Assembly (NCBI GenBank): GCA_024401555.1
Contig: JAKSKV010000003.1
Span: 1 to 64,000, forward strand
DNA from: Paludibacteraceae bacterium
GTDB lineage: Bacteria; Bacteroidota; Bacteroidia; Bacteroidales; Paludibacteraceae
Direction: 5' to 3'
Length of the DNA: 64,000 nucleotides
In this document: positions 1 to 64,000 of the stretch, piece after piece
Numbering within the stretch: position 1 is the stretch's first letter
Layout: every line of letters starts with the position of its first letter
Position numbers and translations under genes: made by a program
The notes under the pieces: model-generated
What the model was told of the DNA's origin: nothing
Database searches by the model: none
What the model saw: the letters and a program-made list of their open reading frames with translations, nothing else

Positions 1-815
1 GGGTTGTGAGTCTTATCCATACCCTCGTTACGGAAGTTCTTACCCATCTCGTAAACACCCTCGAAACCACCGACGATCAAACGCTTCAAATAGAGCTCTG
101 TCGCGATACGCATATACATATCTTGGTTAAGGGCATTGAAGTGGGTAATAAATGGGCGAGCTGACGCACCACCCGCGATACTTTGAAGAATAGGCGTATC
201 CACCTCGGTATAACCTGCGTTATCCAAAATATTACGAAGCGTACGTACAATGGTAGCACGCTTTAGGAATGTCTCCTTCACACCCTCGTTCACCACCAAG
301 TCCACATAACGTTGACGGTAACGAAGCTCCGGATCATCGAACGAGTCGTATGCCACACCATCCTTGTACTTAACAATTGGCAATGGACGCAAAGACTTGC
401 TCAAAACAGTGATTTCAGCCGCATGGACAGAGATCTCTCCCATTTGGGTGCGGAATACATAACCCTTGATTCCCACAAAGTCACCGATGTCAAGCAATTT
501 CTTGAAGACAACGTTGTACATATCCTTGTTCTCGTCAGGACATAAGTCATCGCGGGAAATGTAAACCTGTACACGGCCCTTGCTATCTTGCAACTCCATG
601 AAAGAGGCTTTACCCATGATACGACGGCTCATGATACGGCCGGCGATAGAGACCTCTTTACGAGGCGCGTCGTCAGAGAACTCGCTCTTTATATTTGTGG
701 AATAATCCGTTACTACATACTCTGCGGCAGGATAAGGATCAATTCCCATTGCACGCAACTCCTTGAGGCTTTCTCGCCTAAGAATCTCCTGTTCACTCAA
801 ATCCAATAAGCTCAT
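1..815 (-). CDS. lysS: Lysine--tRNA ligase, class II (3' end cut by window edge)
   Basis: Charges tRNA-Lys with lysine in the cytoplasm. The reverse strand reads from ATG at 815-813 (MSLLDLSEQEIL...) with no stop before the window edge, giving 271 codons. The first part is the OB-fold anticodon-binding domain (GRIMSRRIMGKASFMEL, then a VQVYISRDD strand). The catalytic domain follows, with RYRQRYVDL, then FITHFNALNQDMYMRIATE and motif 2 (FRNEGMDKTHNP) right at the edge. These are the class II LysRS signatures and the match is clear. Roughly the C-terminal half, including motif 3, lies outside the window. A TATTTTTG box (reverse strand, 854-847) is a possible -7 promoter element. No strong ribosome binding site is seen, as is usual in Bacteroidota. 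Confidence 0.96.
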   Translation of the reverse strand, partial: MSLLDLSEQEILRRESLKELRAMGIDPYPAAEYVVTDYSTNIKSEFSDDAPRKEVSIAGRIMSRRIMGKASFMELQDSKGRVQVYISRDDLCPDENKDMYNVVFKKLLDIGDFVGIKGYVFRTQMGEISVHAAEITVLSKSLRPLPIVKYKDGVAYDSFDDPELRYRQRYVDLVVNEGVKETFLKRATIVRTLRNILDNAGYTEVDTPILQSIAGGASARPFITHFNALNQDMYMRIATELYLKRLIVGGFEGVYEMGKNFRNEGMDKTHN

Positions 816-984
816 CAGTCTATTTTCTTATAATTATCCAATGTCGCAAAAATACAAAAAAAAATCTCTCCAAGGGGCATTTCTCTAAAACTTTATGCTC
901 CACAACCAAATTAAATGACATATAATAGGTATTTCTCAATTAGCACACACGAAACACCCCATCCATTCAACTTCGCGTCTTTCC

Positions 985-1022
985 TTAAAAAACGAAAATC
1001 CCCCAGGCGTACCTGAGGGATT
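985..1022 (-). terminator. Rho-independent terminator after the porP-like gene
   Basis: An 11-bp stem with one mismatch (AATCCCCCAGG / CCTGAGGGATT, loop CGTA) lies at 997-1022. On the reverse strand it is followed by a T-rich run (TTCGTTTTTT). It sits 25 bp past the stop of the gene ending at 1048. Confidence 0.8.
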
Positions 1023-1047
1023 CCATTCTCTATAATCAGGAATACCA

Positions 1048-2028
1048 TTACCAGTAAACAACCGGACATGGATACTTCTCCTTCACGCGGATCACATAGA
1101 TCAAGTTCAACTCATGTGACCATGAACCGTTCTTCTTCTTGCGGGAGGTGAAGATATCATACACATAATTGGCTTGGAAACTACCGAACTGCACACCGGC
1201 TGTCACGGAAGGGGTATGGATGCCACCCAAATCGGTGCGGTAAGAGGCTCCGATCAACATCGGGCTAATCAAAGCGCAGACGCTTACATAGAGGCTCTTG
1301 AACACATCTTGCTTCTGGAAATTGACAGTGGCGAACAAATAGTTGCTAGACAAGTCATCACGGCTGAACAAACCATTCTTGTACTGCAAGTCATGGAAGT
1401 AGGTAGCGTGGAAGACGAGTTTACGTTGCAACTGGTTATCCGGTTTATCCAAAAATCCATTCTTAGGCTCACCGATATGGTAAACGGAAGCACCTACCGT
1501 CAACTTGTTCTCGATGATGTAGGAGGCACCAGCCGAGAAGTCGGGGAAGACGCGGGAGTCATGCTCCAAGTTCTCCAATGTCTCATTGGTAACCTCTCTA
1601 TAATAAGGGTTGTATTGGTCCTCAAACACCAAATTGCCACCCATGAAGTTGGCATAGACAGAGGCTTGGACACCCAAACGGACGAATTGGCCTTCTGTGG
1701 TACGAATGGTGTGGGAGTAGATCAAATCGAAATCGTTGACCTGGTATGTGCCGGCCGCCATATTATCGTAGGCGTAGGCGAAACCGATGGAGCACATTTG
1801 CTTGTAAAAGTTCTGGTCGTACGAGAAACGAACCGTGTGATATTTATTTCCCAAAGCGGGCCATTGCTGACGGTAATTCAAACCGAAACGAATCGCATTC
1901 GCACCTCCCACCAAGGAGGGGTTTAGACTAAATGGCACGTTGTTGTGGTTGGAGAAGGAGTAATCCTGCGCCCAAACGCTTGTAAACGAACAGATTGCCA
2001 ATAGTATGCCAATACAAAATTTCTTCAT
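1048..2028 (-). CDS. Type IX secretion system membrane protein, PorP/SprF family
   Basis: A 326-residue predicted outer-membrane beta-barrel. The signal peptide (MKKFCIGILLAICSFTSVWA|QDYSF) is followed by the family's opening pattern, in which the mature protein begins QDYSFSNHNNVPFSLNPSLVGG and continues with a NYRQQWPAL segment. Alternating hydrophobic strands run to the end. Known family members (PorP, SprF) work with T9SS, and SprF-type proteins are needed for export or surface attachment of one partner adhesin usually encoded just upstream. Here the gene lies 11 bp downstream of a large T9SS type B protein on the same strand, which is that arrangement. The two are probably one transcript ended by the terminator at 985-1022. 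Which PorP/SprF subgroup it belongs to cannot be told by eye. Confidence 0.93.
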   Translation of the reverse strand: MKKFCIGILLAICSFTSVWAQDYSFSNHNNVPFSLNPSLVGGANAIRFGLNYRQQWPALGNKYHTVRFSYDQNFYKQMCSIGFAYAYDNMAAGTYQVNDFDLIYSHTIRTTEGQFVRLGVQASVYANFMGGNLVFEDQYNPYYREVTNETLENLEHDSRVFPDFSAGASYIIENKLTVGASVYHIGEPKNGFLDKPDNQLQRKLVFHATYFHDLQYKNGLFSRDDLSSNYLFATVNFQKQDVFKSLYVSVCALISPMLIGASYRTDLGGIHTPSVTAGVQFGSFQANYVYDIFTSRKKKNGSWSHELNLIYVIRVKEKYPCPVVYW

Positions 2029-2039
2029 TATCTTATCTT

Positions 2040-5000
2040 CTATTTAAGAATTGATACATAACCTCGTTTTTTACCGCTTTTGTCTATGCCTTTATAGTTG
2101 CTCGAATAATCAACCGTCCAGCCATAGACCTCAATAGGGCAAGGATGTCCATTCAAATCATTTCCATCCCACTCGGCATCTATATCATTGCCTTCAAAGA
2201 CAACCTGACCTAAACGGTTGTAGATGACGAAATGGAACTTTTCCATGTATTCCCCTCCCAAGAAACGGAACACATCGTTCAGTCCATCACCATTAGGCGT
2301 AAACATATTTGGAGCCCAGAAATCTTTCCAGACGTACACATAGGAGGAGTGGTGGTACATACATCCATCCTCGGTACGGGCACGCATGAAAACGCGGAAG
2401 GAGTCCTCAGTCATCACATCCACATCCTTGTATCTGTGGATGACATCCTCACCGACAAGGTCGTCGGATCCATCACCCGGATCCCATGTCCATTCGGTAT
2501 TTTTAGGGAAAAATCCACGGAAATGAACCGTAGGATCCTCCTTCTCGATAACGGCAGGAAGTATCTGGAAGGTCATATCGTTGTGATCTTTGGGTTTGAT
2601 CCACATCGAATCCTTACTCTGACAACCATTATCATCCGAGCCAACTACATACACCATCGTTGGTTCCTCTATCAAAGCGTCGAGTTCGTAAGATGATGTT
2701 CCTGAGATAGTTACATTATAAGGTTCACTATTCCAAACATAATAAGATGCGCCCTCCGCCACCATTTCGACTTCGGTAGGAGCACCAGGACAGCCCTTCT
2801 TACGAACTTTCCTCAAAGATACATTTAAATCTGGATAAACCTCTACTTTAATTGTTTTTTTTGCATAACATCCATCAAATAATCTTCCCTTGACCATATA
2901 CGAGGTCGGAGTTGACAAAGAATAAGATATCGAGGCGGTGCTATCTCCTGTTGACCAAACATACTCGTCCGCACCTGTTGCGGTAAGTGTAAAGATCTGG
3001 TTTTTACATACTTTCGTCTCTCCTATCACATTCAAGGTTGGCATCGGACTTACGGTCACATAAATATCCAACGAAGAGGAACAATCTCCCTCCGAACCGA
3101 TCAGCGTCACCAGCGAATTATTTTCCGGGGTATAGACCAAACGGTCGCCCTCACGGATAATGGCGCTATTCTCCGACCAGGTATAATTGGTGGCACCCGC
3201 CGCCAATAAAACGACGCTCTCGCCTTGACAGACACTGGTCTCACCCGTATAGGAGATGACAGGTGGCATCACGGTATGCACCTTACGCTTCGCCGTATTG
3301 GAACAGCCATGCGCGTTCCATGCCTTCACCTCGAACTCACGCTCGCCCGTCACCGTCTCGGTCACGCTGGCGTCGGACGCACCCGTATTCCAGATGTATT
3401 GCGTCAAGTTGTCTCCCTTGGCCGTCAAGGTGACACTTCCGTTCTCGCAGACCACATCCGCTCCCTCGATATAAACCACTGGATTTGGACTTACCTCAAA
3501 TGGGATATCCAACTTACTGGTACATCCATTCTCGTTCTTACCCACCACAGAAATGGTGGAAGAGAGTGTCGGTTTGGCACGATACGTATCGCCCTGCTGC
3601 AATGCGTTCCAAATGTATCCGTCGGCGCCATGGGCCATCAGCACCAAGGAATCATCCTGGCAAAGAAGTGTGTTACCATCTACCCAAACATACGGCGCGG
3701 GCAACACGGTGATAGGCACCTCGATCTTAGCGGAACATCCACCCGTTGTTCCCTTCACCCATAGGTTCACGCTTGCGTTGGGTTGAGTGATCAATGAATT
3801 GGAGGTGGTACCGTCGCTCCACTCATACGAGGAGGCTCCCGAAGCGGTAAGGCTCACCGCAACACCGCGGCATACCGTGGTCAGACCAGTAACATTCAAT
3901 TCGGGGTTAGGGATCACCTCCACCTTGTACTCCCGCTTGTTTTTACAGCCAAAAACCGTGTCGGTACCCACCACTTCAAAGAGGGTGGTCTCATTGAGAT
4001 AGCTATCGCAATTGGCGCCCACAAAACCGTTGCTCCACTGGAACACGCAAGGATACTCGTCGGAGATCGCCTTCATGTTGACAATCGATCCGGCGCAAAC
4101 GCTCAAAGGTCCCTCCACGCTAAAACTTGGCATAGGATGCACCTTCACCTCGTAGGAGGCACTTGCGGCGCAATTTTGGGCGGAGATACCCTTCACATAG
4201 AAGACCTGACTGGAAATCAATGTCTTATCCACAAAATCTTGTCGTTCTCCCGTACTCCACTCGTACGCATCGGCGCCTTGTGCATGCAGGCTCACACTCT
4301 CGCCCGCACATATTTCGTTCTTTCCATAAATCGCCACCAATGGCACTGGGTTGACCACGATCGGAATCTCCAGCCTTCCCTTGCAATCGCCATTGTAGCC
4401 CTCCACCCAATAGGAGGTGGTATTCTGAGAGGGGGTTCTGTTGACCACCGGCCCAGCGGTTCCGTCATCCCAAACATAGGATTGGGCACCCTCCACCCAA
4501 AGGCTCAACTGCTCGCCTTCGCACAAATCACGGTTTCCGAAGACGGTCATCCTCGGCGAGGTGACAACCGCCAACTTGTAGGAGGCGCTTCCCGAACAAC
4601 CGTTGGCGTCGGTTCCCACCACGGTATAGGTAGAGGTAGCGGTCGGTGCCACCATCAAGGAGTCGCCGGAATAGACATTCATCCAAAAATATTCCTCGGC
4701 ACCCGAAGCGTTCAGAATCGCCTGGTCGCCCGAACAGATCTGCGAAGGTCCCGTGATCGAGACCTCAGGAACAGGATTCACCACCACATTCACGCACTTC
4801 GAGCTTTTACAACCTGTCTTGGTGTAGGTACCCGTCACGCAATAGGTGGTGGATTGTTGCGGCGTAAAATGGAGGGTGTCACCCACTGTGGCCGAACTCC
4901 AGACATATTGGTCCGCATCGCCCCACACCCACAACTTGGCAGGCGTATTGAAGCAGACAGAGGAGTCTCCCTTGATATAAATGGTAGGTGAAGAGGAGAC

Positions 5001-6665
5001 ACCCACATAGACATCTTTTGAATATTGGCAATTGAACTGGTCGATGATATTCACACGGTAAGTCTGGCTGGTAACCGCCTGCTCGCTCATGGAGATATCC
5101 CTTGAAATCGTATCGCCCGCTTGATTCAACCAGAAAAACTCATTGCCGATCTGGGAAGAGAGGCAAGAGAGCGCGATCATATCACCATAGCAGACGCTCT
5201 GGTCGCCGTCAATGGTCAGCAGCGGCTTGGGATTGACCTTCACAATTCTCGAGAAGGTGGAGGAGCATCCTCTGCCGGAGATCACCGTCAGCGAAACGGT
5301 ATATTCCCCACCCTCCTGGTATTCATGGACAGGAGAGGCCTCCGCAGAGTAGAATCCATCACCGAAATCCCAGCGATAGGTTTTGATCTCATCACGTTTC
5401 ACCACGCTCTTGTCGAAAAAGCGCACGGTCATATCGCAAGTATCCTTGTAATCGAAGTTCGGATCCAAAACAATGGTCGTCAAGACCGTATCGGTCTGGA
5501 TTCGGGTACAAGCAGAATTGGAGCCGATCATCTCACAACAATAGTGGGCGCCATCCACAATCTGGTCTTTCGGAATCACCGCCACATTACCCGTGGATTG
5601 AAGCGGCATCAAATCATCACACCGATACCAATTGTAAGAGACAAAGCCCTTGGGCGCAGTGATGACCGCATCATCATTTCCGCAGTTTCGGGGAATCAAC
5701 TGCAATGGTTCGGTACGTCCCCAGAAATAGCCATAAGCCTTGTGGCTACCCGCCATCTCCTTGTTATTGGTCGTATTTACCAGACAGTCATGGGTTACGA
5801 TATCGATCGTCACCTTATAGCCCAAATAATTCCTCAAATCGTAACTGACCGTTGACCACGGCTGATAGACATAATCCTCCGGACGTTGATTATCGCTCTC
5901 GTTCTTACCCTTCTCCACTTTCGCCTCGGTACAGGTGGCTGGGTTTTGTATCAAGGAATTGTTGAAACTTGCGTTTCCGGAAAACGACATACAGTTGAGC
6001 GTCACCTCCTTGCCCTCCGGTGATTCAATCTTCACATCGACATAGAAGGCAGGCATCTGGTAAGACTCATGCTTATCATTGGTCGGCACATGGAGCACAC
6101 AAGCATATTTATAAGTAAAGAGCGTACTTTGTTCGTTCACCACAAACGAGTAACGCATTCGTTCGGCGAAGGCACCTGAATATTTGCTTCGACCCTCGGC
6201 ATATCCATTGTTTCTTCCAATCTGGATAACCGCCTCGTCGTCGGGATTGACGTAGAAATCGCTACAGGCGATGATCGGGTCGGTTTGGCCCAAATCACTC
6301 TTCAGCATCATTCGTTGGTCATTCTTCGCAGCCTCTTGGGTGGCCTTCTTCCAGGAATAGACATAACTGTAAACGGCATCTTCACCCTCACCCTCCACTT
6401 TGGGATAGTACATACCCGTATAGAGGTTCCATCCATCCAAGGTTCCGCCAACGATCAAACCGTCGTTTAAAGGGAGATCATCCGCCTCGACATCGACACC
6501 TTCCCAATCAGGACCGATCAAGCCACCCGCAGCGCCTCCGCCACCTGCAGCAGCACCAGGTCCACCTCCCGCACCAGGTCCACCTTGTCCACCCGGAGCA
6601 GCCGTCACACTAAGAACAGTGAATAATGACAAGCATAATATGCCTATAAAATTTCTCATCTTCAT
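2040..6665 (-). CDS. T9SS type B surface protein with PKD and 12 Ig-like repeats (gliding motility-associated C-terminal domain)
   Basis: A 1,541-residue secreted protein. Start chosen at MKMRNFIGILCLSLF (6665), which gives a normal signal peptide ending near SVTA|APGG. An upstream in-frame ATG at 6746 would add 27 residues without improving it. After the signal peptide comes a Gly/Pro/Ala-rich linker of about 30 residues, then an N-terminal domain of about 350 residues. A PKD domain (YRWDFGDG...HEYQEGGEYTV) and 12 repeats of about 80 residues follow, each opening like VCxG and containing GAxxYxW and a later NGC. A second PKD-like stretch (WTWDPGDG) precedes a C-terminal type B sorting domain with the hallmark FTPNGDGLNDVF and IYNRLGQVVFEG. 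It is predicted to be exported by T9SS and surface-attached with help from the PorP/SprF gene 11 bp downstream. The N-terminal domain is homologous to that of the giant protein at 41249. Confidence 0.93.
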   Translation of the reverse strand: MKMRNFIGILCLSLFTVLSVTAAPGGQGGPGAGGGPGAAAGGGGAAGGLIGPDWEGVDVEADDLPLNDGLIVGGTLDGWNLYTGMYYPKVEGEGEDAVYSYVYSWKKATQEAAKNDQRMMLKSDLGQTDPIIACSDFYVNPDDEAVIQIGRNNGYAEGRSKYSGAFAERMRYSFVVNEQSTLFTYKYACVLHVPTNDKHESYQMPAFYVDVKIESPEGKEVTLNCMSFSGNASFNNSLIQNPATCTEAKVEKGKNESDNQRPEDYVYQPWSTVSYDLRNYLGYKVTIDIVTHDCLVNTTNNKEMAGSHKAYGYFWGRTEPLQLIPRNCGNDDAVITAPKGFVSYNWYRCDDLMPLQSTGNVAVIPKDQIVDGAHYCCEMIGSNSACTRIQTDTVLTTIVLDPNFDYKDTCDMTVRFFDKSVVKRDEIKTYRWDFGDGFYSAEASPVHEYQEGGEYTVSLTVISGRGCSSTFSRIVKVNPKPLLTIDGDQSVCYGDMIALSCLSSQIGNEFFWLNQAGDTISRDISMSEQAVTSQTYRVNIIDQFNCQYSKDVYVGVSSSPTIYIKGDSSVCFNTPAKLWVWGDADQYVWSSATVGDTLHFTPQQSTTYCVTGTYTKTGCKSSKCVNVVVNPVPEVSITGPSQICSGDQAILNASGAEEYFWMNVYSGDSLMVAPTATSTYTVVGTDANGCSGSASYKLAVVTSPRMTVFGNRDLCEGEQLSLWVEGAQSYVWDDGTAGPVVNRTPSQNTTSYWVEGYNGDCKGRLEIPIVVNPVPLVAIYGKNEICAGESVSLHAQGADAYEWSTGERQDFVDKTLISSQVFYVKGISAQNCAASASYEVKVHPMPSFSVEGPLSVCAGSIVNMKAISDEYPCVFQWSNGFVGANCDSYLNETTLFEVVGTDTVFGCKNKREYKVEVIPNPELNVTGLTTVCRGVAVSLTASGASSYEWSDGTTSNSLITQPNASVNLWVKGTTGGCSAKIEVPITVLPAPYVWVDGNTLLCQDDSLVLMAHGADGYIWNALQQGDTYRAKPTLSSTISVVGKNENGCTSKLDIPFEVSPNPVVYIEGADVVCENGSVTLTAKGDNLTQYIWNTGASDASVTETVTGEREFEVKAWNAHGCSNTAKRKVHTVMPPVISYTGETSVCQGESVVLLAAGATNYTWSENSAIIREGDRLVYTPENNSLVTLIGSEGDCSSSLDIYVTVSPMPTLNVIGETKVCKNQIFTLTATGADEYVWSTGDSTASISYSLSTPTSYMVKGRLFDGCYAKKTIKVEVYPDLNVSLRKVRKKGCPGAPTEVEMVAEGASYYVWNSEPYNVTISGTSSYELDALIEEPTMVYVVGSDDNGCQSKDSMWIKPKDHNDMTFQILPAVIEKEDPTVHFRGFFPKNTEWTWDPGDGSDDLVGEDVIHRYKDVDVMTEDSFRVFMRARTEDGCMYHHSSYVYVWKDFWAPNMFTPNGDGLNDVFRFLGGEYMEKFHFVIYNRLGQVVFEGNDIDAEWDGNDLNGHPCPIEVYGWTVDYSSNYKGIDKSGKKRGYVSILK

Positions 6666-6846
6666 ATTAACAACCAGCAATATACTATAACCTATTAACA
6701 AATATACTTTATGGCAAAACAATGCCGTAATTAATAATCCACCCACTTAAAAACACACAAACAGCCTTATCACCCCTGGATGACAAACTGTGTGTTGTTA
6801 GCAATGTAAGAAATATGGTTTGTCGGATATCTATTCCGAACGGGTA

Positions 6847-6878
6847 CAAAAGTACCGCCAATTTAAGAAAATATCAAT
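6847..6878 (-). promoter_or_regulatory. Candidate -33/-7 promoter for the type B surface protein
   Basis: On the reverse strand ATTG (878-875), 20 bp, then TACTTTTG (854-847) resembles the Bacteroides consensus TTTG-N19-21-TAnnTTTG. The -7 box lies in a short inverted repeat (GGTAC aaaa GTACC). A second -7-like TATATTTG is at 6706-6699 but has no -33 match. Use of the upstream box would give a leader of about 175 nt. Confidence 0.4.
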
Positions 6879-6944
6879 TAAATGATGATATATGCAACAA
6901 ACAAGAAGATTGTATCAACCAACCATACTGTTTTTTCGGCGAAA

Positions 6945-8186
6945 TCACACTTTGTTGGAATAGACCAACATCGAGAGCCTATCATCACGGAAAAGTTGGG
7001 CAGAGAGGTCACGCAACTGCTCGGCAGTGATCGCACTGAGTTGTTCGCTCACTTGCGAAAGAGTTTCCACCTTATCGAAATAGAGGAAGCTGCGGGCCAA
7101 CGACAAGACATAGTTCTCGCGGTTCTCCTGCATAATGGTCAGCTGTCCCATCCACTGGCGTTTCAATTGAGCTAACTTTTGCGGGGTGATGAGTTCCGTC
7201 TGCAACCGTTTCAGCTCCTCCATCACCAGAGAGGTACACCGCTCCCGGTTCTTCTCATCGGTTCCGAAATAGATGGAAAAGATGCCTGTGTCCGAATAGG
7301 GAGAATAGACCGACTCCACATTATAAGCCATGCCATTCTTCTCGCGAAGCAGCAGGTTCAACCGGCTATTCATACCTGGCCCGCCCAAGATGTTATTGAC
7401 CAAACCGAAAGCCAGCCTGCGTTCGTCGCTCAGATCGAAGGCTCTGACGCCGATCATCACGTGCGATTGGCAGGTGCTCTTCTTCACGAACTGACGTTGC
7501 GGAATATAGGCGGAGGGCGCTACACGCTCCGTCTGAATATGGGTGGCGGGGATATCCTTCAAATACTTTTCCGCCAAACGCTCCACCCTTTTGAAATCGA
7601 TGTTTCCTATGGAAAAGAATAAGATACGGTCTGTCGTATAGTTCCGCTCGACGAAACGGCGCACATCCGCCGACTTATAACGCTTCAACGCCTTCTTCTC
7701 CCCCAAGATGTTTCGCCCCATCGGAGAGCCAGAGAAGACCATATCCTCAAAATCGTCGTAGATCAATTCGGCAGGGGAATCCTTATAAGATTGGATCTCG
7801 TCTATCACCACATCCACCTCCTTGTCCATCTCCTTTTGCGGAAATGTGGAATGGAAAACCACATCGGCACAGAGCTCCATCGCACGGTCGAAATGGGTGG
7901 TCAACGCAGTCGCGTAAACGTAGGTCTCCTCTTTGGTAGTATAGGCATTGAGTTCGCCGCCCACCGCATCCAACCGGTTGACAATATGGTAAGCCTTGCG
8001 CTTTTCTGTACCCTTGAAGAGCAGATGCTCGACAAAATGGGCCATACCCGACTCCTCCGGCAACTCATCACGCGTACCCACGTTGATGGCGAATCCGCAA
8101 TAGGCCACAGGAGAACGATCCCTCATATGCACCAAGCGGAGGCCGTTGTCCAATTTAGTATAGAATATCGGGGACTCCTTTTTCAT
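6945..8186 (-). CDS. M16 family zinc metallopeptidase (insulinase/pitrilysin type)
   Basis: A 413-residue protein of the single-chain bacterial M16B size class, which pairs into clam-shell dimers and degrades peptides. The inverted zinc motif HFVEH is at residues 50-54, with the expected downstream acidic residues E123 and E130 (KEVDVVIDE, 76 residues after the second His). The C-terminal M16_C region contains GPGMNSRLNLLLREKNGMAYNV, the family's conserved R/Y segment. No signal peptide is visible, so it is probably cytoplasmic. Its start overlaps the stop of the DUF3109 gene by 4 nt (ATGA), so the two are translationally coupled. Confidence 0.94.
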   Translation of the reverse strand: MKKESPIFYTKLDNGLRLVHMRDRSPVAYCGFAINVGTRDELPEESGMAHFVEHLLFKGTEKRKAYHIVNRLDAVGGELNAYTTKEETYVYATALTTHFDRAMELCADVVFHSTFPQKEMDKEVDVVIDEIQSYKDSPAELIYDDFEDMVFSGSPMGRNILGEKKALKRYKSADVRRFVERNYTTDRILFFSIGNIDFKRVERLAEKYLKDIPATHIQTERVAPSAYIPQRQFVKKSTCQSHVMIGVRAFDLSDERRLAFGLVNNILGGPGMNSRLNLLLREKNGMAYNVESVYSPYSDTGIFSIYFGTDEKNRERCTSLVMEELKRLQTELITPQKLAQLKRQWMGQLTIMQENRENYVLSLARSFLYFDKVETLSQVSEQLSAITAEQLRDLSAQLFRDDRLSMLVYSNKV

Positions 8187-8770
8187 CTCTCATTCATTTT
8201 TTTCAACTCCTCGGCGGCGATCTCCACCTTCTCGTACCACTCCTCTCCGAAGCGGCGGATCAACGGCCCCTTCAAAAAGGCATAGAGCGGAAGATTCTCC
8301 GCTTTTCCTTTGGCGAACGCACACTTGCACACCTTCCAACGGTGGACATTCACCCCTACCGTTCCGTTTCTCAAATTCTCCAAACGGACTGGATACAAGT
8401 GGCAAGATATGGGTTTATAGAAATCGGTTCTTCCCTCACGGTAAGCCATCTCAATGGCGCATTTGCACATACCGTCCTCGTCGATGCGGGTGAAAACACA
8501 CTCGCCGCCATCCACGATGGAGGTGACCAAATCACCCTCGATATCTACATAGGAGACTCCCTGTTGGTTGATGACCTCGCGGGACTTTTCCGACAAATCA
8601 TCCCACACGATCGGCAAGACCTTCTCCAATTCAGCCACCTCCTCCTTTTCAAGCGGAGCGCCCGAATCGCCCTCGATGCAACACTCGCCTTTACAGACAT
8701 CCAAGTCGCAACAGAATTTCGTATCGAAAAGATCCGTTGAAATAATCGTGTCGTCAATTTGAATCATCAT
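8183..8770 (-). CDS. DUF3109 family cysteine-rich protein
   Basis: A 195-residue cytoplasmic protein matching DUF3109, a family common in Bacteroidota and related to YkgJ-type putative metal-binding proteins. It has clustered cysteines: FCCDLDVCKGECC near residues 19-31, then GGECVF, MCKCAIE, ISCHLYPV and KVCKCAF. The spacing suggests a bound zinc or iron-sulfur site, but the biochemical function is unknown. It is the first gene of a two-gene unit with the M16 peptidase (ATGA overlap). ATG at 8770 is used, though a second ATG follows immediately. A TACTTTTG -7-like box lies 33 bp upstream. Confidence 0.88.
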   Translation of the reverse strand: MMIQIDDTIISTDLFDTKFCCDLDVCKGECCIEGDSGAPLEKEEVAELEKVLPIVWDDLSEKSREVINQQGVSYVDIEGDLVTSIVDGGECVFTRIDEDGMCKCAIEMAYREGRTDFYKPISCHLYPVRLENLRNGTVGVNVHRWKVCKCAFAKGKAENLPLYAFLKGPLIRRFGEEWYEKVEIAAEELKKMNER

Positions 8771-8802
8771 AAGCCCACAATCTTTTTTATTGTTTTCCGA
8801 TA

Positions 8803-8810
8803 CAAAAGTA
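8803..8810 (-). promoter_or_regulatory. -7-like box for DUF3109/M16 unit
   Basis: TACTTTTG on the reverse strand matches the Bacteroides -7 consensus TAnnTTTG. No convincing -33 TTTG is seen at the expected distance, so this is a partial match. Confidence 0.35.
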
Positions 8811-8876
8811 ACTCAATTTCAAACAAAAAAAGGCGTAATGGGGAAGATATTCAACTGATTTTTCATAAAAAAAACA

Positions 8877-8884
8877 TATATTTG
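8877..8884 (+). promoter_or_regulatory. -7-like box for the MBL hydrolase gene
   Basis: TATATTTG matches TAnnTTTG and lies 41 bp before the ATG at 8926. The -33 element is not clear. It is divergent from the box at 8803-8810. Confidence 0.4.
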
Positions 8885-8925
8885 CCTTGTATATTTTAAA
8901 TAGGAAATATTGAGGTAATTTAAAA

Positions 8926-9585
8926 ATGATTATTAAACACTTCACATTCAACGTATTACAAGTAAATACCTACGTATTGACCGATGAGGATACCCACGAG
9001 GCGATAGTGATCGATCCGGGCTGTTACACGCCAGAGGAGCGAGAGGCTTTCAAGGCGTACATCAACGACAACGGCATCACCATCAAGCGTGTGGTGGACA
9101 CCCATCTCCACTTCGACCACATCTACGGACAACGCTTCGTGGAGGAGACTTTCGGCGTGGCGGCGGAGGCGTGCAAAAAGGACATCACCTTCCTCAACCA
9201 TTACCAAGACCTCTTGGTGATGTTCAATATGCCTATGGATGACGAGGCGCTTCCGCTCAAAGGTTATTTGGTTGATGGAGACATCATAGAAGTGGGAAAT
9301 ATAAAACTCAACGTGCTGCAAGTGCCCGGACACTCCCCTGGCGGATTGGTCTTCTACTGCGAAAAGGAGCATTGCGCTTTCGTAGGCGACACCATTTTGG
9401 AGGGCGGTATCGGCAGGACCGACATGCACCGCGGCAATTACGAGACTTTGGCCCAAAACATCAAAGAGAAGTTGTTGGTTTTACCAGACGAAACGATGCT
9501 TTACAGCGGACACGGCACACCATCCACCATCGGTTACGAGAAGGCCAACAACCATGAAATCAAGAAGATCTTGGCCATGGAATAA
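8926..9585 (+). CDS. MBL-fold metallo-hydrolase (glyoxalase II-like)
   Basis: A 219-residue metallo-beta-lactamase-fold hydrolase. The metal motif THLHFDH is at residues 59-65 (HxHxDH). The remaining ligands are visible as GHSPGG, VGDTI and a late GHG (SGHGTPSTIGYE). Length and motif order fit the YcbL/GloB-like short class, which hydrolyses thioesters such as S-lactoylglutathione or analogues; the actual substrate is not evident. It is probably cytoplasmic. It is first of three co-oriented genes (56 bp, then 2 bp spacing) with an acyltransferase and an esterase. Confidence 0.93.
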   Translation: MIIKHFTFNVLQVNTYVLTDEDTHEAIVIDPGCYTPEEREAFKAYINDNGITIKRVVDTHLHFDHIYGQRFVEETFGVAAEACKKDITFLNHYQDLLVMFNMPMDDEALPLKGYLVDGDIIEVGNIKLNVLQVPGHSPGGLVFYCEKEHCAFVGDTILEGGIGRTDMHRGNYETLAQNIKEKLLVLPDETMLYSGHGTPSTIGYEKANNHEIKKILAME

Positions 9586-9641
9586 CCCATAGCCACACCA
9601 ACGATAAAATGTAAATAGTAAATACCAAAATTGTAAATCAC

Positions 9642-10502
9642 ATGAGTTCTTGCTTAGATAATAAGAAATACCAAGAGATGAAGGTTAAAGAGGGCGTATT
9701 CATTCCCAATGTGGAGGATACATTTTCCGAAGAGGACCCTTTTGTACACAAAGTAACGGGAGAGATCATCCACAACGAGGTGTTCGATGAGAATTATCCC
9801 TATTTGGACCACTCCTTCAAGTGGAAACTCAACCATTTGTGGTGCCTCTTCCGGGCGCACTTTATCTGTTTTTGGGTAAATCCGTTGATATTCGGTCTTC
9901 GTATCAAAGGTAAGGAGAATTTGAAAAAGCACAAAGAGGAGCTGAAGAATGGCGCCATCACCGTCTGCAACCATGCTTACGGTTGGGATTTCCTCTCCGT
10001 ATGGCAGGCATCCGGCCAATTCAGAATGTGGTACCCCGCATGGGCGGAGAATTTCCAGACCAACGTGCGCGACCAAATGCGCGGAACCGGTGGTATTCCA
10101 GTTCCCAAGAGCATGAGCGCCATGAAGAAATTTAACGAGGCGTTCGACACCCTTCACGAGAAGAAGGCGTGGATCCACGTATTCCCAGAGGAGTGCCGCT
10201 GGGACAACTACAAACCGCTTCGTCCTTTCAGAAAAGGAGCCTTTATCTTCGCATACAAGTACCAGACACCGATCATTCCAATGGTGATCAGCTACCGCGA
10301 GCGCACTGGACTCTACAAGTATTTCGCGAAAAACAAACCGCTCTACACCATCACCATCGGAGAACCAATGTATCCTAATATGGAGATGCCAAGGAAGGAG
10401 TCTGTGGATGAGATGAGAGACCGTGTTCACGCTAAAATGGTGGAGATGGCCGGCATCACCCACAACCCATGGCCAAGTGTTCAACCTAACGACAAAGGAT
10501 AA
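9642..10502 (+). CDS. 1-acyl-sn-glycerol-3-phosphate acyltransferase family protein (PlsC-like)
   Basis: A 286-residue membrane-associated acyltransferase. Motif I, NHAYGWDF (H-x4-D), is near residue 112. Motif III appears as FPEECRW, a variant of the usual FPEGTRS. A late IIPMVISY strand corresponds to motif IV. A hydrophobic stretch (FICFWVNPLIFGL) precedes the catalytic region. The family transfers an acyl chain to lysophosphatidate in phospholipid synthesis, but bacteria carry paralogues with other acceptors and this one is not clearly the housekeeping PlsC. Its stop is 2 bp from the next gene's ATG, so they are co-transcribed. Confidence 0.88.
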   Translation: MSSCLDNKKYQEMKVKEGVFIPNVEDTFSEEDPFVHKVTGEIIHNEVFDENYPYLDHSFKWKLNHLWCLFRAHFICFWVNPLIFGLRIKGKENLKKHKEELKNGAITVCNHAYGWDFLSVWQASGQFRMWYPAWAENFQTNVRDQMRGTGGIPVPKSMSAMKKFNEAFDTLHEKKAWIHVFPEECRWDNYKPLRPFRKGAFIFAYKYQTPIIPMVISYRERTGLYKYFAKNKPLYTITIGEPMYPNMEMPRKESVDEMRDRVHAKMVEMAGITHNPWPSVQPNDKG

Positions 10503-10504
10503 TC

Positions 10505-11641
10505 ATGAAGGGAATCCAGAAAACTTTATGCTGTACCATTGCGTCAATGGCTGCGATCTTCACTGGTTGCCACTCCAATAATTTCGAGGCCAACCACGAA
10601 AACATCAGTTACGAGGGACGTGTGGACCTCTCCAACGCCAACATCGTGCGCTTCTCCTTCCCTGGAGTTGCCATCAGAGCGAACTTTCAAGGAAAGGCCA
10701 TCACAGCCCGTTTCAGGGATTTCGCCAATGCGAAGGAGGGAATGCACAACACCTTCTACTGCATCATCGATGGCGGCGAGCCCAAAAAGATTGTCCTCAA
10801 CGAGACACAATACGACTATCTTTTGGCGAAGAATTTAGATCCCGACACCATCCACTCCGTGAAGCTCTTCAAACTGACGGAGAGCCTTGTGGGCGAGGTG
10901 GGATTCTGCGGATTCTATATCGAGGGAGAGAACGGCAAACTGGTGGAACCAGACACCTTGCCATCGTTGAAGATGGAGTTCGTCGGCAACTCCATCAGTT
11001 GCGGCTACGGCAACGAGCTATCCTCCGTTACGCCTAAGTCTGGATTCTCCCCTCTCAACGAAAACAATTACTACGCATGGGGAGCCGTGGCAGCCCGCGC
11101 ATTGAACGCCCGCTACGTATGTACCGCCTACTCCGGCAAGGGTGTTTGCCGTAACTACGAAGGGGATTGCAGCAATACCATTCCGCAATTCTACGGACAT
11201 ACCTTGGCAAACAACCACGAAGTCGCTTGGAATTACAGCGACTATGTGCCAGACATTCTGGTACTCAACATCGGTACCAATGATTTCGGTGCGGAGACAA
11301 CGACCAATGTACGGGTGGATTCCGTTAAATTCATTGCGGAATACAACGCATTCCTTACGCGGGTAAGAAGTTACTATCCTGACGCCAAGATCATCTGCTC
11401 CGTGGGGCCAATGACCAATGATGAGAACTTAGACAACGCTATGCAACTTACCCGTTACAGCGAATATGTCCTTTTAGCTGTCAAAAATGCGGGTGGAGAG
11501 GAGAATAATGTCTTCTATTTCGAGACCGCACCGCAGACACCGCCTTTCGGAGAGGATTACCACCCTACCAAAGAGACTCATCAGCGAATGGCTAACGAAT
11601 TGGTTGACTTTATATTAGAAAAAAATCTGATAAAAAAGTAA
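10505..11641 (+). CDS. SGNH/GDSL esterase, CE2-like, probable lipoprotein
   Basis: A 378-residue two-domain esterase. The signal sequence ends at AIFTGC (Cys ~22), a plausible lipobox, so it is probably membrane-anchored. Residues ~35-140 form a beta-sandwich of the kind found N-terminal in carbohydrate esterase family 2. The SGNH domain follows, with block I FVGNSISCGYG, block III NIGTNDFG and the catalytic Asp/His as DYHPT near the C-terminus. Family members remove acetyl groups from polysaccharides such as xylan or glucomannan. It sits 2 bp after the PlsC-like gene. No terminator is visible before the tRNA-Asn promoter downstream. Confidence 0.87.
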   Translation: MKGIQKTLCCTIASMAAIFTGCHSNNFEANHENISYEGRVDLSNANIVRFSFPGVAIRANFQGKAITARFRDFANAKEGMHNTFYCIIDGGEPKKIVLNETQYDYLLAKNLDPDTIHSVKLFKLTESLVGEVGFCGFYIEGENGKLVEPDTLPSLKMEFVGNSISCGYGNELSSVTPKSGFSPLNENNYYAWGAVAARALNARYVCTAYSGKGVCRNYEGDCSNTIPQFYGHTLANNHEVAWNYSDYVPDILVLNIGTNDFGAETTTNVRVDSVKFIAEYNAFLTRVRSYYPDAKIICSVGPMTNDENLDNAMQLTRYSEYVLLAVKNAGGEENNVFYFETAPQTPPFGEDYHPTKETHQRMANELVDFILEKNLIKK

Positions 11642-11658
11642 AAAAAGTGCTTGAAACA

Positions 11659-11690
11659 TTTGGTAAGTCCGAGAATTCGCCTTACCTTTG
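11659..11690 (+). promoter_or_regulatory. -33/-7 promoter of tRNA-Asn
   Basis: TTTG (11659-11662), 20 bp, then TACCTTTG (11683-11690) is a full match to the Bacteroides consensus. It lies 21 bp before the mature tRNA. Confidence 0.8.
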
Positions 11691-11711
11691 CATCGCAAAA
11701 GAGAAAAACAC

Positions 11712-11785
11712 TCTTCCTTAGCTCAGTCGGTTAGAGCACCTGACTGTTAATCAGGGGGTCCTTGGTTCAAGTCCAAGAGGGAGAG
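11712..11785 (+). tRNA. tRNA-Asn (GTT)
   Basis: A 74-nt cloverleaf: acceptor TCTTCCT/AGGGAGA with one G-T pair, anticodon stem CCTGA/TCAGG, anticodon GTT at 11746-11748, T arm CTTGG-TTCAAGT-CCAAG, discriminator G. CCA is not encoded. The sequence is identical to the copy at 37243-37316 on the other strand. Confidence 0.97.
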
Positions 11786-11790
11786 CAAAG

Positions 11791-11826
11791 AGAGACATAA
11801 ACTTCGGTTTGTGTCTCTTTTCTTTT
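11791..11826 (+). terminator. Rho-independent terminator after tRNA-Asn
   Basis: Stem AGAGACATAAAC / GTTTGTGTCTCT (one G-T pair) with a TTCG tetraloop, followed by TTTTCTTTT. Confidence 0.9.
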
Positions 11827-11916
11827 ATGGACCTCGAGCCCCTATTAGGCAACAATAATTAGAAAAGAGAGCTCCCTCTTCCTTGAATTTATCATAGACA
11901 AGCCAACATTCATAAA

Positions 11917-13122
11917 TTACATAAAATAATATTCAAATCCATGGAGATGATCCTCTTCATCCACAAATAGGCTCTTCGGAAAGACATAAATACTCACCCT
12001 ACGATCCCGCTGGAACTCAGATTCCAATTGCGCATTCACCTTTTTCGGCATGGAGGAACCGAATGGCATCATCTTCATGTTGGAACGAGGCAATCCCATC
12101 TTCACAAGACGCTCCGCAACCACATTGATACGATCTTGCGAGAGTTTCATATTATAATCATCCCGACCACGCTCGTCGGAAAAACCGAGCAACCAGATGG
12201 TATGAGTAGAATTCTTCTTGGCGAAATTAACTATGTTTTCAAATTTCGCATCATATGATTCTATTAATTCCTTGGAATCATACTCAAAATAGAGATAATC
12301 ACTCAAAACAAGGTATTTCTTCTCCTCCAACGCCTCTCTACGATGGTTCGCATCCAAGAACCGACAATCGCCGTCAGCACATTTCATCGCCAGGTCATCC
12401 AAGGCGAAACTTCCGCCGCCTCCCTCTCCCATAAGCGTCACCAAGACATGGTGATCCCTGTATGAGGTTTGGAATTCTACAGAAAACTCTTGCCACTCAT
12501 TTTTTCCTCCTTCAATAATCACCTTCTTTGAGACCAACAAACTATCATTATAACCATCCACAATCACGGTCAATTTCACATCTCTCTTGGGATCTACAGG
12601 ATGTGCCCAAAAGGAGAAGCGGTAGCGGCATTCAGTAGGGAGACCGCAAGTCCAACCTTTGAACAAGATGGCGGGAGAACTACCTAGATCGACTTGAAGC
12701 ATATATCCCCTCTCTGGATCATCAGGAGAGGTATGGTCGCCAAAATCCGTATACCAATCCTCACAAGAAGCTCCTTTGGGGGTGAGCCATTGATAGGCTC
12801 TTTTCCGAATATCATAACAACCACTTTTCACGCTTTGGAAATCTCCTAAATCACACGCCATAGGATAATCCCGCTGGTGAAACAATGTTGTAGTATAGAG
12901 ATCGTTTCCGGAACTGAGTGGTTCTGATTTCGAATTACCTCCAAAATCAAAAAAGTTAATAAGGGCTGGATCTATATGAACCTCAGCGGTCTCTACAACC
13001 ACACTATCCCGAACTTCCGCTGATGAGGTGGTGGCGTCCGTCGGCTTAGAACAGTGAGTAAAGCCAACCATACAAAACATTAATACAAAGGGAGCATTCC
13101 CTAAAAATCTATTCAAAAACAT
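11917..13122 (-). CDS. OmpA-domain outer-membrane protein
   Basis: A 401-residue cell-envelope protein. ATG at 13122 is preferred over an in-frame TTG three codons upstream. A hydrophobic leader ends at GFTHCSKP; the Cys could be lipidated, but the box is not canonical. The middle (~residues 40-265) is an unassigned region with several Cys and strand-rich character (FKGWTCGLPTECRYRFSFW). The C-terminal ~115 residues are an OmpA/Pal peptidoglycan-binding domain: YFEYDSKEL, then LLGFSDERG, NMKLSQDRINVV, and a final FQRDRRV. It is likely anchored to peptidoglycan from the outer membrane. It lies 35 bp downstream of vsr on the same strand and converges on tRNA-Asn. Confidence 0.85.
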   Translation of the reverse strand: MFLNRFLGNAPFVLMFCMVGFTHCSKPTDATTSSAEVRDSVVVETAEVHIDPALINFFDFGGNSKSEPLSSGNDLYTTTLFHQRDYPMACDLGDFQSVKSGCYDIRKRAYQWLTPKGASCEDWYTDFGDHTSPDDPERGYMLQVDLGSSPAILFKGWTCGLPTECRYRFSFWAHPVDPKRDVKLTVIVDGYNDSLLVSKKVIIEGGKNEWQEFSVEFQTSYRDHHVLVTLMGEGGGGSFALDDLAMKCADGDCRFLDANHRREALEEKKYLVLSDYLYFEYDSKELIESYDAKFENIVNFAKKNSTHTIWLLGFSDERGRDDYNMKLSQDRINVVAERLVKMGLPRSNMKMMPFGSSMPKKVNAQLESEFQRDRRVSIYVFPKSLFVDEEDHLHGFEYYFM

Positions 13123-13157
13123 ATATTCCAACAGAATTTTACACGCAACATTAACAA

Positions 13158-13685
13158 CTAATCATCCTCTTCCCTTCCATAGGAAGCCCCCTCTTCCGCC
13201 GCACAAGCATCGAATGGTTCCGTAGCCGGACAACCATCCACCTCGTGATTTTTCTTGCGGAAACGGTCTAAAAAGGCCTCATTCAACAAATAAACAATAC
13301 CTGCCAACGTCTGCTCGCGAACCGCAGGTTTCAACTGACACTCCCACACCACCATGGTACGCCAACCCAAAGCCCTCAACTTCTCCCTAACCTCTGCGTC
13401 ACGGGCTATGTTGCGGGTAATCTTCTGTTCCCAGAAGGCAACATTCGTCTTGGGCATCCTTCCCTGTTGGCAGACGTGCCCGTGCCAGAAACAGCCATTG
13501 ATAAAGATAGCGGTATGATATTTTTTCAGAACAATATCGGGTGTTCCAGGCAAGGTCCGCACATTCACACGGAAACGGAAACCGTTCGCATAGAGGTATT
13601 TTCGCACCAACATCTCCGGCTTCGTATTCTTACTACGAATACGGGCCATTGTCTTGCTACGTTGTTCTGGGGTTATCTTATCCAT
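13158..13685 (-). CDS. vsr: Very short patch repair (Vsr) endonuclease
   Basis: A 175-residue DNA mismatch endonuclease. The Vsr signatures are clear: the N-terminal RSKTMARIRSKNTKPE, the catalytic PGTPDIVL with the active-site Asp, the zinc/structural FINGCFWHGH, and the late WECQL. Vsr nicks T:G mismatches that arise by deamination of 5-methylcytosine, and it is normally encoded beside a DNA cytosine methyltransferase. No methyltransferase is present in this window, so it is an orphan here. The last ~35 residues (acidic, Cys-containing) extend past the core. Start is ATG at 13685. Confidence 0.95.
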   Translation of the reverse strand: MDKITPEQRSKTMARIRSKNTKPEMLVRKYLYANGFRFRVNVRTLPGTPDIVLKKYHTAIFINGCFWHGHVCQQGRMPKTNVAFWEQKITRNIARDAEVREKLRALGWRTMVVWECQLKPAVREQTLAGIVYLLNEAFLDRFRKKNHEVDGCPATEPFDACAAEEGASYGREEDD

Positions 13686-13692
13686 GCATTAT

Positions 13693-13736
13693 TCAAAAAA
13701 AGTAGAGGGTGTATCAAACTATTCTGACACACCCTC
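13693..13736 (-). terminator. Rho-independent terminator after the beta-helix protein gene
   Basis: Inverted repeat GAGGGTGT (13705-13712) / ACACCCTC (13729-13736), followed on the reverse strand by CTTTTTTTG. It separates the 13757 gene from vsr. Confidence 0.8.
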
Positions 13737-13756
13737 ATTGGGAAAATCGATCCTGA

Positions 13757-15649
13757 TTATTCTTTGCTGATCGAATAGGAAGAACCTGCTCGGTTAGCGG
13801 AGATCGTATATGACTCGCCACCCGAATACTTTCCGTCAGTGACGAAACCAGCGCTCGAAGCAGTCCCCGAAATGGTTCCGCCCAAACGGTAGGTATACTC
13901 CTCTCCACTCACATACGGAGCAGCCATAAAGAGCCATCCCTTCTCAATCGACTCGATCGCACCTTGATGCAGAATAAGCGCCTTGCCCGACGCACTCTCC
14001 ATAGCAAACGGCTTGTTGTCATAGGTCTGATCCATAAAGACGGAATGAGAGGAACCTGAGAAACCGCTATTATGCTTGTATGGGGAGAAGCCAAGAACGA
14101 CGCCACCCTTCGATTGCACCGCACAAGAAGAGAAGGCCAAATCCTTCACACACGAGGCCACGAAACAGCCGCCATTGGAGATCAAAGAGCCAGATCCCTC
14201 ATCATCGATTCCAACCGCTGAGACTGAGACTGAACTTACCTTCACATCAGCACCCTCATTCACAATGATATCACCCATTGTGGAGATACCCATCGCACCC
14301 TTATCGGAGGCTGTGGATTGAACGATGACACTACACTCATTGAACTCAACTTGCGCATCGCTCTTAATCACTGCACTGCTCTTGGTCTTGGCATTGCCCT
14401 TTTCCGTCACATAGTTGAAGAGAGAGGCCTCGTTGCGCAATGAAACGATAGCCTTTCCGCCAAAGATGACCTTGCCATCCGCACCCAACACACGGGCGCC
14501 ATCGGCCTTGGAGGTTACGGTCAACGTGAGCTTTCCGCCCACTATCTGGCATTTACCACCCGCCTTGATTACCGTAGCGTTGGTCACGCCATCGACTGCG
14601 TCATAAAGGGATGGAGCGCTCAAAGTAGCGACAATGGAACCACCCCTCACAAGGATGTCGCCATCCGTCTTCACAGCACGGCTTCCAGCTCCCTTTGCGG
14701 TCAAATTGAGTGTTCCGCCAATAAGAGAGAATGCACCATGTGTCTCATCTGCGACAATCAAACCATCCTCATCCAAAAGTTCGGTTTCGATGTCCACCAA
14801 TTTCGCACCCTCTTGAGAAGAGACGATGGTCAACTCTCCACCCTCCATTTGGAAATAGCCATTGGTCACATTCAAAGTACCCTCATTCAAGAGCATTGTA
14901 CCACCGGTCATCAAGAAATAATCGTTGGTGCGTACACAGTTGCCCAACGTAGAGGTCGCCTCTATATTTCCACCTTCCACGACAACATAATCGCCCGACT
15001 GAATGGCTCTCTTTTGCTTCGCATTCACCACCAAGGTATTGTTTCCTGACTCTGCGCCAAAAATGATCTGACCCTTGCTACGGATGACCGCATTACAAGT
15101 GTCTTTCGCAGAGTCGGTCAGACTATTTTTTCCTTTTAAAACCAAGGTCATACCCTTGCCCGAAAGGGAACGGATCGGAGAGACTACACCTGTGGAGGTG
15201 AGGTCCAAATTATCCAAAACCACTTTGAACTTCTTTTCAGAATCAACCAAGAAATAGCCGTTGGATGATTTTCCGGAAAGGGCGTAAACAACATCACGAT
15301 CCACAACGGAAGAGATGGCGGTCACACCCGCACCATCGGTCGTCACCTCAATTTCACCCTTGAATGGATTGATCACATCCACTTTGCTATCCTTGTAAAC
15401 CACAAAGACAGTATCATTACTTACAGTCATTGTGTTAAGTTCGAATGTCATACTATCCAATGACGCGAAAGGAATCTCTTTTACAGCATTAGAGACGTGC
15501 AAATTTAGATTTGTACCCACCTTGATACTATCCACATCCGAACAGTTATAGGAGGCCACCTTCCCATCGCCGTGCAACAGCATTGAATATTGCGCCCAAG
15601 AGGAGATACCCAAGGAGAGCGCCAACGCACTCATTATAATTCTTTTCAT
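13757..15649 (-). CDS. Carbohydrate-binding beta-helix protein, Cthe_2159 family (DUF4353-type)
   Basis: A 630-residue secreted protein with signal peptide MKRIIMSALALSLGISSWA|QYS. Residues ~20-75 are a small module (MLLHGDGKVASYNCSDVDSIKV... SLDSMTFEL) also seen at the start of the next upstream protein. Most of the rest is a repetitive right-handed beta-helix with cues such as DLTSTGVVSPIR, KGKNSLT, VVVEGGNIEATS, GGTLNLTAKGAGSRAVKTDGDI and GGKLTLTVTSKADGA. This pattern matches the Cthe_2159 family, whose founder binds acidic plant polysaccharide. No T9SS C-terminal domain is recognised at its end (SSYSISKE). The start overlaps the upstream gene's stop by 4 nt, so the two are coupled. It is possibly a calcium-binding surface carbohydrate-binding protein. 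Confidence 0.85.
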   Translation of the reverse strand: MKRIIMSALALSLGISSWAQYSMLLHGDGKVASYNCSDVDSIKVGTNLNLHVSNAVKEIPFASLDSMTFELNTMTVSNDTVFVVYKDSKVDVINPFKGEIEVTTDGAGVTAISSVVDRDVVYALSGKSSNGYFLVDSEKKFKVVLDNLDLTSTGVVSPIRSLSGKGMTLVLKGKNSLTDSAKDTCNAVIRSKGQIIFGAESGNNTLVVNAKQKRAIQSGDYVVVEGGNIEATSTLGNCVRTNDYFLMTGGTMLLNEGTLNVTNGYFQMEGGELTIVSSQEGAKLVDIETELLDEDGLIVADETHGAFSLIGGTLNLTAKGAGSRAVKTDGDILVRGGSIVATLSAPSLYDAVDGVTNATVIKAGGKCQIVGGKLTLTVTSKADGARVLGADGKVIFGGKAIVSLRNEASLFNYVTEKGNAKTKSSAVIKSDAQVEFNECSVIVQSTASDKGAMGISTMGDIIVNEGADVKVSSVSVSAVGIDDEGSGSLISNGGCFVASCVKDLAFSSCAVQSKGGVVLGFSPYKHNSGFSGSSHSVFMDQTYDNKPFAMESASGKALILHQGAIESIEKGWLFMAAPYVSGEEYTYRLGGTISGTASSAGFVTDGKYSGGESYTISANRAGSSYSISKE

Positions 15650-16122
15650 AACTTATTCACTTTAAGAGAAACACCATTTACAGAGATCACATAAGATCCA
15701 GCAGCGAGGGATGACAAATCCACGCCCTCCTCTGAATAGTTCATCTCTGCCACCAAAGCACCTTGCATATTGTAGATAGAGAGTTTTGAACCCTCCTTTA
15801 CATTGGAAAGGAACATTCTATCCTTCACTGGATTTGGAAATGCGAAAACATCACTCTCCGCACCGTTGTTGGTTAACCCAGTCTCGCTCTTATCAAAAGT
15901 GACCTTTCGGATATCAGCAATTGGATAGACGGTTAATTTAGAAGTTGGGGCAGCTTGAACACACAAGTTGTCAGCTGAGAAGAACATTTTACCCTCTTCC
16001 GGCAATTGGAATTCACTCTTTGTTCCATCCTTCATCATTACGGTAATCTTTGTCGCTGCCTGCAAAGATGCGGCACACAACATAGCGGCAAGTGTCAATA
16101 TAGAACTATATTTCATTTTCAT
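15646..16122 (-). CDS. Small T9SS type A sorting-domain protein
   Basis: A 158-residue secreted protein. The signal peptide (MKMKYSSILTLAAMLCAASLQA|ATK) is followed by a ~60-residue module (KITVMMKDGTKSEFQL...ADIRKVTFD) common at the N-termini of Bacteroidales surface proteins. The last ~75 residues are a type A T9SS C-terminal domain: FAFPNPVKDRMFL, GSKLSIYNMQGALV, DLSSLAAGSYVISV. The signal and the sorting domain leave almost no cargo, so it may simply present the small module at the cell surface. It is the first gene of a coupled pair with the beta-helix protein (ATGA overlap). Its function is unknown. Confidence 0.87.
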   Translation of the reverse strand: MKMKYSSILTLAAMLCAASLQAATKITVMMKDGTKSEFQLPEEGKMFFSADNLCVQAAPTSKLTVYPIADIRKVTFDKSETGLTNNGAESDVFAFPNPVKDRMFLSNVKEGSKLSIYNMQGALVAEMNYSEEGVDLSSLAAGSYVISVNGVSLKVNKL

Positions 16123-16460
16123 ACTGCTAATTATTAACTATTTAATTAAACAACCTTGATAATGGGAACATCTCTTTTGTGCCGCTTTCACACCACCCTA
16201 AACGTCAACATTCTGAGTAAAAAGTTGGCGCATTTCTCAATGGGCCAACCTAATAATAATATATAGAACAACACAATTTAGGGTCAATATATGAAAGAGA
16301 CGCATTTCTGCATTTTCACGAAAGGACATCTCCTATTATCGCCACAAATATATATAAAAAAATCATTGATTTGATGCGCCAAAGGTACAAAAGCAACAAT
16401 ATACATGGTAAGATTTTCAATCAATTAGGCCCATTTTTCAATGAACGAAAATAAGGCTCG
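16123..16460. other. 338-bp non-coding region upstream of the T9SS type A operon
   Basis: No ORF or RNA fold is recognised here. Two reverse-strand -7-like boxes are present: TATATTTG (16352-16345) and TACCTTTG (16387-16380). Neither has a good -33. If used, they imply a leader of over 200 nt for the gene at 16122, or an undescribed small transcript. No clear terminator was found for the SNF2 gene that ends at 16461. Confidence 0.4.
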
Positions 16461-19445
16461 TCACGAGAAGAGCTGTGCCAAGGTCTCTGGATCAATCTCC
16501 GAGAATGGATTATTGCTATTGACAAACATATCCGACAGTTCTCGTTTGGAGGACTGCAAATCACGGATTTTTTCCTCCACGGTATCCTTGGAGAGGAAGC
16601 GATAGACAAAGACAGTTTTTTCCTGTCCAATCCTATGGGCACGGTCGATGGCCTGCAACTCAGCAGCGGGATTCCACCAGGGATCCAAGACGAAGACATA
16701 GTCGGCAGCCACCAAATTGAGTCCGACACCACCCGCCTTCAAGGAGATCAGGAAGCAGGTCACCTCGCTATTTTGCTGGAAGAGACGCACTTGCGCTTCC
16801 CTATCCTGCGTTGCGCCTGTCAATTTCGCATAAGGCACAGCAGCTTGGTCCAACCGCTCCTGCAAAAGTTCCAAATGGCGGACAAACGAAGAGAATACCA
16901 AGACCTTATGCCCCTCGCTTCGCAAGTCTATGATGCGCCGCATCACCTCGTTCATCTTCTCAGACGCCACCTCGCTATCCTCAAAGAGCAGTTTGGGATG
17001 GTTGGACAATTGGCGCAGACGTGTCAACGACGAAAGCGCCAAAATAGCGTTCTTGTTGAGGCCCGATTCGAAGATCATCGACATCAAGGCATTTCGCACA
17101 GATGATTTCTCTCGCTCATACAACTCTTTGTGCGCCTCGTTCATCTCGCAATAGACCAGCTGTTCGACCATCGGCGGAAGATCTTTCGCCACCTCGCTTT
17201 TGGATCTTCTAAGCAAGAAGGGTTTGATCAGCGTCTTGAGTTTTTCGGTGCGCTCCTCATCTCCCTTCCTCACAATTGGTTGGAGGTAATTTCGCTTAAA
17301 TGATTCCAGTCTGCCCAAGAGCCCTCGGTTGGCTAAATTCATCTGCGCCCAAAGATCCTCCAAAGAGTTCTCAATCGGCGTACCCGATAGGCAGAAACAG
17401 TGGTTGGCATTGAGTTCCAGCAGGGCTTTGTAGGTCTGCGACGAGACGCTCTTCGCATATTGGCTCTCATCCATCACCACACACTCGAATGGGTACCGCT
17501 TCAAGGCCTCGATATCACGTCGCAACACGCCATAAGTGGTAAAGACCAGGTCATAATGTTCAAATGCCTTGTGGGCCAAATGGGCAGGCACCCTACGATC
17601 CCCCACATACATCAAATGGCGGAGCGACGGAGCGAACTTCTCCTTCTCGCCTACCCAATTGAAGAGCAGCGAAGTGGGCAAAACGACCAACGAGGCATGT
17701 TTTTTTTGTTTCGTGTGGGCTACACACTGCTTGATGGCCGGCAAATCGAAAAGGGGTTGGTCAAAGAGCGAGGGTTGCTGCGTCGCATAGGGCCAAACAC
17801 TCTCTTCCGCAGGCGGATTCTCCTCATTCGTAGAAGACGGCACCTCCTCTTGCTCATATACCTTCAAGAAAAAGGCCAAGAATTGAATCGTCTTTCCCAG
17901 TCCCATATCATCCGCCAAGCAGCCTCCAAAGCCATTTTCATAGAGGCCAACTAACCATGAGTATCCGATGTGTTGATAGTCCCGCAAGGTGGCTTGTAGG
18001 GTTTTAGGCACCGCTATCCGCTGCTCCAACAATCCCCGGAATCGACGCACGGGTTCGGAAGTACCAGCATCCAACATACCGACATAGCACTTTCTTAAAC
18101 TGAGCGGTGCCCCGTCGCCCTCCGCAGACTCCGCAAAGAGGAAGAGATCCCGGTACTGGGCAAACCAGGCTTGTGGAATGAGGAAAACCTGGCCAGAGGG
18201 CAGTGTGTACTCGCTGATGCCATCCAAGATATGGTCACGAAGCATAACAAATGGGAAGGACTCTCCACCCACATAGACCATGGCGTAGATATCAAACCAA
18301 TCTCGATTGGCCCCCTCCTTCACTTCAAAATGGATCGCCGGATGCTCCATCACATATTGCGGAAGATCCATCTTCTGCTTCAACACGAACTGTGAAAGCT
18401 CCTCCTTGTGGTCCACCAAGAAATCTATGGTCTCGCCCAATGCGTATGGGTGGACTTCGCCTTGACGTATATCGTGTACGTAATAGTAGTTGTTGATACG
18501 CACCAACCCTATCTCATCTAGCATAGTGGTATAGTAGCGCTCCATCTCCATATCCCGCTCAAATACCGTGAAACGGTAGCCATCCGACTCCGACAGCGAG
18601 ACATATCGTTTTTTGGTAAGATCGTCGGCACAAACCTCTCCTTCATAGTCGAAAGTGAGGCTCAAGGCGGGACGAAGCGAGAGGTCTTCGACCAGACTTA
18701 ATACGGGTTTGGGGAAGATCGTACGGTGGAGAATAGTGAAACCGCTCGCCTCAACCTCCTCTTTTTCCAAAGTCGGGAGGACAAAACTCTTCATATAGGA
18801 AGGAAGCGTGCGAAGCTGCACATCCAAACCATCCTTTTCCAGAAAGGGAAGGATCCGCTTGTAATTCATCGATTCGAAGAGGCAAAGTTCCCGGCCTATC
18901 ACCAAACAACAGGGTTCTGTCGAAAGGGGGATGATCAGACGCTTTTTCAGCGGAATCGTTTGGCTCTTTTCACCGGCCACTACCCGTAGCGAGTAGGTCA
19001 TCTTCTCTGGAGTGAGCGAAAAGGACGGCACAGGCCGTACATAATCATGGACAACACTTATCTGATCGGAGAGATAGACGCTCGTATAGTTTTTCTCCCG
19101 AAGATAAACAGGAATGGCGCTACGCCTCAACAGATCAGCGATCGTATAATTGTTTTTTTCTATGAAAGGGAGAATTTGCGGATAGGCGTTGGACTGCCGA
19201 AGGAACTTAGCCTGGAACTCCGCCACCGTCAATTTCTCCTTCACAAAGAGACGCATCACAAAACGCTCCTCATACTTTTCGCATAGGTGGACAATTTTCA
19301 TCTCCTCTTCCGTTAGCCCTTCTGTCGGGAAGTTGGTGCCTCCCAGCTGAATGCACGAGAGCCTCTCCGCCCCCTCCTTGGTCAATAAGGCTGGTTGGAA
19401 GCGGTACCCCCACAAACGATGTTCAGAGATGACAACTGCAAACAC
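16461..19445 (-). CDS. SNF2-family DEAD/H-box helicase
   Basis: A 994-residue ATP-dependent DNA translocase of the bacterial SNF2/RapA-like class. The N-terminal ~470 residues are poorly conserved by eye. The ATPase core follows: Walker A ADDMGLGKT, Walker B VMDESQ (DESQ in place of DEAH), and FCLSGTPIEN. The helicase C lobe has LVFSSFVRHLELL, LISLKAGGVGLNL, DPWWNPAAE and the arginine-finger motif AIDRAHRIGQ. Such proteins remodel DNA-bound complexes such as RNA polymerase; the specific role is not evident. The start is a GTG (19445) placed only 5 bp after the prs terminator, so the 5' leader must be very short or transcription comes from read-through. The next in-frame Met lies well inside the conserved-looking N-terminus. 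Confidence 0.92.
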   Translation of the reverse strand: MFAVVISEHRLWGYRFQPALLTKEGAERLSCIQLGGTNFPTEGLTEEEMKIVHLCEKYEERFVMRLFVKEKLTVAEFQAKFLRQSNAYPQILPFIEKNNYTIADLLRRSAIPVYLREKNYTSVYLSDQISVVHDYVRPVPSFSLTPEKMTYSLRVVAGEKSQTIPLKKRLIIPLSTEPCCLVIGRELCLFESMNYKRILPFLEKDGLDVQLRTLPSYMKSFVLPTLEKEEVEASGFTILHRTIFPKPVLSLVEDLSLRPALSLTFDYEGEVCADDLTKKRYVSLSESDGYRFTVFERDMEMERYYTTMLDEIGLVRINNYYYVHDIRQGEVHPYALGETIDFLVDHKEELSQFVLKQKMDLPQYVMEHPAIHFEVKEGANRDWFDIYAMVYVGGESFPFVMLRDHILDGISEYTLPSGQVFLIPQAWFAQYRDLFLFAESAEGDGAPLSLRKCYVGMLDAGTSEPVRRFRGLLEQRIAVPKTLQATLRDYQHIGYSWLVGLYENGFGGCLADDMGLGKTIQFLAFFLKVYEQEEVPSSTNEENPPAEESVWPYATQQPSLFDQPLFDLPAIKQCVAHTKQKKHASLVVLPTSLLFNWVGEKEKFAPSLRHLMYVGDRRVPAHLAHKAFEHYDLVFTTYGVLRRDIEALKRYPFECVVMDESQYAKSVSSQTYKALLELNANHCFCLSGTPIENSLEDLWAQMNLANRGLLGRLESFKRNYLQPIVRKGDEERTEKLKTLIKPFLLRRSKSEVAKDLPPMVEQLVYCEMNEAHKELYEREKSSVRNALMSMIFESGLNKNAILALSSLTRLRQLSNHPKLLFEDSEVASEKMNEVMRRIIDLRSEGHKVLVFSSFVRHLELLQERLDQAAVPYAKLTGATQDREAQVRLFQQNSEVTCFLISLKAGGVGLNLVAADYVFVLDPWWNPAAELQAIDRAHRIGQEKTVFVYRFLSKDTVEEKIRDLQSSKRELSDMFVNSNNPFSEIDPETLAQLFS

Positions 19446-19450
19446 GAGAT

Positions 19451-19488
19451 AAAAAAGGGGCTGAACCTACCTACATAGACCCAGCCCC
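19451..19488 (-). terminator. Rho-independent terminator after prs
   Basis: GGGGCTG (19457-19463) pairs with CAGCCCC (19482-19488) and is followed on the reverse strand by TTTTTTA. It lies immediately before the GTG of the SNF2 gene. Confidence 0.85.
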
Positions 19489-19504
19489 ATATAAAAGAAT
19501 AAAA

Positions 19505-20446
19505 CTACTTAGTCAAATAATTTTCGCTGATAGACATATTATCCATCACACGTTGAATGGTATCAGCAAACAAAGGTGCCACTGACAAGATGTGCGCCTT
19601 ACGACAGCTCTTGTGGAAAGGAATTGAGTTGGTGAAGATGATCTCCTCCAAGCTTGACTCATCCACACGGGTGCTGGCAGGATCTGACATCACAGCGTGA
19701 GAAACAACTGCACGAACAGAAACCGCACCAGCGTTTGACATGATACCAGCAGCCTTAGTCAATGTACCGGCTGTATCCACCATATCATCCAAGATCACAA
19801 CGTTCTTACCCTTTACGTCACCGATGATGGTCATCTCGCTCACCACGTTAGCCTTCTCACGACTCTTGTGGCAAAGTACCATTGGGCAACCCAAATACTT
19901 TGAGTAAGAGTTAGCTCTCTTGGAACCACCTACGTCTGGAGAAGCGATCACCAAGTTCTCAAGATTCATGGATTGGATGTATGGCAAGAATACGGTAGAT
20001 GCATACAAATGATCAACAGGAACATTGAAGAATCCTTGAATTTGATCCGCATGCAAATCCATTGTAATCAAACGGTCGATACCAGCAGCTGTCAACATAT
20101 CAGCGACCAACTTCGCACCAATTGCGACACGCGGCTTATCCTTGCGGTCTTGACGTGCCCAACCGAAGTAAGGGATGACAGCGATGATCTTGTAAGCGGA
20201 TGCTCTCTTCGCCGCATCGATCATCAAAAGGAGCTCCATCAAGTTGTCCGCATTCGGAACAGTTGATTGAACCAAGAACACATAGCGTCCACGAACTGAC
20301 TCTTCGTAAGAAACGCCAAACTCACCATCTGCAAATTTCTGCAAATTGATCTTACCTAATTCGCAACCCAAACAGTTGCATATCTCTTCTGCCAAATACT
20401 TTGTATTGGATCCGGCAAAAACTGAAAAAGGATGTTGACTGTCCAT
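19505..20446 (-). CDS. prs: Ribose-phosphate pyrophosphokinase (PRPP synthetase)
   Basis: A 313-residue cytosolic enzyme that makes PRPP from ribose 5-phosphate and ATP, feeding nucleotide, His and Trp synthesis. Signatures: the ATP-binding segment YFGWARQDRKDKPR, the catalytic/flag-region DLHADQIQGFF, and the PRPP-binding loop VVILDDMVDTAGT. Length matches the family (about 310-320). It is a single gene bounded by a strong terminator downstream and a 76-bp gap to the MBOAT gene upstream. Start is ATG at 20446. Confidence 0.97.
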   Translation of the reverse strand: MDSQHPFSVFAGSNTKYLAEEICNCLGCELGKINLQKFADGEFGVSYEESVRGRYVFLVQSTVPNADNLMELLLMIDAAKRASAYKIIAVIPYFGWARQDRKDKPRVAIGAKLVADMLTAAGIDRLITMDLHADQIQGFFNVPVDHLYASTVFLPYIQSMNLENLVIASPDVGGSKRANSYSKYLGCPMVLCHKSREKANVVSEMTIIGDVKGKNVVILDDMVDTAGTLTKAAGIMSNAGAVSVRAVVSHAVMSDPASTRVDESSLEEIIFTNSIPFHKSCRKAHILSVAPLFADTIQRVMDNMSISENYLTK

Positions 20447-20522
20447 TATGATTAACTGGTTTTATTATGACGCGAAATTAATACAAATTCACGAATTCAA
20501 TGCTATATAACATATAAAAATT

Positions 20523-22418
20523 CTAGAACTGGAAATAAATGAATTTCTGCAAGTCAGCCGTGATAAACTGATAAATGATAAATACCGAGAAGATTACCAC
20601 CACAGCCATCACCGGAAGTGGCATCATCGCGAACGACAAACGGTATCGACGTTTGAAATGTTCAGGCAACCAGTGGATAATCATACCCAAAATGGTAAGG
20701 ATGAACACATAACGGTATTGCCACAACATATCAGGAATCAAAGAGGTGTTCCACTTCGAACCAATTTGGTTCACCATATCCTTGGCCGTGGTCCACGCCT
20801 GCTCGTTAGCCTGCGCTGGATCCAAATTGGAGCCTGCACGGAAGAAGAGTCGCGTCCATGTAATAAAGACAAAGGTCTGCAAAACTGCCCACGTCGTGGC
20901 CAACGGCTTCAAAGGAGAGGTTCCCTCGAAGAAGTGGTACAACATACGGAAGAAGGATCCAACTGCGATCACACCCATCCAAATCACCGCAATATTCCAG
21001 ACAGGAGCCGGGAAGAACTTCGCGAGCAGATAGAATATGGCCGCAATCAACAGCGATACCCAAGAACGGACATAACAGTTCATGTCTTTCCAGAAGCGGA
21101 AGACAATCATACCCAAACCATTCAAGCCACCCCATATCATAAAGTTCCAGCTGGCGCCATGCCACAAGCCGCCTAACAGCATGGTATTCAAGCGGTTCAT
21201 ATTCGAAGTGAGATTCTTTTTCTTCTCAGGATATTTGTAACAGTTGATCGTCACGATCAGCGCAATGGAGAGGACAACCACAGCCACCCAAATGCTACCG
21301 GAGAGAATCATTCCCACAAAAGAGATGGTGATGATACAGGAGTAGGTACCGAAAGAGGCGGTACGGTTACCTCCCAACGGAATGTAGAGATAATCCTGCA
21401 ACCACTTGGACAAGGAGATGTGCCAACGCTTCCAGAACTCACCCGGATTGGTCGCCTTGTAGGGCGAATTAAAGTTCTGCGGCAAATAGAAGCCCATCAA
21501 CAGCGCCAGTCCGATCGCAATATCCGTATAACCGGAGAAATCGGCATACACCTGCAACGAATAGGCAAAGAGAGCCGAAAGATTCTCGAATCCAGAATAC
21601 ATGGTCGGGTTGTCAAAGACACGGTCAATAAAATTCACCGCAATATAGTCACTCAAAATAATCTTCTTCGCCAAGCCATTCAAAATCCAGAACATGGCGA
21701 TACCAAACATCCGTCTAGACAAGAAATACTTCTTGTATAGCTGAGGGATAAAGGTGTTGGCACGGACAATAGGACCCGCCACCAACTGAGGGAAGAAGGT
21801 CACATAGAATCCGAAGTTCAATACATTCTTCACAGGCGTGATGCGGGTGCGGAAGATATCCATCAAATAGCTGATACATTGGAAGGTAAAGAACGATATA
21901 CCCACCGGCAACATGATCTTGTCCACCGTGAAATAGGGTCTTTCCGGATCTTGGGTAGCCAAGGTGGAGAAGATGGAAGGATGATCCTCAATCAACTGGT
22001 TTCCAATGACAGAGAAGATATTCTTCACCGTAATCTCCATACCGAACAGATTCTGCACCATATCCGCGAAGAAATAGGCGTACTTGAAGTAACAGAGCGT
22101 GGCCAAATTGACGACCAGACCAAATATCAGCCAGATCTTCTTCCCCACCCCTTTCGAATGGTGGATCAGGAATCCATCCAGATAGTTGAAGAAGGTGGCG
22201 AATACCAATATGAGGGTAAACCAACCACTGGTCTTATAGTAGAAGAATACACTGACAAAGAACAAGAAGGTATTTCTCAGCAGGATCTTGCTATGCACCA
22301 AAGAGAATCCCGCAAAGACAACCAAAAAGAAGATCCAGAACTGCAGTTGCGTGAACAGCAGTTGGTTGTTTTCGTCAAACGAGAATATACTTTTAAGAAA
22401 TTCCAATAATAAATCCAT
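20523..22418 (-). CDS. MBOAT family O-acyltransferase (AlgI-like)
   Basis: A 631-residue polytopic membrane protein with about a dozen hydrophobic segments. MBOAT hallmarks are FFPQLVAGPIVR, the amphipathic FWKRWHISLSKWLQDYLYIPLGGNR and the catalytic-His segment LLGGLWHGASWNFMIWGGLNG. AlgI/DltB/PatA-type enzymes move acyl groups across the membrane so that a partner can O-acetylate a polysaccharide or peptidoglycan outside. The partners here are probably the two SGNH proteins encoded immediately upstream on the same strand (5-bp and -4-bp spacing). The C-terminal ~100 residues contain two extra predicted membrane spans. The acceptor glycan is not evident. Confidence 0.94.
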   Translation of the reverse strand: MDLLLEFLKSIFSFDENNQLLFTQLQFWIFFLVVFAGFSLVHSKILLRNTFLFFVSVFFYYKTSGWFTLILVFATFFNYLDGFLIHHSKGVGKKIWLIFGLVVNLATLCYFKYAYFFADMVQNLFGMEITVKNIFSVIGNQLIEDHPSIFSTLATQDPERPYFTVDKIMLPVGISFFTFQCISYLMDIFRTRITPVKNVLNFGFYVTFFPQLVAGPIVRANTFIPQLYKKYFLSRRMFGIAMFWILNGLAKKIILSDYIAVNFIDRVFDNPTMYSGFENLSALFAYSLQVYADFSGYTDIAIGLALLMGFYLPQNFNSPYKATNPGEFWKRWHISLSKWLQDYLYIPLGGNRTASFGTYSCIITISFVGMILSGSIWVAVVVLSIALIVTINCYKYPEKKKNLTSNMNRLNTMLLGGLWHGASWNFMIWGGLNGLGMIVFRFWKDMNCYVRSWVSLLIAAIFYLLAKFFPAPVWNIAVIWMGVIAVGSFFRMLYHFFEGTSPLKPLATTWAVLQTFVFITWTRLFFRAGSNLDPAQANEQAWTTAKDMVNQIGSKWNTSLIPDMLWQYRYVFILTILGMIIHWLPEHFKRRYRLSFAMMPLPVMAVVVIFSVFIIYQFITADLQKFIYFQF

Positions 22419-22423
22419 AACAA

Positions 22424-23692
22424 CTATCGCTTAACATTCATCTCCAAATATGCGCTCATCAACGCATTGTAAAACATATCACCGATCAGCACATATCCTT
22501 TGTGGGTAAAGTGAACCTTATCTTTCGACGCCATGCCATCCTTTTCCCACAACTTCATGGAGCCCAAACCACCCATGATGCTAAACAGATCCCAAACGCT
22601 TCCGTCATGCTTCTCGGCGAGTTTATAAAAGGCATTACGAGCCTTCAGACCATTCATATTCACCTCATACTGCACCTTGCGGGCGTTGCGGACACGCTTA
22701 TAGGAGTCGTTGTTCGTCACAAAGACATAATAACAACCGGGAGATTCCGACTCCACCTTCGCAATCAGGGAGTCGTATCGCTGTACAAAACGCTCCTCCG
22801 AAAAGTTCTTTACCAAGGCATCATTGATACCGATGGCGAATACCACCATGTCAGGATGCACCAAACTGAGGTCTCTATCGAAGTTCTCGCAGGAGAGATA
22901 GGAAGGAACAGAGGCGCCATTCACACCCACTGAACTATAAACCAATCCCGGATTGCTGGTCTCTGGCAAGAGGCCTGTCAAAGTGAACTCATGGGGTTCG
23001 CGATCCATCTGGTCCCACATAATGGTGAAGGTATCCACCATGTGAGGGAAATCAAAGCTATAGGTGGACTTATCGGCATCATAACGGGCCGAATAGAGTG
23101 TGGAATCGGTCAAACGAACCACGGGTTCAACCTTCTGCAATGAATCGGTGTAGCCTATAAGCGTCAACCTATTGCATACCCAACGGCTATTGGAACTCTT
23201 TCCGTTCAAATAAACCGTCATCTCCGCCAACGAATCGGAGGTGGTCACCGCTATACCCGTCAGTCCCAAGACCGCCTTTCTGTCGCGTTGCACATTTTTC
23301 GTGGTCGTCCAGGTTCCCTTGTATTGAATCTTGTAATTGGACGGATTGTTCGTTTTCGCTACCGTATAAGGGAAAATTAAACCTCTACCCGATTGGGAGT
23401 AGGCATTGATGGAGTCCAAATTACGACGGATTTCATTGGAATAGATATCCGCTTGGACATGAGATCCTCCGATATGCAAGACATTCACATTTCCTTCGTG
23501 GCAAAGCACCAGAGAATCCAACTTCGCAAAGAAGGCTTTCTGACGCTCATCAGAACCTGGTGTGACTATCTCGTTCAAAGAATCCACGATATAGTCGTAT
23601 TTGGGTAAATCACGACGAAGTAATCCCTGCGCATCGCACAACAATGCGGAGAGGGAGAGTATCCAAAGGAGAGCGCACCGTTTCATCATCAT
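22424..23692 (-). CDS. SGNH-like hydrolase/acyltransferase (MBOAT partner 1)
   Basis: A 422-residue exported protein. Three consecutive ATGs (23692, 23689, 23686) are candidate starts; the first gives a 4-nt overlap with the upstream gene's stop. An in-frame ATG at 23713 is less likely. Signal peptide KRCALLWILSLSALLCDA|QG. SGNH features are block I VLHIGGSHVQAD (Gly-Gly-Ser in place of Gly-Asp-Ser), block III FAIGINDA and a C-terminal DKVHFTHKG (Asp/His). A ~150-residue beta-rich insert lies between blocks I and III. It probably completes transfer of the acyl group handed over by the MBOAT protein. It could be an esterase, but the operon favours transfer. Confidence 0.82.
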   Translation of the reverse strand: MMMKRCALLWILSLSALLCDAQGLLRRDLPKYDYIVDSLNEIVTPGSDERQKAFFAKLDSLVLCHEGNVNVLHIGGSHVQADIYSNEIRRNLDSINAYSQSGRGLIFPYTVAKTNNPSNYKIQYKGTWTTTKNVQRDRKAVLGLTGIAVTTSDSLAEMTVYLNGKSSNSRWVCNRLTLIGYTDSLQKVEPVVRLTDSTLYSARYDADKSTYSFDFPHMVDTFTIMWDQMDREPHEFTLTGLLPETSNPGLVYSSVGVNGASVPSYLSCENFDRDLSLVHPDMVVFAIGINDALVKNFSEERFVQRYDSLIAKVESESPGCYYVFVTNNDSYKRVRNARKVQYEVNMNGLKARNAFYKLAEKHDGSVWDLFSIMGGLGSMKLWEKDGMASKDKVHFTHKGYVLIGDMFYNALMSAYLEMNVKR

Positions 23693-25341
23693 TTCGTAAC
23701 CTCTTCGGCCCATTTTTTATTTCGTTTCAAGAAATCATAATAATCACAATAGTTCATAAAGGATTGGACGAACATATCAGCGATACGGCCCGCACCTGTC
23801 GGTGTAAAGTGGATATAGTCAGAAGCCGCCCAAGCAGGCACATGGTCCACCCACTTGATCATGGAGTTCCTTCCACCCATCACTTCATACATATTCCAGA
23901 AAGCGGCGCCATTCTCCAATGCGGCCTGCTTCATTCCCTCGATATTCTCTTCCAAGAATGGATAGGTCTGCAATTCACCATCGATCTTCTTGGTCATATC
24001 GGCAGGACCGATCAAAATGATCATCGCGCTCGGACAGAGTCGCTTCAAATAGTTGATTTGGCTGGCGATCATCTCCTTGTACTTCTGTACACGATCCATG
24101 CTATAGATGTGCGGAGTATAGTTTCCTCCATACTCCAAAAGAATCAATTTCACATTCAACTCCGACATAGAGGCGGACAACAGATGGGAGTTGATACGGG
24201 TGAAGAAGGTACCCGAACTACCGCGCAGAGGAATATTGTCCATGGAGACACCCGAACGGCCATCCATCGTCACACCATAGATTTCACCCGTTCCAGAAAG
24301 GTCTAACTTCACGTCGGAAACCATCGTATCCAACTTCCAGGTCAAGACCGACATCTCAGGAACGGCAGCGTCTATCACCTGAACGGAATCTCGCTTACCC
24401 CACCGTAATTTCGCAGTGAAGTTGGCGCCCGTGTTACCGACCAAAAGACGTATTTGGGAGAATTTCTTGGCTTTCGAATATACCTTATTGCTGTTTCGAA
24501 TGGTGTAATTGAGCGTCACCTTACCATTCAGTTTCGCCATCTGCGCCAATACGCCGTAGTGGTCGTCCGACAACTTCTGACGCAAGTTACCATCCGCAAT
24601 GAATCGTGGCAAGCTGTCCGAAGCCCATTGAGCGACGGTATATGAGGCTATCGGCTGCATCGCAGGACACAGACCTGGTCCATTTCCACCAAATCGTTGT
24701 TGTAATTTTTCTCGGATAAAACCAGTGATACGGTCAGATTCAATCTGAGAATCGCCATAGTGAAGGATATGAACCACCTCTCCCCTTCCACACTTCTGAA
24801 GCGAGGCTATCAATTTGTCCATCACGTGGACATCGTCATTAGGGAAATAGATTCTTGCAGCACTCTTTGTGGCAAACTTCTGATAGAAACTCAAAGTATC
24901 CATGAAGGCCTTTTTCTCCTTCTCTTCTTGGGCCAACAACGAGTCATTCAACCGATTAAGAGAATCTTGCTCAATCTGCATACGCAACTCTCTTTCGGTC
25001 CTCGCCAAATCGCTCTCCACGGAGGTTGCGTTACTGGACGTACTGGACATCGCCTGCTGCAAAGAGGGGAAACGCAAAGTGAAATTCTCCTTGGCCAACT
25101 GCGAAAGGAAATCAGACTCATAAACCAAGACGGAATCATCATCCACCGTCTCAAAGGTAGCCTCCGCCGTACCCAAATTACCAGTCGTCAACGGATCGTT
25201 CAGACTATCCTGGGCCGTAGAGGTGGTATCGATTTCCGCTTTATATCCAATGGTTATACCCTCCGTGGGGAAAAACAGGGACATCAATATCATGACGGCC
25301 AATATGGACAGAAAGAAGATTAAAGATTTATAAGCTTTCAT
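23689..25341 (-). CDS. SGNH-like hydrolase/acyltransferase with N-terminal membrane anchor (MBOAT partner 2)
   Basis: A 550-residue protein, first gene of the three-gene MBOAT operon. ATG at 25341 is used; the preceding in-frame codon is TTG. An N-terminal membrane segment (LIFFLSILAVMILMSLFF) is followed by a long polar, partly helical region (~residues 30-160, rich in Ser/Thr, Glu and Lys). The SGNH domain then has block I ILHYGDSQIESDR, a beta-rich insert, LLEYGGNYT in place of the usual GxND, and a C-terminal SDYIHFTPTG carrying Asp/His. It is probably anchored in the inner membrane facing the periplasm. The paired divergent SGNH proteins suggest two steps or two acceptors. Confidence 0.82.
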   Translation of the reverse strand: MKAYKSLIFFLSILAVMILMSLFFPTEGITIGYKAEIDTTSTAQDSLNDPLTTGNLGTAEATFETVDDDSVLVYESDFLSQLAKENFTLRFPSLQQAMSSTSSNATSVESDLARTERELRMQIEQDSLNRLNDSLLAQEEKEKKAFMDTLSFYQKFATKSAARIYFPNDDVHVMDKLIASLQKCGRGEVVHILHYGDSQIESDRITGFIREKLQQRFGGNGPGLCPAMQPIASYTVAQWASDSLPRFIADGNLRQKLSDDHYGVLAQMAKLNGKVTLNYTIRNSNKVYSKAKKFSQIRLLVGNTGANFTAKLRWGKRDSVQVIDAAVPEMSVLTWKLDTMVSDVKLDLSGTGEIYGVTMDGRSGVSMDNIPLRGSSGTFFTRINSHLLSASMSELNVKLILLEYGGNYTPHIYSMDRVQKYKEMIASQINYLKRLCPSAMIILIGPADMTKKIDGELQTYPFLEENIEGMKQAALENGAAFWNMYEVMGGRNSMIKWVDHVPAWAASDYIHFTPTGAGRIADMFVQSFMNYCDYYDFLKRNKKWAEEVTK

Positions 25342-25363
25342 CAAGTATTAAATTTATGGATTA

Positions 25364-25395
25364 CAAATCTACAAATAAATCACCATTCATAAAAA
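25364..25395 (-). promoter_or_regulatory. Candidate promoter of the MBOAT/SGNH operon
   Basis: On the reverse strand TTTT (395-392), 20 bp, then TAGATTTG (371-364). The -7 is a full match and the -33 is 3 of 4. It lies 22 bp upstream of the ATG. Confidence 0.45.
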
Positions 25396-25462
25396 TGGTA
25401 ACAGAAGAAAGTGGCACAACAACCACATTCATTAAAAAAAGTGTGAAGAAACACTGCTTTGT

Positions 25463-25513
25463 CGTCAAAAAAAATGTAATTTTGTATCAGAAACTCGTCA
25501 AAAAAAATGCAAT
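25463..25513 (+). repeat. Pair of 18-bp direct repeats before the DUF4143 ATPase gene
   Basis: CGTCAAAAAAAATGTAAT (25463-25480) and CGTCAAAAAAAATGCAAT (25496-25513) differ at one base and start 33 bp apart. The first overlaps a -7-like TAATTTTG (25477-25484), and the second ends 3 bp before the ATG at 25517. This placement could be an operator for autoregulation, or a chance A-tract duplication. Confidence 0.6.
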
Positions 25514-25516
25514 AAA

Positions 25517-26830
25517 ATGGAGAGAATCTTATATAAATCACTAATAGACTGGAAGATAAAAGAAAACAGGAAGCCTCTCATTCTTAATGGTGCGCGTCAA
25601 GTAGGGAAAACATACCTTGTCAATGAGTTTGCAAGAAACGAATACAAAAAATTCGCATTCTTCAGTTTAGATAGGCAACCACTCGTACGTGAAGTGTTTG
25701 AACGAGGCGGTGACACGGGGAAAATCATTCGCAATCTTTCCGCATTGTCAGAAACAGACATAACTCCACATGACACGCTGATTTTTCTTGACGAAATACA
25801 GGATTGTCCCCAAGCACTTGAATCTTTAAAATATTTTTGCGAAGATGCCCCAGATTACCATATAATTGTTGCCGGATCATTGTTAGGTATATCTCTGCAT
25901 GAAGGAGTGTCGTTTCCTGTGGGGAAGGTGGACATGCTACGTCTGTACCCAATGTCGTTTGAAGAATTTCTGTTGGCACTGGACAAGAAGAAACTCGTGG
26001 AGGAACTAAAGCGTGGAGATTGGGAGATAATAAATTCGTTGTCTGACGTTTACAAAGATCTCTTGCGACAATATTATTATGTTGGGGGAATGCCTTCTGC
26101 GGTTCTTGCCTTCGTCCAAAATTTGGGGCTCAAGGAAGTCCGCACCCGTCAAAAACAAATACTTTTCGACTATTCGCGTGACTTCTCCAAACATGCTCCA
26201 TCAGCCCAAGTACCCAGGATTCAAATGGTATGGAACAACATTCCTTCGCAACTTGCCAAAGACAACAAAAAATTCATATACGGAGCAATGAAAAAGGGTG
26301 CTCGTGCGAGCGAATTCGAGCTCGCCATCCAGTGGTTGATTGACGCAGGTTTAATATACCAAGTGAGTCGCGTCAATGCCATAAAAATGCCATTGAAGTT
26401 CTATGAAGATTTCTCCGCATTTAAATTGTTCGTACTAGACGTGGGACTTATGGGAGCGATGGTAGACGTTCCAGCATCAGCAATCCTCATCAACGACCAA
26501 ATCTTCTCGGAATACAAAGGGGCATTCACCGAACTATTCGTTTGTTGTCAACTGACAACCACCGCAATCCCTTTCTATTATCATAGCGTTGACAATTCAA
26601 CCATTGAGATTGATTTCGTAATACAGCTCGCCAATAAAGTTTACCCTGTAGAGGTAAAAGCAGAGGAAAATGTACATGCGAAGTCGCTGAAAACCTTTAT
26701 TTCAAACAACCCAGACCTTGAAGCCATTCGTATCTCCATGAAAAATCATATCAAACAAGATTGGTTGGAATGTATTCCTCTCTATGCTTTTACAGAAGAA
26801 ATAGAGAGACGAAAAAATACTAGCATCTAA
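25517..26830 (+). CDS. AAA ATPase with DUF4143 domain
   Basis: A 437-residue cytoplasmic protein of the AAA_14 + DUF4143 family, widespread and often multi-copy in Bacteroidota. Walker A NGARQVGKT is near residue 30 and Walker B LIFLDEIQD near residue 89, followed by the sensor-like IIVAGSLLG. The DUF4143 part ends in a nuclease-like fold: IEIDFVIQ and VYPVEVKAEEN resemble the D-(E/Q)xK arrangement of restriction-type nucleases. The molecular role is not established. The gene is more AT-rich than its neighbours and sits just before tRNA-Asp, which hints at acquisition, though no integrase or attachment site is seen. Confidence 0.92.
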   Translation: MERILYKSLIDWKIKENRKPLILNGARQVGKTYLVNEFARNEYKKFAFFSLDRQPLVREVFERGGDTGKIIRNLSALSETDITPHDTLIFLDEIQDCPQALESLKYFCEDAPDYHIIVAGSLLGISLHEGVSFPVGKVDMLRLYPMSFEEFLLALDKKKLVEELKRGDWEIINSLSDVYKDLLRQYYYVGGMPSAVLAFVQNLGLKEVRTRQKQILFDYSRDFSKHAPSAQVPRIQMVWNNIPSQLAKDNKKFIYGAMKKGARASEFELAIQWLIDAGLIYQVSRVNAIKMPLKFYEDFSAFKLFVLDVGLMGAMVDVPASAILINDQIFSEYKGAFTELFVCCQLTTTAIPFYYHSVDNSTIEIDFVIQLANKVYPVEVKAEENVHAKSLKTFISNNPDLEAIRISMKNHIKQDWLECIPLYAFTEEIERRKNTSI

Positions 26831-26867
26831 CAACAGCACTATTTTTCAAAAAAAATCGCATCTACCT

Positions 26868-26898
26868 ATTGCAGATTCAAAATAAAGCACTACCTTTG
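26868..26898 (+). promoter_or_regulatory. Promoter of tRNA-Asp
   Basis: ATTG (26868-26871), 19 bp, TACCTTTG (26891-26898). The -7 box is identical to that of tRNA-Asn at 11683 and is followed by GCA in the same way. Confidence 0.7.
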
Positions 26899-26933
26899 CA
26901 CCGCAGTTGAGAGAAAACAACTCAAAAAAATCT

Positions 26934-27007
26934 GGTGTGGTAGTTCAGCTGGTTAGAATACATGCCTGTCACGCATGGGGTCGCGGGTTCGAGTCCCGTC
27001 CGCACCG
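26934..27007 (+). tRNA. tRNA-Asp (GTC)
   Basis: A 74-nt cloverleaf: acceptor GGTGTGG/CCGCACC with one G-T pair, anticodon stem CATGC/GCATG, anticodon GTC at 26968-26970, T arm GCGGG-TTCGAGT-CCCGT, discriminator G. CCA is not encoded. Confidence 0.96.
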
Positions 27008-27016
27008 CAAAAACGA

Positions 27017-27054
27017 AGAAGTTGGTTACGAAAGTAATCAACTTCTTTTCTTTT
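27017..27054 (+). terminator. Rho-independent terminator after tRNA-Asp
   Basis: Stem AGAAGTTGGTTAC / GTAATCAACTTCT with a GAAA tetraloop, followed by TTTCTTTT. The A-rich upstream flank may let it also serve the convergent gene ending at 27133. Confidence 0.9.
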
Positions 27055-27132
27055 ATACCCTATCCAATCTTAACTAACGCCTTCTTCCTAACCGCTGCCG
27101 CTTGCTCTACTTCCTATGAAACAAGCGAGAAA

Positions 27133-28080
27133 CTATCTATTGACTGATTTAGCTGACTCGCCATAAGATCGAATACGCTGCTTCACGTTCTTTTGAAGGA
27201 GATCGTGATAGAGCGTCAACTCCAACAGATGATAATTACCCACGGGGAAAAGCGACTGGAGACTCTCCACAAAAACAGCATCTTCATCCAAACCTTTGGC
27301 GATCAACACCTTGTGCGACTCATCCACTTGTATGGAGACGCTATCATTCAACGCATGGGCCATCGTGTCGGTTGTCCAGGAGGCGGGGTTGATCACCCAC
27401 ATATTATCCAATGTCAGGATAGGAGCCGTTGCCTCGGCTTTCCCTACCGTATTATAGACAATTGTCACCCCCGTATCGTCCGCCCCTTTTGCCGCACGCA
27501 AGAAAGGGGCTCCGCAGGTATCCGCAGGGGTCACTTTATAGCCACAGACATAGGCGGCAACCATCCGCGACGCCTGCTCCGGAGTTAGCTCCTTGACCAA
27601 CTCGACCACACATTTAGCCCCCTGGCTAAAGCCTGCCAAAAGGAAAGGTCTTCCCCCATTCTTATGCTTCATATAATACCCAAACGCTTCACGGATGTCC
27701 ACCATAGCGGCAGGAAAACGCTCCTCTACAGCCTCTTCGCCCTCCATCCAAGTATTCAGAGAGATGTGACGGTAATAAGGCGCAAAAAAATTGGCGCTAT
27801 CGGCAAAGATATCATCTGCCAACTGATAGGAAGGAAGCATAGCGGCACGCTGCGCGGAGTCGGTAAGTGACGCGTAATGACTCACCTGGCCCGACGAGTC
27901 GCTCCAATCAAAAACACAAGTCGGCAAGATATAGAAAACATCCACCTTACGTGGATCCACGCTCTTCCCATTGTCATACCAATAAAGCGGTTCGGCGTAA
28001 AGCTCACGTTTCTGCGAATACCAATAGAGGGCTACGCACAACAAAACCAAGACACCACCCACAATTCCAACTCTTTTCAT
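27133..28080 (-). CDS. DUF3089 alpha/beta-hydrolase-like protein
   Basis: A 315-residue protein with an N-terminal membrane anchor (GIVGGVLVLLCVALYWY), so probably tethered facing the periplasm. The DUF3089 signature VDVFYILPT is near residue 47. The nucleophile elbow LLAGFSQGAK (Gly-x-Ser-x-Gly) comes mid-protein, and a late YHLLELTLYH may carry the catalytic His. The family belongs to the lipase/esterase superfamily but has no defined substrate. It lies downstream of the HAD/GH3 pair, but a terminator hairpin at 28103-28144 separates them. Confidence 0.86.
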   Translation of the reverse strand: MKRVGIVGGVLVLLCVALYWYSQKRELYAEPLYWYDNGKSVDPRKVDVFYILPTCVFDWSDSSGQVSHYASLTDSAQRAAMLPSYQLADDIFADSANFFAPYYRHISLNTWMEGEEAVEERFPAAMVDIREAFGYYMKHKNGGRPFLLAGFSQGAKCVVELVKELTPEQASRMVAAYVCGYKVTPADTCGAPFLRAAKGADDTGVTIVYNTVGKAEATAPILTLDNMWVINPASWTTDTMAHALNDSVSIQVDESHKVLIAKGLDEDAVFVESLQSLFPVGNYHLLELTLYHDLLQKNVKQRIRSYGESAKSVNR

Positions 28081-28102
28081 ACTTGAATCAACGAATTAAA
28101 TG

Positions 28103-28144
28103 AAAAAAAAATCCACGAAAGTCTTATCCGGCTTTCGTGGATTT
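28103..28144 (-). terminator. Rho-independent terminator after the HAD hydrolase gene
   Basis: AAATCCACGAAAG (28109-28121) pairs perfectly with CTTTCGTGGATTT (28132-28144). On the reverse strand it is followed by a run of eight T. Confidence 0.9.
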
Positions 28145-28161
28145 ATATTGATTGCGGCTCT

Positions 28162-28854
28162 TTATCCCACAGGCACACTCAGCACCTCTTCGACAAATTC
28201 GCTCCACAACATAATCGGGAAATCCGTCTCCGGTTCCTTCTTTTTCTTGACAATTTGAATAAATTGACCATTCACCGCAAACGCAGACTCACCATCAGTA
28301 TCGACGCGGTCACCCACCACCAATACCTCAGATCCGTCCACCTGCATCTCCTCGACGATTTCACGAATCAGACGAGGCGTAGGCTTCAAGCCACCCATAT
28401 CGGGCGCATTGAAACAGTAACCGAAATCGGAAACCGACAAACCAAGCGCCTCCATACGCTCCTCCGTACGAGAATAGTCGGAAAAGACAGCAGTCTTCAG
28501 CTCCATATCTCCCAACTTCTCCAAAATTTTTGGGATATTGGGATAGGGTTGGTAATGTTTCTTCAGAATTCTGATGAAATCCGCCAAATAGACATCATTA
28601 TACCAACTCTTCGCTTCCTCGACAGTTCGGCCCTGCTTTTTACCCATCGACTCGTAATAATAGGTATTGAAAGCCTCACCACTACCTAAATCCCTGTTTT
28701 TCATCTCTCTACGTGTTCTGCGCTCCGCTTTCATACTTGGAACTTGAAACGGGTTACGCAACAAGAGCCACAAAGGGAAGTAGGACTTGTCGTACAATGT
28801 GCCATCAAAATCGAAGACAACCGCCTTAACTCTTGACCAATCTATCTTCGCCAT
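28162..28854 (-). CDS. HAD-family phosphatase-like hydrolase
   Basis: A 230-residue cytosolic HAD hydrolase. Motif I, VVFDFDGTLYD, is at residues 12-22, motif II FSDYS mid-protein, motif III Lys in GLKPTPR, and motif IV VVGDRVDTDG. A helical cap lies between motifs I and II. The substrate is unknown. Its ATG overlaps the stop of the GH3 gene by 1 nt (TAATG), so the two are translationally coupled and may act in one pathway. Confidence 0.92.
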   Translation of the reverse strand: MAKIDWSRVKAVVFDFDGTLYDKSYFPLWLLLRNPFQVPSMKAERRTRREMKNRDLGSGEAFNTYYYESMGKKQGRTVEEAKSWYNDVYLADFIRILKKHYQPYPNIPKILEKLGDMELKTAVFSDYSRTEERMEALGLSVSDFGYCFNAPDMGGLKPTPRLIREIVEEMQVDGSEVLVVGDRVDTDGESAFAVNGQFIQIVKKKKEPETDFPIMLWSEFVEEVLSVPVG

Positions 28855-30563
28855 TATTTCTTAACAAGATCTTTAAATTTAGCGTGGCGCTTCTCATCCT
28901 GTAGCAGGATATTGAGTTTGAACTGTCCATCTCTTGCGCCCTCTTCGATACAACGAGCCTTGAATTTCTCGAAAGAATTTTCCACGAGCAAGTGTGCGAT
29001 CGGATCCTTCACACGGAAGGAAGCTCTCTTCGCCTCGTACTCGATGTTCACCTTCTTCAAGTTCTCGTCCACAAGCTTGTTGAACTCATCCGCCTCGGCT
29101 TGTGTCGTATCTTGATTCTCAAACTCATAGTAGAAACGATATGCTGAAATCTCCATATCGGCGAATCCTATGTAGAACTTAAGCTTCTTGCCAGTGCTCT
29201 TAGATGCCTCCTCAACAGCTGTAATGAACTGACGCTCATGAAGTTTCTCTCCCGTCATGGTCACAATACCATTGATCTTTTGGATCATATGGATGGTAGG
29301 GATCTCGTTGAACATTCCGTCCACCTCGAGCAAATCGCTCATCGTATAGCGGTAAAGTCCCGCCCAAGTGGTTACGTATGGACAATATTTCTTACCCATC
29401 TCCAACTCATGAAGTTGATAGAATCTTGGGTTCTCGCTATCGATATCGTGTTCCTCCACGAACTCGAAGTAGTGCATGTGAGGGAATACAACGGTACCGT
29501 TCGTATCCTTTGTCTCAGGCATGACAAGTCCCGCACGGCACTCTGATGAGAAGTAGCTGAACTCTTGGTGCAAGCATTGTTCAGGGAACGAGTTCTTAAA
29601 CTTGTCAAGATACATACGGGTGTTACCACATTTCCAAGTGTTTAGGATCTGAAGGTTAGGCCAGTAGTGCTTAGGAAGCACCGTGCCATATTGAGCCTTC
29701 AAAGCACGCAACTGCGCAGCACGCTTTGGATTTGGCTTAATTTTCTTCTCAGCCAACATCTTCTGACGAAGGTCGTCTGAAATATTGATCTTAGCGCTGA
29801 TTGTACCCTTCTCGATATCATCAACATAATCGTCGAAGAACTCATTTACATTGTTCTGCATCTCGACGATGGTGGAAGGGTTGGCAGTCACAATCAAGGT
29901 CACATCTTGCTCAATACCGAAACGCATGATGCAATAGTAGCGAGCCTTGTAATCCGCAATGGTAAATACATCAGCAGGCGCTGTGTATAACTTCTTCACG
30001 AAACCAGGGCAATCTCGTTGAGTCACACCTGACACAGATCCGAACAAAGTTCCATCTGGAGCCTGACCTTCAATTGCCTTACCCACGATAGAGACGATCT
30101 TTCCGTTGAACACCTCTGGACGGTTTTCAATGAATGAATAGAGCCATACCTTGGTCATCTTGGAGTAGATGTTGCTGTAATATTCGTTGGTGATAGGAAT
30201 CCACTTTGGTTCAGAAGTTGTACCGGAAGTGGTAGCATACATCTTTGGTTTTCCAGGGAACAAAACGTCGGCCTCACCATTCTTGTGACGCTCTACGTAT
30301 GGACGGAAATCCTCATAATCGTTTGGCTTCACATTTTGACGATAAGCCTCAAAAAGAGCATCATCAGTGGTAGCCTCCAAAATTTGAGCAAAATTATGTT
30401 CCTTACCGTAAACTGAATCCTTTGCGTAATTCAAGATCGCTCTAAGCGTTTCTGCTTGCGACTTCTTACAATTCTTAGAAGCCTCTACAAGCACCTTCTT
30501 TTGTCCTGAACCAGCAACACTAAGAAGGAACTTTGCAAGCACTGAGTTAAATGACTTTGCCAT
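28854..30563 (-). CDS. GH3-family acyl-adenylating enzyme (GH3 auxin-responsive promoter family)
   Basis: A 569-residue ANL-superfamily enzyme of the GH3 type. The ATP loop YATTSGTTSEPKWIPIT is near residue 112, followed by the adenylate-binding region and TWAGLYRYTMSDLLEVDG (the YR...D motif). The C-terminal mobile domain runs through a VNIEYEAKR segment. Plant GH3 proteins adenylate carboxylates such as jasmonate or auxin and couple them to amino acids. Bacteroidota carry close homologues of unknown substrate. It is coupled to a HAD phosphatase by a 1-nt overlap. A TAAATTTG -7-like box lies 43 bp upstream. Confidence 0.92.
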   Translation of the reverse strand: MAKSFNSVLAKFLLSVAGSGQKKVLVEASKNCKKSQAETLRAILNYAKDSVYGKEHNFAQILEATTDDALFEAYRQNVKPNDYEDFRPYVERHKNGEADVLFPGKPKMYATTSGTTSEPKWIPITNEYYSNIYSKMTKVWLYSFIENRPEVFNGKIVSIVGKAIEGQAPDGTLFGSVSGVTQRDCPGFVKKLYTAPADVFTIADYKARYYCIMRFGIEQDVTLIVTANPSTIVEMQNNVNEFFDDYVDDIEKGTISAKINISDDLRQKMLAEKKIKPNPKRAAQLRALKAQYGTVLPKHYWPNLQILNTWKCGNTRMYLDKFKNSFPEQCLHQEFSYFSSECRAGLVMPETKDTNGTVVFPHMHYFEFVEEHDIDSENPRFYQLHELEMGKKYCPYVTTWAGLYRYTMSDLLEVDGMFNEIPTIHMIQKINGIVTMTGEKLHERQFITAVEEASKSTGKKLKFYIGFADMEISAYRFYYEFENQDTTQAEADEFNKLVDENLKKVNIEYEAKRASFRVKDPIAHLLVENSFEKFKARCIEEGARDGQFKLNILLQDEKRHAKFKDLVKK

Positions 30564-30605
30564 ATTATTTATCCTTTATTTGTATTTTCTAAGTTATAGC
30601 AGTGG

Positions 30606-30613
30606 CAAATTTA
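30606..30613 (-). promoter_or_regulatory. -7-like box for GH3/HAD unit
   Basis: TAAATTTG on the reverse strand matches TAnnTTTG; no -33 match at 19-21 bp. Confidence 0.35.
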
Positions 30614-30746
30614 ACATTTTTTTAGGACATAACCCATTTTCTTTCCAAAAATTGAAGTGCGGTTCGACGTAGGCATCGAATATTTCAACTAAAATGAGTT
30701 AAACAGGCAAGAAAAACCATCTTTTAGAGGGATAAGACGCCTTAAA

Positions 30747-31442
30747 TCACATCTCACGCATCATTGCCACAAAATCCCGCATTCCCTCGGAAGCGCCCTT
30801 CTGGATCATACGGAAACGTGAGGTGGAAGGAACCGAAACGGGCTTAGGATCAATCACATATACCGGCACGTTGGGTTTTAGATAATGGGTAAGGCCAGCG
30901 GCTGGATAGACCACCAACGAGGTACCGATAATCAAAAAGATATCAGCCTGCACCACCCACTCTATAGCTGGTTCGATCATAGGGACAGCCTCACCAAACC
31001 AGACAATGAAGGGGCGCAACTGACTGCCATCACTGGCTTTGTCTCCTATGTGAATATCTTGGTCATTCAAATCAATGACACACTGGTTCATATCCTTGGA
31101 GGAGCATCCCTTGGTCAACTCGCCATGAAGGTGGATGATGCGGGAGCTTCCCACACGCTCATGCAGATCATCCACATTTTGGGTAATAATCCTGACATCG
31201 AACAAATCCTCCAACTCCTTCAGACCTTGGTGACCATAATTGGGTTGATGGTTAGGCAAATCCCGACGCATTTCATTGTAGAAATCCAAGACTAATTTAG
31301 GATCCCTGACGAAACCATCCAGGGTGGCAACATCCTCCACGGCATAGTTATTCCACAAGCCATCCGAATCGCGGAAAGTCGGAATACCACTCTCCGCACT
31401 GATGCCAGCGCCCGTAAGGACCACCAATTTTTTCTTCTCCAT
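30747..31442 (-). CDS. NAD-dependent protein deacylase (sirtuin, Sir2 family)
   Basis: A 231-residue sirtuin. ATG at 31442 is used (MEKKKLVVLTGAGISAESG); an in-frame TTG at 31466 would overlap the upstream gene. Motifs present: GAGISAESGIPTFRD, the TQNVDDLHER strand, the catalytic His in IIHLHGEL, the GTSLVVYPAAG loop and a late YVIDP. The four-Cys zinc ribbon of most sirtuins is missing: only two cysteines occur in that region (GCSSKDMNQC). It removes acyl groups from lysines with NAD. Whether it prefers acetyl or succinyl cannot be settled here. It starts 17 bp after the gene ending at 31460. Confidence 0.94.
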   Translation of the reverse strand: MEKKKLVVLTGAGISAESGIPTFRDSDGLWNNYAVEDVATLDGFVRDPKLVLDFYNEMRRDLPNHQPNYGHQGLKELEDLFDVRIITQNVDDLHERVGSSRIIHLHGELTKGCSSKDMNQCVIDLNDQDIHIGDKASDGSQLRPFIVWFGEAVPMIEPAIEWVVQADIFLIIGTSLVVYPAAGLTHYLKPNVPVYVIDPKPVSVPSTSRFRMIQKGASEGMRDFVAMMREM

Positions 31443-31459
31443 CAACGAAAGATTATGCT

Positions 31460-32032
31460 TTAACAATATTTCCTATTCCAAATCTCAGAATAAACAAAAG
31501 CGCGACGCGCATCCTCTACAGAACGCAAAGGACACTCTTTCTCCACATCAAAGGTGGACTCTACGCCTTGTCCCTGTTCGAATCCCTCCAATGTCACCGC
31601 TTCTATGGTGTCGGAAAAGAGTTCATCCTCCACTGAAAGGAACGGAGAGGAACTCTCCGTCGATGCGTTTCTCTGCGGAGAGTGCGACGCCTTGGTCTCC
31701 TGGTGATGGTGGGCAACCTCTTGATGGTTATGTTCACTACGATGAAGATTGCGAGGCATGACGCGAGGCTGTTCCATCCGTTCTTCCTGGGAACGGGCAG
31801 GCTCCTCTACAACGGATCTCCTCTTGGAATTTTCTAAACTTCGAATCAAGTCATCCAAAGCGGCATTCCCCGTGCGGGGCTCCTCCGTTTCTGTCATTCC
31901 AACAAGATCAGGAACCTCCTGACTTTTGTCAGAGTCCTGTTTTTTTCGCAACTCCTTCTTTGTATCCTTCACCAAAGAATAGAGGAACATACCTACAAAA
32001 AGGATGATATAAAATATTAGTTTATTATCCAT
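31460..32032 (-). CDS. Membrane-anchored hypothetical protein
   Basis: A 190-residue protein with one N-terminal membrane span (LIFYIILFVGMFLYSLV), then a basic patch and a long polar, His/Ser/Glu/Arg-rich region that is probably disordered and cytoplasmic. It closes with a short conserved-looking C-terminal helix (DARRAFVYSEIWNRKY), an ending I recognise from Bacteroidales membrane-anchored hypothetical proteins. No function is known. It lies between trxA and the sirtuin gene on the same strand. Confidence 0.75.
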   Translation of the reverse strand: MDNKLIFYIILFVGMFLYSLVKDTKKELRKKQDSDKSQEVPDLVGMTETEEPRTGNAALDDLIRSLENSKRRSVVEEPARSQEERMEQPRVMPRNLHRSEHNHQEVAHHHQETKASHSPQRNASTESSSPFLSVEDELFSDTIEAVTLEGFEQGQGVESTFDVEKECPLRSVEDARRAFVYSEIWNRKYC

Positions 32033-32080
32033 TGGATGAGAAATTAGTCAGTTTGAAAAAAGTTGCGGTCTCGAAACAAA

Positions 32081-32395
32081 CTATTTCAAGTTCGCTTCAA
32101 TTTTAGCGATGATATCTGGCTTCGGGAAACCTCCCACCATCTTATCAACCACCTCGCCATTGCGCACCATAAAAATGGTTGGCACATTGCGGATGCCATA
32201 TTTGCTAACCAAATCAGGATTGTCATCGACATCCACCTTACCAAAAACAACTCGGTCGGCGTAAGTTTGAGACAAATCGGTCAAGACGGCAGCGACGGTC
32301 TTGCACGGCATACACCATGTCGCACCGAAATCCAACACTAAGAGCTTGTCAGTCTGCTCCATCTCCTCATAATTAGCATCAGTAATGGTAATCAT
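32081..32395 (-). CDS. trxA: Thioredoxin with CMPC active site
   Basis: A 104-residue cytosolic thioredoxin. The fold markers LVLDFGATWCMPCK, the DVDDNPDLVSKYGIRNVPT strand with the cis-Pro, and the C-terminal helix are all present. The active site is WCMPC rather than the usual WCGPC. The Gly-to-Met change in the CxxC pair is expected to alter redox potential or partner choice. It lies 61 bp downstream of dnaE on the same strand, a neighbourhood common in Bacteroidota. Confidence 0.95.
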   Translation of the reverse strand: MITITDANYEEMEQTDKLLVLDFGATWCMPCKTVAAVLTDLSQTYADRVVFGKVDVDDNPDLVSKYGIRNVPTIFMVRNGEVVDKMVGGFPKPDIIAKIEANLK

Positions 32396-32456
32396 ATCTT
32401 TATTGTTTAAATTGTTTCAAAATATATCAGTCAAAAGGCATGCCAAACAAAAAAAA

Positions 32457-35400
32457 CTATGACACAGCCAATTGTAGAACATCATCTGCCTGCTGTTGTT
32501 CCAAGAAGGTCATCAACGCCTGCGTAAGCTGGATTTTGCGTGTCCGCGAAACCACTGTCACAGGGAAACCAGTCGATTGCTCTATGACAGAAAGGCTGAT
32601 TGTCACATTTCCCGGCTTCGTCTGTTCGATCAATGACATAAAGTCAGAGAAGAAATCCTGGGTTACATTCTCCTCCTTTATTCGGATGGACAATGTGCCG
32701 GAATAATCCGTACTCTCCTCCGCCAAAAGCTTGACCGTTCCCAAATTGAAATCGATGGCATCGCCATATCTTCTCTTGGAATAGCGTCCGGTAAGCGACA
32801 CCATCATACCCTTGTCGTATGGAGCGAACTTCACCATATCCTCCGAACGGAAAAGAGCGAAACGATGCGAGCCTGAATAATCCTCGACGGTAATGAATCG
32901 GCACGGATTTCCTCTCTTGGAAATGGACGACTGCGCTTCAGTGATGATTCCACCCATGGTCAACTCCTGATCCAAATGGGCCGATGGGAATTCGGCTTCA
33001 TCATTCAGATCATTCATCCTCACATTGCAAATATAATTCAAAAATACATAATATGCATCAAGCGGATGGGCAGAAAGATAGATTCCCACCAATTCTTTTT
33101 CCTTTCCCAAACGATACAAATCCGACCAACTCTCCGCTTTCGGCAAGGTAGGTTGTTGCGGTTTAATACCCACATCACCGCCAAACAACGATTGTACACT
33201 GCTCTGCGCGGCCGCCTTACATTGGTTGCCATATTGGCACAAAATTTCAGAACCTGCCCTTCCCTTATCTCCAGTCGCCATGATCTGCTCACGCGTCACA
33301 TCCGGGAAACAGTCGAATGCGCCAGAAAGCGCCAAACTTTCAATGGTCTTTCGGTTGCAGGCCTTTAGATCCACACGCTCCACAAAATCGAAGATGGAGG
33401 TATATGGACCATTCTTCTCCCGCTCGGCGACAATCGCCAACACAGCACCCTCGCCGACGCCTTTGACACCACCCAGACCGAAGCGGATCTCACCCGCCTT
33501 ATTTACGGTAAAGTTCAATTCAGACTCGTTGACATCAGGTCCCTTGACCTTGATTTTCATCGCCTTACACTCCTCCATAAACTTTTGGACCTCCGTGATG
33601 GTATCCTTACTGATGGTGAGGTTGGCCGCCAAATACTCTGCCGGATAGTGGGCCTTTAAATATCCTGTTTGATAAGCTACCCACGCATAGCATGCGGCGT
33701 GGGACTTGTTGAAGGCATAGGATGCGAAGGCCTCCCAGTCTTTCCAAATCTTCTCAAGCGTCTCACGCAACTTATCGTCGCTCATCTCCTCGGTAAGTCC
33801 GTCGCGGATGTTAGGATTCTTCATCGCACCCTCGATAAACTTAGGTTTCAACTCCTCCAGCATCTTGAAGATCTTCTTACCCATCGCCTTACGCAATGAG
33901 TCGGACTGTCCACGGGTAAATCCCGCCAACAATCTCGACAAGAGCATTACCTGCTCTTGGTAAACGGTAACACCATAAGAGTCGCCCAAATACTTCTCCA
34001 TAATCGGAAGGTCGTACTTGATCTCCTCTCGTCCATGCTTACGGTTGATGAAGGTAGGGATGTAACCGATTGGACCCGGACGATAAAGGGCGTTCATGGC
34101 AATAAGGTCGGTGATGACGGTAGGCTTCAGTTCCCTCAGATATTTCTGCATACCTGGAGACTCAAACTGGAACACGCCAATGGTACGGCCCTCTCCGAAA
34201 AGTTGATAGGTGAGTTCGTCGTCCAAAGGGAGATGATCGATATCGACATCGATACCCTTCGACTTCTTCACATTCTGTATGGTGGTTTTGATAAGGGTAA
34301 GGGTGATCAATCCCAAGAAGTCCATCTTGATCAGACCCACACTCTCAATCACGTGTCCGTCGTACTGGGTTACCAGCACATCACGGTCAGTCTCCTTATC
34401 CTTGATGACGCACATAGGGGCGAAATTGGTGAGATCGTCGGCTCCGATGATCACACCACATGCGTGGATTCCGACCTGTCGGTTGGTATCCTCTAACTGT
34501 TCGGCGTACTCACACATCGACGCGATATTTTGATCGTTGGAGTACCTTGCCTCCTTGAGTGCGGGAACATACTTGAAACAGTTCTTAAGCTTCACCTTGG
34601 GTGCCTTCTTGCCCGAAGAGGCAAATGTCTTTCCGGTTTCAGGATCAATGAAATCATCGAATTTATCAGGCACCAACTTCTTGAGGCTGTTCACCACATC
34701 GAGCGGAACTTTCTGCACGCGGGCCACATCCGCAAGGGCCGACTTGGTCGCCATCGTACCGTATGTGATGATACGCGCCACCTTTTCGGCGCCATATTTC
34801 TTGGTAACCCACTCGATGATTTTTCCCGTATCCTCGAAGTCCACATCAATATCGGGAAGTGAAATACGGTCCGGATTCAAGAAACGCTCGAACAGAAGGT
34901 CGTAGGTAAGCGGGTCTATATCGGTAATTTTCAAACAATAAGCCACAACAGATCCCGCTGCGGAACCACGTCCTGGCCCTACGAACATACCCAATTCCTC
35001 GCGGGCGGCTCGGATATAGTCCTGTACGATCAAGAAGTAGCCGGGGAATCCCATGGTCTTCATGATATAGAGCTCGAATATGATCTGCTCCTTTGCCCGC
35101 TGGTCCATCTCCACATCGTATTGGTTCTCTGCGGCGTTCCAAGTTAGTTTGGCTCCGTAGCGCATGGCAGCACCCTCCCACGCGAGTTTGTTGAGGTAAT
35201 CGGCCTCCAGCTTGATACGATAGAGTTTCTCGTATCCTCCTAATCGCTCAATCTTCTCATCAGCTTTCTCTTTCGACAACACCACATTGCCCTTTTCGTC
35301 ACGGGTAAACTCGTTGAAAAGATCTTCGTCGGTGAAACGTTGACGGTATTGCTCCTCCGTACCAAACTCCGCAGGAATCTCATACTTAGGCATAATAGGT

Positions 35401-36431
35401 CCTGAATCAATGGAATAGGTCTCCACCTTATTGGCAATCTCCAAAGTATTAGCCAACGCCTCCGGATAGTCAGGAAAGATAGCAGCCATCTCATCGGGCG
35501 TCTTCAACCACTCCTGTTTGGTGTACATCATGGCACGTTTAGGATCATCATAATCCGCACCAGTCGAAAGGCAGACAAGGCGTTCGTGCGCCTCGCCATG
35601 GTTCTCCTCCACAAAATGGACGTCATTGGTACAAATAATCTTGACACCACATTTTCTGGCCAAATCCACAAGGATAGGGTTCACCTGTTCTTGACGCTTG
35701 AATGTATCGTAGGAGGCATTGGGTTTATCAGTCTTATGCCTTTGTAACTCAATATAATAATCGTCGCCAAAAATATTCTTGTACCACATGATGGCATCCT
35801 CTGCCGCTTTGAGGTCACCGCCCATAATTTTCTGAGGGATCTCACCTCCCAAGCAGGCTGAACATACAATAAGGCCCTCATGATACTTCTCTAGAATAAT
35901 CTTATCAATACGAGGCCTTGCATAAAAGCCATCCACATAAGCCTGAGAGGCCAACTTACAGAGGTTTAGATAACCAGTCTTATTTTTCGCCAAAAGAATA
36001 AGGTGCCATCCACTACGGTCAACAATCGTTTCCTTACCAGTTTCCGGATCTATCTCCTTGAAATCCTTATCCTTATCCTGCATCGTACGATGTGCGCAAT
36101 AGGCCTCAATACCAATAATAGGCTTGAAAGGAATAAAGGCAGCCGCCTCGGCCTCCAATTTAGCGAGCTTCTCCTTCAGCTCCGCGATCTTGGTCTCATC
36201 AGTAGTCTTCTCGATATCCTCCTTGCACTCCTTGATTTTTTTCTTGGGAGCGCCGTTCACCTTTCCAGCATAGTCACACAGGTCTTTGATACCGAACATA
36301 CATCCGTGGTCGGTAAGGGCCATCGCATGCATTCCGTTTTTCATACATTTGTCCACCAAATCGGGCACCTTACTCATACCGTCGAGCATGGAATAGTGCG
36401 AGTGGACGTGCAAATGAACAAATTCAGCCAT
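32457..36431 (-). CDS. dnaE: DNA polymerase III alpha subunit
   Basis: A 1,324-residue replicative polymerase. The N-terminal PHP domain opens FVHLHVHSHYSMLDG and continues with ALTDHGCMFG. The polymerase core has GPGRGSAAGSVVAYCL and the catalytic aspartates in LPDIDVDFED. The fingers and helix-hairpin-helix region (GLGGVKGVGEGAV) follow, then an OB fold (LTMGGIITEAQSSISKRG). It synthesises both strands at the fork with beta clamp and tau. The length fits Bacteroidota DnaE, with an insert of mixed-charge helix near residues 75-100. The first Met at 36431 is a clean start. A TATATTTG -7-like box lies 35 bp upstream. Confidence 0.98.
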   Translation of the reverse strand: MAEFVHLHVHSHYSMLDGMSKVPDLVDKCMKNGMHAMALTDHGCMFGIKDLCDYAGKVNGAPKKKIKECKEDIEKTTDETKIAELKEKLAKLEAEAAAFIPFKPIIGIEAYCAHRTMQDKDKDFKEIDPETGKETIVDRSGWHLILLAKNKTGYLNLCKLASQAYVDGFYARPRIDKIILEKYHEGLIVCSACLGGEIPQKIMGGDLKAAEDAIMWYKNIFGDDYYIELQRHKTDKPNASYDTFKRQEQVNPILVDLARKCGVKIICTNDVHFVEENHGEAHERLVCLSTGADYDDPKRAMMYTKQEWLKTPDEMAAIFPDYPEALANTLEIANKVETYSIDSGPIMPKYEIPAEFGTEEQYRQRFTDEDLFNEFTRDEKGNVVLSKEKADEKIERLGGYEKLYRIKLEADYLNKLAWEGAAMRYGAKLTWNAAENQYDVEMDQRAKEQIIFELYIMKTMGFPGYFLIVQDYIRAAREELGMFVGPGRGSAAGSVVAYCLKITDIDPLTYDLLFERFLNPDRISLPDIDVDFEDTGKIIEWVTKKYGAEKVARIITYGTMATKSALADVARVQKVPLDVVNSLKKLVPDKFDDFIDPETGKTFASSGKKAPKVKLKNCFKYVPALKEARYSNDQNIASMCEYAEQLEDTNRQVGIHACGVIIGADDLTNFAPMCVIKDKETDRDVLVTQYDGHVIESVGLIKMDFLGLITLTLIKTTIQNVKKSKGIDVDIDHLPLDDELTYQLFGEGRTIGVFQFESPGMQKYLRELKPTVITDLIAMNALYRPGPIGYIPTFINRKHGREEIKYDLPIMEKYLGDSYGVTVYQEQVMLLSRLLAGFTRGQSDSLRKAMGKKIFKMLEELKPKFIEGAMKNPNIRDGLTEEMSDDKLRETLEKIWKDWEAFASYAFNKSHAACYAWVAYQTGYLKAHYPAEYLAANLTISKDTITEVQKFMEECKAMKIKVKGPDVNESELNFTVNKAGEIRFGLGGVKGVGEGAVLAIVAEREKNGPYTSIFDFVERVDLKACNRKTIESLALSGAFDCFPDVTREQIMATGDKGRAGSEILCQYGNQCKAAAQSSVQSLFGGDVGIKPQQPTLPKAESWSDLYRLGKEKELVGIYLSAHPLDAYYVFLNYICNVRMNDLNDEAEFPSAHLDQELTMGGIITEAQSSISKRGNPCRFITVEDYSGSHRFALFRSEDMVKFAPYDKGMMVSLTGRYSKRRYGDAIDFNLGTVKLLAEESTDYSGTLSIRIKEENVTQDFFSDFMSLIEQTKPGNVTISLSVIEQSTGFPVTVVSRTRKIQLTQALMTFLEQQQADDVLQLAVS

Positions 36432-36465
36432 TTTATTGGGTTTTTAAGCAGTTAAAGTACAATGA

Positions 36466-36473
36466 CAAATATA
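36466..36473 (-). promoter_or_regulatory. -7-like box for dnaE
   Basis: TATATTTG on the reverse strand; full match to TAnnTTTG but no clear -33. Confidence 0.4.
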
Positions 36474-36702
36474 AGTGAAAAAAGATGATTTTGGAAGAGA
36501 CGAAACGGCTTGGCATCCATTTTTAGATGTTACAAATTAGGAATGAAGATATTAAAATTTATCAACAAGACATTAATCAATCATCTCTATAACGAGAAGA
36601 TTTTTAGATCACCACAGATTAAAAAACTCCTAAAACATTGGCAACCCACTAAATTTAACTATATTAGCATATGTTTAATTTAAATGACAAATAACAACAA
36701 TT

Positions 36703-37173
36703 ATGACCAAGAAAATAACAACAGTCGCAGTACTTATGACACTTCTCCTCCCATCGTGCATAAAATGCAATTCCAACAATCATAATGTAGATTATTCGGA
36801 ATGCCATACCATGGAAGAATACATCGAAATGGTGAAGAGAAACGATCCCAATCAGTACAAAACATTGATGCGGGTCTATCCGATCACTGAAAACAACTTA
36901 ATCCTTAAGAATCCACAGATGATGGCGGGCATTACGATGAGTAAGGTTAAATACAAAGTGGGCGAAGAGGTTGACGCTCACCTTTATTTGATCGTACATA
37001 GTGATGACATGAGATACGAAGACTCGCATTTCAAACCAATCGAAAACGGTCACATTAGCTACAAAGCCACACACGCGGGAGTAGATACTATCAAGGCAAA
37101 TGTAATCATACGAAAAGATTCAGGCGTAGAGATATCGTATCCATTAGTCCAAAAAATCACAATAGAAGAGTAA
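36703..37173 (+). CDS. Small hypothetical lipoprotein
   Basis: A 156-residue exported protein with signal MTKKITTVAVLMTLLLPSC; LLPSC is a plausible lipobox (Cys 19). The mature part has a short helix (MEEYIEMVKRNDP) and then beta-strand-rich sequence (MSKVKYKVGEEVDAHLYLIV...HISYKATHAGVDTIKANVIIR), suggesting a single Ig-like domain. The GxHAGxDTI phrase resembles the edge strands of periplasmic Ig folds. I do not recognise the family. It is a single gene between dnaE and the terminator at 37193. Confidence 0.72.
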   Translation: MTKKITTVAVLMTLLLPSCIKCNSNNHNVDYSECHTMEEYIEMVKRNDPNQYKTLMRVYPITENNLILKNPQMMAGITMSKVKYKVGEEVDAHLYLIVHSDDMRYEDSHFKPIENGHISYKATHAGVDTIKANVIIRKDSGVEISYPLVQKITIEE

Positions 37174-37192
37174 CGGCAAAACTGATAAAACA

Positions 37193-37220
37193 AAAAGAGA
37201 GTCAAAAATGACTCTCTTTT
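37193..37220. terminator. Bidirectional terminator between lipoprotein gene and tRNA-Asn
   Basis: AAAAGAGAGTC (37193-37203) and GACTCTCTTTT (37210-37220) form a perfect 11-bp stem with A/T tracts on both sides, so it can end transcription from either strand. Confidence 0.85.
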
Positions 37221-37242
37221 CAAAACTTTTTAAATCTTTCAG

Positions 37243-37316
37243 CTCTCCCTCTTGGACTTGAACCAAGGACCCCCTGATTAACAGTCAGGTGCTCTAACCG
37301 ACTGAGCTAAGGAAGA
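37243..37316 (-). tRNA. tRNA-Asn (GTT), second copy
   Basis: Identical over all 74 nt to the tRNA-Asn at 11712-11785, on the opposite strand. Anticodon GTT; CCA not encoded. Confidence 0.97.
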
Positions 37317-37350
37317 ATGTTTGCTATGGGTTTCTGTCCCAATTGCGATG

Positions 37351-37382
37351 CAAATTTAAGTTGTTTTTCCGAATAAAAAAAA
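37351..37382 (-). promoter_or_regulatory. Promoter of the second tRNA-Asn
   Basis: On the reverse strand TTTT (382-379), 20 bp, TAAATTTG (358-351). The -7 box is followed by CATCGCAA exactly as in the first tRNA-Asn promoter. Confidence 0.6.
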
Positions 37383-37390
37383 TATATTTG
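37360..37390 (+). promoter_or_regulatory. Promoter of the PfkB kinase gene
   Basis: GTTG (37360-37363), 19 bp, TATATTTG (37383-37390), 30 bp before the ATG. It overlaps the opposite-facing tRNA-Asn promoter, so the two may compete. Confidence 0.55.
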
Positions 37391-37419
37391 CATATAAAAT
37401 TCACAAAAACGATAAAATT

Positions 37420-38385
37420 ATGGTTACAGTAGGATTAGGAAATGCATTGGTAGATGTGTTGTCAGTTTTAAAGTCCGATGAACTATTGGAACAGCTCTCT
37501 TTGCCAAGAGGAAGCATGCAACTGGTTGACAACGATTTATCACTCAAAATACAAGCGGGCATCAAAGACGGCGAAAAACATTTAGTGACGGGCGGATCTG
37601 CCTCCAATACCATCTCCGGATTGGCGGCGATGGGCGTGCCATGCCACTTCATCGGGAAAACCGGCAAGGACGAGACCGGCGATTTCTTCCAATCAGACAT
37701 GGAGAAGCACGGCGTCATCACCCACCTTGTAAAGAGTGAATTACCGACGGGCGTCTGCGTATCATTAGTCTCTCCAGACAGCGAACGCACCATGGCCACC
37801 TGTCTGGGCGCCGCCAGCACCTTGACGGAAAGCGACTTCGATCCATCCTGGTTTAAAGGTGTGGACTTGTGCCACATTGAGGGATACCTCGTACAAAACA
37901 CCACGATGATCGAGACCGCCATGAAGATGGCCAAGACGGCTGGCGCAAAAATCTCCCTCGACCTTGCCAGCTACAATGTGGTAGAGGAGAACCTCGAATT
38001 CCTTCGCCGCGTCGTGAAGGAGTATGTCGATATCGTATTCGCCAATGAAGAGGAGGCCAAGGCATTTGCACAGACCGATCCAGAGTCGGCACTTGACTAT
38101 ATCGCGGAGATGTGCGAAATAGCCGTTGTGAAATTGGGCAAGAAGGGTTCTCTCGTCAAAAAGGGAGGAAAGAGCGTCCGCATCGAGCCTCTTGCAAACG
38201 TGAAAGCAATCGATACCACAGCAGCCGGCGACCTCTTCGCCGCAGGATTCCTTTACGGACTCCACAAAGGTTACGGTATGAAAAGATGTGGCAACATTGG
38301 ATCTTTGGTCAGCGGCCATATCGTACAAGTAATCGGTTCGAAAATGAGCGAAGAGACTTGGACGGAGATTCTAAGCAAGGCTTAA
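37420..38385 (+). CDS. PfkB-family sugar/nucleoside kinase (adenosine kinase-like)
   Basis: A 321-residue cytosolic kinase. PfkB signature 1 is GGSASNTISGLAAMGVPCHFIGKTGKD (residues ~66-92, described in parts). Signature 2 is DTTAAGDLFAAGFLYG, with the catalytic Asp in the usual DTxGAGD written here as DTTAAGD. The opening VGLGNALVDVL and length fit adenosine/ribokinase-like members annotated as adenosine kinase in Bacteroidota. The sugar acceptor cannot be fixed. Single gene with its own promoter and terminator. Confidence 0.92.
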   Translation: MVTVGLGNALVDVLSVLKSDELLEQLSLPRGSMQLVDNDLSLKIQAGIKDGEKHLVTGGSASNTISGLAAMGVPCHFIGKTGKDETGDFFQSDMEKHGVITHLVKSELPTGVCVSLVSPDSERTMATCLGAASTLTESDFDPSWFKGVDLCHIEGYLVQNTTMIETAMKMAKTAGAKISLDLASYNVVEENLEFLRRVVKEYVDIVFANEEEAKAFAQTDPESALDYIAEMCEIAVVKLGKKGSLVKKGGKSVRIEPLANVKAIDTTAAGDLFAAGFLYGLHKGYGMKRCGNIGSLVSGHIVQVIGSKMSEETWTEILSKA

Positions 38386-38407
38386 ACAGCACACAGCAAT
38401 ACAATGA

Positions 38408-38451
38408 TATAACGATATAGCAATATCGCAATATACAACTATAACGATATA
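38408..38451. repeat. Two copies of a 12-mer, TATAACGATATA, 32 bp apart
   Basis: Exact copies at 38408-38419 and 38440-38451 lie in an AT-rich stretch after the PfkB gene. A third exact copy in reverse orientation is at 41009-41020, on the other side of the parA-like pair. The 12-mer is nearly palindromic and the 32-bp spacing is about three helix turns, as expected for protein-binding iterons. Confidence 0.7.
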
Positions 38452-38474
38452 ACATTATATTCACAAGTAACTAG

Positions 38475-38511
38475 AGGATAGCATCTCATGCGTGGTGACT
38501 GTCCTTTTTTT
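38475..38511 (+). terminator. Rho-independent terminator after the PfkB kinase gene
   Basis: AGGATAGCATC pairs with GGTG-A-CTGTCCT (G-T pairs and one bulge), followed by seven T. Confidence 0.7.
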
Positions 38512-38564
38512 CATAATTTCGCATAAAGAACTACATTATACCATAACTCAAACCACTCCTTAAG

Positions 38565-39713
38565 ATGTCTCACCCGAACATAAAACACCTTATTATTCTC
38601 AGTTGTTTTCTGACCGTCGCCTCCAACAGCGTCGCGCGAGAGGTCGTGATTCCTGAGGGAACGGTAGAAATCACCATAGAGGATGGATATGCGGGAGACG
38701 AATCCATCACCTCCGTCGTCATTCCCAACTCCGTCGTCGCCATCGGAGAACTATCCTTTAGCGATTGTACCAACCTCACAGACATCAAGCTGCCTGACTC
38801 GTTGGAGAGCATTGGCGGGTTGGCCTTCACAGGATGCGAAAAATTGAAGAGTATCACCATCCCCCATACGGTAAGAGAGATCGGCGTGGGCACTTTCGAG
38901 GGATGCGTAAGTCTGAAGAGCGTCACCCTACCTCACGCCTTGACAGCCGTCAGGAACAACCTCTTTATGGGTTGCACAAGCCTCAAGTCCATTGTCATTC
39001 CTGAACGTGTCGTAAGAATTGGGAAAAGCGCTTTTGCGGAGTGCCGTAACCTAAAGAGCATCATCATTGCCCCTTCAGTAAAAAAAATTGAGTCGATGGC
39101 ATTCATCGACTGCAAAAACTTAATCGATATTCACATACCAAACTCCGTAACCACGATCGGAGATTGGGCCTTTAACGGTTGTGATCGCCTCACCACCATC
39201 ACCCTACCTGACTCAATCACTAAAATAGAGCCATTCACCTTCTTCCGGTGCGTCAAATTAAAAGAGGTGAATATCCCTAAAGCCGTAACCCAGATAGGCT
39301 ACGATGCGTTTGAGGATTGTGGAAGCTTAGTTGCCGTACACATAGGAGAAGGCGTCACCCAGATCGGGAAGTGGGCCTTCAAGGGGTGCAAAAGTCTCAA
39401 AAAGGTCAACATTCCACAATCGGTAACTCATATAAAAGACAACACCTTTGATGGTTGCACGGCACTTTCTAAGGTCACCCTACCCGACTCACTCACGGCG
39501 ATCGGCTACGAGGCTTTCAAGTCGTGTCAAAAACTCACAACTATCACCATCCCCAGATCAGTGGAGTTCATAGATCTTTACGCTTTCGAAGGCTGCATTC
39601 AACTGAAGGAAGTAAAAATGCTCAACCCACATATAATAGAGGTAAAGAAGGATGCCTTCAAAGGATGTCCCAAGCTAAAGGCGAGACCTTGGGAAGGTCA
39701 AAGAGAGAAGTAA
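38565..39713 (+). CDS. BspA-type leucine-rich repeat surface/secreted protein
   Basis: A 382-residue exported protein with signal peptide MSHPNIKHLIILSCFLTVASNSVA|REV. Fourteen tandem ~23-residue LRR_5 repeats fill the rest, each with the pattern IPxSVxxIGxxAFxxCxxLxxI and one conserved Cys (FSDC, FTGC, FEGC ... FKGC). BspA-like repeats mediate binding to host or bacterial proteins. No T9SS sorting domain follows: the protein ends 14 residues after the last repeat, in a charged tail (ARPWEGQREK). It may be periplasmic or exported another way. It converges on the parB-like gene with only 5 bp between the stops and no terminator. Confidence 0.88.
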   Translation: MSHPNIKHLIILSCFLTVASNSVAREVVIPEGTVEITIEDGYAGDESITSVVIPNSVVAIGELSFSDCTNLTDIKLPDSLESIGGLAFTGCEKLKSITIPHTVREIGVGTFEGCVSLKSVTLPHALTAVRNNLFMGCTSLKSIVIPERVVRIGKSAFAECRNLKSIIIAPSVKKIESMAFIDCKNLIDIHIPNSVTTIGDWAFNGCDRLTTITLPDSITKIEPFTFFRCVKLKEVNIPKAVTQIGYDAFEDCGSLVAVHIGEGVTQIGKWAFKGCKSLKKVNIPQSVTHIKDNTFDGCTALSKVTLPDSLTAIGYEAFKSCQKLTTITIPRSVEFIDLYAFEGCIQLKEVKMLNPHIIEVKKDAFKGCPKLKARPWEGQREK

Positions 39714-39718
39714 AAAAG

Positions 39719-40114
39719 TTATTTTATCTTCTTCTTTAATTTTGCGATCTCCTTTTCATTCTTCGACAAAGCCTCCTCCAAAATATTGGAGACGATCGAA
39801 TTGAGTGGAGTACCGGAAAGGAAGGAGATCAATTTCAACTCCTGATGCAGACGAGTAGGAATCTGAACCACAACGGATGGTTCCTTCTCGCACTTCGCCA
39901 ACAATTTGGAGAAGGAGGCCGCCAAGGCATCATCCGCACCTTTTTTAGAAACGGTCTTCTCACCCTCAGCAGATTCTGATTGTGGGACAGGAGTCTCCTT
40001 GGCTGGCTGTGCCACACGATTCATGTTATCTTGAAGCGCCTTCTCTTTCTCGCGCTTCTCATTTTCTTTCGCAGCGGCGATCAACGCCTCCATCGGATTT
40101 TTTGAAACTGCCAT
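39719..40114 (-). CDS. Small ribbon-helix-helix-like protein paired with ParA
   Basis: A 131-residue protein. The first ~75 residues are charged and low-complexity (EKREKEKAL..., Pro/Ser/Glu stretch). The C-terminal ~50 residues look like a ribbon-helix-helix DNA-binding fold: a basic strand (PSVVVQIPTRLH) then two helices (QELKLISFLSG, PLNSIVSNILEEAL). It lies 6 bp downstream of the parA-like gene, the usual position for the centromere-binding partner. A role in partition of some replicon or region is inferred. It also resembles the DUF3408 proteins that accompany ParA-like genes in Bacteroidales conjugative elements. Confidence 0.75.
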   Translation of the reverse strand: MAVSKNPMEALIAAAKENEKREKEKALQDNMNRVAQPAKETPVPQSESAEGEKTVSKKGADDALAASFSKLLAKCEKEPSVVVQIPTRLHQELKLISFLSGTPLNSIVSNILEEALSKNEKEIAKLKKKIK

Positions 40115-40120
40115 AATCTA

Positions 40121-40819
40121 CTATTTTTGAATATGTAACACAATCACGTTCAACAACTCTTCGAATGTCTTGGAAAGATCGTAATTCACCTTGCCGTCAA
40201 TGGTGGTCAAATAGCGTTGCGTATCCGTCGAATCCTTCACATAACGGTCGATGAATTTCATAAAGAGCTGACCTTGCTTGTTCGCCTCATAGAGTGAACG
40301 GAACTCCAAGACCTGCTCTCGCACACGATTGAATACGCCCACATAGGTGGTGTCCAAGCCAAATTCTTTTTTACGCTTCTCCACAATGGTCATATATTTA
40401 TTGTAGAAAAGTTCAGTCGCATTGTAATCGATTTTAGAAGGAATCAAAGGAATGAAGGCCACATCGATCAGATGGTAGAGTGTCATCACTCCCTCCTGTA
40501 CCATATTTCCAGGAAAATCGATGAGGATAATATCATACTCCTCTTTCAACTTACCCAACTGGTTCGGCAACTCCTGGGAGAAGACCGACATCACAGGATA
40601 GGAGGCATCCGAACTCTTCCCGAATGTAGCGACATCGCTCTGACGCATATTATACAAACTATTCTGCTCGTTGTCGCAATCAACGACAACGAAGCGAAGG
40701 CCGTTCATCTTGCCTACCCTTTGCAAATAATTGGCGAACATTGTCGTCAAGGTCGTTTTTCCGCTTCCACCCTTTTGGGAAACGAAGGAGACAACCAAAC
40801 CCGGAAGTATTTTACCCAT
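40121..40819 (-). CDS. ParA-family ATPase
   Basis: A 232-residue MinD/ParA ATPase of the short class without an N-terminal DNA-binding domain. The deviant Walker A is SQKGGSGKTTL near residue 14, Walker A' VVVDCDNEQNSLYN, and Walker B IILIDFPGN. Such ATPases bind DNA non-specifically and move cargo held by a partner DNA-binding protein. The partner is probably the small RHH protein 6 bp downstream. The pair sits among chromosomal genes with no rep, mob or integrase gene in view. ATG at 40819; a consensus promoter lies at 40891-40922. Confidence 0.92.
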   Translation of the reverse strand: MGKILPGLVVSFVSQKGGSGKTTLTTMFANYLQRVGKMNGLRFVVVDCDNEQNSLYNMRQSDVATFGKSSDASYPVMSVFSQELPNQLGKLKEEYDIILIDFPGNMVQEGVMTLYHLIDVAFIPLIPSKIDYNATELFYNKYMTIVEKRKKEFGLDTTYVGVFNRVREQVLEFRSLYEANKQGQLFMKFIDRYVKDSTDTQRYLTTIDGKVNYDLSKTFEELLNVIVLHIQK

Positions 40820-40890
40820 AATCAGTCAAAGTCTGCAATTAAAGCCGATAAACAAAGTGCATTGTATAGGGTGATATCCCTATCGCATTG

Positions 40891-40922
40891 CAAATATAGA
40901 AACAAAGATATAATTATCCAAA
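40891..40922 (-). promoter_or_regulatory. Promoter of the parA-like operon
   Basis: On the reverse strand TTTG (922-919), 20 bp, TATATTTG (898-891): full match to the Bacteroides consensus, about 70 bp before the ATG. AT-rich repeats begin just upstream of it. Confidence 0.75.
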
Positions 40923-41036
40923 TATTTATGTAATTATTTATAGTTATATATATCTATTCCTATCTATTTATAGATTTATAGTTTTATATTATGGTTATAT
41001 TATATCATTATATCGTTATAATACTATATATTTTTA
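40923..41036. repeat. AT-rich repeat tract between parA and the giant gene
   Basis: A ~110-bp tract that is almost all A/T, with repeated TTTATAG (three copies between 40938 and 40983) and one reverse-oriented copy of the TATAACGATATA 12-mer at 41009-41020. The whole 40820-41248 gap (429 bp) holds the parA promoter, this tract, about 100 bp with no recognised signal, and the promoter of the giant gene. It could be a partition site or a bent-DNA regulatory region. Confidence 0.55.
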
Positions 41037-41182
41037 TCACTGATTATCAACTCTTTAAAACTAAAGCCACAGCAATTTTAGAGTACAGATAACTACAAAC
41101 GGACAAAAGCAGAGAATTTCAGTAAGATTGACTACTCGCCCAAAAGGGATTGACTTTTTTGGATAGTTTTTATATCATAAAA

Positions 41183-41214
41183 TTTGTTAATAAAGAAAAA
41201 TAATTTTACATTTG
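41183..41214 (+). promoter_or_regulatory. -33/-7 promoter of the giant surface protein gene
   Basis: TTTG (41183-41186), 20 bp, TACATTTG (41207-41214). This is a full consensus match, 34 bp before the ATG at 41249. Confidence 0.75.
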
Positions 41215-41248
41215 AATTTCTGAAAACAAAGTAAAACAAAGTAGCATT

Positions 41249-44200
41249 ATGGTAGCAAATCAGGTATGTAAATTGCTTAGATTAAGCCTTTTAACTATAT
41301 TGGTCACCCTCTCATCCATAGCAACAGTTTTTGCTGCGACAAAGAATGAGGACACCCCCAACCTTAGCTTCGAGAAAGGAACATTCGAAGGATGGAAAAG
41401 ATGGTACGGTTATTACGGACCGAAGGATTGGGTCAACAAACAACAATGCGAAACCGAGCCACTTTTCGTATCACTTAGCACCAACCAACCGGTAACAAAC
41501 GACACGGACGAGTGGGCGGAAAAGACAGAGTCAGTCATCAACAACGAGCGTGGAACATTCGAGGTGATGGCTAACCCAGGATTCGATATGAACTTGGCCT
41601 GCGATAACATCAAGATCGTTCCAATCGGATACGGACAATCCATGAAAATCGGAACCAGCAACTACATGGAAGGAACAGAGTTGCACTACGACGACGGACG
41701 AACAACATCTCGACAAATGAGAGCCTTGGCGGAAAAGAGCACTTACGAATACACGGTCACAGAAAACTCATCATTGTTGACTATCAACTATGCGGTCATC
41801 ATTCAGGAGGATAAGAATGTGATACACCTCGACGAAATGCCTCGTTTCGCTATCAATGTTTACACCAAAGAGGCTACACCTGAAACACTTTGTATTTCAA
41901 CTTCATACAAATCAAACGACCCAAGACTTCAATTGGCCAACGCACATGGTATTACAAGAAATCAGCATACACACATGGTGACTACAGACGAGTGTGAAGA
42001 GTGGGATTGTTTAAAGAGGGACCCGTCGAAATGCGCTGTATGGGAATACGACAAATGTGTAAAAACAGAAAGAAGAGAAGTTACAGACTATAACAACTGT
42101 CTGGAAAGAACATGCGTCGCAGGAAACCAGTGGTATTGCTGGCAATGGGGAAATTGCAAAAGATACGGAACGAAATGGGAAGATGTCTGTGTCAAAACTG
42201 AGAATGTCTGTACTGAATACGAATGTGCAGACTGGGGAGCATGTAAAAAATACAAGACGAAAGAGGTGACAGAATACACCTACACGCCTGACCCAGGTTC
42301 CAAGTGCGCCGCATCCCTTGTCTATCAACAATTGGCGGACGAAGAGTTCTATTACGATGGTTGGAAAACCATCTCTTACGATTTGAGAAAATACATCGGC
42401 AAGACCATCGTCGTCGAAGTGATCAACAGGGACTGTTTGGAACACTTGTACAGATGTCAATCAGCCGATACACACGCTTCCGGCAAAACATTCTATACCA
42501 ACTCTGGTACTAAAACCAACGAGAAATGTGGAGCCTTCAGTGCTTATTGTACAGAGTGTAATGCCACCAAGACCTTCGTAAAATCATGTACCGGAGGTCA
42601 CCACAGAACCTACGCCTACTTCAACGCCGCATCCCAAAGAATGGAGCTAAAAATCAAGAACTGCGGTAATGTGGGACAACCTGCCACCATCACAGCCCCA
42701 GAGGGATTCGATGTCTATGAATGGACCATGGATGGCAAAGCAGGTAAATTCAACACGGGCCTCAACTCTCCTAACATCTGTAACATTCCTTACACCGAAA
42801 TCAAGGATAATGTCAACTACTACTGCACCATGTACAACACGGCGGATCCAACTTGTACCAAGGTAGTGGAGACCTTCAGATTGTCAACCAACCCAATCGT
42901 AGCTGATTTTAATACCGATTTGGCTTGTTATAATGAGGTACATTTCGACAACTTGTCCAAAGTGAACGAGGTAACAATGGCGGATGGCACCAAGAAGAAA
43001 AACGACGAAATCACATATCAAGTATGGTCGTTCTACAACCAGGACGGCAAGTATGAGACAGGAGAAGAAAATCCCACCTACCTATTTAATTGCAAACAAG
43101 ACGGAGGATGCAAATATACCACCAAATTAGCGGTTATCACAAAAAACGACTGCCGTGTGGAAATCTCCAAACCAATTGAGGTCAACCAAAGACCTGAAGT
43201 GATCATCGAGGGTGACAAAACCGTATGTTACGGCGACTCCACCATGTTGATGCTAAACAGCGAATCATACCCAGCCAGTGCGTTGGCTCCAGGTGACTAT
43301 TACGAGTACGCTTGGGAAAACGAGGCAGGAGACGTATTGAAAAAAGGAAGAGGAGCAGATGGTAGATGGTTCTGGGCAAAACCATCCAACGGTACTGCAA
43401 GATATACCTTAAAAATATACCACAACGAAATCAGTGAACACGGAAACGAAGTAACCTGCGTATATTCCGGCACACATGACGTATCCGTGATCGAGAAGCC
43501 AGTGGCTAAAATTTCGATCGCGAACATGTACACACCAAACGGAGAAATCAAGCAAGTGGATCTATGTAAAAACACAACCACCATCTTGAGTGGATCTTCC
43601 ACAATGAAAAAAAGTATGTTTGGATGGTCCAAAGGAGAAGAATTTGATTTGGACGGCATCAACTTACAACCTGGAACAGATGATGGCACACTCATAGATA
43701 CAGCCGACATCATTCTCTCGGACACTACCAAATTTTACCTTTTTGTAGAGGCAGAGAACGGATGTTACCAAATCGACTCCATCCGTTTGAACGCGCTTCC
43801 ATTGCCAAAACTCGAAATCACAGCCGATGGCGAGTTAACCGCAAACGGCTATAAAGAGATCTGTTCGGGAGAGTCAACCGTATTGAAGGTAAGCGGAAAA
43901 GATGCGCAAGACAAAGCGATCAACAACTTCGTATGGACAACTCCTAACCAAGGTCAACCAACCTTGGAGGCCATCACCGCAACCCCTGCGGAAGAGAATG
44001 CCTACTTCAAGGATGGCAAATACATCTATAAATATGAGGTCAGCGGAAGTGACAAGTTGGGATGTACCGCCAAAGACTCTCTCCTTATATATATGTATAA
44101 GAACCCTACCCTCTCCTTCAACGAATTTCCTGGCGGTGTCTGCGCCGGAGAAGAATTCACACTGAAGGTAAGCGGTGTCGATTCCATTGTAGTGGACAAC

Positions 44201-47200
44201 AACCTTGAATCAGGATCGACAGCCTCTCCAGCTACGGCACCTATCGAGGCAAAATTGGTCGCTAACGAGGCGAAACGTTTCTACAGCGTCGAGGGTATCA
44301 AAATCAACGGCGACATCACTTGTAAATCCAGCAACGAATTCAGCATCAACGTGCTTGCCGCACCAAAGATCAGCATCATTGGTGTGACGACCATTTGTGA
44401 GGGAGGAAAACTCTCCCTTGCTGCCGACGGAGCGAACAGTTACAAGTGGTGGAAAGAGAGCGACAAAACAACTAAGAGTGGAGCTACTTACGAAGAAGAG
44501 ACTCCTGAAAACGGTTGGTACTATGTGGAAGGAACCCAAAGCGGAGCCAGCGCATGTAAATCAACAGATTCCGTGATGGTAAGCATCCACAAGGCACCTG
44601 CTTTGGAGATCGAATATGACCCAGCGGCTGTCTGTGTTGGTAACACCAAGGAGTTGTCTGCCAAGAAGGTGGATAGCAGCGATCCAACCAGCTTCCGCCA
44701 ATTCAACTGGAGCAACGGTTCTGTGGGAGAAAGAATCACAGTAGCCGTTTACAATGAGACCGCTGCGGGTGAGAAAATCACCGTGACAGGTTATGACGAG
44801 TACAACTGTCCATCGGAAGCGGAAGCTACCCTCTACACCAAACCTTACCCAACCATCACAGCAACTGCCTCCACCAACAACTGCGAGGATAGTGAGGCGA
44901 CCGTGACATTGAGTGGTGCTGACCAATACATCTGGCAAAAGAGCGTAATCTCAGAAAACAACAATCCAAACACACCATACGTGTGGACAATCGACAATGT
45001 CGGTAAAGCAGGAACCAAAGAGTACCTTATCACCGGATCATTGGACGGATGTTCAAAAGAAGAATATGTGCAACTCACCGTTTTAGAGGCTCCAGCATTA
45101 GCTATCACAGGTATCGAAGGTGGTATTTGCGAAGATGGGCAAGCGACTTTGACCGTGACTGGCGGTGTGACAGGCGGCACATACGAGTGGGAATACAGAG
45201 AGAGCGGACAATCAACTTGGAACACCCTTTCTGGCCAAAACGGCAACGAGATCACCGTATCTCCATCAGTTGACACTGAATACCGAGTTTCAGGTAAGGG
45301 ATCCAACGGATGTACAGGAACTTCATCCGCTGCCCTACTCCAGGTACACAAAATTCCGACAATCACCATCCAAAGAGATATTGCGGCAACCGACTCTTGC
45401 GAAAACTCCGTTGTAAAATTGAATGCGGAAGGCGCAGGTGAAAATGGAACCTACTCTTGGAGCATCACGGCGACAGATGGAGGAAAAACCATCGCCAATG
45501 CAACGGGTAAGAGCATCAGTTTCCCACTATCAGAAAACGCCAACATCTTAGTGGTGGGCTCCACAGAGAATATGTGTAGCAGCAATGCCACTAAAACCAT
45601 CACAGTTTACCCTTATCCAGTATTCTCCATGGAGAAGGATTTTGTCTGCGATGGCGATGTTATCTCCATGAAAGTCATCAACAAGAGCGACGCCGACACC
45701 ATCACTTGGATTCCTGAATCCTCTTGTTCAGGCATGACTGGTAAATATGAGGGATACCAAATGTATGAGTTCCAGGATAACCAACCAAAGAGCGGATTGT
45801 CCACCTATAAGATCAAAGCGATCGGAACTTCAGAAATGGGTTGTAAGACTGAAAAGACATTTAACTTCAGCGTAGTATCCAGACCAAACATCTACATCAC
45901 CGGTAAGATGGACTACTGCGAAGGTGAAAACATCGCATTAACAGCCAAGGGAGGTACATCCTACGAATGGGACAACGGCATAACAAAGAGTGCCGAGTTT
46001 GACTCTATCGCCAAGATCGGAAGAGAATCATTCACCGTCACAGGAACCGACAGCCGTGGTTGTTCAAACACCGCCACTTACAACATCAACATCAACCCTG
46101 CCCCAGCCATCTCTATTAAGAACAAAGAGAGCATGGAGAAGAGCATCTGTTACGGCGACGCCGTCACATTGGAGGCACAAGGAGGAAACAGCTACACTTG
46201 GAAACAGGTCATCGGCACCGAAAACAAGAACTACCCATGTTCATCATGCCAATCCATCAACCCTGTGATCCAAAGCGATGTCAAGTACATTGTTTCCGGA
46301 ATCAACGAGAAGAGTTGCGCAGGCAAGGATAGCGTAAGCTTCTCCGTAAGACAAAAACCTGAATTGGTATTCAAAAGCGAGAAGGATACCGTATGTAGCG
46401 GAACAGCGACACAAATCACCGTTTCCGACGTCAACCAAAACGTAGATGTTTGGGGCTTCGATTCCAATTTGAAGAACGTGACACACGACAACAAGTCACT
46501 CACCTTCAACACGGGAGAGATGACTGGTGCGAAAAACTATGTCATCACAGCCAGATCAGCTGCCGGATGTACGGCACAAGGCAACATCACCATTGAGGTA
46601 TATTCATCCGAAACAGTGGGCATCAACAACGGATTGGGTTATGTATGTAAGGGAGAACCCGCAACTTTGAGCGCTATCGGTAGCGATAACCTCACCTACA
46701 CTTGGTTGCCACAGGATGGTAAAACAGTGACATACATCGACGGTACCACATCGAACAGCAAAGAGATTAAGGTAAACATCAACGAAACCACCAGATTCCT
46801 TTTGCAAGCGGAGGACGCACACCACTGTAAAGTCAAGTCCGACATCAAGGGAATGGAGGTGAAAAACAAACCGGAGATCAATATCTTCCAAACACCTTCC
46901 ACAGCCATCTGTACGGGCCGCGACGTGAAGTTAACCGTTGCGGGCGCTACCACCAACGCAACACCAATGAGAAGCGACGGTTGGATTTGGTATGATGTTG
47001 ACATGAACGACTTGCACAACAAGAGCAACAACTATAGCATCGCCGAATTGAACGGAGCCGTTGGATTCTTCGTGCAAGGTACCGACCAAAACGGATGTCT
47101 ATCCGAGTTGAAATCACACACCATCCAAACAACAGGTGCTCCTGAATTCGAAATCAAAGTAGATAAAGAGGAGGTTTGTAAGAACAACAAGGTACAATTC

Positions 47201-50200
47201 AGCGTTGAAACGAACGACACCGACATCGTATCCTATATTTGGGAGAACGGCAAGGGAAGCGGCCTGACATTCGACACTACCCTCACCGTTGCGAAAGACT
47301 ACACCATCAAGGTGACACTTGACAATGGTAAATGTACCACCACCAAATCACGCACCGTTAAGGTGAACGATATTCCACGCGTGTCCATCACGAGTGTAAG
47401 CGGTAAGAACAGTATCTGCGAAGGTGACAGTATCGTACTTCAAGCCAACGTGACCAACGCTGATTTGAGTAAGATCACCTATATGTGGAACAACGCCCTT
47501 TGGAACAACAACAAGAGCGAAAGCGCTTACCAAGCGCAATACATCGCACCAAGCAACACCAACAGAATTGTCAGCCAAGTGGTTGTCAAGGAGGGTAATT
47601 GCGAATCTGTTCCAGCCACATTCAATGTAAACGTCAATGAGTTACCGAATGTGACAATCCTCGGAGAGAACGCAGTCTGCGCAGGTAATACCGTCGAATT
47701 GGTCGCAAGCGGAGTCGATACCAAGAATTACACTTGGGCTCAGGACGGTGAGAATGTCGGTGGAGGTAGCACCTATAAGCCAACCATCCATACCGATACG
47801 AAGTTCTCTTTGAAGGGAATCGACGCAAACGGATGTGTTGGAGAATTCACCAAGACGGTGGTCGCCAACCCTATTCCAGCCTTCTCCTTGGAGGCTCAAG
47901 ATGTCTGTGAAGGAACCAAGGGTTCAATCGAATTCAAGGATGCCGCTTTCGTGGATAAGTTCCATATCGAGAGAACCAATATGAATAAAACGGTCAATGC
48001 TCCTGCTTCTGTCTTTACAGACGAGCAACCTTTGAGAGAGAGTACCATCTACACCGTATATGCGACAAGCGATAAGGAATGTCCATCAGAAAAGCAACAT
48101 GTGACCATTGATGTGAAGGTCTCTCCAAACGTTCAAATAGAGAGCAACCCAATCAACCAACAAATCTGTTTGGGTCAAAGTGTCACACTAACCGCGACTG
48201 GCGCCACAGATTACACTTGGAAAGATTTGACACCAGTAGCAGGCGACAACAGCAAAGTGATCGTCACCCCTACCACTGCGGGAGAGCATACTTATACCGT
48301 AACAGGATATGCATACAATTGCCCAAGGGAGGCAAGCATCACCATCAAGGTTCACGAGTTGCCTACTATCAAGGATATCGCTACTGTAAAGGCCTGCGAG
48401 GGTGACATCGCCACCCTACATGCGGAAAAAGAGAGCGGTGAGGGAACCTTCCAATACATTTGGGACAACAGCAGCACCGTATTAACTGGAGAGTACATCT
48501 ATCCAGTCTTGAACAGCGACATGACCTTTACCGTTCACGCTGTGGATGGCAACAACTGTGAATCCCAACCGAAGACAGCAATGGCTCTCTTGGATTCTAA
48601 ACCAAAGGCCATATTCACAGAACCATCAGTCTGCGAGAACAAAGACGCTACGGTCACATTCTCCGACAAGAACGGTGATGCGATCAACAAACTTCAACTC
48701 TTGGGTAAGGATGCTGTGATGGGCAACGCCATCACCTTCGAGTCTAACACAGAGACGAAGACCTACAACTTAACCATCTACGGAAACAATGGATGTCAGT
48801 CCGACACGTTCGTTACCGTAAATGTGGAGAAGAACCCAGTCATCTCATTCATCCCTGCCACAGACGACTTTAGCAGTCAAATGTGTGTCGGCGATGAGTT
48901 CTCGTTGGAGGCTCATGCGGAAAACGCTGAGTTCAACTGGGTATGTAGTACCACAGAAGACTACGATGTGGGTGGATTGAATGGTAACAACATCATCGAT
49001 TTCTATCCATCAGAAAAAAGAGACAACAAGAACGATCCACACGTATTCGTAGTGACAGCCACAAGCCTTAATCCACTACATTGTACGAGCCAAATCGAAT
49101 ATAGGATCACCGTCAACGATACGACACCAAACAAGATCGAGGGAGATTACGCACAATGTATCGATGGTAATTTGACCTTGAAATCACAAAGCCAAAGTTT
49201 CATGAGCTACTCATGGACGGAAGAGGGTAACGCAGGATTCGTGATTTCAAGCAACAGATCCATCACCGAAAAGATCGATGGAGACAAACGTTACAAATTG
49301 GAGGCAACCGACGCCAATGGTTGTGTCTCCACCTCATATCACGAGGTGAAGGCCGTGCCAATGCCTTCATTCGAATTGGTGCCAGACAATGTCTGCGCAG
49401 GTGAGACTTCCACCACAAAAGTGAAGGATGTCGAGCCAAATGTAACCTATACTTGGGCAAACAAGGGAACTGGTAGCGAAATGACAGAGAAGTTGAGCGC
49501 GACATACACTTACTCCGTCACAGGTACCTACACTTATAGAAACGACAACAATGAGATCATCAAGCAATGTACAAGCGATCCAGTGAAGACAACGACTGTC
49601 GTCAACCCATTGCCAAACTTCTCTATCATCAGCAACAACACCCACAACAACACCGTTTGTGAGGGAGAAACAATCGAACTCTCCGTCTCTGGCGAATACA
49701 ACAGTTACGATTGGAGAGTTGGAAGCGTGGATGGCAGTACAGCCACCATTAAAAATGGTGACAACAAGAGACAAACCATCACCATCACGCCAAGTGGCAC
49801 AAACATTGACTACTTCGTCACTGTCAAAGACGCCAACGGTTGTGAAAACAACAAGAGCATCATCGTTTCATCCGTTAAGCAACCTAACCCAACATTCGAG
49901 TACAAGAATGCGGCTTGTCCTGGAAGCGTGGTAACCATCGAGGCCAACGCAGAGGGCGCCACCCAATATGAGTGGTGGGATAACGACAAGAGAACCATCG
50001 TAGGAAATGGTAAGAGTTTCAGTGTCGCTGTCGATGACATCACAGCCAACGACACCATCTTCTACGTAGTGGCAACCAATTTCATCGGATGTAAGAGTGA
50101 CGCTACCCCAGCGAAGGTCGTAAAGGCTCAAAAGCCGACATTCAGCGTCGAGTCGCCACAATATGTCTGCGCAGGCGACAAACCGACCATCAAATTGCAC

Positions 50201-53200
50201 GGCGCATACTACTACCGTTGGGATAGCGAAGGAAACTACAGCGGTATCAACGACGGTAGCAAGTCTGACGAAGACAGAGGTGCCATCTTCAAGGAGACCG
50301 AGTCTTTGACCTCCGACAAGGTTTACACCATCACTGCTTGGAACGATGAGAAGACTTGTCAAGACACCAAGGAAATCACCATTCCGGTAAAGCAAAAGCC
50401 TATCATCAGCATCAAGGACGAGAACGGCAACCAAACAAGCGCAAGCATCTGTATTAACAACTCCATCACCTTGAATGCGGTCACAGGCGACACGCACAAT
50501 CCTTCTTACCAATGGAGTTCGGACAACTACACTTGGGGTGCCAACGATAGGAACAATGTGGCCTTGACGGCTACAAACGAGAGTGTTTCACAATACAAAG
50601 TCTCCTTAAAGGTGACCGACGGAGATACGAAGTGTAACAACACGACAGACTTCTATGTGAACATCAATCCTCGTCCAATCGTTCAGATTATTCCAGACGA
50701 GAACCCTGTCTGCGACGGCAGCGACATGGTACTACGCGCCAACAGCGTATTCAAATCATACGATTGGTCAACGGCCAATGCGGATGGAACCAAGAAAGGC
50801 GCAACCATTAGCAGCAACAATGACCTTACCATCCCAGGATTGAGTGAGGCACAGAAAATCCGCTTGGAGGTGGAGGACGAGAACGGATGTAGAAACAGTT
50901 CTACATTGGATGTCTATACCAAGAACTTCCCTACCGTACAAGCAGAGGCTAAAACAATTTGCTACAACGATTATCCAAGCATCACAATCACAGAAAGTGA
51001 CGCAGATACCTACATGTGGCCAGATGGAACCACCACCATTTCGACCGATAAACCGACATGGACATCCAACGCCAAATTAACCGGTGACAAGACATTCACC
51101 ATCAGTGTTGTGAAAGATGGTTGTAGAAAGGATAATATCCAAGTATTCGCAGGCGTATTCAAACCAACAGAACTCTCTTTCAAAGTGAACGGAGAGAACA
51201 CCAACGGCAGACCTGCGATGGCTTGTAAGGACAACGAATTGACCATCGCCGTCACCAACAGCGGACTCTCCCAAATCAATTGGGTGAACGAAGCGAAGAG
51301 CGAGGCGACCATTACCGACAAAATCACCGCAAGCAAAAACTACAAGGTGACGGCACTGGATGCCAACAAATGTCCGACTGAAGGCACACAAACCGTCAAT
51401 GTTTACCAAACCACCACTGTCAGCATCTCCGGAGAAGAGGAGGTTTGTCAAGGCGGTAACATTCCTTTCAAGGCGACAGGTTCAGAATCATACAGTTGGA
51501 GCATCTCGCCTAAGGATGCGGGCTTGATCACCTGCAACACGACAGATAGCAGTGAAATTACAGTTACCAAGATCAAGAAGCCATTCAAAATTTTGGCCAG
51601 TGGCGTAGATCAAAATGGTTGCGCAAGCAATCCATCCGCTGCGAAGAGCATCAAAGTCAAGGAGGCTCCGATGATCCAAATCACGGGTATTCCTACCAAT
51701 GGTGTCATCTGTAGCGGAACCGCTATCAACATGAAGGTAACTTCCAATGGAGACTACACCAAGTGGACCGCAGGTGCCGGCATCATCAGCGATAGTGAGG
51801 TACAGGCTCAGTTGACTACCAGCAAGGGTAGCAAACGTGTGGAGACCTACACCATCGAGGCGAAGTTGGGCAACTGTCCAGCAGACAGCATCGTGAAGAT
51901 CAACGTCAACCCACGTCCATCGCTTGTCATCTCCACCGCAGGAGCCATCTGTTCCGGCGATAGCACAACCATTGCTGTCAAGGAGGTTTACGGAGCGGAT
52001 GTTCATTACACTTGGAGAAAAGATATCCACAACTTCAGGACATACCCAAGTGGCGACACCATCAAGGTCGGCAAGGGTGGCAAGTATTACGTCTCTGCCC
52101 AAATGAACGACGCCGACACAAGATGCGCAAGTGACGAGGTGGAGATCAACATCAATGAGGTGGCACAACCAACCATCTCTTTGGCACAAAGCGGCACCCT
52201 TTGTAAGGGCAACAACATCACTTTGACCGCCAGCGGAAATGGACAAAACCCATCTTGGTACTACCTATCGAATGGTAAAGCCAGCGAGATGAGCATCGCA
52301 GATGGTGTGAACGAGATCCAACCGGTCATCACCCAAGACACATCGTTTATCGCGGTGGCATCCATCACCCAAAGCTTCACAAACACAACTTTGGTCTGCA
52401 AGAATTCGGATACCATCCGCTTGAAGATGAATCCAGATCCGACATTCCACTTCGACGCGCCAACCGTATGTTACGACAAACCGATGACCATCAAAGTGGT
52501 AAGCGACGAACCAACCAACCAATACGAGTGGTCTTGGAACGGAGGCGGTCAACAAGAGCCTGGTCTCTCACAAACTATCAACAACATGCAAGGAAGCTAC
52601 ATCTTCAAGGTGAAAGCGACCTCTAAGGATGGTTGTGAGACAACAAAAGACACCATCGTAGATATCTACGCCCTCCCTATCATCAAGGGAATCTCCGGCG
52701 AGAACATCATCTGCGAAGAGGATCAAAACAAGACGCTTACCGTAGAATGCGATGATCCAACCGCTATCACAGATTACGTTTGGAGCGCAAACAACGCAAG
52801 CGACTTCTCCGTTAAGGAGGGCAACAAGGCGCAAATCACGATGACGCCACTTATCGACAACAAGGAGAAACAAATCACCTACAACGTCGAAGTGACCGAC
52901 ATCCACAATTGCGTTTCTTCCAAGTCTTACGATGTGGATGTGAAGCCAACCCCTATCCTTCAATTCGTATCGGAGGAGAATTGTCCTAACGAGCCAACCA
53001 ATGTCGTGGCCAGCACCAAGAACAATGTGGAGGATGTAACCTTCACTTGGTACGAGTCCAACGAAGGCGAGAAGGGTAATATCGTCAGCGTAGGAGATAA
53101 ATTGGAGAAGGAGATCAAACAGAAGACTGACTTCATCGTCGTGGCTACCAGTCCATTCGACTGCGAGAAACAAGAGGAAATCAGCGTTGATGTGCGTCCT

Positions 53201-56200
53201 ATGCCTATCATCACCTTCAATGGCAACAACTCTATTTGCGAGGGAGAATCCACAGAGATCTCCATCCTCAACAGCAACGATAAAGTAAGCGCATCTTACT
53301 ACTGGCAAGAGATCGATCCAAGTAAATCTGTGGCAAAACAGACTTTGAGTCCGAAATCAACCACTACCTACAACATCAAGGTAATGGCAGAGGGCAACTG
53401 TGAGATCGATACCTTCGTAACCATCACCGTTAAACCCAAACCAGTGGTTACCATCAACGGTATGAGAGACGGTGACGCGCAAGTCTGCGCGGGATCCGCG
53501 TTTGAATTGGGTGCCAATGTTTCCAATATCACGGGAACATTCAAATATTGTTGGGACAGCGAGTGCCTGAACCAAAATAGCGAGGATATTCAATTCAACG
53601 TTGGTAAAGACACGGTATTGATCAAACAGGTAAGCAAAGTAAGCAGCACTACTTACCAAGTAATCGCGGAAGACGAGCTTACTAAGTGTCAAGACATCAC
53701 CACCTTCACCATCTATTCATTGCCTAATCCTGACGTGAAGATCGCGGCAGTGGATCCTGTCTGCGAGGGTACGGACGCAAACATCGAAATCATCGGTGCG
53801 AACAAGGATTACGAATATGTCTGGAAACATGGTAAGACAGGCGCAAGCATCACCGAGAAGATCGATGCAGAGCAGAAGTTCGTTGTTACCTGCACCAACC
53901 CTACCAATGGATGTTCTTCCCAAGATTCAATTGTGGTAAAGACCAAACCTTATCCAACCATTCAATTGAGTGAGAAAGATATCACAAAGTGTAAGGATGC
54001 TTCATTTAATGTGAAGGCTACCATTTCCAACTATCAAGCCAACAGCGACACCACCTTCTCTTGGAAGAAGGAGAATGACGCTAACTTCATCCAAATCGGC
54101 AGCGAACTCAACGATAAGATCACAGAGGGTAGCACCTATATCGTAACAGTGGAGATGGACGAGTGCCAAAGCACAGAGAAGGTCACCACCAACTACTACC
54201 CTACACCATCCGTCTCTATTGACGGTGACAAGAGTGTCTGCGACAACGCGGAGGCGACGATGACCGTCAACATCAACGGTACCGACGCCACATACGATGT
54301 GCAATGGATTTACGAAAAGAGTTCCGCAAGCGACTCTTGGAACGATTTGGAGATAAGCGGTTCCGACAACAAAACCGCCACTGCCAAGAATTTGGCCTAC
54401 AGTGACAAGGGTTACACCTTCATCGCAAGCGCTACTGGCGCCAACGGATGTCCAGGATACTCCGATCCATTCACAATCAACACATGGAACAACCCTATTG
54501 TCTCCATTACCGCAAAAGATTATGATTGTAGGAATGCGGAGGTTCAAGTAAGCGCCTCCCTAAACAACGGTAACGGAAGTTACACTTGGGAGATCAATGG
54601 CAAAGAGGAGGCCGGTGCGATAGTTCTATTCAAATTGGAGGAGAACACCACCTTAAAGGTAGCCGGCCGCGATGATAACGGTTGTGTCGGAAGCGACACC
54701 AAGGAGATCAAAGTCTTGGAGAACCCAACCATCACAATCGACGGCAAACGCTCATTCTGCGAAAACGATGAAGCTGGAACAGAGTTGACCTTCAAGGGTG
54801 CAACCTTCTACGATTTCGGAAACGGAATGAAGAACGCATCACAAAACGAGGCGGTCAAGAATGTATTCAAACCTACCAAGACACAAGACTACACCATCCA
54901 ATATTCGTTGAAATACGAAAATGGCGTCACTTGTACAGGTTCTGAAAATATCACCATAGAGGTTGCGCCATTGCCTGATGTCCGCATCAACGGAGAATTG
55001 GCCGGAACAGCCTCTATCTGCGAAGGCTCATCCATCGTCTTGAACGCCACATCCGGATTGAAAGATTACAATTGGGTAGTCAGCCCATTCAACGGAGAGA
55101 GCAGTTACAGCGACGACAAAGAGGCTTTGACCTTGAAAGTAGGCGCCAACACCCAACCGATCGATGTTACCCTCTCCGCATCTACTACCGATACGGAGTG
55201 CCGCAACATAGCCACCTACACCATCAACGTCAACAGCAAACCTGAATTCACGATTTCCGCGAAAGAGGCTGTCTGCGAGAACAGCAGCGTAGAGTTGACC
55301 GTTGCTTCCAAGCCAGGAGCGGAGGCAATCTCCTCACTTGACTGGGGTGCCTTGAACTCTTCCCGCAATGCCAAGAGCATTACCGTGGTCACCACACAAC
55401 CGGCTGGCCAACAAGAGAACTACAAGGTAACGGCTACCTCTATCGCCGGATGTAGCAATACGGATAGCGTACAGGTGAACATCATGGCAGCGCCAAGCAT
55501 GACGCTTACTGCAAAAGACATTTGCGAAAATGACGCGGCTTCGATCCAATTCAAGAGCAAGGATACCAAATCGTTCACCGTCGAGGGCAAAGCCATCACC
55601 TTGGGCGGCGATAGCGTATGGCACGAGACTGGCGTCATCAGACAAGCCGGTATCCATACCATCCACGTAAAGGCTATCAACGATTACTGCGAGACAGAGG
55701 AGCAGGTCAACTTCAACGTGATCAACTTGCCTAACGTGAAGATTACCGCACCAGCGTTCCTTTGTAAGAACAACACCGAGGCTACCTTGGTGGCTTCGGA
55801 TGCGGACAGATACCAATGGAGAGTCTTTGACGAGGCAACATCCAAATTTGTGGATATGCCTGGCGAGACCAATAAGACATTGACCATCACGCCTCCTAAC
55901 GCGAGCGACGTAACCCTCCGATACGCATTGGAGGTAACTGTAGGCGAGTGTCAAAACAAGGACTCCGTCAATATCCAAGTATTCAACACACCAGAGTTCA
56001 CCATGAACAAGGAGTTGATCATCGTCTGCGAAGGAACCGACAAAGTGTTGGAGTTCTCCGATGGTAGCAATGTGGGAACCTGGACTTGGAGTACCGGTGC
56101 GCAAAACACACCAAGCATCACATTGACCAACATTACGGAGGAGAAGCAAATCAATGTGGTTGCGGAGACCCAATACGGCTGTAAAGCGACCAAGAGCTTT

Positions 56201-59200
56201 ATCGTCAGTCCAAAGGCTTACCCTACCTTCAGAAAGGTCGGACCAGACTTCGTATGTAAGGGTTCAGAGGCGAAGATCAACATCTACACCTCAGACGAAT
56301 CCGACATTCCTTTGGCCGATTATGTATGGAGAGGCAACACCAAACCAAGCAACTTGGATTGGGGAACCACACTCACCATTCGTGAGGTGATCAACGCCAA
56401 GACTGATTTTGAGATCTCGTTGGAGAACAATTACCAGGATTCAAGAGATACCACTATGGACGGTATCAGAAACCCTGATTTCATCTCCAATAAGTTAACT
56501 TGCCAAAGCAAGGAGATCGTCACTGTGGATGTATGGGATTTGCCAGTCATCTCTGTCAATGGAGGTAAGGCGGATACCACGATCTGCGACAACGCTAACG
56601 TTGTGTTGAGCGCCACCTCTTCGGACATCAAGCCAACCGGTTGGCACTGGAAGAGCAACAACAGCGACATCACGACAGAGAGCGCGACAGCCAGCAACAC
56701 CACCACAACAGTGGCTCCGCACAACGATACCAAGTACATCGTCATTGCGGAGAACAACAACGGCTGTATCGACTCGACCGACTTTAGCATCTATGTGAAC
56801 CCATTGCCAACCTTCACATTGAATACACCACTCTCCGTCTGCGACGGATCCGACACCATCGCGACGGTTCAAGCGGGCAAGGAGTTGTTGTACCAATGGG
56901 AGACCGGCGAAGGATTCACCACAGCCAAGACATTCAACATCTACAACATCACCGCCGACAAGACCTTGTCAGTGATCGCGAAGGACGAGAACGGATGTGA
57001 GTCTAATCCTGTCGAGAAGACTATCCAATGGATGCCAAATCCGAAGATCGAGTTCGTAGATCCAATCTACAACGTATGTTACGGCAGAGATGTCACCTTG
57101 AAGGTAACAGACAACACCGCTGGTGGAGAGCAAAACACCTACGTATGGATGAATGACGCGAACAACACGGGTAAAGAGTTCACCAAGAAGAACCTTACCG
57201 AATTCACTCAATTCACCGTAGAGGGTAAGAGAGGCGTCTGCGTCCAAACGCAAACTTGGAACGTGGACATCTGGAGTTTGCCTAACGTGAAGATCGATAT
57301 GTCACCAAGCACTGCTGTTTGTTGGGATGAGTCTGTCACCCTCAACGGTAACGGTGCGAATAAATACGCTTGGAAAGAGAACGACGGCGAGGTTTCATTC
57401 AACGTAGCCGACTACAATTCCAATAAAGACACCACCTTCACTCACCTTACTTCTCAAACAATGAAGTATTTGTGGGGAATCGATGCGAATGGATGCGCGA
57501 ACAAAGACAGCATCAGCATCAACATCAACAAGTTGCCAGTATTCACAATCTCAGGTGATACCATCGCTTGCGAGGGTGCGGAGGTAACGATGACCGCACA
57601 AAAAGATGCTTCGACTGTAGGTGGATTGAATTACAGATGGAGCAACAAGAAGGACCAAACATTAGGACAAAACGATGAGTTGAGAATCACCATCGCCCGC
57701 GACACCCTCTTGTATGTCACAGCAACCAACGCAGAGGGTTGTGAGAAGTCTGACTCCATTAGGGTATTTATGAAGAAGTATCCTAATATCCGTTCAGTCA
57801 AGGATACTCAGAATGTATGTAAGAACGACGAGGCGGTTCTTACGGTCGCAACAGATATGGCAGGTGTCGTATTCGACTGGAAAGACGCGCGCACCGGCAC
57901 CCAAATCACAGAGGGTCTCAGCGACAACAACCGTACTTTGACACAAAGCATCTCGTCTTACAAGGAGTTTACGGCAAGAGCGATCAAGTCCTACCCTATC
58001 TTCAACAACGAGGAGCGTCAATGTATCAGCGACACCACCTTCAAGATCACTCCTTGGGAGTTGCCTATCATTCGTCTGAAGGGACAAGACGAAGTCTGCG
58101 CAGGTGAGAGCGTCACACTCAACGCAGAGGGAGGCGTAGCCGGTAAATACCACTGGAGCTACGAATACCAAGAGGGTAACAACACTGTTCGTGTGGATAC
58201 CACCGCTTTGGATCCATCCGCAGTGACCGATGAACTCCAACCTGTACCAAACAGAGACTTGGTAACCTACCGAGTACAAGGTCAGGACGACAAGACTTGT
58301 AAGAACAACGCTGAATTCCAAGTCAGAAGGAACATCCTTCCTGACTTCAGAATCATCGCTGACGAGCAGGTCTGTGAGAACACGACAACCACGGTGAGGG
58401 TTTCCGCATCCATCTCATACAACTACAAGTGGGATGAGAATGGATATAGAACCAATATCTCCCACGAGTACTTCATCAGCGGAGATACCACCATCACCAT
58501 CCAAGCGATCGATAGCAAGACCTTGTGTGAGAAGTCTCTTACTCACAAGATTTATAGCAAGGAGCATCCAAGCTTGATGATCGAAGCGGATGACTACACT
58601 TGTTTGAATTCGCCTACCACATTCAAGACTCAAAACACCGACGCACAGACCACCTTTAGCTGGTATGAGGGATTGGATAAGAGTCTGAACCCAATGAAGG
58701 TAGGCTATGAGGCAACCACCGCTCCTTTGAAGGCGGAGAGCTGGTTCCACGTGGAGGCCGCTAAAAAGTACGAGAAGACGACTTGTTACAGCGACACCAC
58801 ATTCCGTGTCCAGATCCTCCAATTGCCGAACATCAAAATCGAGGAAGGCAACAACATCGCGGTCTGCAAGACCAAGCCTGTCACCCTCCACGCTTCGAAC
58901 GGAGATCCTGACAAATACGCTTGGGATACGGAGAACACCGCCCTTGTCAGCGCTACGCCTCAATATCAATTCACACCGACTACACAAGGCGAGAAACACA
59001 CCTTGTTAGGAGGAAAGACCTACACTTACGACAAGGATTATGTCTGCTACAAGACAGATGAGACCACCATCACCTTGAACGAGTTGCCGGTATTCGCCGT
59101 AGATGGTCCGAAGGATGCTTGTGAAAACACCAAGATATCCCTTTCTGGATCCAGCAAGGATAACTTGTCTTACGAGTGGACCGACACCAAGGGCAACAGA

Positions 59201-62200
59201 ATCTCAAGTCTGAAGAGCCACACATTCACCATCACGAAGGATACGACAGTGAGACTGATCGCCTTCAACGCCTTCGGTTGCGACGATAGCCGTGACTACG
59301 ACGTGAAGATGCACCACTACCCTGTCATCGTAAAGGATACGGTCAGCACCAATGTATGTAAGAACGACAAGGCACTGCTCCGCATCCACCATGAGGATGA
59401 TGCGGACCTTAAGCAAGTGACTTACCAATGGAACGATTGGGGCGAGGAGGGAGCAATCCTGAACAGCGACCACATCACCCCTACCGTAAGCAAACAGACT
59501 CAATACGCGGTAACCGTATCCAACGTTGTGGACGAGGCCAACAACATCGTCTGCGCGACGACCAACCGCTATACGGTCAACACTTGGGATCTTCCTACCA
59601 TCATCGTAGAGAACATCTCCGTTTGTCCTGACAGTAGCGCGACATTGAGCGTAAGCAGTCCATCCATCATCGAGAAATTCTCTTGGGTAGGCACTGACGT
59701 AGAGGGAACCACCTACAAGACGCCAAGCATCAGCAAGGATACCATCTTCAAAGTGACCGGTATCGACAACAACCACTGTGTCGGAGAGGGAACCGCAATC
59801 GTATCACTTTACGATTTGCCACAATTCAACTTGTCGGATAATGGTCCTGTCTGCCGCGGAAGTCAAATCACGGTAGAGGCCGACAACATCGGTTTGGAGT
59901 ATGACTGGAACGACTTGAAGGGATTCCGTACCGACCGAACCTTCTCCAAAGAGTTGAACGACAAGGAGACCATCTCCGTTTGGGGTAGAAGTTCATACGG
60001 ATGTATGCGTCAAAAGAGCATAGAGGTGAATGTCAAGGACATCCCTGTATTGACCTTGAAGATGACCAATTCAAATGGCCAGGAGAGCAACTACGTTTGT
60101 CACGGCGATGCGATGACATTGACCGCAAGCGGTGCGAACGGAGGATATACTTGGGCCAAGGATGGTAGCGAATTGACGGATCAGAAGGGATCTAACCAAA
60201 TTGTCCTCAACAACCTCACCGTACCAGTGAACGTCACCTTGAAGGGCGAGTCCAACCAGTGTGAGTCCGTCATCGACACAATAATCAACATCTGGTCGCT
60301 TCCTACTATCCAAATCGAAGCGCTTACCGCCGATGTCTGCATCGGAAAGAAGGATTCATTGTACGCGAAGGGCGGTTTGACCGGTCTCTACCAATGGAGC
60401 GGTCCGGTTATCAACGATGCTAACGTGAAGTGGAACGGTTCTTCTGTGGATGATTTGAACAAAGACAACATCGAGATCCTTTTGGATTCCAAGACCAACA
60501 CATCGTTCATGGCGAAGTATCTTGTCAAAGGTACCGACGAGAACGGATGTAAGGGAACTGGTTCCATCGACATCAGAGTCAACAACTTACCTACCGTGAA
60601 AATCGAGGGTGACCTTCTCGTCTGCCACGGTGCGGAGGCTAATTTGATGGCGACCGGTAACGCGGAGTCCTTCATTTGGAATGTCGAAGGCGAAGAGTCA
60701 TACTTATCGACCGTGAACCCTATCATCACCAAGGATAACACCAAGATCACCTTGGCTGGTACGGATAACAACGGTTGTGAGGCCGAGACGGAGGCTTACA
60801 TAAACACCAAACCTAATCCAATCATCCTCATCAGCACCAACACGGGTGTGGATACCGTATGTAAGAACGATAGGGTTAGAATTGACTTGAAGGCTGTCGA
60901 TAACAAGGGCAACGATATGAGCCAAGACGCTGTTTGGGAGTGGCAAAACGAGAACACCAACAGCTTCTGGGAGGAGCAAATCGCCAACAAGAAGAATTAC
61001 AACGTAAGAGTCGGTGTCAACGAATGTTACCACGACACAACATTCAGCATCAACACTTGGCCATTGCCAATCTTCGAGATCAAGAGCGAAGACGCTATTT
61101 GTATCAACGGATCAGTCACCTTGACCGCAGAGGACGACAAGAACGGCAACGGACCGCTCTCTTATGTTTGGTCTAAGACCACCCAAGGAGGAAGCGGTAC
61201 CACAACCGTCATTTCAGGCAACAGCAGCAACATCTTGGAGGATACACCAACCGAGACCATGCGCTACGCCGCTGTCGGAACCGACAAGCACAACTGTAAG
61301 TCAACCGCTTACCAAATGATCCGTGTCGATACTTTGCCTACCGACATCCGAATCATCACATCGCCTTCTGATTCGATCTGTTCGGGCGAAAACGTAACGA
61401 TGAAGGTAACCGGTTCGGCAATCGACTACACTTGGAGCATCGGCGACGAATTGCTCACCAGCGGTGAGGAGTTGACCTACAAGATCCAAAACAACGACAT
61501 CACCTTCACCATCAAGGGTAGAAACGCCAATGGTTGTGAATGGACGATCCACAAGAAGATCTACAAGAAGGATCTTCCAGTCTTAAGAGTGGAAGAGAAG
61601 CCAGATTATGTATGTTACAATACAGAGGCCGTTATCAGGGTTTCTGGCGCAGATTCCTACTTGTGGGACAACAATGGCAAAGAGGATAAGACATCTGAAA
61701 TTCTCACCATGGACCGCACATTCAAAGTGAAGGGTTACAAGAACGGATGTGAGTCCAGTCCAATCGACATCTTCGTTCCTGTGAAGAGCCTTCCTACCAT
61801 CCTGATTACCGCCAATAAGACGGAGAACGAGATCTGTTACAACGACAAAATCAAGTTGATCGGAAACGGTGGTAAGAGCGGTTCTTACGTATGGGAGAAT
61901 GGCGAATACACAACCGACGACATCACCGTGTCACCAAAGGAGACCAAGAGCTACGTCTTGACCGGTAAGGATGAGTTCGGTTGCGAAAACAGCAACGAGT
62001 ACAAGGTAATCGTACACGAGTTGCCTAAGCTCCACATCGAGGCGGCATTCGACAGAATCTGTCAGGCCGACATCGATACACTTTGGGTAGTCAACGATAA
62101 TCCTAAGGATATCCACGGTGCTCAAGTATTGTTCAAATCATACTCTTGGGGTGATGGAGAGACCGTGGAGAAGATTACCTCCAGCGTGAAGAACAACAAA

Positions 62201-64000
62201 CGTTTCGACGTGATCGTCCAAGACATCTACGGATGCGTAGGATCGGCCGAGAAGGATATCGAGATCAAGCCATATCCTAAATTGAAGATCAACGCACCTG
62301 AATACATCTGTTTGGGCGATGACAACACAGTATCCGTATCAGGCGCCAACACCTACGTTTGGAACGACGGATCGACGAAGAGCGAATTCACCAACACATT
62401 GCGCCGCGACACCACCTACTCCGTAACCGGAGATTTAGAGGGATGTAAGTCCGACACCACCTTCAGCGTAGGCGTTAGACAGTTGCCTAATGTTTGGATC
62501 TCTTCCAATGTGGATGCCATCTGTTTGAAGGAGAGCATTACCATGAAGGCGAACGGCGCAAGCACCTATGTTTGGAATGTTCGTGACGTCAACACCAACA
62601 GAATGGATGGTGAGACAGCGACAGCGATCCCTACCAAGGCAGACCAAACTTACCGCTATAGCATCATCGGTACCGATGAGTTCGGTTGTAAGAATGTCGA
62701 TACCTTCGACGTGAAGGTTTATCCATTGCCAACCATCGACATCCACGGAGAGACCGAGATCTGTCAAGGCGATATGGATACCTTGTGGGTAACCGGTGAC
62801 GCCACCCGTTACACATGGACCAACACGGGAGAGCAGACCGACACAATCTTCCCTATCGTAGACACCAAGACAACCTATAATGTCACCGCGGAGTCTAACA
62901 TGGGATGTATCGCGAAGAACAAGATTACCGTAAGCGTCAAGCCTTACCCTGTCATCAACATCAACGCACCTAAGTATGTCTGCTTCGGCGACAAGGCCAT
63001 TTTGGAGGCATCCGGCGCCAACAGTTACATCTGGCAAAACGACGAGACCTTGACGGGCAAGCGATTGACAGAGACACCTGAAAAGGGCAAGTCATACAGT
63101 GTCAAAGGAACCACCAACGGATGTACCAGCGAGGCCAACGTCTATGTGGATGTGAACCCACTTCCATACGTATGGATCACCGGTGAGGAGAGCCTCTGCT
63201 ACGGAGACAACACCACATTGTCCGCTAATGGTGCCACCACTTATTTGTGGAGCACAAGACAATTGGGCGAACATATCACCGTAACGCCAACAGACACCTT
63301 CAAGACTACGGCCTACTCCGTAATCGGTACCGACGCGTTCGGATGTAAAAACACCGATACATTCAACATCACCGTTCATCCTCTCCCTAATGTGAGAATC
63401 CTCGGCGACAACGCTACATGTAACGGAGATGCGACCCACTTGGAGGCTATCGGTGCGAAGGAGTATATTTGGAACACATCCGAGCAAGGTGCCCACATCT
63501 ACCCTATCATCACGGCGAACAAGACATTCACCGTTGAGGGTACGGACGAATATGGATGTAAGAACACATTCGACAAGACCGTTACCCGCAAGTACTACCC
63601 AGTATTGAGTTACACCGCACCATCAGCCGTCTGCGACGGTAACGAGGTAACCATCTCCGTAACAGGTGCCTCTCGATATACCTGGAGCGGTAGCGAATCA
63701 TTGGTGGCAAAGGGAGGAACCATGAAGGATACCATCCGCGAGCGAACCATCTACACCGTATCCGGTGAAGAGAATGGTTGTACGACCACAAGGGATATCG
63801 TCATCGACAAATACGAGTTGCCTACCATCTGGGTGAATGGTCCAGCCATCGTCTGCCAAGGCAGTCAGTTGAAGTTGACAGCCACAGGAGGTAGCACCTA
63901 CACATGGACTTGGGGTAACAACATCTACCGCAACGCTTCGATGAGCGACAAGCCAGAGAATACAACCACTTACAAGGTTGTCGGAATCGACTCGCACAAG
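41249..64000 (+). CDS. Giant multi-domain Ig/PKD-like repeat surface protein (at least 7,584 residues, 3' end outside window)
   Basis: One open frame from ATG at 41249 to the window edge with no stop: 22,752 bp, 7,584 codons. Signal peptide with LLRLSLLTILVTLSSIATVFA|A. Residues ~35-245 and ~355-500 form an N-terminal domain homologous to that of the 1,541-residue protein at 2040-6665; shared marks are GTFEGW, SYDLRKYIGKTIVVEVINRDCL and ITAPEGFDVYEW. It is split here by a 12-Cys insert (residues 249-332). From ~residue 650 on there are tandem ~83-residue domains with consensus VC-x-G-x4-L-x-A-x-GA-x2-Y-x-W, then T-x2-Y-x-V-x-G-x-D-x-NGC, then LP. These fit secreted PKD/Ig-like adhesin domains, probably disulfide-bonded. 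T9SS export is inferred from the paralogue; the sorting domain is not visible. SprB-like adhesins are the closest known type. Confidence 0.93.
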   Translation, partial: MVANQVCKLLRLSLLTILVTLSSIATVFAATKNEDTPNLSFEKGTFEGWKRWYGYYGPKDWVNKQQCETEPLFVSLSTNQPVTNDTDEWAEKTESVINNERGTFEVMANPGFDMNLACDNIKIVPIGYGQSMKIGTSNYMEGTELHYDDGRTTSRQMRALAEKSTYEYTVTENSSLLTINYAVIIQEDKNVIHLDEMPRFAINVYTKEATPETLCISTSYKSNDPRLQLANAHGITRNQHTHMVTTDECEEWDCLKRDPSKCAVWEYDKCVKTERREVTDYNNCLERTCVAGNQWYCWQWGNCKRYGTKWEDVCVKTENVCTEYECADWGACKKYKTKEVTEYTYTPDPGSKCAASLVYQQLADEEFYYDGWKTISYDLRKYIGKTIVVEVINRDCLEHLYRCQSADTHASGKTFYTNSGTKTNEKCGAFSAYCTECNATKTFVKSCTGGHHRTYAYFNAASQRMELKIKNCGNVGQPATITAPEGFDVYEWTMDGKAGKFNTGLNSPNICNIPYTEIKDNVNYYCTMYNTADPTCTKVVETFRLSTNPIVADFNTDLACYNEVHFDNLSKVNEVTMADGTKKKNDEITYQVWSFYNQDGKYETGEENPTYLFNCKQDGGCKYTTKLAVITKNDCRVEISKPIEVNQRPEVIIEGDKTVCYGDSTMLMLNSESYPASALAPGDYYEYAWENEAGDVLKKGRGADGRWFWAKPSNGTARYTLKIYHNEISEHGNEVTCVYSGTHDVSVIEKPVAKISIANMYTPNGEIKQVDLCKNTTTILSGSSTMKKSMFGWSKGEEFDLDGINLQPGTDDGTLIDTADIILSDTTKFYLFVEAENGCYQIDSIRLNALPLPKLEITADGELTANGYKEICSGESTVLKVSGKDAQDKAINNFVWTTPNQGQPTLEAITATPAEENAYFKDGKYIYKYEVSGSDKLGCTAKDSLLIYMYKNPTLSFNEFPGGVCAGEEFTLKVSGVDSIVVDNNLESGSTASPATAPIEAKLVANEAKRFYSVEGIKINGDITCKSSNEFSINVLAAPKISIIGVTTICEGGKLSLAADGANSYKWWKESDKTTKSGATYEEETPENGWYYVEGTQSGASACKSTDSVMVSIHKAPALEIEYDPAAVCVGNTKELSAKKVDSSDPTSFRQFNWSNGSVGERITVAVYNETAAGEKITVTGYDEYNCPSEAEATLYTKPYPTITATASTNNCEDSEATVTLSGADQYIWQKSVISENNNPNTPYVWTIDNVGKAGTKEYLITGSLDGCSKEEYVQLTVLEAPALAITGIEGGICEDGQATLTVTGGVTGGTYEWEYRESGQSTWNTLSGQNGNEITVSPSVDTEYRVSGKGSNGCTGTSSAALLQVHKIPTITIQRDIAATDSCENSVVKLNAEGAGENGTYSWSITATDGGKTIANATGKSISFPLSENANILVVGSTENMCSSNATKTITVYPYPVFSMEKDFVCDGDVISMKVINKSDADTITWIPESSCSGMTGKYEGYQMYEFQDNQPKSGLSTYKIKAIGTSEMGCKTEKTFNFSVVSRPNIYITGKMDYCEGENIALTAKGGTSYEWDNGITKSAEFDSIAKIGRESFTVTGTDSRGCSNTATYNININPAPAISIKNKESMEKSICYGDAVTLEAQGGNSYTWKQVIGTENKNYPCSSCQSINPVIQSDVKYIVSGINEKSCAGKDSVSFSVRQKPELVFKSEKDTVCSGTATQITVSDVNQNVDVWGFDSNLKNVTHDNKSLTFNTGEMTGAKNYVITARSAAGCTAQGNITIEVYSSETVGINNGLGYVCKGEPATLSAIGSDNLTYTWLPQDGKTVTYIDGTTSNSKEIKVNINETTRFLLQAEDAHHCKVKSDIKGMEVKNKPEINIFQTPSTAICTGRDVKLTVAGATTNATPMRSDGWIWYDVDMNDLHNKSNNYSIAELNGAVGFFVQGTDQNGCLSELKSHTIQTTGAPEFEIKVDKEEVCKNNKVQFSVETNDTDIVSYIWENGKGSGLTFDTTLTVAKDYTIKVTLDNGKCTTTKSRTVKVNDIPRVSITSVSGKNSICEGDSIVLQANVTNADLSKITYMWNNALWNNNKSESAYQAQYIAPSNTNRIVSQVVVKEGNCESVPATFNVNVNELPNVTILGENAVCAGNTVELVASGVDTKNYTWAQDGENVGGGSTYKPTIHTDTKFSLKGIDANGCVGEFTKTVVANPIPAFSLEAQDVCEGTKGSIEFKDAAFVDKFHIERTNMNKTVNAPASVFTDEQPLRESTIYTVYATSDKECPSEKQHVTIDVKVSPNVQIESNPINQQICLGQSVTLTATGATDYTWKDLTPVAGDNSKVIVTPTTAGEHTYTVTGYAYNCPREASITIKVHELPTIKDIATVKACEGDIATLHAEKESGEGTFQYIWDNSSTVLTGEYIYPVLNSDMTFTVHAVDGNNCESQPKTAMALLDSKPKAIFTEPSVCENKDATVTFSDKNGDAINKLQLLGKDAVMGNAITFESNTETKTYNLTIYGNNGCQSDTFVTVNVEKNPVISFIPATDDFSSQMCVGDEFSLEAHAENAEFNWVCSTTEDYDVGGLNGNNIIDFYPSEKRDNKNDPHVFVVTATSLNPLHCTSQIEYRITVNDTTPNKIEGDYAQCIDGNLTLKSQSQSFMSYSWTEEGNAGFVISSNRSITEKIDGDKRYKLEATDANGCVSTSYHEVKAVPMPSFELVPDNVCAGETSTTKVKDVEPNVTYTWANKGTGSEMTEKLSATYTYSVTGTYTYRNDNNEIIKQCTSDPVKTTTVVNPLPNFSIISNNTHNNTVCEGETIELSVSGEYNSYDWRVGSVDGSTATIKNGDNKRQTITITPSGTNIDYFVTVKDANGCENNKSIIVSSVKQPNPTFEYKNAACPGSVVTIEANAEGATQYEWWDNDKRTIVGNGKSFSVAVDDITANDTIFYVVATNFIGCKSDATPAKVVKAQKPTFSVESPQYVCAGDKPTIKLHGAYYYRWDSEGNYSGINDGSKSDEDRGAIFKETESLTSDKVYTITAWNDEKTCQDTKEITIPVKQKPIISIKDENGNQTSASICINNSITLNAVTGDTHNPSYQWSSDNYTWGANDRNNVALTATNESVSQYKVSLKVTDGDTKCNNTTDFYVNINPRPIVQIIPDENPVCDGSDMVLRANSVFKSYDWSTANADGTKKGATISSNNDLTIPGLSEAQKIRLEVEDENGCRNSSTLDVYTKNFPTVQAEAKTICYNDYPSITITESDADTYMWPDGTTTISTDKPTWTSNAKLTGDKTFTISVVKDGCRKDNIQVFAGVFKPTELSFKVNGENTNGRPAMACKDNELTIAVTNSGLSQINWVNEAKSEATITDKITASKNYKVTALDANKCPTEGTQTVNVYQTTTVSISGEEEVCQGGNIPFKATGSESYSWSISPKDAGLITCNTTDSSEITVTKIKKPFKILASGVDQNGCASNPSAAKSIKVKEAPMIQITGIPTNGVICSGTAINMKVTSNGDYTKWTAGAGIISDSEVQAQLTTSKGSKRVETYTIEAKLGNCPADSIVKINVNPRPSLVISTAGAICSGDSTTIAVKEVYGADVHYTWRKDIHNFRTYPSGDTIKVGKGGKYYVSAQMNDADTRCASDEVEININEVAQPTISLAQSGTLCKGNNITLTASGNGQNPSWYYLSNGKASEMSIADGVNEIQPVITQDTSFIAVASITQSFTNTTLVCKNSDTIRLKMNPDPTFHFDAPTVCYDKPMTIKVVSDEPTNQYEWSWNGGGQQEPGLSQTINNMQGSYIFKVKATSKDGCETTKDTIVDIYALPIIKGISGENIICEEDQNKTLTVECDDPTAITDYVWSANNASDFSVKEGNKAQITMTPLIDNKEKQITYNVEVTDIHNCVSSKSYDVDVKPTPILQFVSEENCPNEPTNVVASTKNNVEDVTFTWYESNEGEKGNIVSVGDKLEKEIKQKTDFIVVATSPFDCEKQEEISVDVRPMPIITFNGNNSICEGESTEISILNSNDKVSASYYWQEIDPSKSVAKQTLSPKSTTTYNIKVMAEGNCEIDTFVTITVKPKPVVTINGMRDGDAQVCAGSAFELGANVSNITGTFKYCWDSECLNQNSEDIQFNVGKDTVLIKQVSKVSSTTYQVIAEDELTKCQDITTFTIYSLPNPDVKIAAVDPVCEGTDANIEIIGANKDYEYVWKHGKTGASITEKIDAEQKFVVTCTNPTNGCSSQDSIVVKTKPYPTIQLSEKDITKCKDASFNVKATISNYQANSDTTFSWKKENDANFIQIGSELNDKITEGSTYIVTVEMDECQSTEKVTTNYYPTPSVSIDGDKSVCDNAEATMTVNINGTDATYDVQWIYEKSSASDSWNDLEISGSDNKTATAKNLAYSDKGYTFIASATGANGCPGYSDPFTINTWNNPIVSITAKDYDCRNAEVQVSASLNNGNGSYTWEINGKEEAGAIVLFKLEENTTLKVAGRDDNGCVGSDTKEIKVLENPTITIDGKRSFCENDEAGTELTFKGATFYDFGNGMKNASQNEAVKNVFKPTKTQDYTIQYSLKYENGVTCTGSENITIEVAPLPDVRINGELAGTASICEGSSIVLNATSGLKDYNWVVSPFNGESSYSDDKEALTLKVGANTQPIDVTLSASTTDTECRNIATYTINVNSKPEFTISAKEAVCENSSVELTVASKPGAEAISSLDWGALNSSRNAKSITVVTTQPAGQQENYKVTATSIAGCSNTDSVQVNIMAAPSMTLTAKDICENDAASIQFKSKDTKSFTVEGKAITLGGDSVWHETGVIRQAGIHTIHVKAINDYCETEEQVNFNVINLPNVKITAPAFLCKNNTEATLVASDADRYQWRVFDEATSKFVDMPGETNKTLTITPPNASDVTLRYALEVTVGECQNKDSVNIQVFNTPEFTMNKELIIVCEGTDKVLEFSDGSNVGTWTWSTGAQNTPSITLTNITEEKQINVVAETQYGCKATKSFIVSPKAYPTFRKVGPDFVCKGSEAKINIYTSDESDIPLADYVWRGNTKPSNLDWGTTLTIREVINAKTDFEISLENNYQDSRDTTMDGIRNPDFISNKLTCQSKEIVTVDVWDLPVISVNGGKADTTICDNANVVLSATSSDIKPTGWHWKSNNSDITTESATASNTTTTVAPHNDTKYIVIAENNNGCIDSTDFSIYVNPLPTFTLNTPLSVCDGSDTIATVQAGKELLYQWETGEGFTTAKTFNIYNITADKTLSVIAKDENGCESNPVEKTIQWMPNPKIEFVDPIYNVCYGRDVTLKVTDNTAGGEQNTYVWMNDANNTGKEFTKKNLTEFTQFTVEGKRGVCVQTQTWNVDIWSLPNVKIDMSPSTAVCWDESVTLNGNGANKYAWKENDGEVSFNVADYNSNKDTTFTHLTSQTMKYLWGIDANGCANKDSISININKLPVFTISGDTIACEGAEVTMTAQKDASTVGGLNYRWSNKKDQTLGQNDELRITIARDTLLYVTATNAEGCEKSDSIRVFMKKYPNIRSVKDTQNVCKNDEAVLTVATDMAGVVFDWKDARTGTQITEGLSDNNRTLTQSISSYKEFTARAIKSYPIFNNEERQCISDTTFKITPWELPIIRLKGQDEVCAGESVTLNAEGGVAGKYHWSYEYQEGNNTVRVDTTALDPSAVTDELQPVPNRDLVTYRVQGQDDKTCKNNAEFQVRRNILPDFRIIADEQVCENTTTTVRVSASISYNYKWDENGYRTNISHEYFISGDTTITIQAIDSKTLCEKSLTHKIYSKEHPSLMIEADDYTCLNSPTTFKTQNTDAQTTFSWYEGLDKSLNPMKVGYEATTAPLKAESWFHVEAAKKYEKTTCYSDTTFRVQILQLPNIKIEEGNNIAVCKTKPVTLHASNGDPDKYAWDTENTALVSATPQYQFTPTTQGEKHTLLGGKTYTYDKDYVCYKTDETTITLNELPVFAVDGPKDACENTKISLSGSSKDNLSYEWTDTKGNRISSLKSHTFTITKDTTVRLIAFNAFGCDDSRDYDVKMHHYPVIVKDTVSTNVCKNDKALLRIHHEDDADLKQVTYQWNDWGEEGAILNSDHITPTVSKQTQYAVTVSNVVDEANNIVCATTNRYTVNTWDLPTIIVENISVCPDSSATLSVSSPSIIEKFSWVGTDVEGTTYKTPSISKDTIFKVTGIDNNHCVGEGTAIVSLYDLPQFNLSDNGPVCRGSQITVEADNIGLEYDWNDLKGFRTDRTFSKELNDKETISVWGRSSYGCMRQKSIEVNVKDIPVLTLKMTNSNGQESNYVCHGDAMTLTASGANGGYTWAKDGSELTDQKGSNQIVLNNLTVPVNVTLKGESNQCESVIDTIINIWSLPTIQIEALTADVCIGKKDSLYAKGGLTGLYQWSGPVINDANVKWNGSSVDDLNKDNIEILLDSKTNTSFMAKYLVKGTDENGCKGTGSIDIRVNNLPTVKIEGDLLVCHGAEANLMATGNAESFIWNVEGEESYLSTVNPIITKDNTKITLAGTDNNGCEAETEAYINTKPNPIILISTNTGVDTVCKNDRVRIDLKAVDNKGNDMSQDAVWEWQNENTNSFWEEQIANKKNYNVRVGVNECYHDTTFSINTWPLPIFEIKSEDAICINGSVTLTAEDDKNGNGPLSYVWSKTTQGGSGTTTVISGNSSNILEDTPTETMRYAAVGTDKHNCKSTAYQMIRVDTLPTDIRIITSPSDSICSGENVTMKVTGSAIDYTWSIGDELLTSGEELTYKIQNNDITFTIKGRNANGCEWTIHKKIYKKDLPVLRVEEKPDYVCYNTEAVIRVSGADSYLWDNNGKEDKTSEILTMDRTFKVKGYKNGCESSPIDIFVPVKSLPTILITANKTENEICYNDKIKLIGNGGKSGSYVWENGEYTTDDITVSPKETKSYVLTGKDEFGCENSNEYKVIVHELPKLHIEAAFDRICQADIDTLWVVNDNPKDIHGAQVLFKSYSWGDGETVEKITSSVKNNKRFDVIVQDIYGCVGSAEKDIEIKPYPKLKINAPEYICLGDDNTVSVSGANTYVWNDGSTKSEFTNTLRRDTTYSVTGDLEGCKSDTTFSVGVRQLPNVWISSNVDAICLKESITMKANGASTYVWNVRDVNTNRMDGETATAIPTKADQTYRYSIIGTDEFGCKNVDTFDVKVYPLPTIDIHGETEICQGDMDTLWVTGDATRYTWTNTGEQTDTIFPIVDTKTTYNVTAESNMGCIAKNKITVSVKPYPVININAPKYVCFGDKAILEASGANSYIWQNDETLTGKRLTETPEKGKSYSVKGTTNGCTSEANVYVDVNPLPYVWITGEESLCYGDNTTLSANGATTYLWSTRQLGEHITVTPTDTFKTTAYSVIGTDAFGCKNTDTFNITVHPLPNVRILGDNATCNGDATHLEAIGAKEYIWNTSEQGAHIYPIITANKTFTVEGTDEYGCKNTFDKTVTRKYYPVLSYTAPSAVCDGNEVTISVTGASRYTWSGSESLVAKGGTMKDTIRERTIYTVSGEENGCTTTRDIVIDKYELPTIWVNGPAIVCQGSQLKLTATGGSTYTWTWGNNIYRNASMSDKPENTTTYKVVGIDSHK
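41993..42244 (+). other. Twelve-cysteine insert in the giant protein (residues 249-332)
   Basis: Twelve cysteines in 84 residues, in three loosely repeated blocks of the form W-x2/4-C-x-K followed by Lys/Thr/Tyr-rich turns (AVWEYDKCVKTER, WQWGNCKRYGTKW, ADWGACKKYKTKE). It is absent from the paralogue at 2040-6665. The Trp-x2-Cys pattern recalls thrombospondin type-1 folds, but I cannot assign it. Confidence 0.8.
43195..64000 (+). repeat. Array of ~80 tandem Ig/PKD-like protein domains
   Basis: Repeats are seen at the protein level. Domain starts of the kind (V/I)C-x-G recur about every 250 bp; thirty counted between 43.2 and 50.7 kb average ~83 codons, which implies about 80 in the window. 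Copies are strongly diverged in DNA sequence, so this is an old array rather than a recent tandem duplication. Confidence 0.85.

Follow-up and report, generated by a model that had tools for sequence, protein, structure and literature searches.

An exceptionally long open reading frame in the genome of a Paludibacteraceae bacterium with close relatives in the rumen raises the question of what kind of protein it encodes, how this product would leave the cell, and what determines its length. The frame (ORF A) starts with the ATG at position 41249 on the forward strand of the window, that is, the 64,000-nucleotide stretch of DNA analysed here, and stays open up to the window edge at 64000, with 7,584 codons lying inside. 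The window comprises positions 1-64000 of a contig that is 129,795 bp long and belongs to a metagenome-assembled genome (MAG) of 3.52 Mb (159 contigs, 99.8% complete). In this contig the frame closes with a stop codon at position 66211, yielding a protein of 8,320 aa, with no N across the stretches read. A preliminary description of the window had compared this product with SprB of Flavobacterium johnsoniae, which has ~6,500 residues, and had placed it among the largest proteins of the Bacteroidota. The comparison with SprB holds for the complete protein, but the ranking is to be qualified by three giants of a sister genus, which reach 10,468-10,533 aa.

A tandem pair of giant reading frames

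ORF A can be divided into a signal-peptide-like start of ~29 aa (41249-41335, forward strand; recognised by eye), a cysteine-rich N-terminal head (approximately aa 30-647; 41336-43189, forward strand), and an array of 91 Ig-like domains of the PF19081 (Ig_7) type with a three-domain superperiod (43190-64000, forward strand, delineated by HMM, the last domains lying past the window edge). A total of 31 cysteines, those of the signal peptide included, precede the first domain of the array, and the head displays no match to Pfam, NCBIfam or PDB sequences. A phage origin was considered and rejected, the N-terminal 800 aa of A being without a match in 50,697 phage records.

A second giant frame, ORF B, is located outside the window on the same strand, 261 bases downstream of A (contig 66473-91171; 8,232 aa), and is itself followed by a MutS2-like ORF (by eye). 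The two proteins are colinear and can be aligned over almost their full length at 27% identity (8,455 columns). The tandem giant pair, its 91 domains and their three-domain cassettes, all absent from the preliminary description, are the most unusual features of this locus. On the other side of A, genes recognised by eye include a ParA-like ATPase and a small ORF just upstream of A (window 39719-40819, reverse strand), which together resemble a mobile-element partition pair, a leucine-rich-repeat (BspA-like) protein (window 38565-39713, forward strand) and a Vsr-like endonuclease (window 13158-13685, reverse strand).

Relatives were found by searching the first 800 aa of A in the same genome and in 40 related ones. 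Both giants are intact in 12 of the 16 genomes of the genus, the present one included. The remaining four are 88-95% complete: G003 contains partial ORFs only, its A piece running to a contig end; G014 contains a 640-aa fragment close to a contig end; and G008 and G011 contain only short relatives. Across the twelve genomes, A spans 7,875-8,449 aa (CV 2.4%) and B 7,792-8,400 aa (CV 2.7%), with A the longer of the two in every genome and the two lengths correlated (r 0.86, n = 12; 0.89 in a clade of seven; phylogeny not corrected for). The identity between A and B (27-36%), compared with that among A orthologues (31-92%) and among B orthologues (32-92%), indicates that the duplication predates the divergence of the genomes sampled. 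The two genes are neighbours in nine genomes and lie on separate contigs in the other three (G002, G004 and G013), so that adjacency would not be required for a pairing of their products.

Because full-length A is found in 12 of the 16 genus genomes, the giant open frame of the preliminary description is real, being neither a product of chance nor a lone assembly error. Moreover, purifying selection on both genes is indicated by dN/dS ratios of 0.13-0.18 for A and B in two close pairs, with values below 0.35 in every 800-codon window. Considering that the gene is repetitive and the data derive from MAGs, collapsed or chimeric repeats might be suspected; however, such an artefact is exceedingly improbable, given that twelve genomes agree, that purifying selection acts throughout, and that the domains are too diverged to collapse (the best non-self domain score in A of this genome averages 98, against 450 for self).

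Export machinery and the putative carrier

The preliminary description had anticipated a cell-surface protein exported by the type IX secretion system (T9SS) and had looked to the true C-terminus for a type B sorting domain. Such a domain was found: the last ~90 aa of A constitute a type B T9SS sorting domain (CTD) matching TIGR04131 with 46 bits (cut-off 35) and PF13585 with 57.0 bits (cut-off 27), and the CTD of B is of the same type (58 and 58.5 bits against the same respective cut-offs). Both proteins also possess signal-peptide-like starts, as judged by eye. With regard to the machinery, the genome encodes SprA (2359 bits over 2,319 positions) as well as GldK and PorP above cut-off, and GldL/M/N-like ORFs recognised by eye adjoin. 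Based on the type B CTD and this set of machinery genes, it is very likely that A is a surface protein exported by the T9SS.

The expectation of a porP/sprF gene downstream of A did not hold. Among the downstream ORFs read, no such gene directly follows either A or B; the next genes are B and the MutS2-like ORF, respectively. The likeliest carrier gene lies instead ~39 kb from A (1048-2028, reverse strand). It encodes a PorP/SprF-family protein of 326 aa with a C-tail ending in YPCPVVYW, and it follows a short paralogue of 1,568 aa (2040-6746, reverse strand), in which a related head precedes 13 Ig/PKD-like domains and a CTD of the same class as those of A and B. The short paralogue is found on the same contig as A in 8 of the 12 genomes, head to head and 12.6-41.8 kb apart.

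Several observations bear on the assignment of carriers. A PorP-sized ORF follows the short relative in 16 of the 18 cases fetched, the other two being located at a contig end, and the C-tail motif C-P-x-x-x-W is present in all 18 carriers beside short paralogues (two copies from the present genome included). The CTDs of A, B and the two short paralogues of this genome share 48-64% mutual identity, and at most 45% identity with 13 other CTDs compared. We infer that the gene at 1048-2028 provides the carrier for the short paralogue. Its use by A and B as well is a fair, though less certain, reading, for which a precedent exists in three orphan type B substrates that share one carrier (PMC12618676). 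Carriers are probably shared among substrates more generally, since the genome contains 28 CHU_C matches (26 above cut-off) versus 14 PorP/SprF genes. In addition, an identical stretch covering the last 42 aa (ending WCVTKHFCR) was observed in three PorP genes of this genome, G000 (C1:411-1403, L078; C94:77159-78145, L081; C80:27374-28402, L083), and the CTDs of the substrates encoded at C24:13057-19785 and C80:28462-35460 are 100% identical; either gene conversion or an assembly duplicate may account for these identities.

A constant domain number and its three-domain cassettes

For domain counting, an HMM was grown from one domain of A, and its last round was applied to 24 giants (12 A and 12 B). 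In all 24, 91-93 Ig-like domains were detected, a spread attributable to weak N-terminal domains. When counted from the C-terminus in a single MAFFT alignment, on which this register rests, 91 domains share alignment places in 23 of the 24 giants with no gain or loss seen, and the only missing call in the 24th (G013_B) is its weak last domain. The length differences within A and B arise from domain size, loop size and the head, with mean domain spacing ranging from 78.9 to 84.6 aa. Exactly two cysteines occur in 81 of the 91 domains of A and 85 of the 91 domains of B in the present genome, and each such domain probably contains one disulfide.

Recent expansion of the repeats was rejected as an origin of the array, domain i of A in this genome being closest to domain i of G006_A in 57 of 91 cases. 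The corresponding figure for B and G006_B is 62 of 91. Between A and B of this genome, domain i is closest to domain i in 21 of 91 cases and within the top three in 42, with a mean diagonal score of 76 and an off-diagonal score of 38.

The number of repeats in bacterial repeat proteins is usually expected to change freely. A type B protein of 3,840 aa from this genome, likewise built on an Ig array (G000 C24:30123-41645, L089; relatives L128-L132), served as a control. It has matches in 8 of the 16 genus genomes, the present one included (ORFs of 3,381-4,573 aa), although the matches in G004 (E 1e-23) and G008 (E 3e-21) are weak and may not be orthologues. In the six of these eight proteins that were read, the domain number varies between 25 and 37 (33, 37, 37, 37, 32 and 25). 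Between G006 and G012, for example, the control differs by 32 versus 25 domains, and the domains missed by the count (one in G006, two in G012) are too few to close this difference, whereas the giants of the two genomes are 91% identical and both have 91 domains.

The unchanged domain number in both paralogues suggests that filament reach is under selection. Given that A and B retain 91 domains down to 27% identity while the other Ig array drifts, filament length itself looks like a selected trait. An alternative explanation would be that A and B are ordinary repeat adhesins of unselected length, their domain number being held constant by common descent alone. Consistent with this, the twelve genomes all come from a single genus, and the three sister-genus giants likewise agree in number. 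This explanation nevertheless appears improbable, because the control array varies in number across these genomes, G006 and G012 included, and because A and B have each kept 91 domains independently at 27-36% identity.

The 91-domain array is composed of three-domain cassettes (30x3+1). Domain-to-domain scores peak at all lags divisible by three (mean 54.8 versus 42.2 over lags 1-30; 8 of the 24 giants), and the phase statistic reaches 10.8; 2,000 permutations gave a mean of 0 (SD 0.4) and did not exceed 1.9. The closest phase is the expected one for 83 of the 91 domains. This periodicity is most distinct towards the C-terminus, and the first 15 domains show it only weakly (41 versus 36).

The same lag-3 peak is found in the sister-genus giants, all three of which have 121 domains when counted from the domain after a PKD-like domain. 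With respect to their 30 extra domains, the last 46 domains align at an offset of 30 and the rest are ambiguous. Counted in the same way, the short paralogue on the contig of A has 13 domains. Among 20 short relatives (two from the present genome included), 18 total 15 domains by a first HMM; of the others, one has 14 (15 by a second HMM) and G123 has 24, or 22 after the like subtraction. The numbers 13, 22, 91 and 121 are all of the form 3n+1. This form was not shown for the other sister-genus arrays (42, 42, 39, 31 and 30 domains by HMM, unanchored) or for the control family (25-37 domains). Two further giants, G092 (8,090 aa) and G020 (6,028 aa), exhibit a weaker three-domain signal with incomplete domain calls. 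The sister genus also contains a tandem of proteins of ~4,330 and 3,180-3,194 aa (L104-L107; G018 C39, G091 C154), which have similar N-terminal starts and C-terminal ends unlike type B CTDs, as judged by eye.

These numbers invite a more specific and rather unlikely proposal, in which A and B would together make up a hetero-filament of measured length, one strand each, and thereby a bacterial analogue of the titin ruler. Stalk length would be fixed by a whole number of three-domain cassettes (4, 7, 30 or 40) and one additional domain, strands with equal cassette numbers would lock in register along ~0.35-0.4 um, and between lineages reach would shift by cassette steps only. The open-access papers listed in a literature search included none on giant proteins of Paludibacteraceae or on a fixed domain number in such arrays, and the fixed, cassette-built length of the tandem pair is the new part of the present analysis.

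Proposed mode of action and known systems

We favour the explanation, which we consider moderately probable, that A and B are giant T9SS type B surface filaments forming a length-locked pair; they would function in the manner of SprB and possibly be moved on a gliding track. Their identity as T9SS type B surface filaments is well supported, and SprB-like movement serves as a working model. Each giant would leave through SprA and then be anchored to the outer membrane by its CTD, which would sit on a PorP/SprF-family carrier. The product of the gene at 1048-2028 is the best candidate for this role, since its own substrate has the CTD class of A and B. An Ig domain measures ~4 nm, so the stalk of 91 domains would project ~0.35-0.4 um and present the cysteine-rich head; the 13-domain paralogue would present a related head at short range. 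Selection on reach would find its simplest explanation in a side-by-side arrangement of A and B that requires the two to remain in register.

Movement would depend on a connection between carrier and track. SprF has been reported to be bonded via its C-x-C tail to Cys343 of GldK, and PorG to the matching GldK/PorK cysteine (Cys356 in P. gingivalis) (PMC12635249). In the present genome, Cys347 of GldK aligns with PorK Cys356. The head-linked carriers have a single tail cysteine, and no C-x-C tail was detected in the last 60 aa of the 14 PorPs of this genome. The invariant carrier-tail cysteine could bond the conserved GldK cysteine, in which case the filaments may be dragged along the GldJ/K/N track in the same way as SprB. 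Apart from GldK, the genome encodes a GldJ-like protein with a full-length match of 390 bits, under the curated cut-off of 458. GldH lies above its cut-off, and GldB lies above the Pfam cut-off and below that of NCBIfam; these two proteins do not mark gliding, since both also match in Bacteroides ihuae.

In the family as a whole, a GldJ match at E 1e-60 is present in 109 of 120 genomes and exceeds the curated cut-off in none of the 120. GldJ-like proteins fall into two classes, with full-length matches (44 of the 120 genomes) or with matches ending at approximately model position 383-438. The full-length class occurs in 24 of the 26 genomes with a strong head match (E <=2e-30) versus 20 of the 94 others (Fisher p 3e-11, relatedness not corrected).

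Alternatively, A and B may be static long-reach adhesins that are exported and anchored, remain unmoved, and attach the bacterium to protozoa, to other cells nearby or to particles of feed. This alternative is plausible, though somewhat short of probable. The GldJ-like protein falling under its cut-off and the lack of a C-x-C tail among the PorPs of this genome are consistent with it, and some type B substrates appear to be statically anchored with a PorE homologue (PMC12618676). Against it, inspection by eye places no OmpA/PorE-like gene in an operon with the head-linked carriers, whose tail cysteine is kept in 18 of 18 cases.

The likeness of this model in overall features to the SprB/SprF system of F. 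johnsoniae comprises a giant repeat protein, a type B CTD, a PorP/SprF-family carrier, and GldJ/K-type proteins in the genome. The sprF gene is located directly downstream of that for SprB (PMC12618676), whereas the present locus has two giants with no adjacent carrier, a single tail cysteine in the putative carrier, and a fixed 91-domain array. With its single tail cysteine, this carrier family could be used to probe the carrier-GldK disulfide described recently.

Judged by sequence, the nearest solved relative of the A repeats is GhpA of Aureispira sp. CCB-QB1, a T9SS-secreted protein whose heptameric hook binds prey flagella (PMC11205867). In PDB searches, it was the only match at the limits used for both the last 448 aa of A (E 1.6e-35) and aa 3001-7584 (E 6e-51); the best match of the first 3,000 aa was to another Ig-like protein (E 0.0073). 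The likeness is limited to homologous Ig-like repeats and the precedent of a T9SS-secreted long surface fibre. GhpA differs in its chain of 5,898 aa, in the use of its hook with a type VI secretion system in predation, and in that no head homology was seen. By analogy, copies of A and/or B could wind into a thick multi-strand filament catching motile cells or protists, an arrangement whose lateral packing would suit the fixed domain number and the three-domain period. We regard this as doubtful, because the homology is one of repeats, neither the head nor the N-terminal 3,000 aa of A having a strong PDB match, and because a protein that is not a giant, the short paralogue, also matches GhpA (E 4e-34). 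PF17541 (TssC), sought as a marker of a type VI secretion system, had no match in the genome, but none in the control genomes either. The locus also directs attention to appendages of a SprB-like or grappling-hook-like kind among Bacteroidales of the rumen.

A giant Ig array at the cell surface is also known from Mobiluncus mulieris, whose adhesin of 7,651 aa contains 51 Ig-like domains (PMC10619420). This protein differs from A and B in belonging to another phylum and in its ester, isopeptide and thioester cross-links, and it is not known to be one of a pair. The A-band super-repeats of titin, a eukaryotic protein from inside muscle to which no relation is claimed, are alike in one respect, namely the arrangement of Ig-type domains in higher-order repeats of a set number (PMC7427331). 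In bacteria, the A/B system provides a natural case for asking why a cell would measure its surface filaments.
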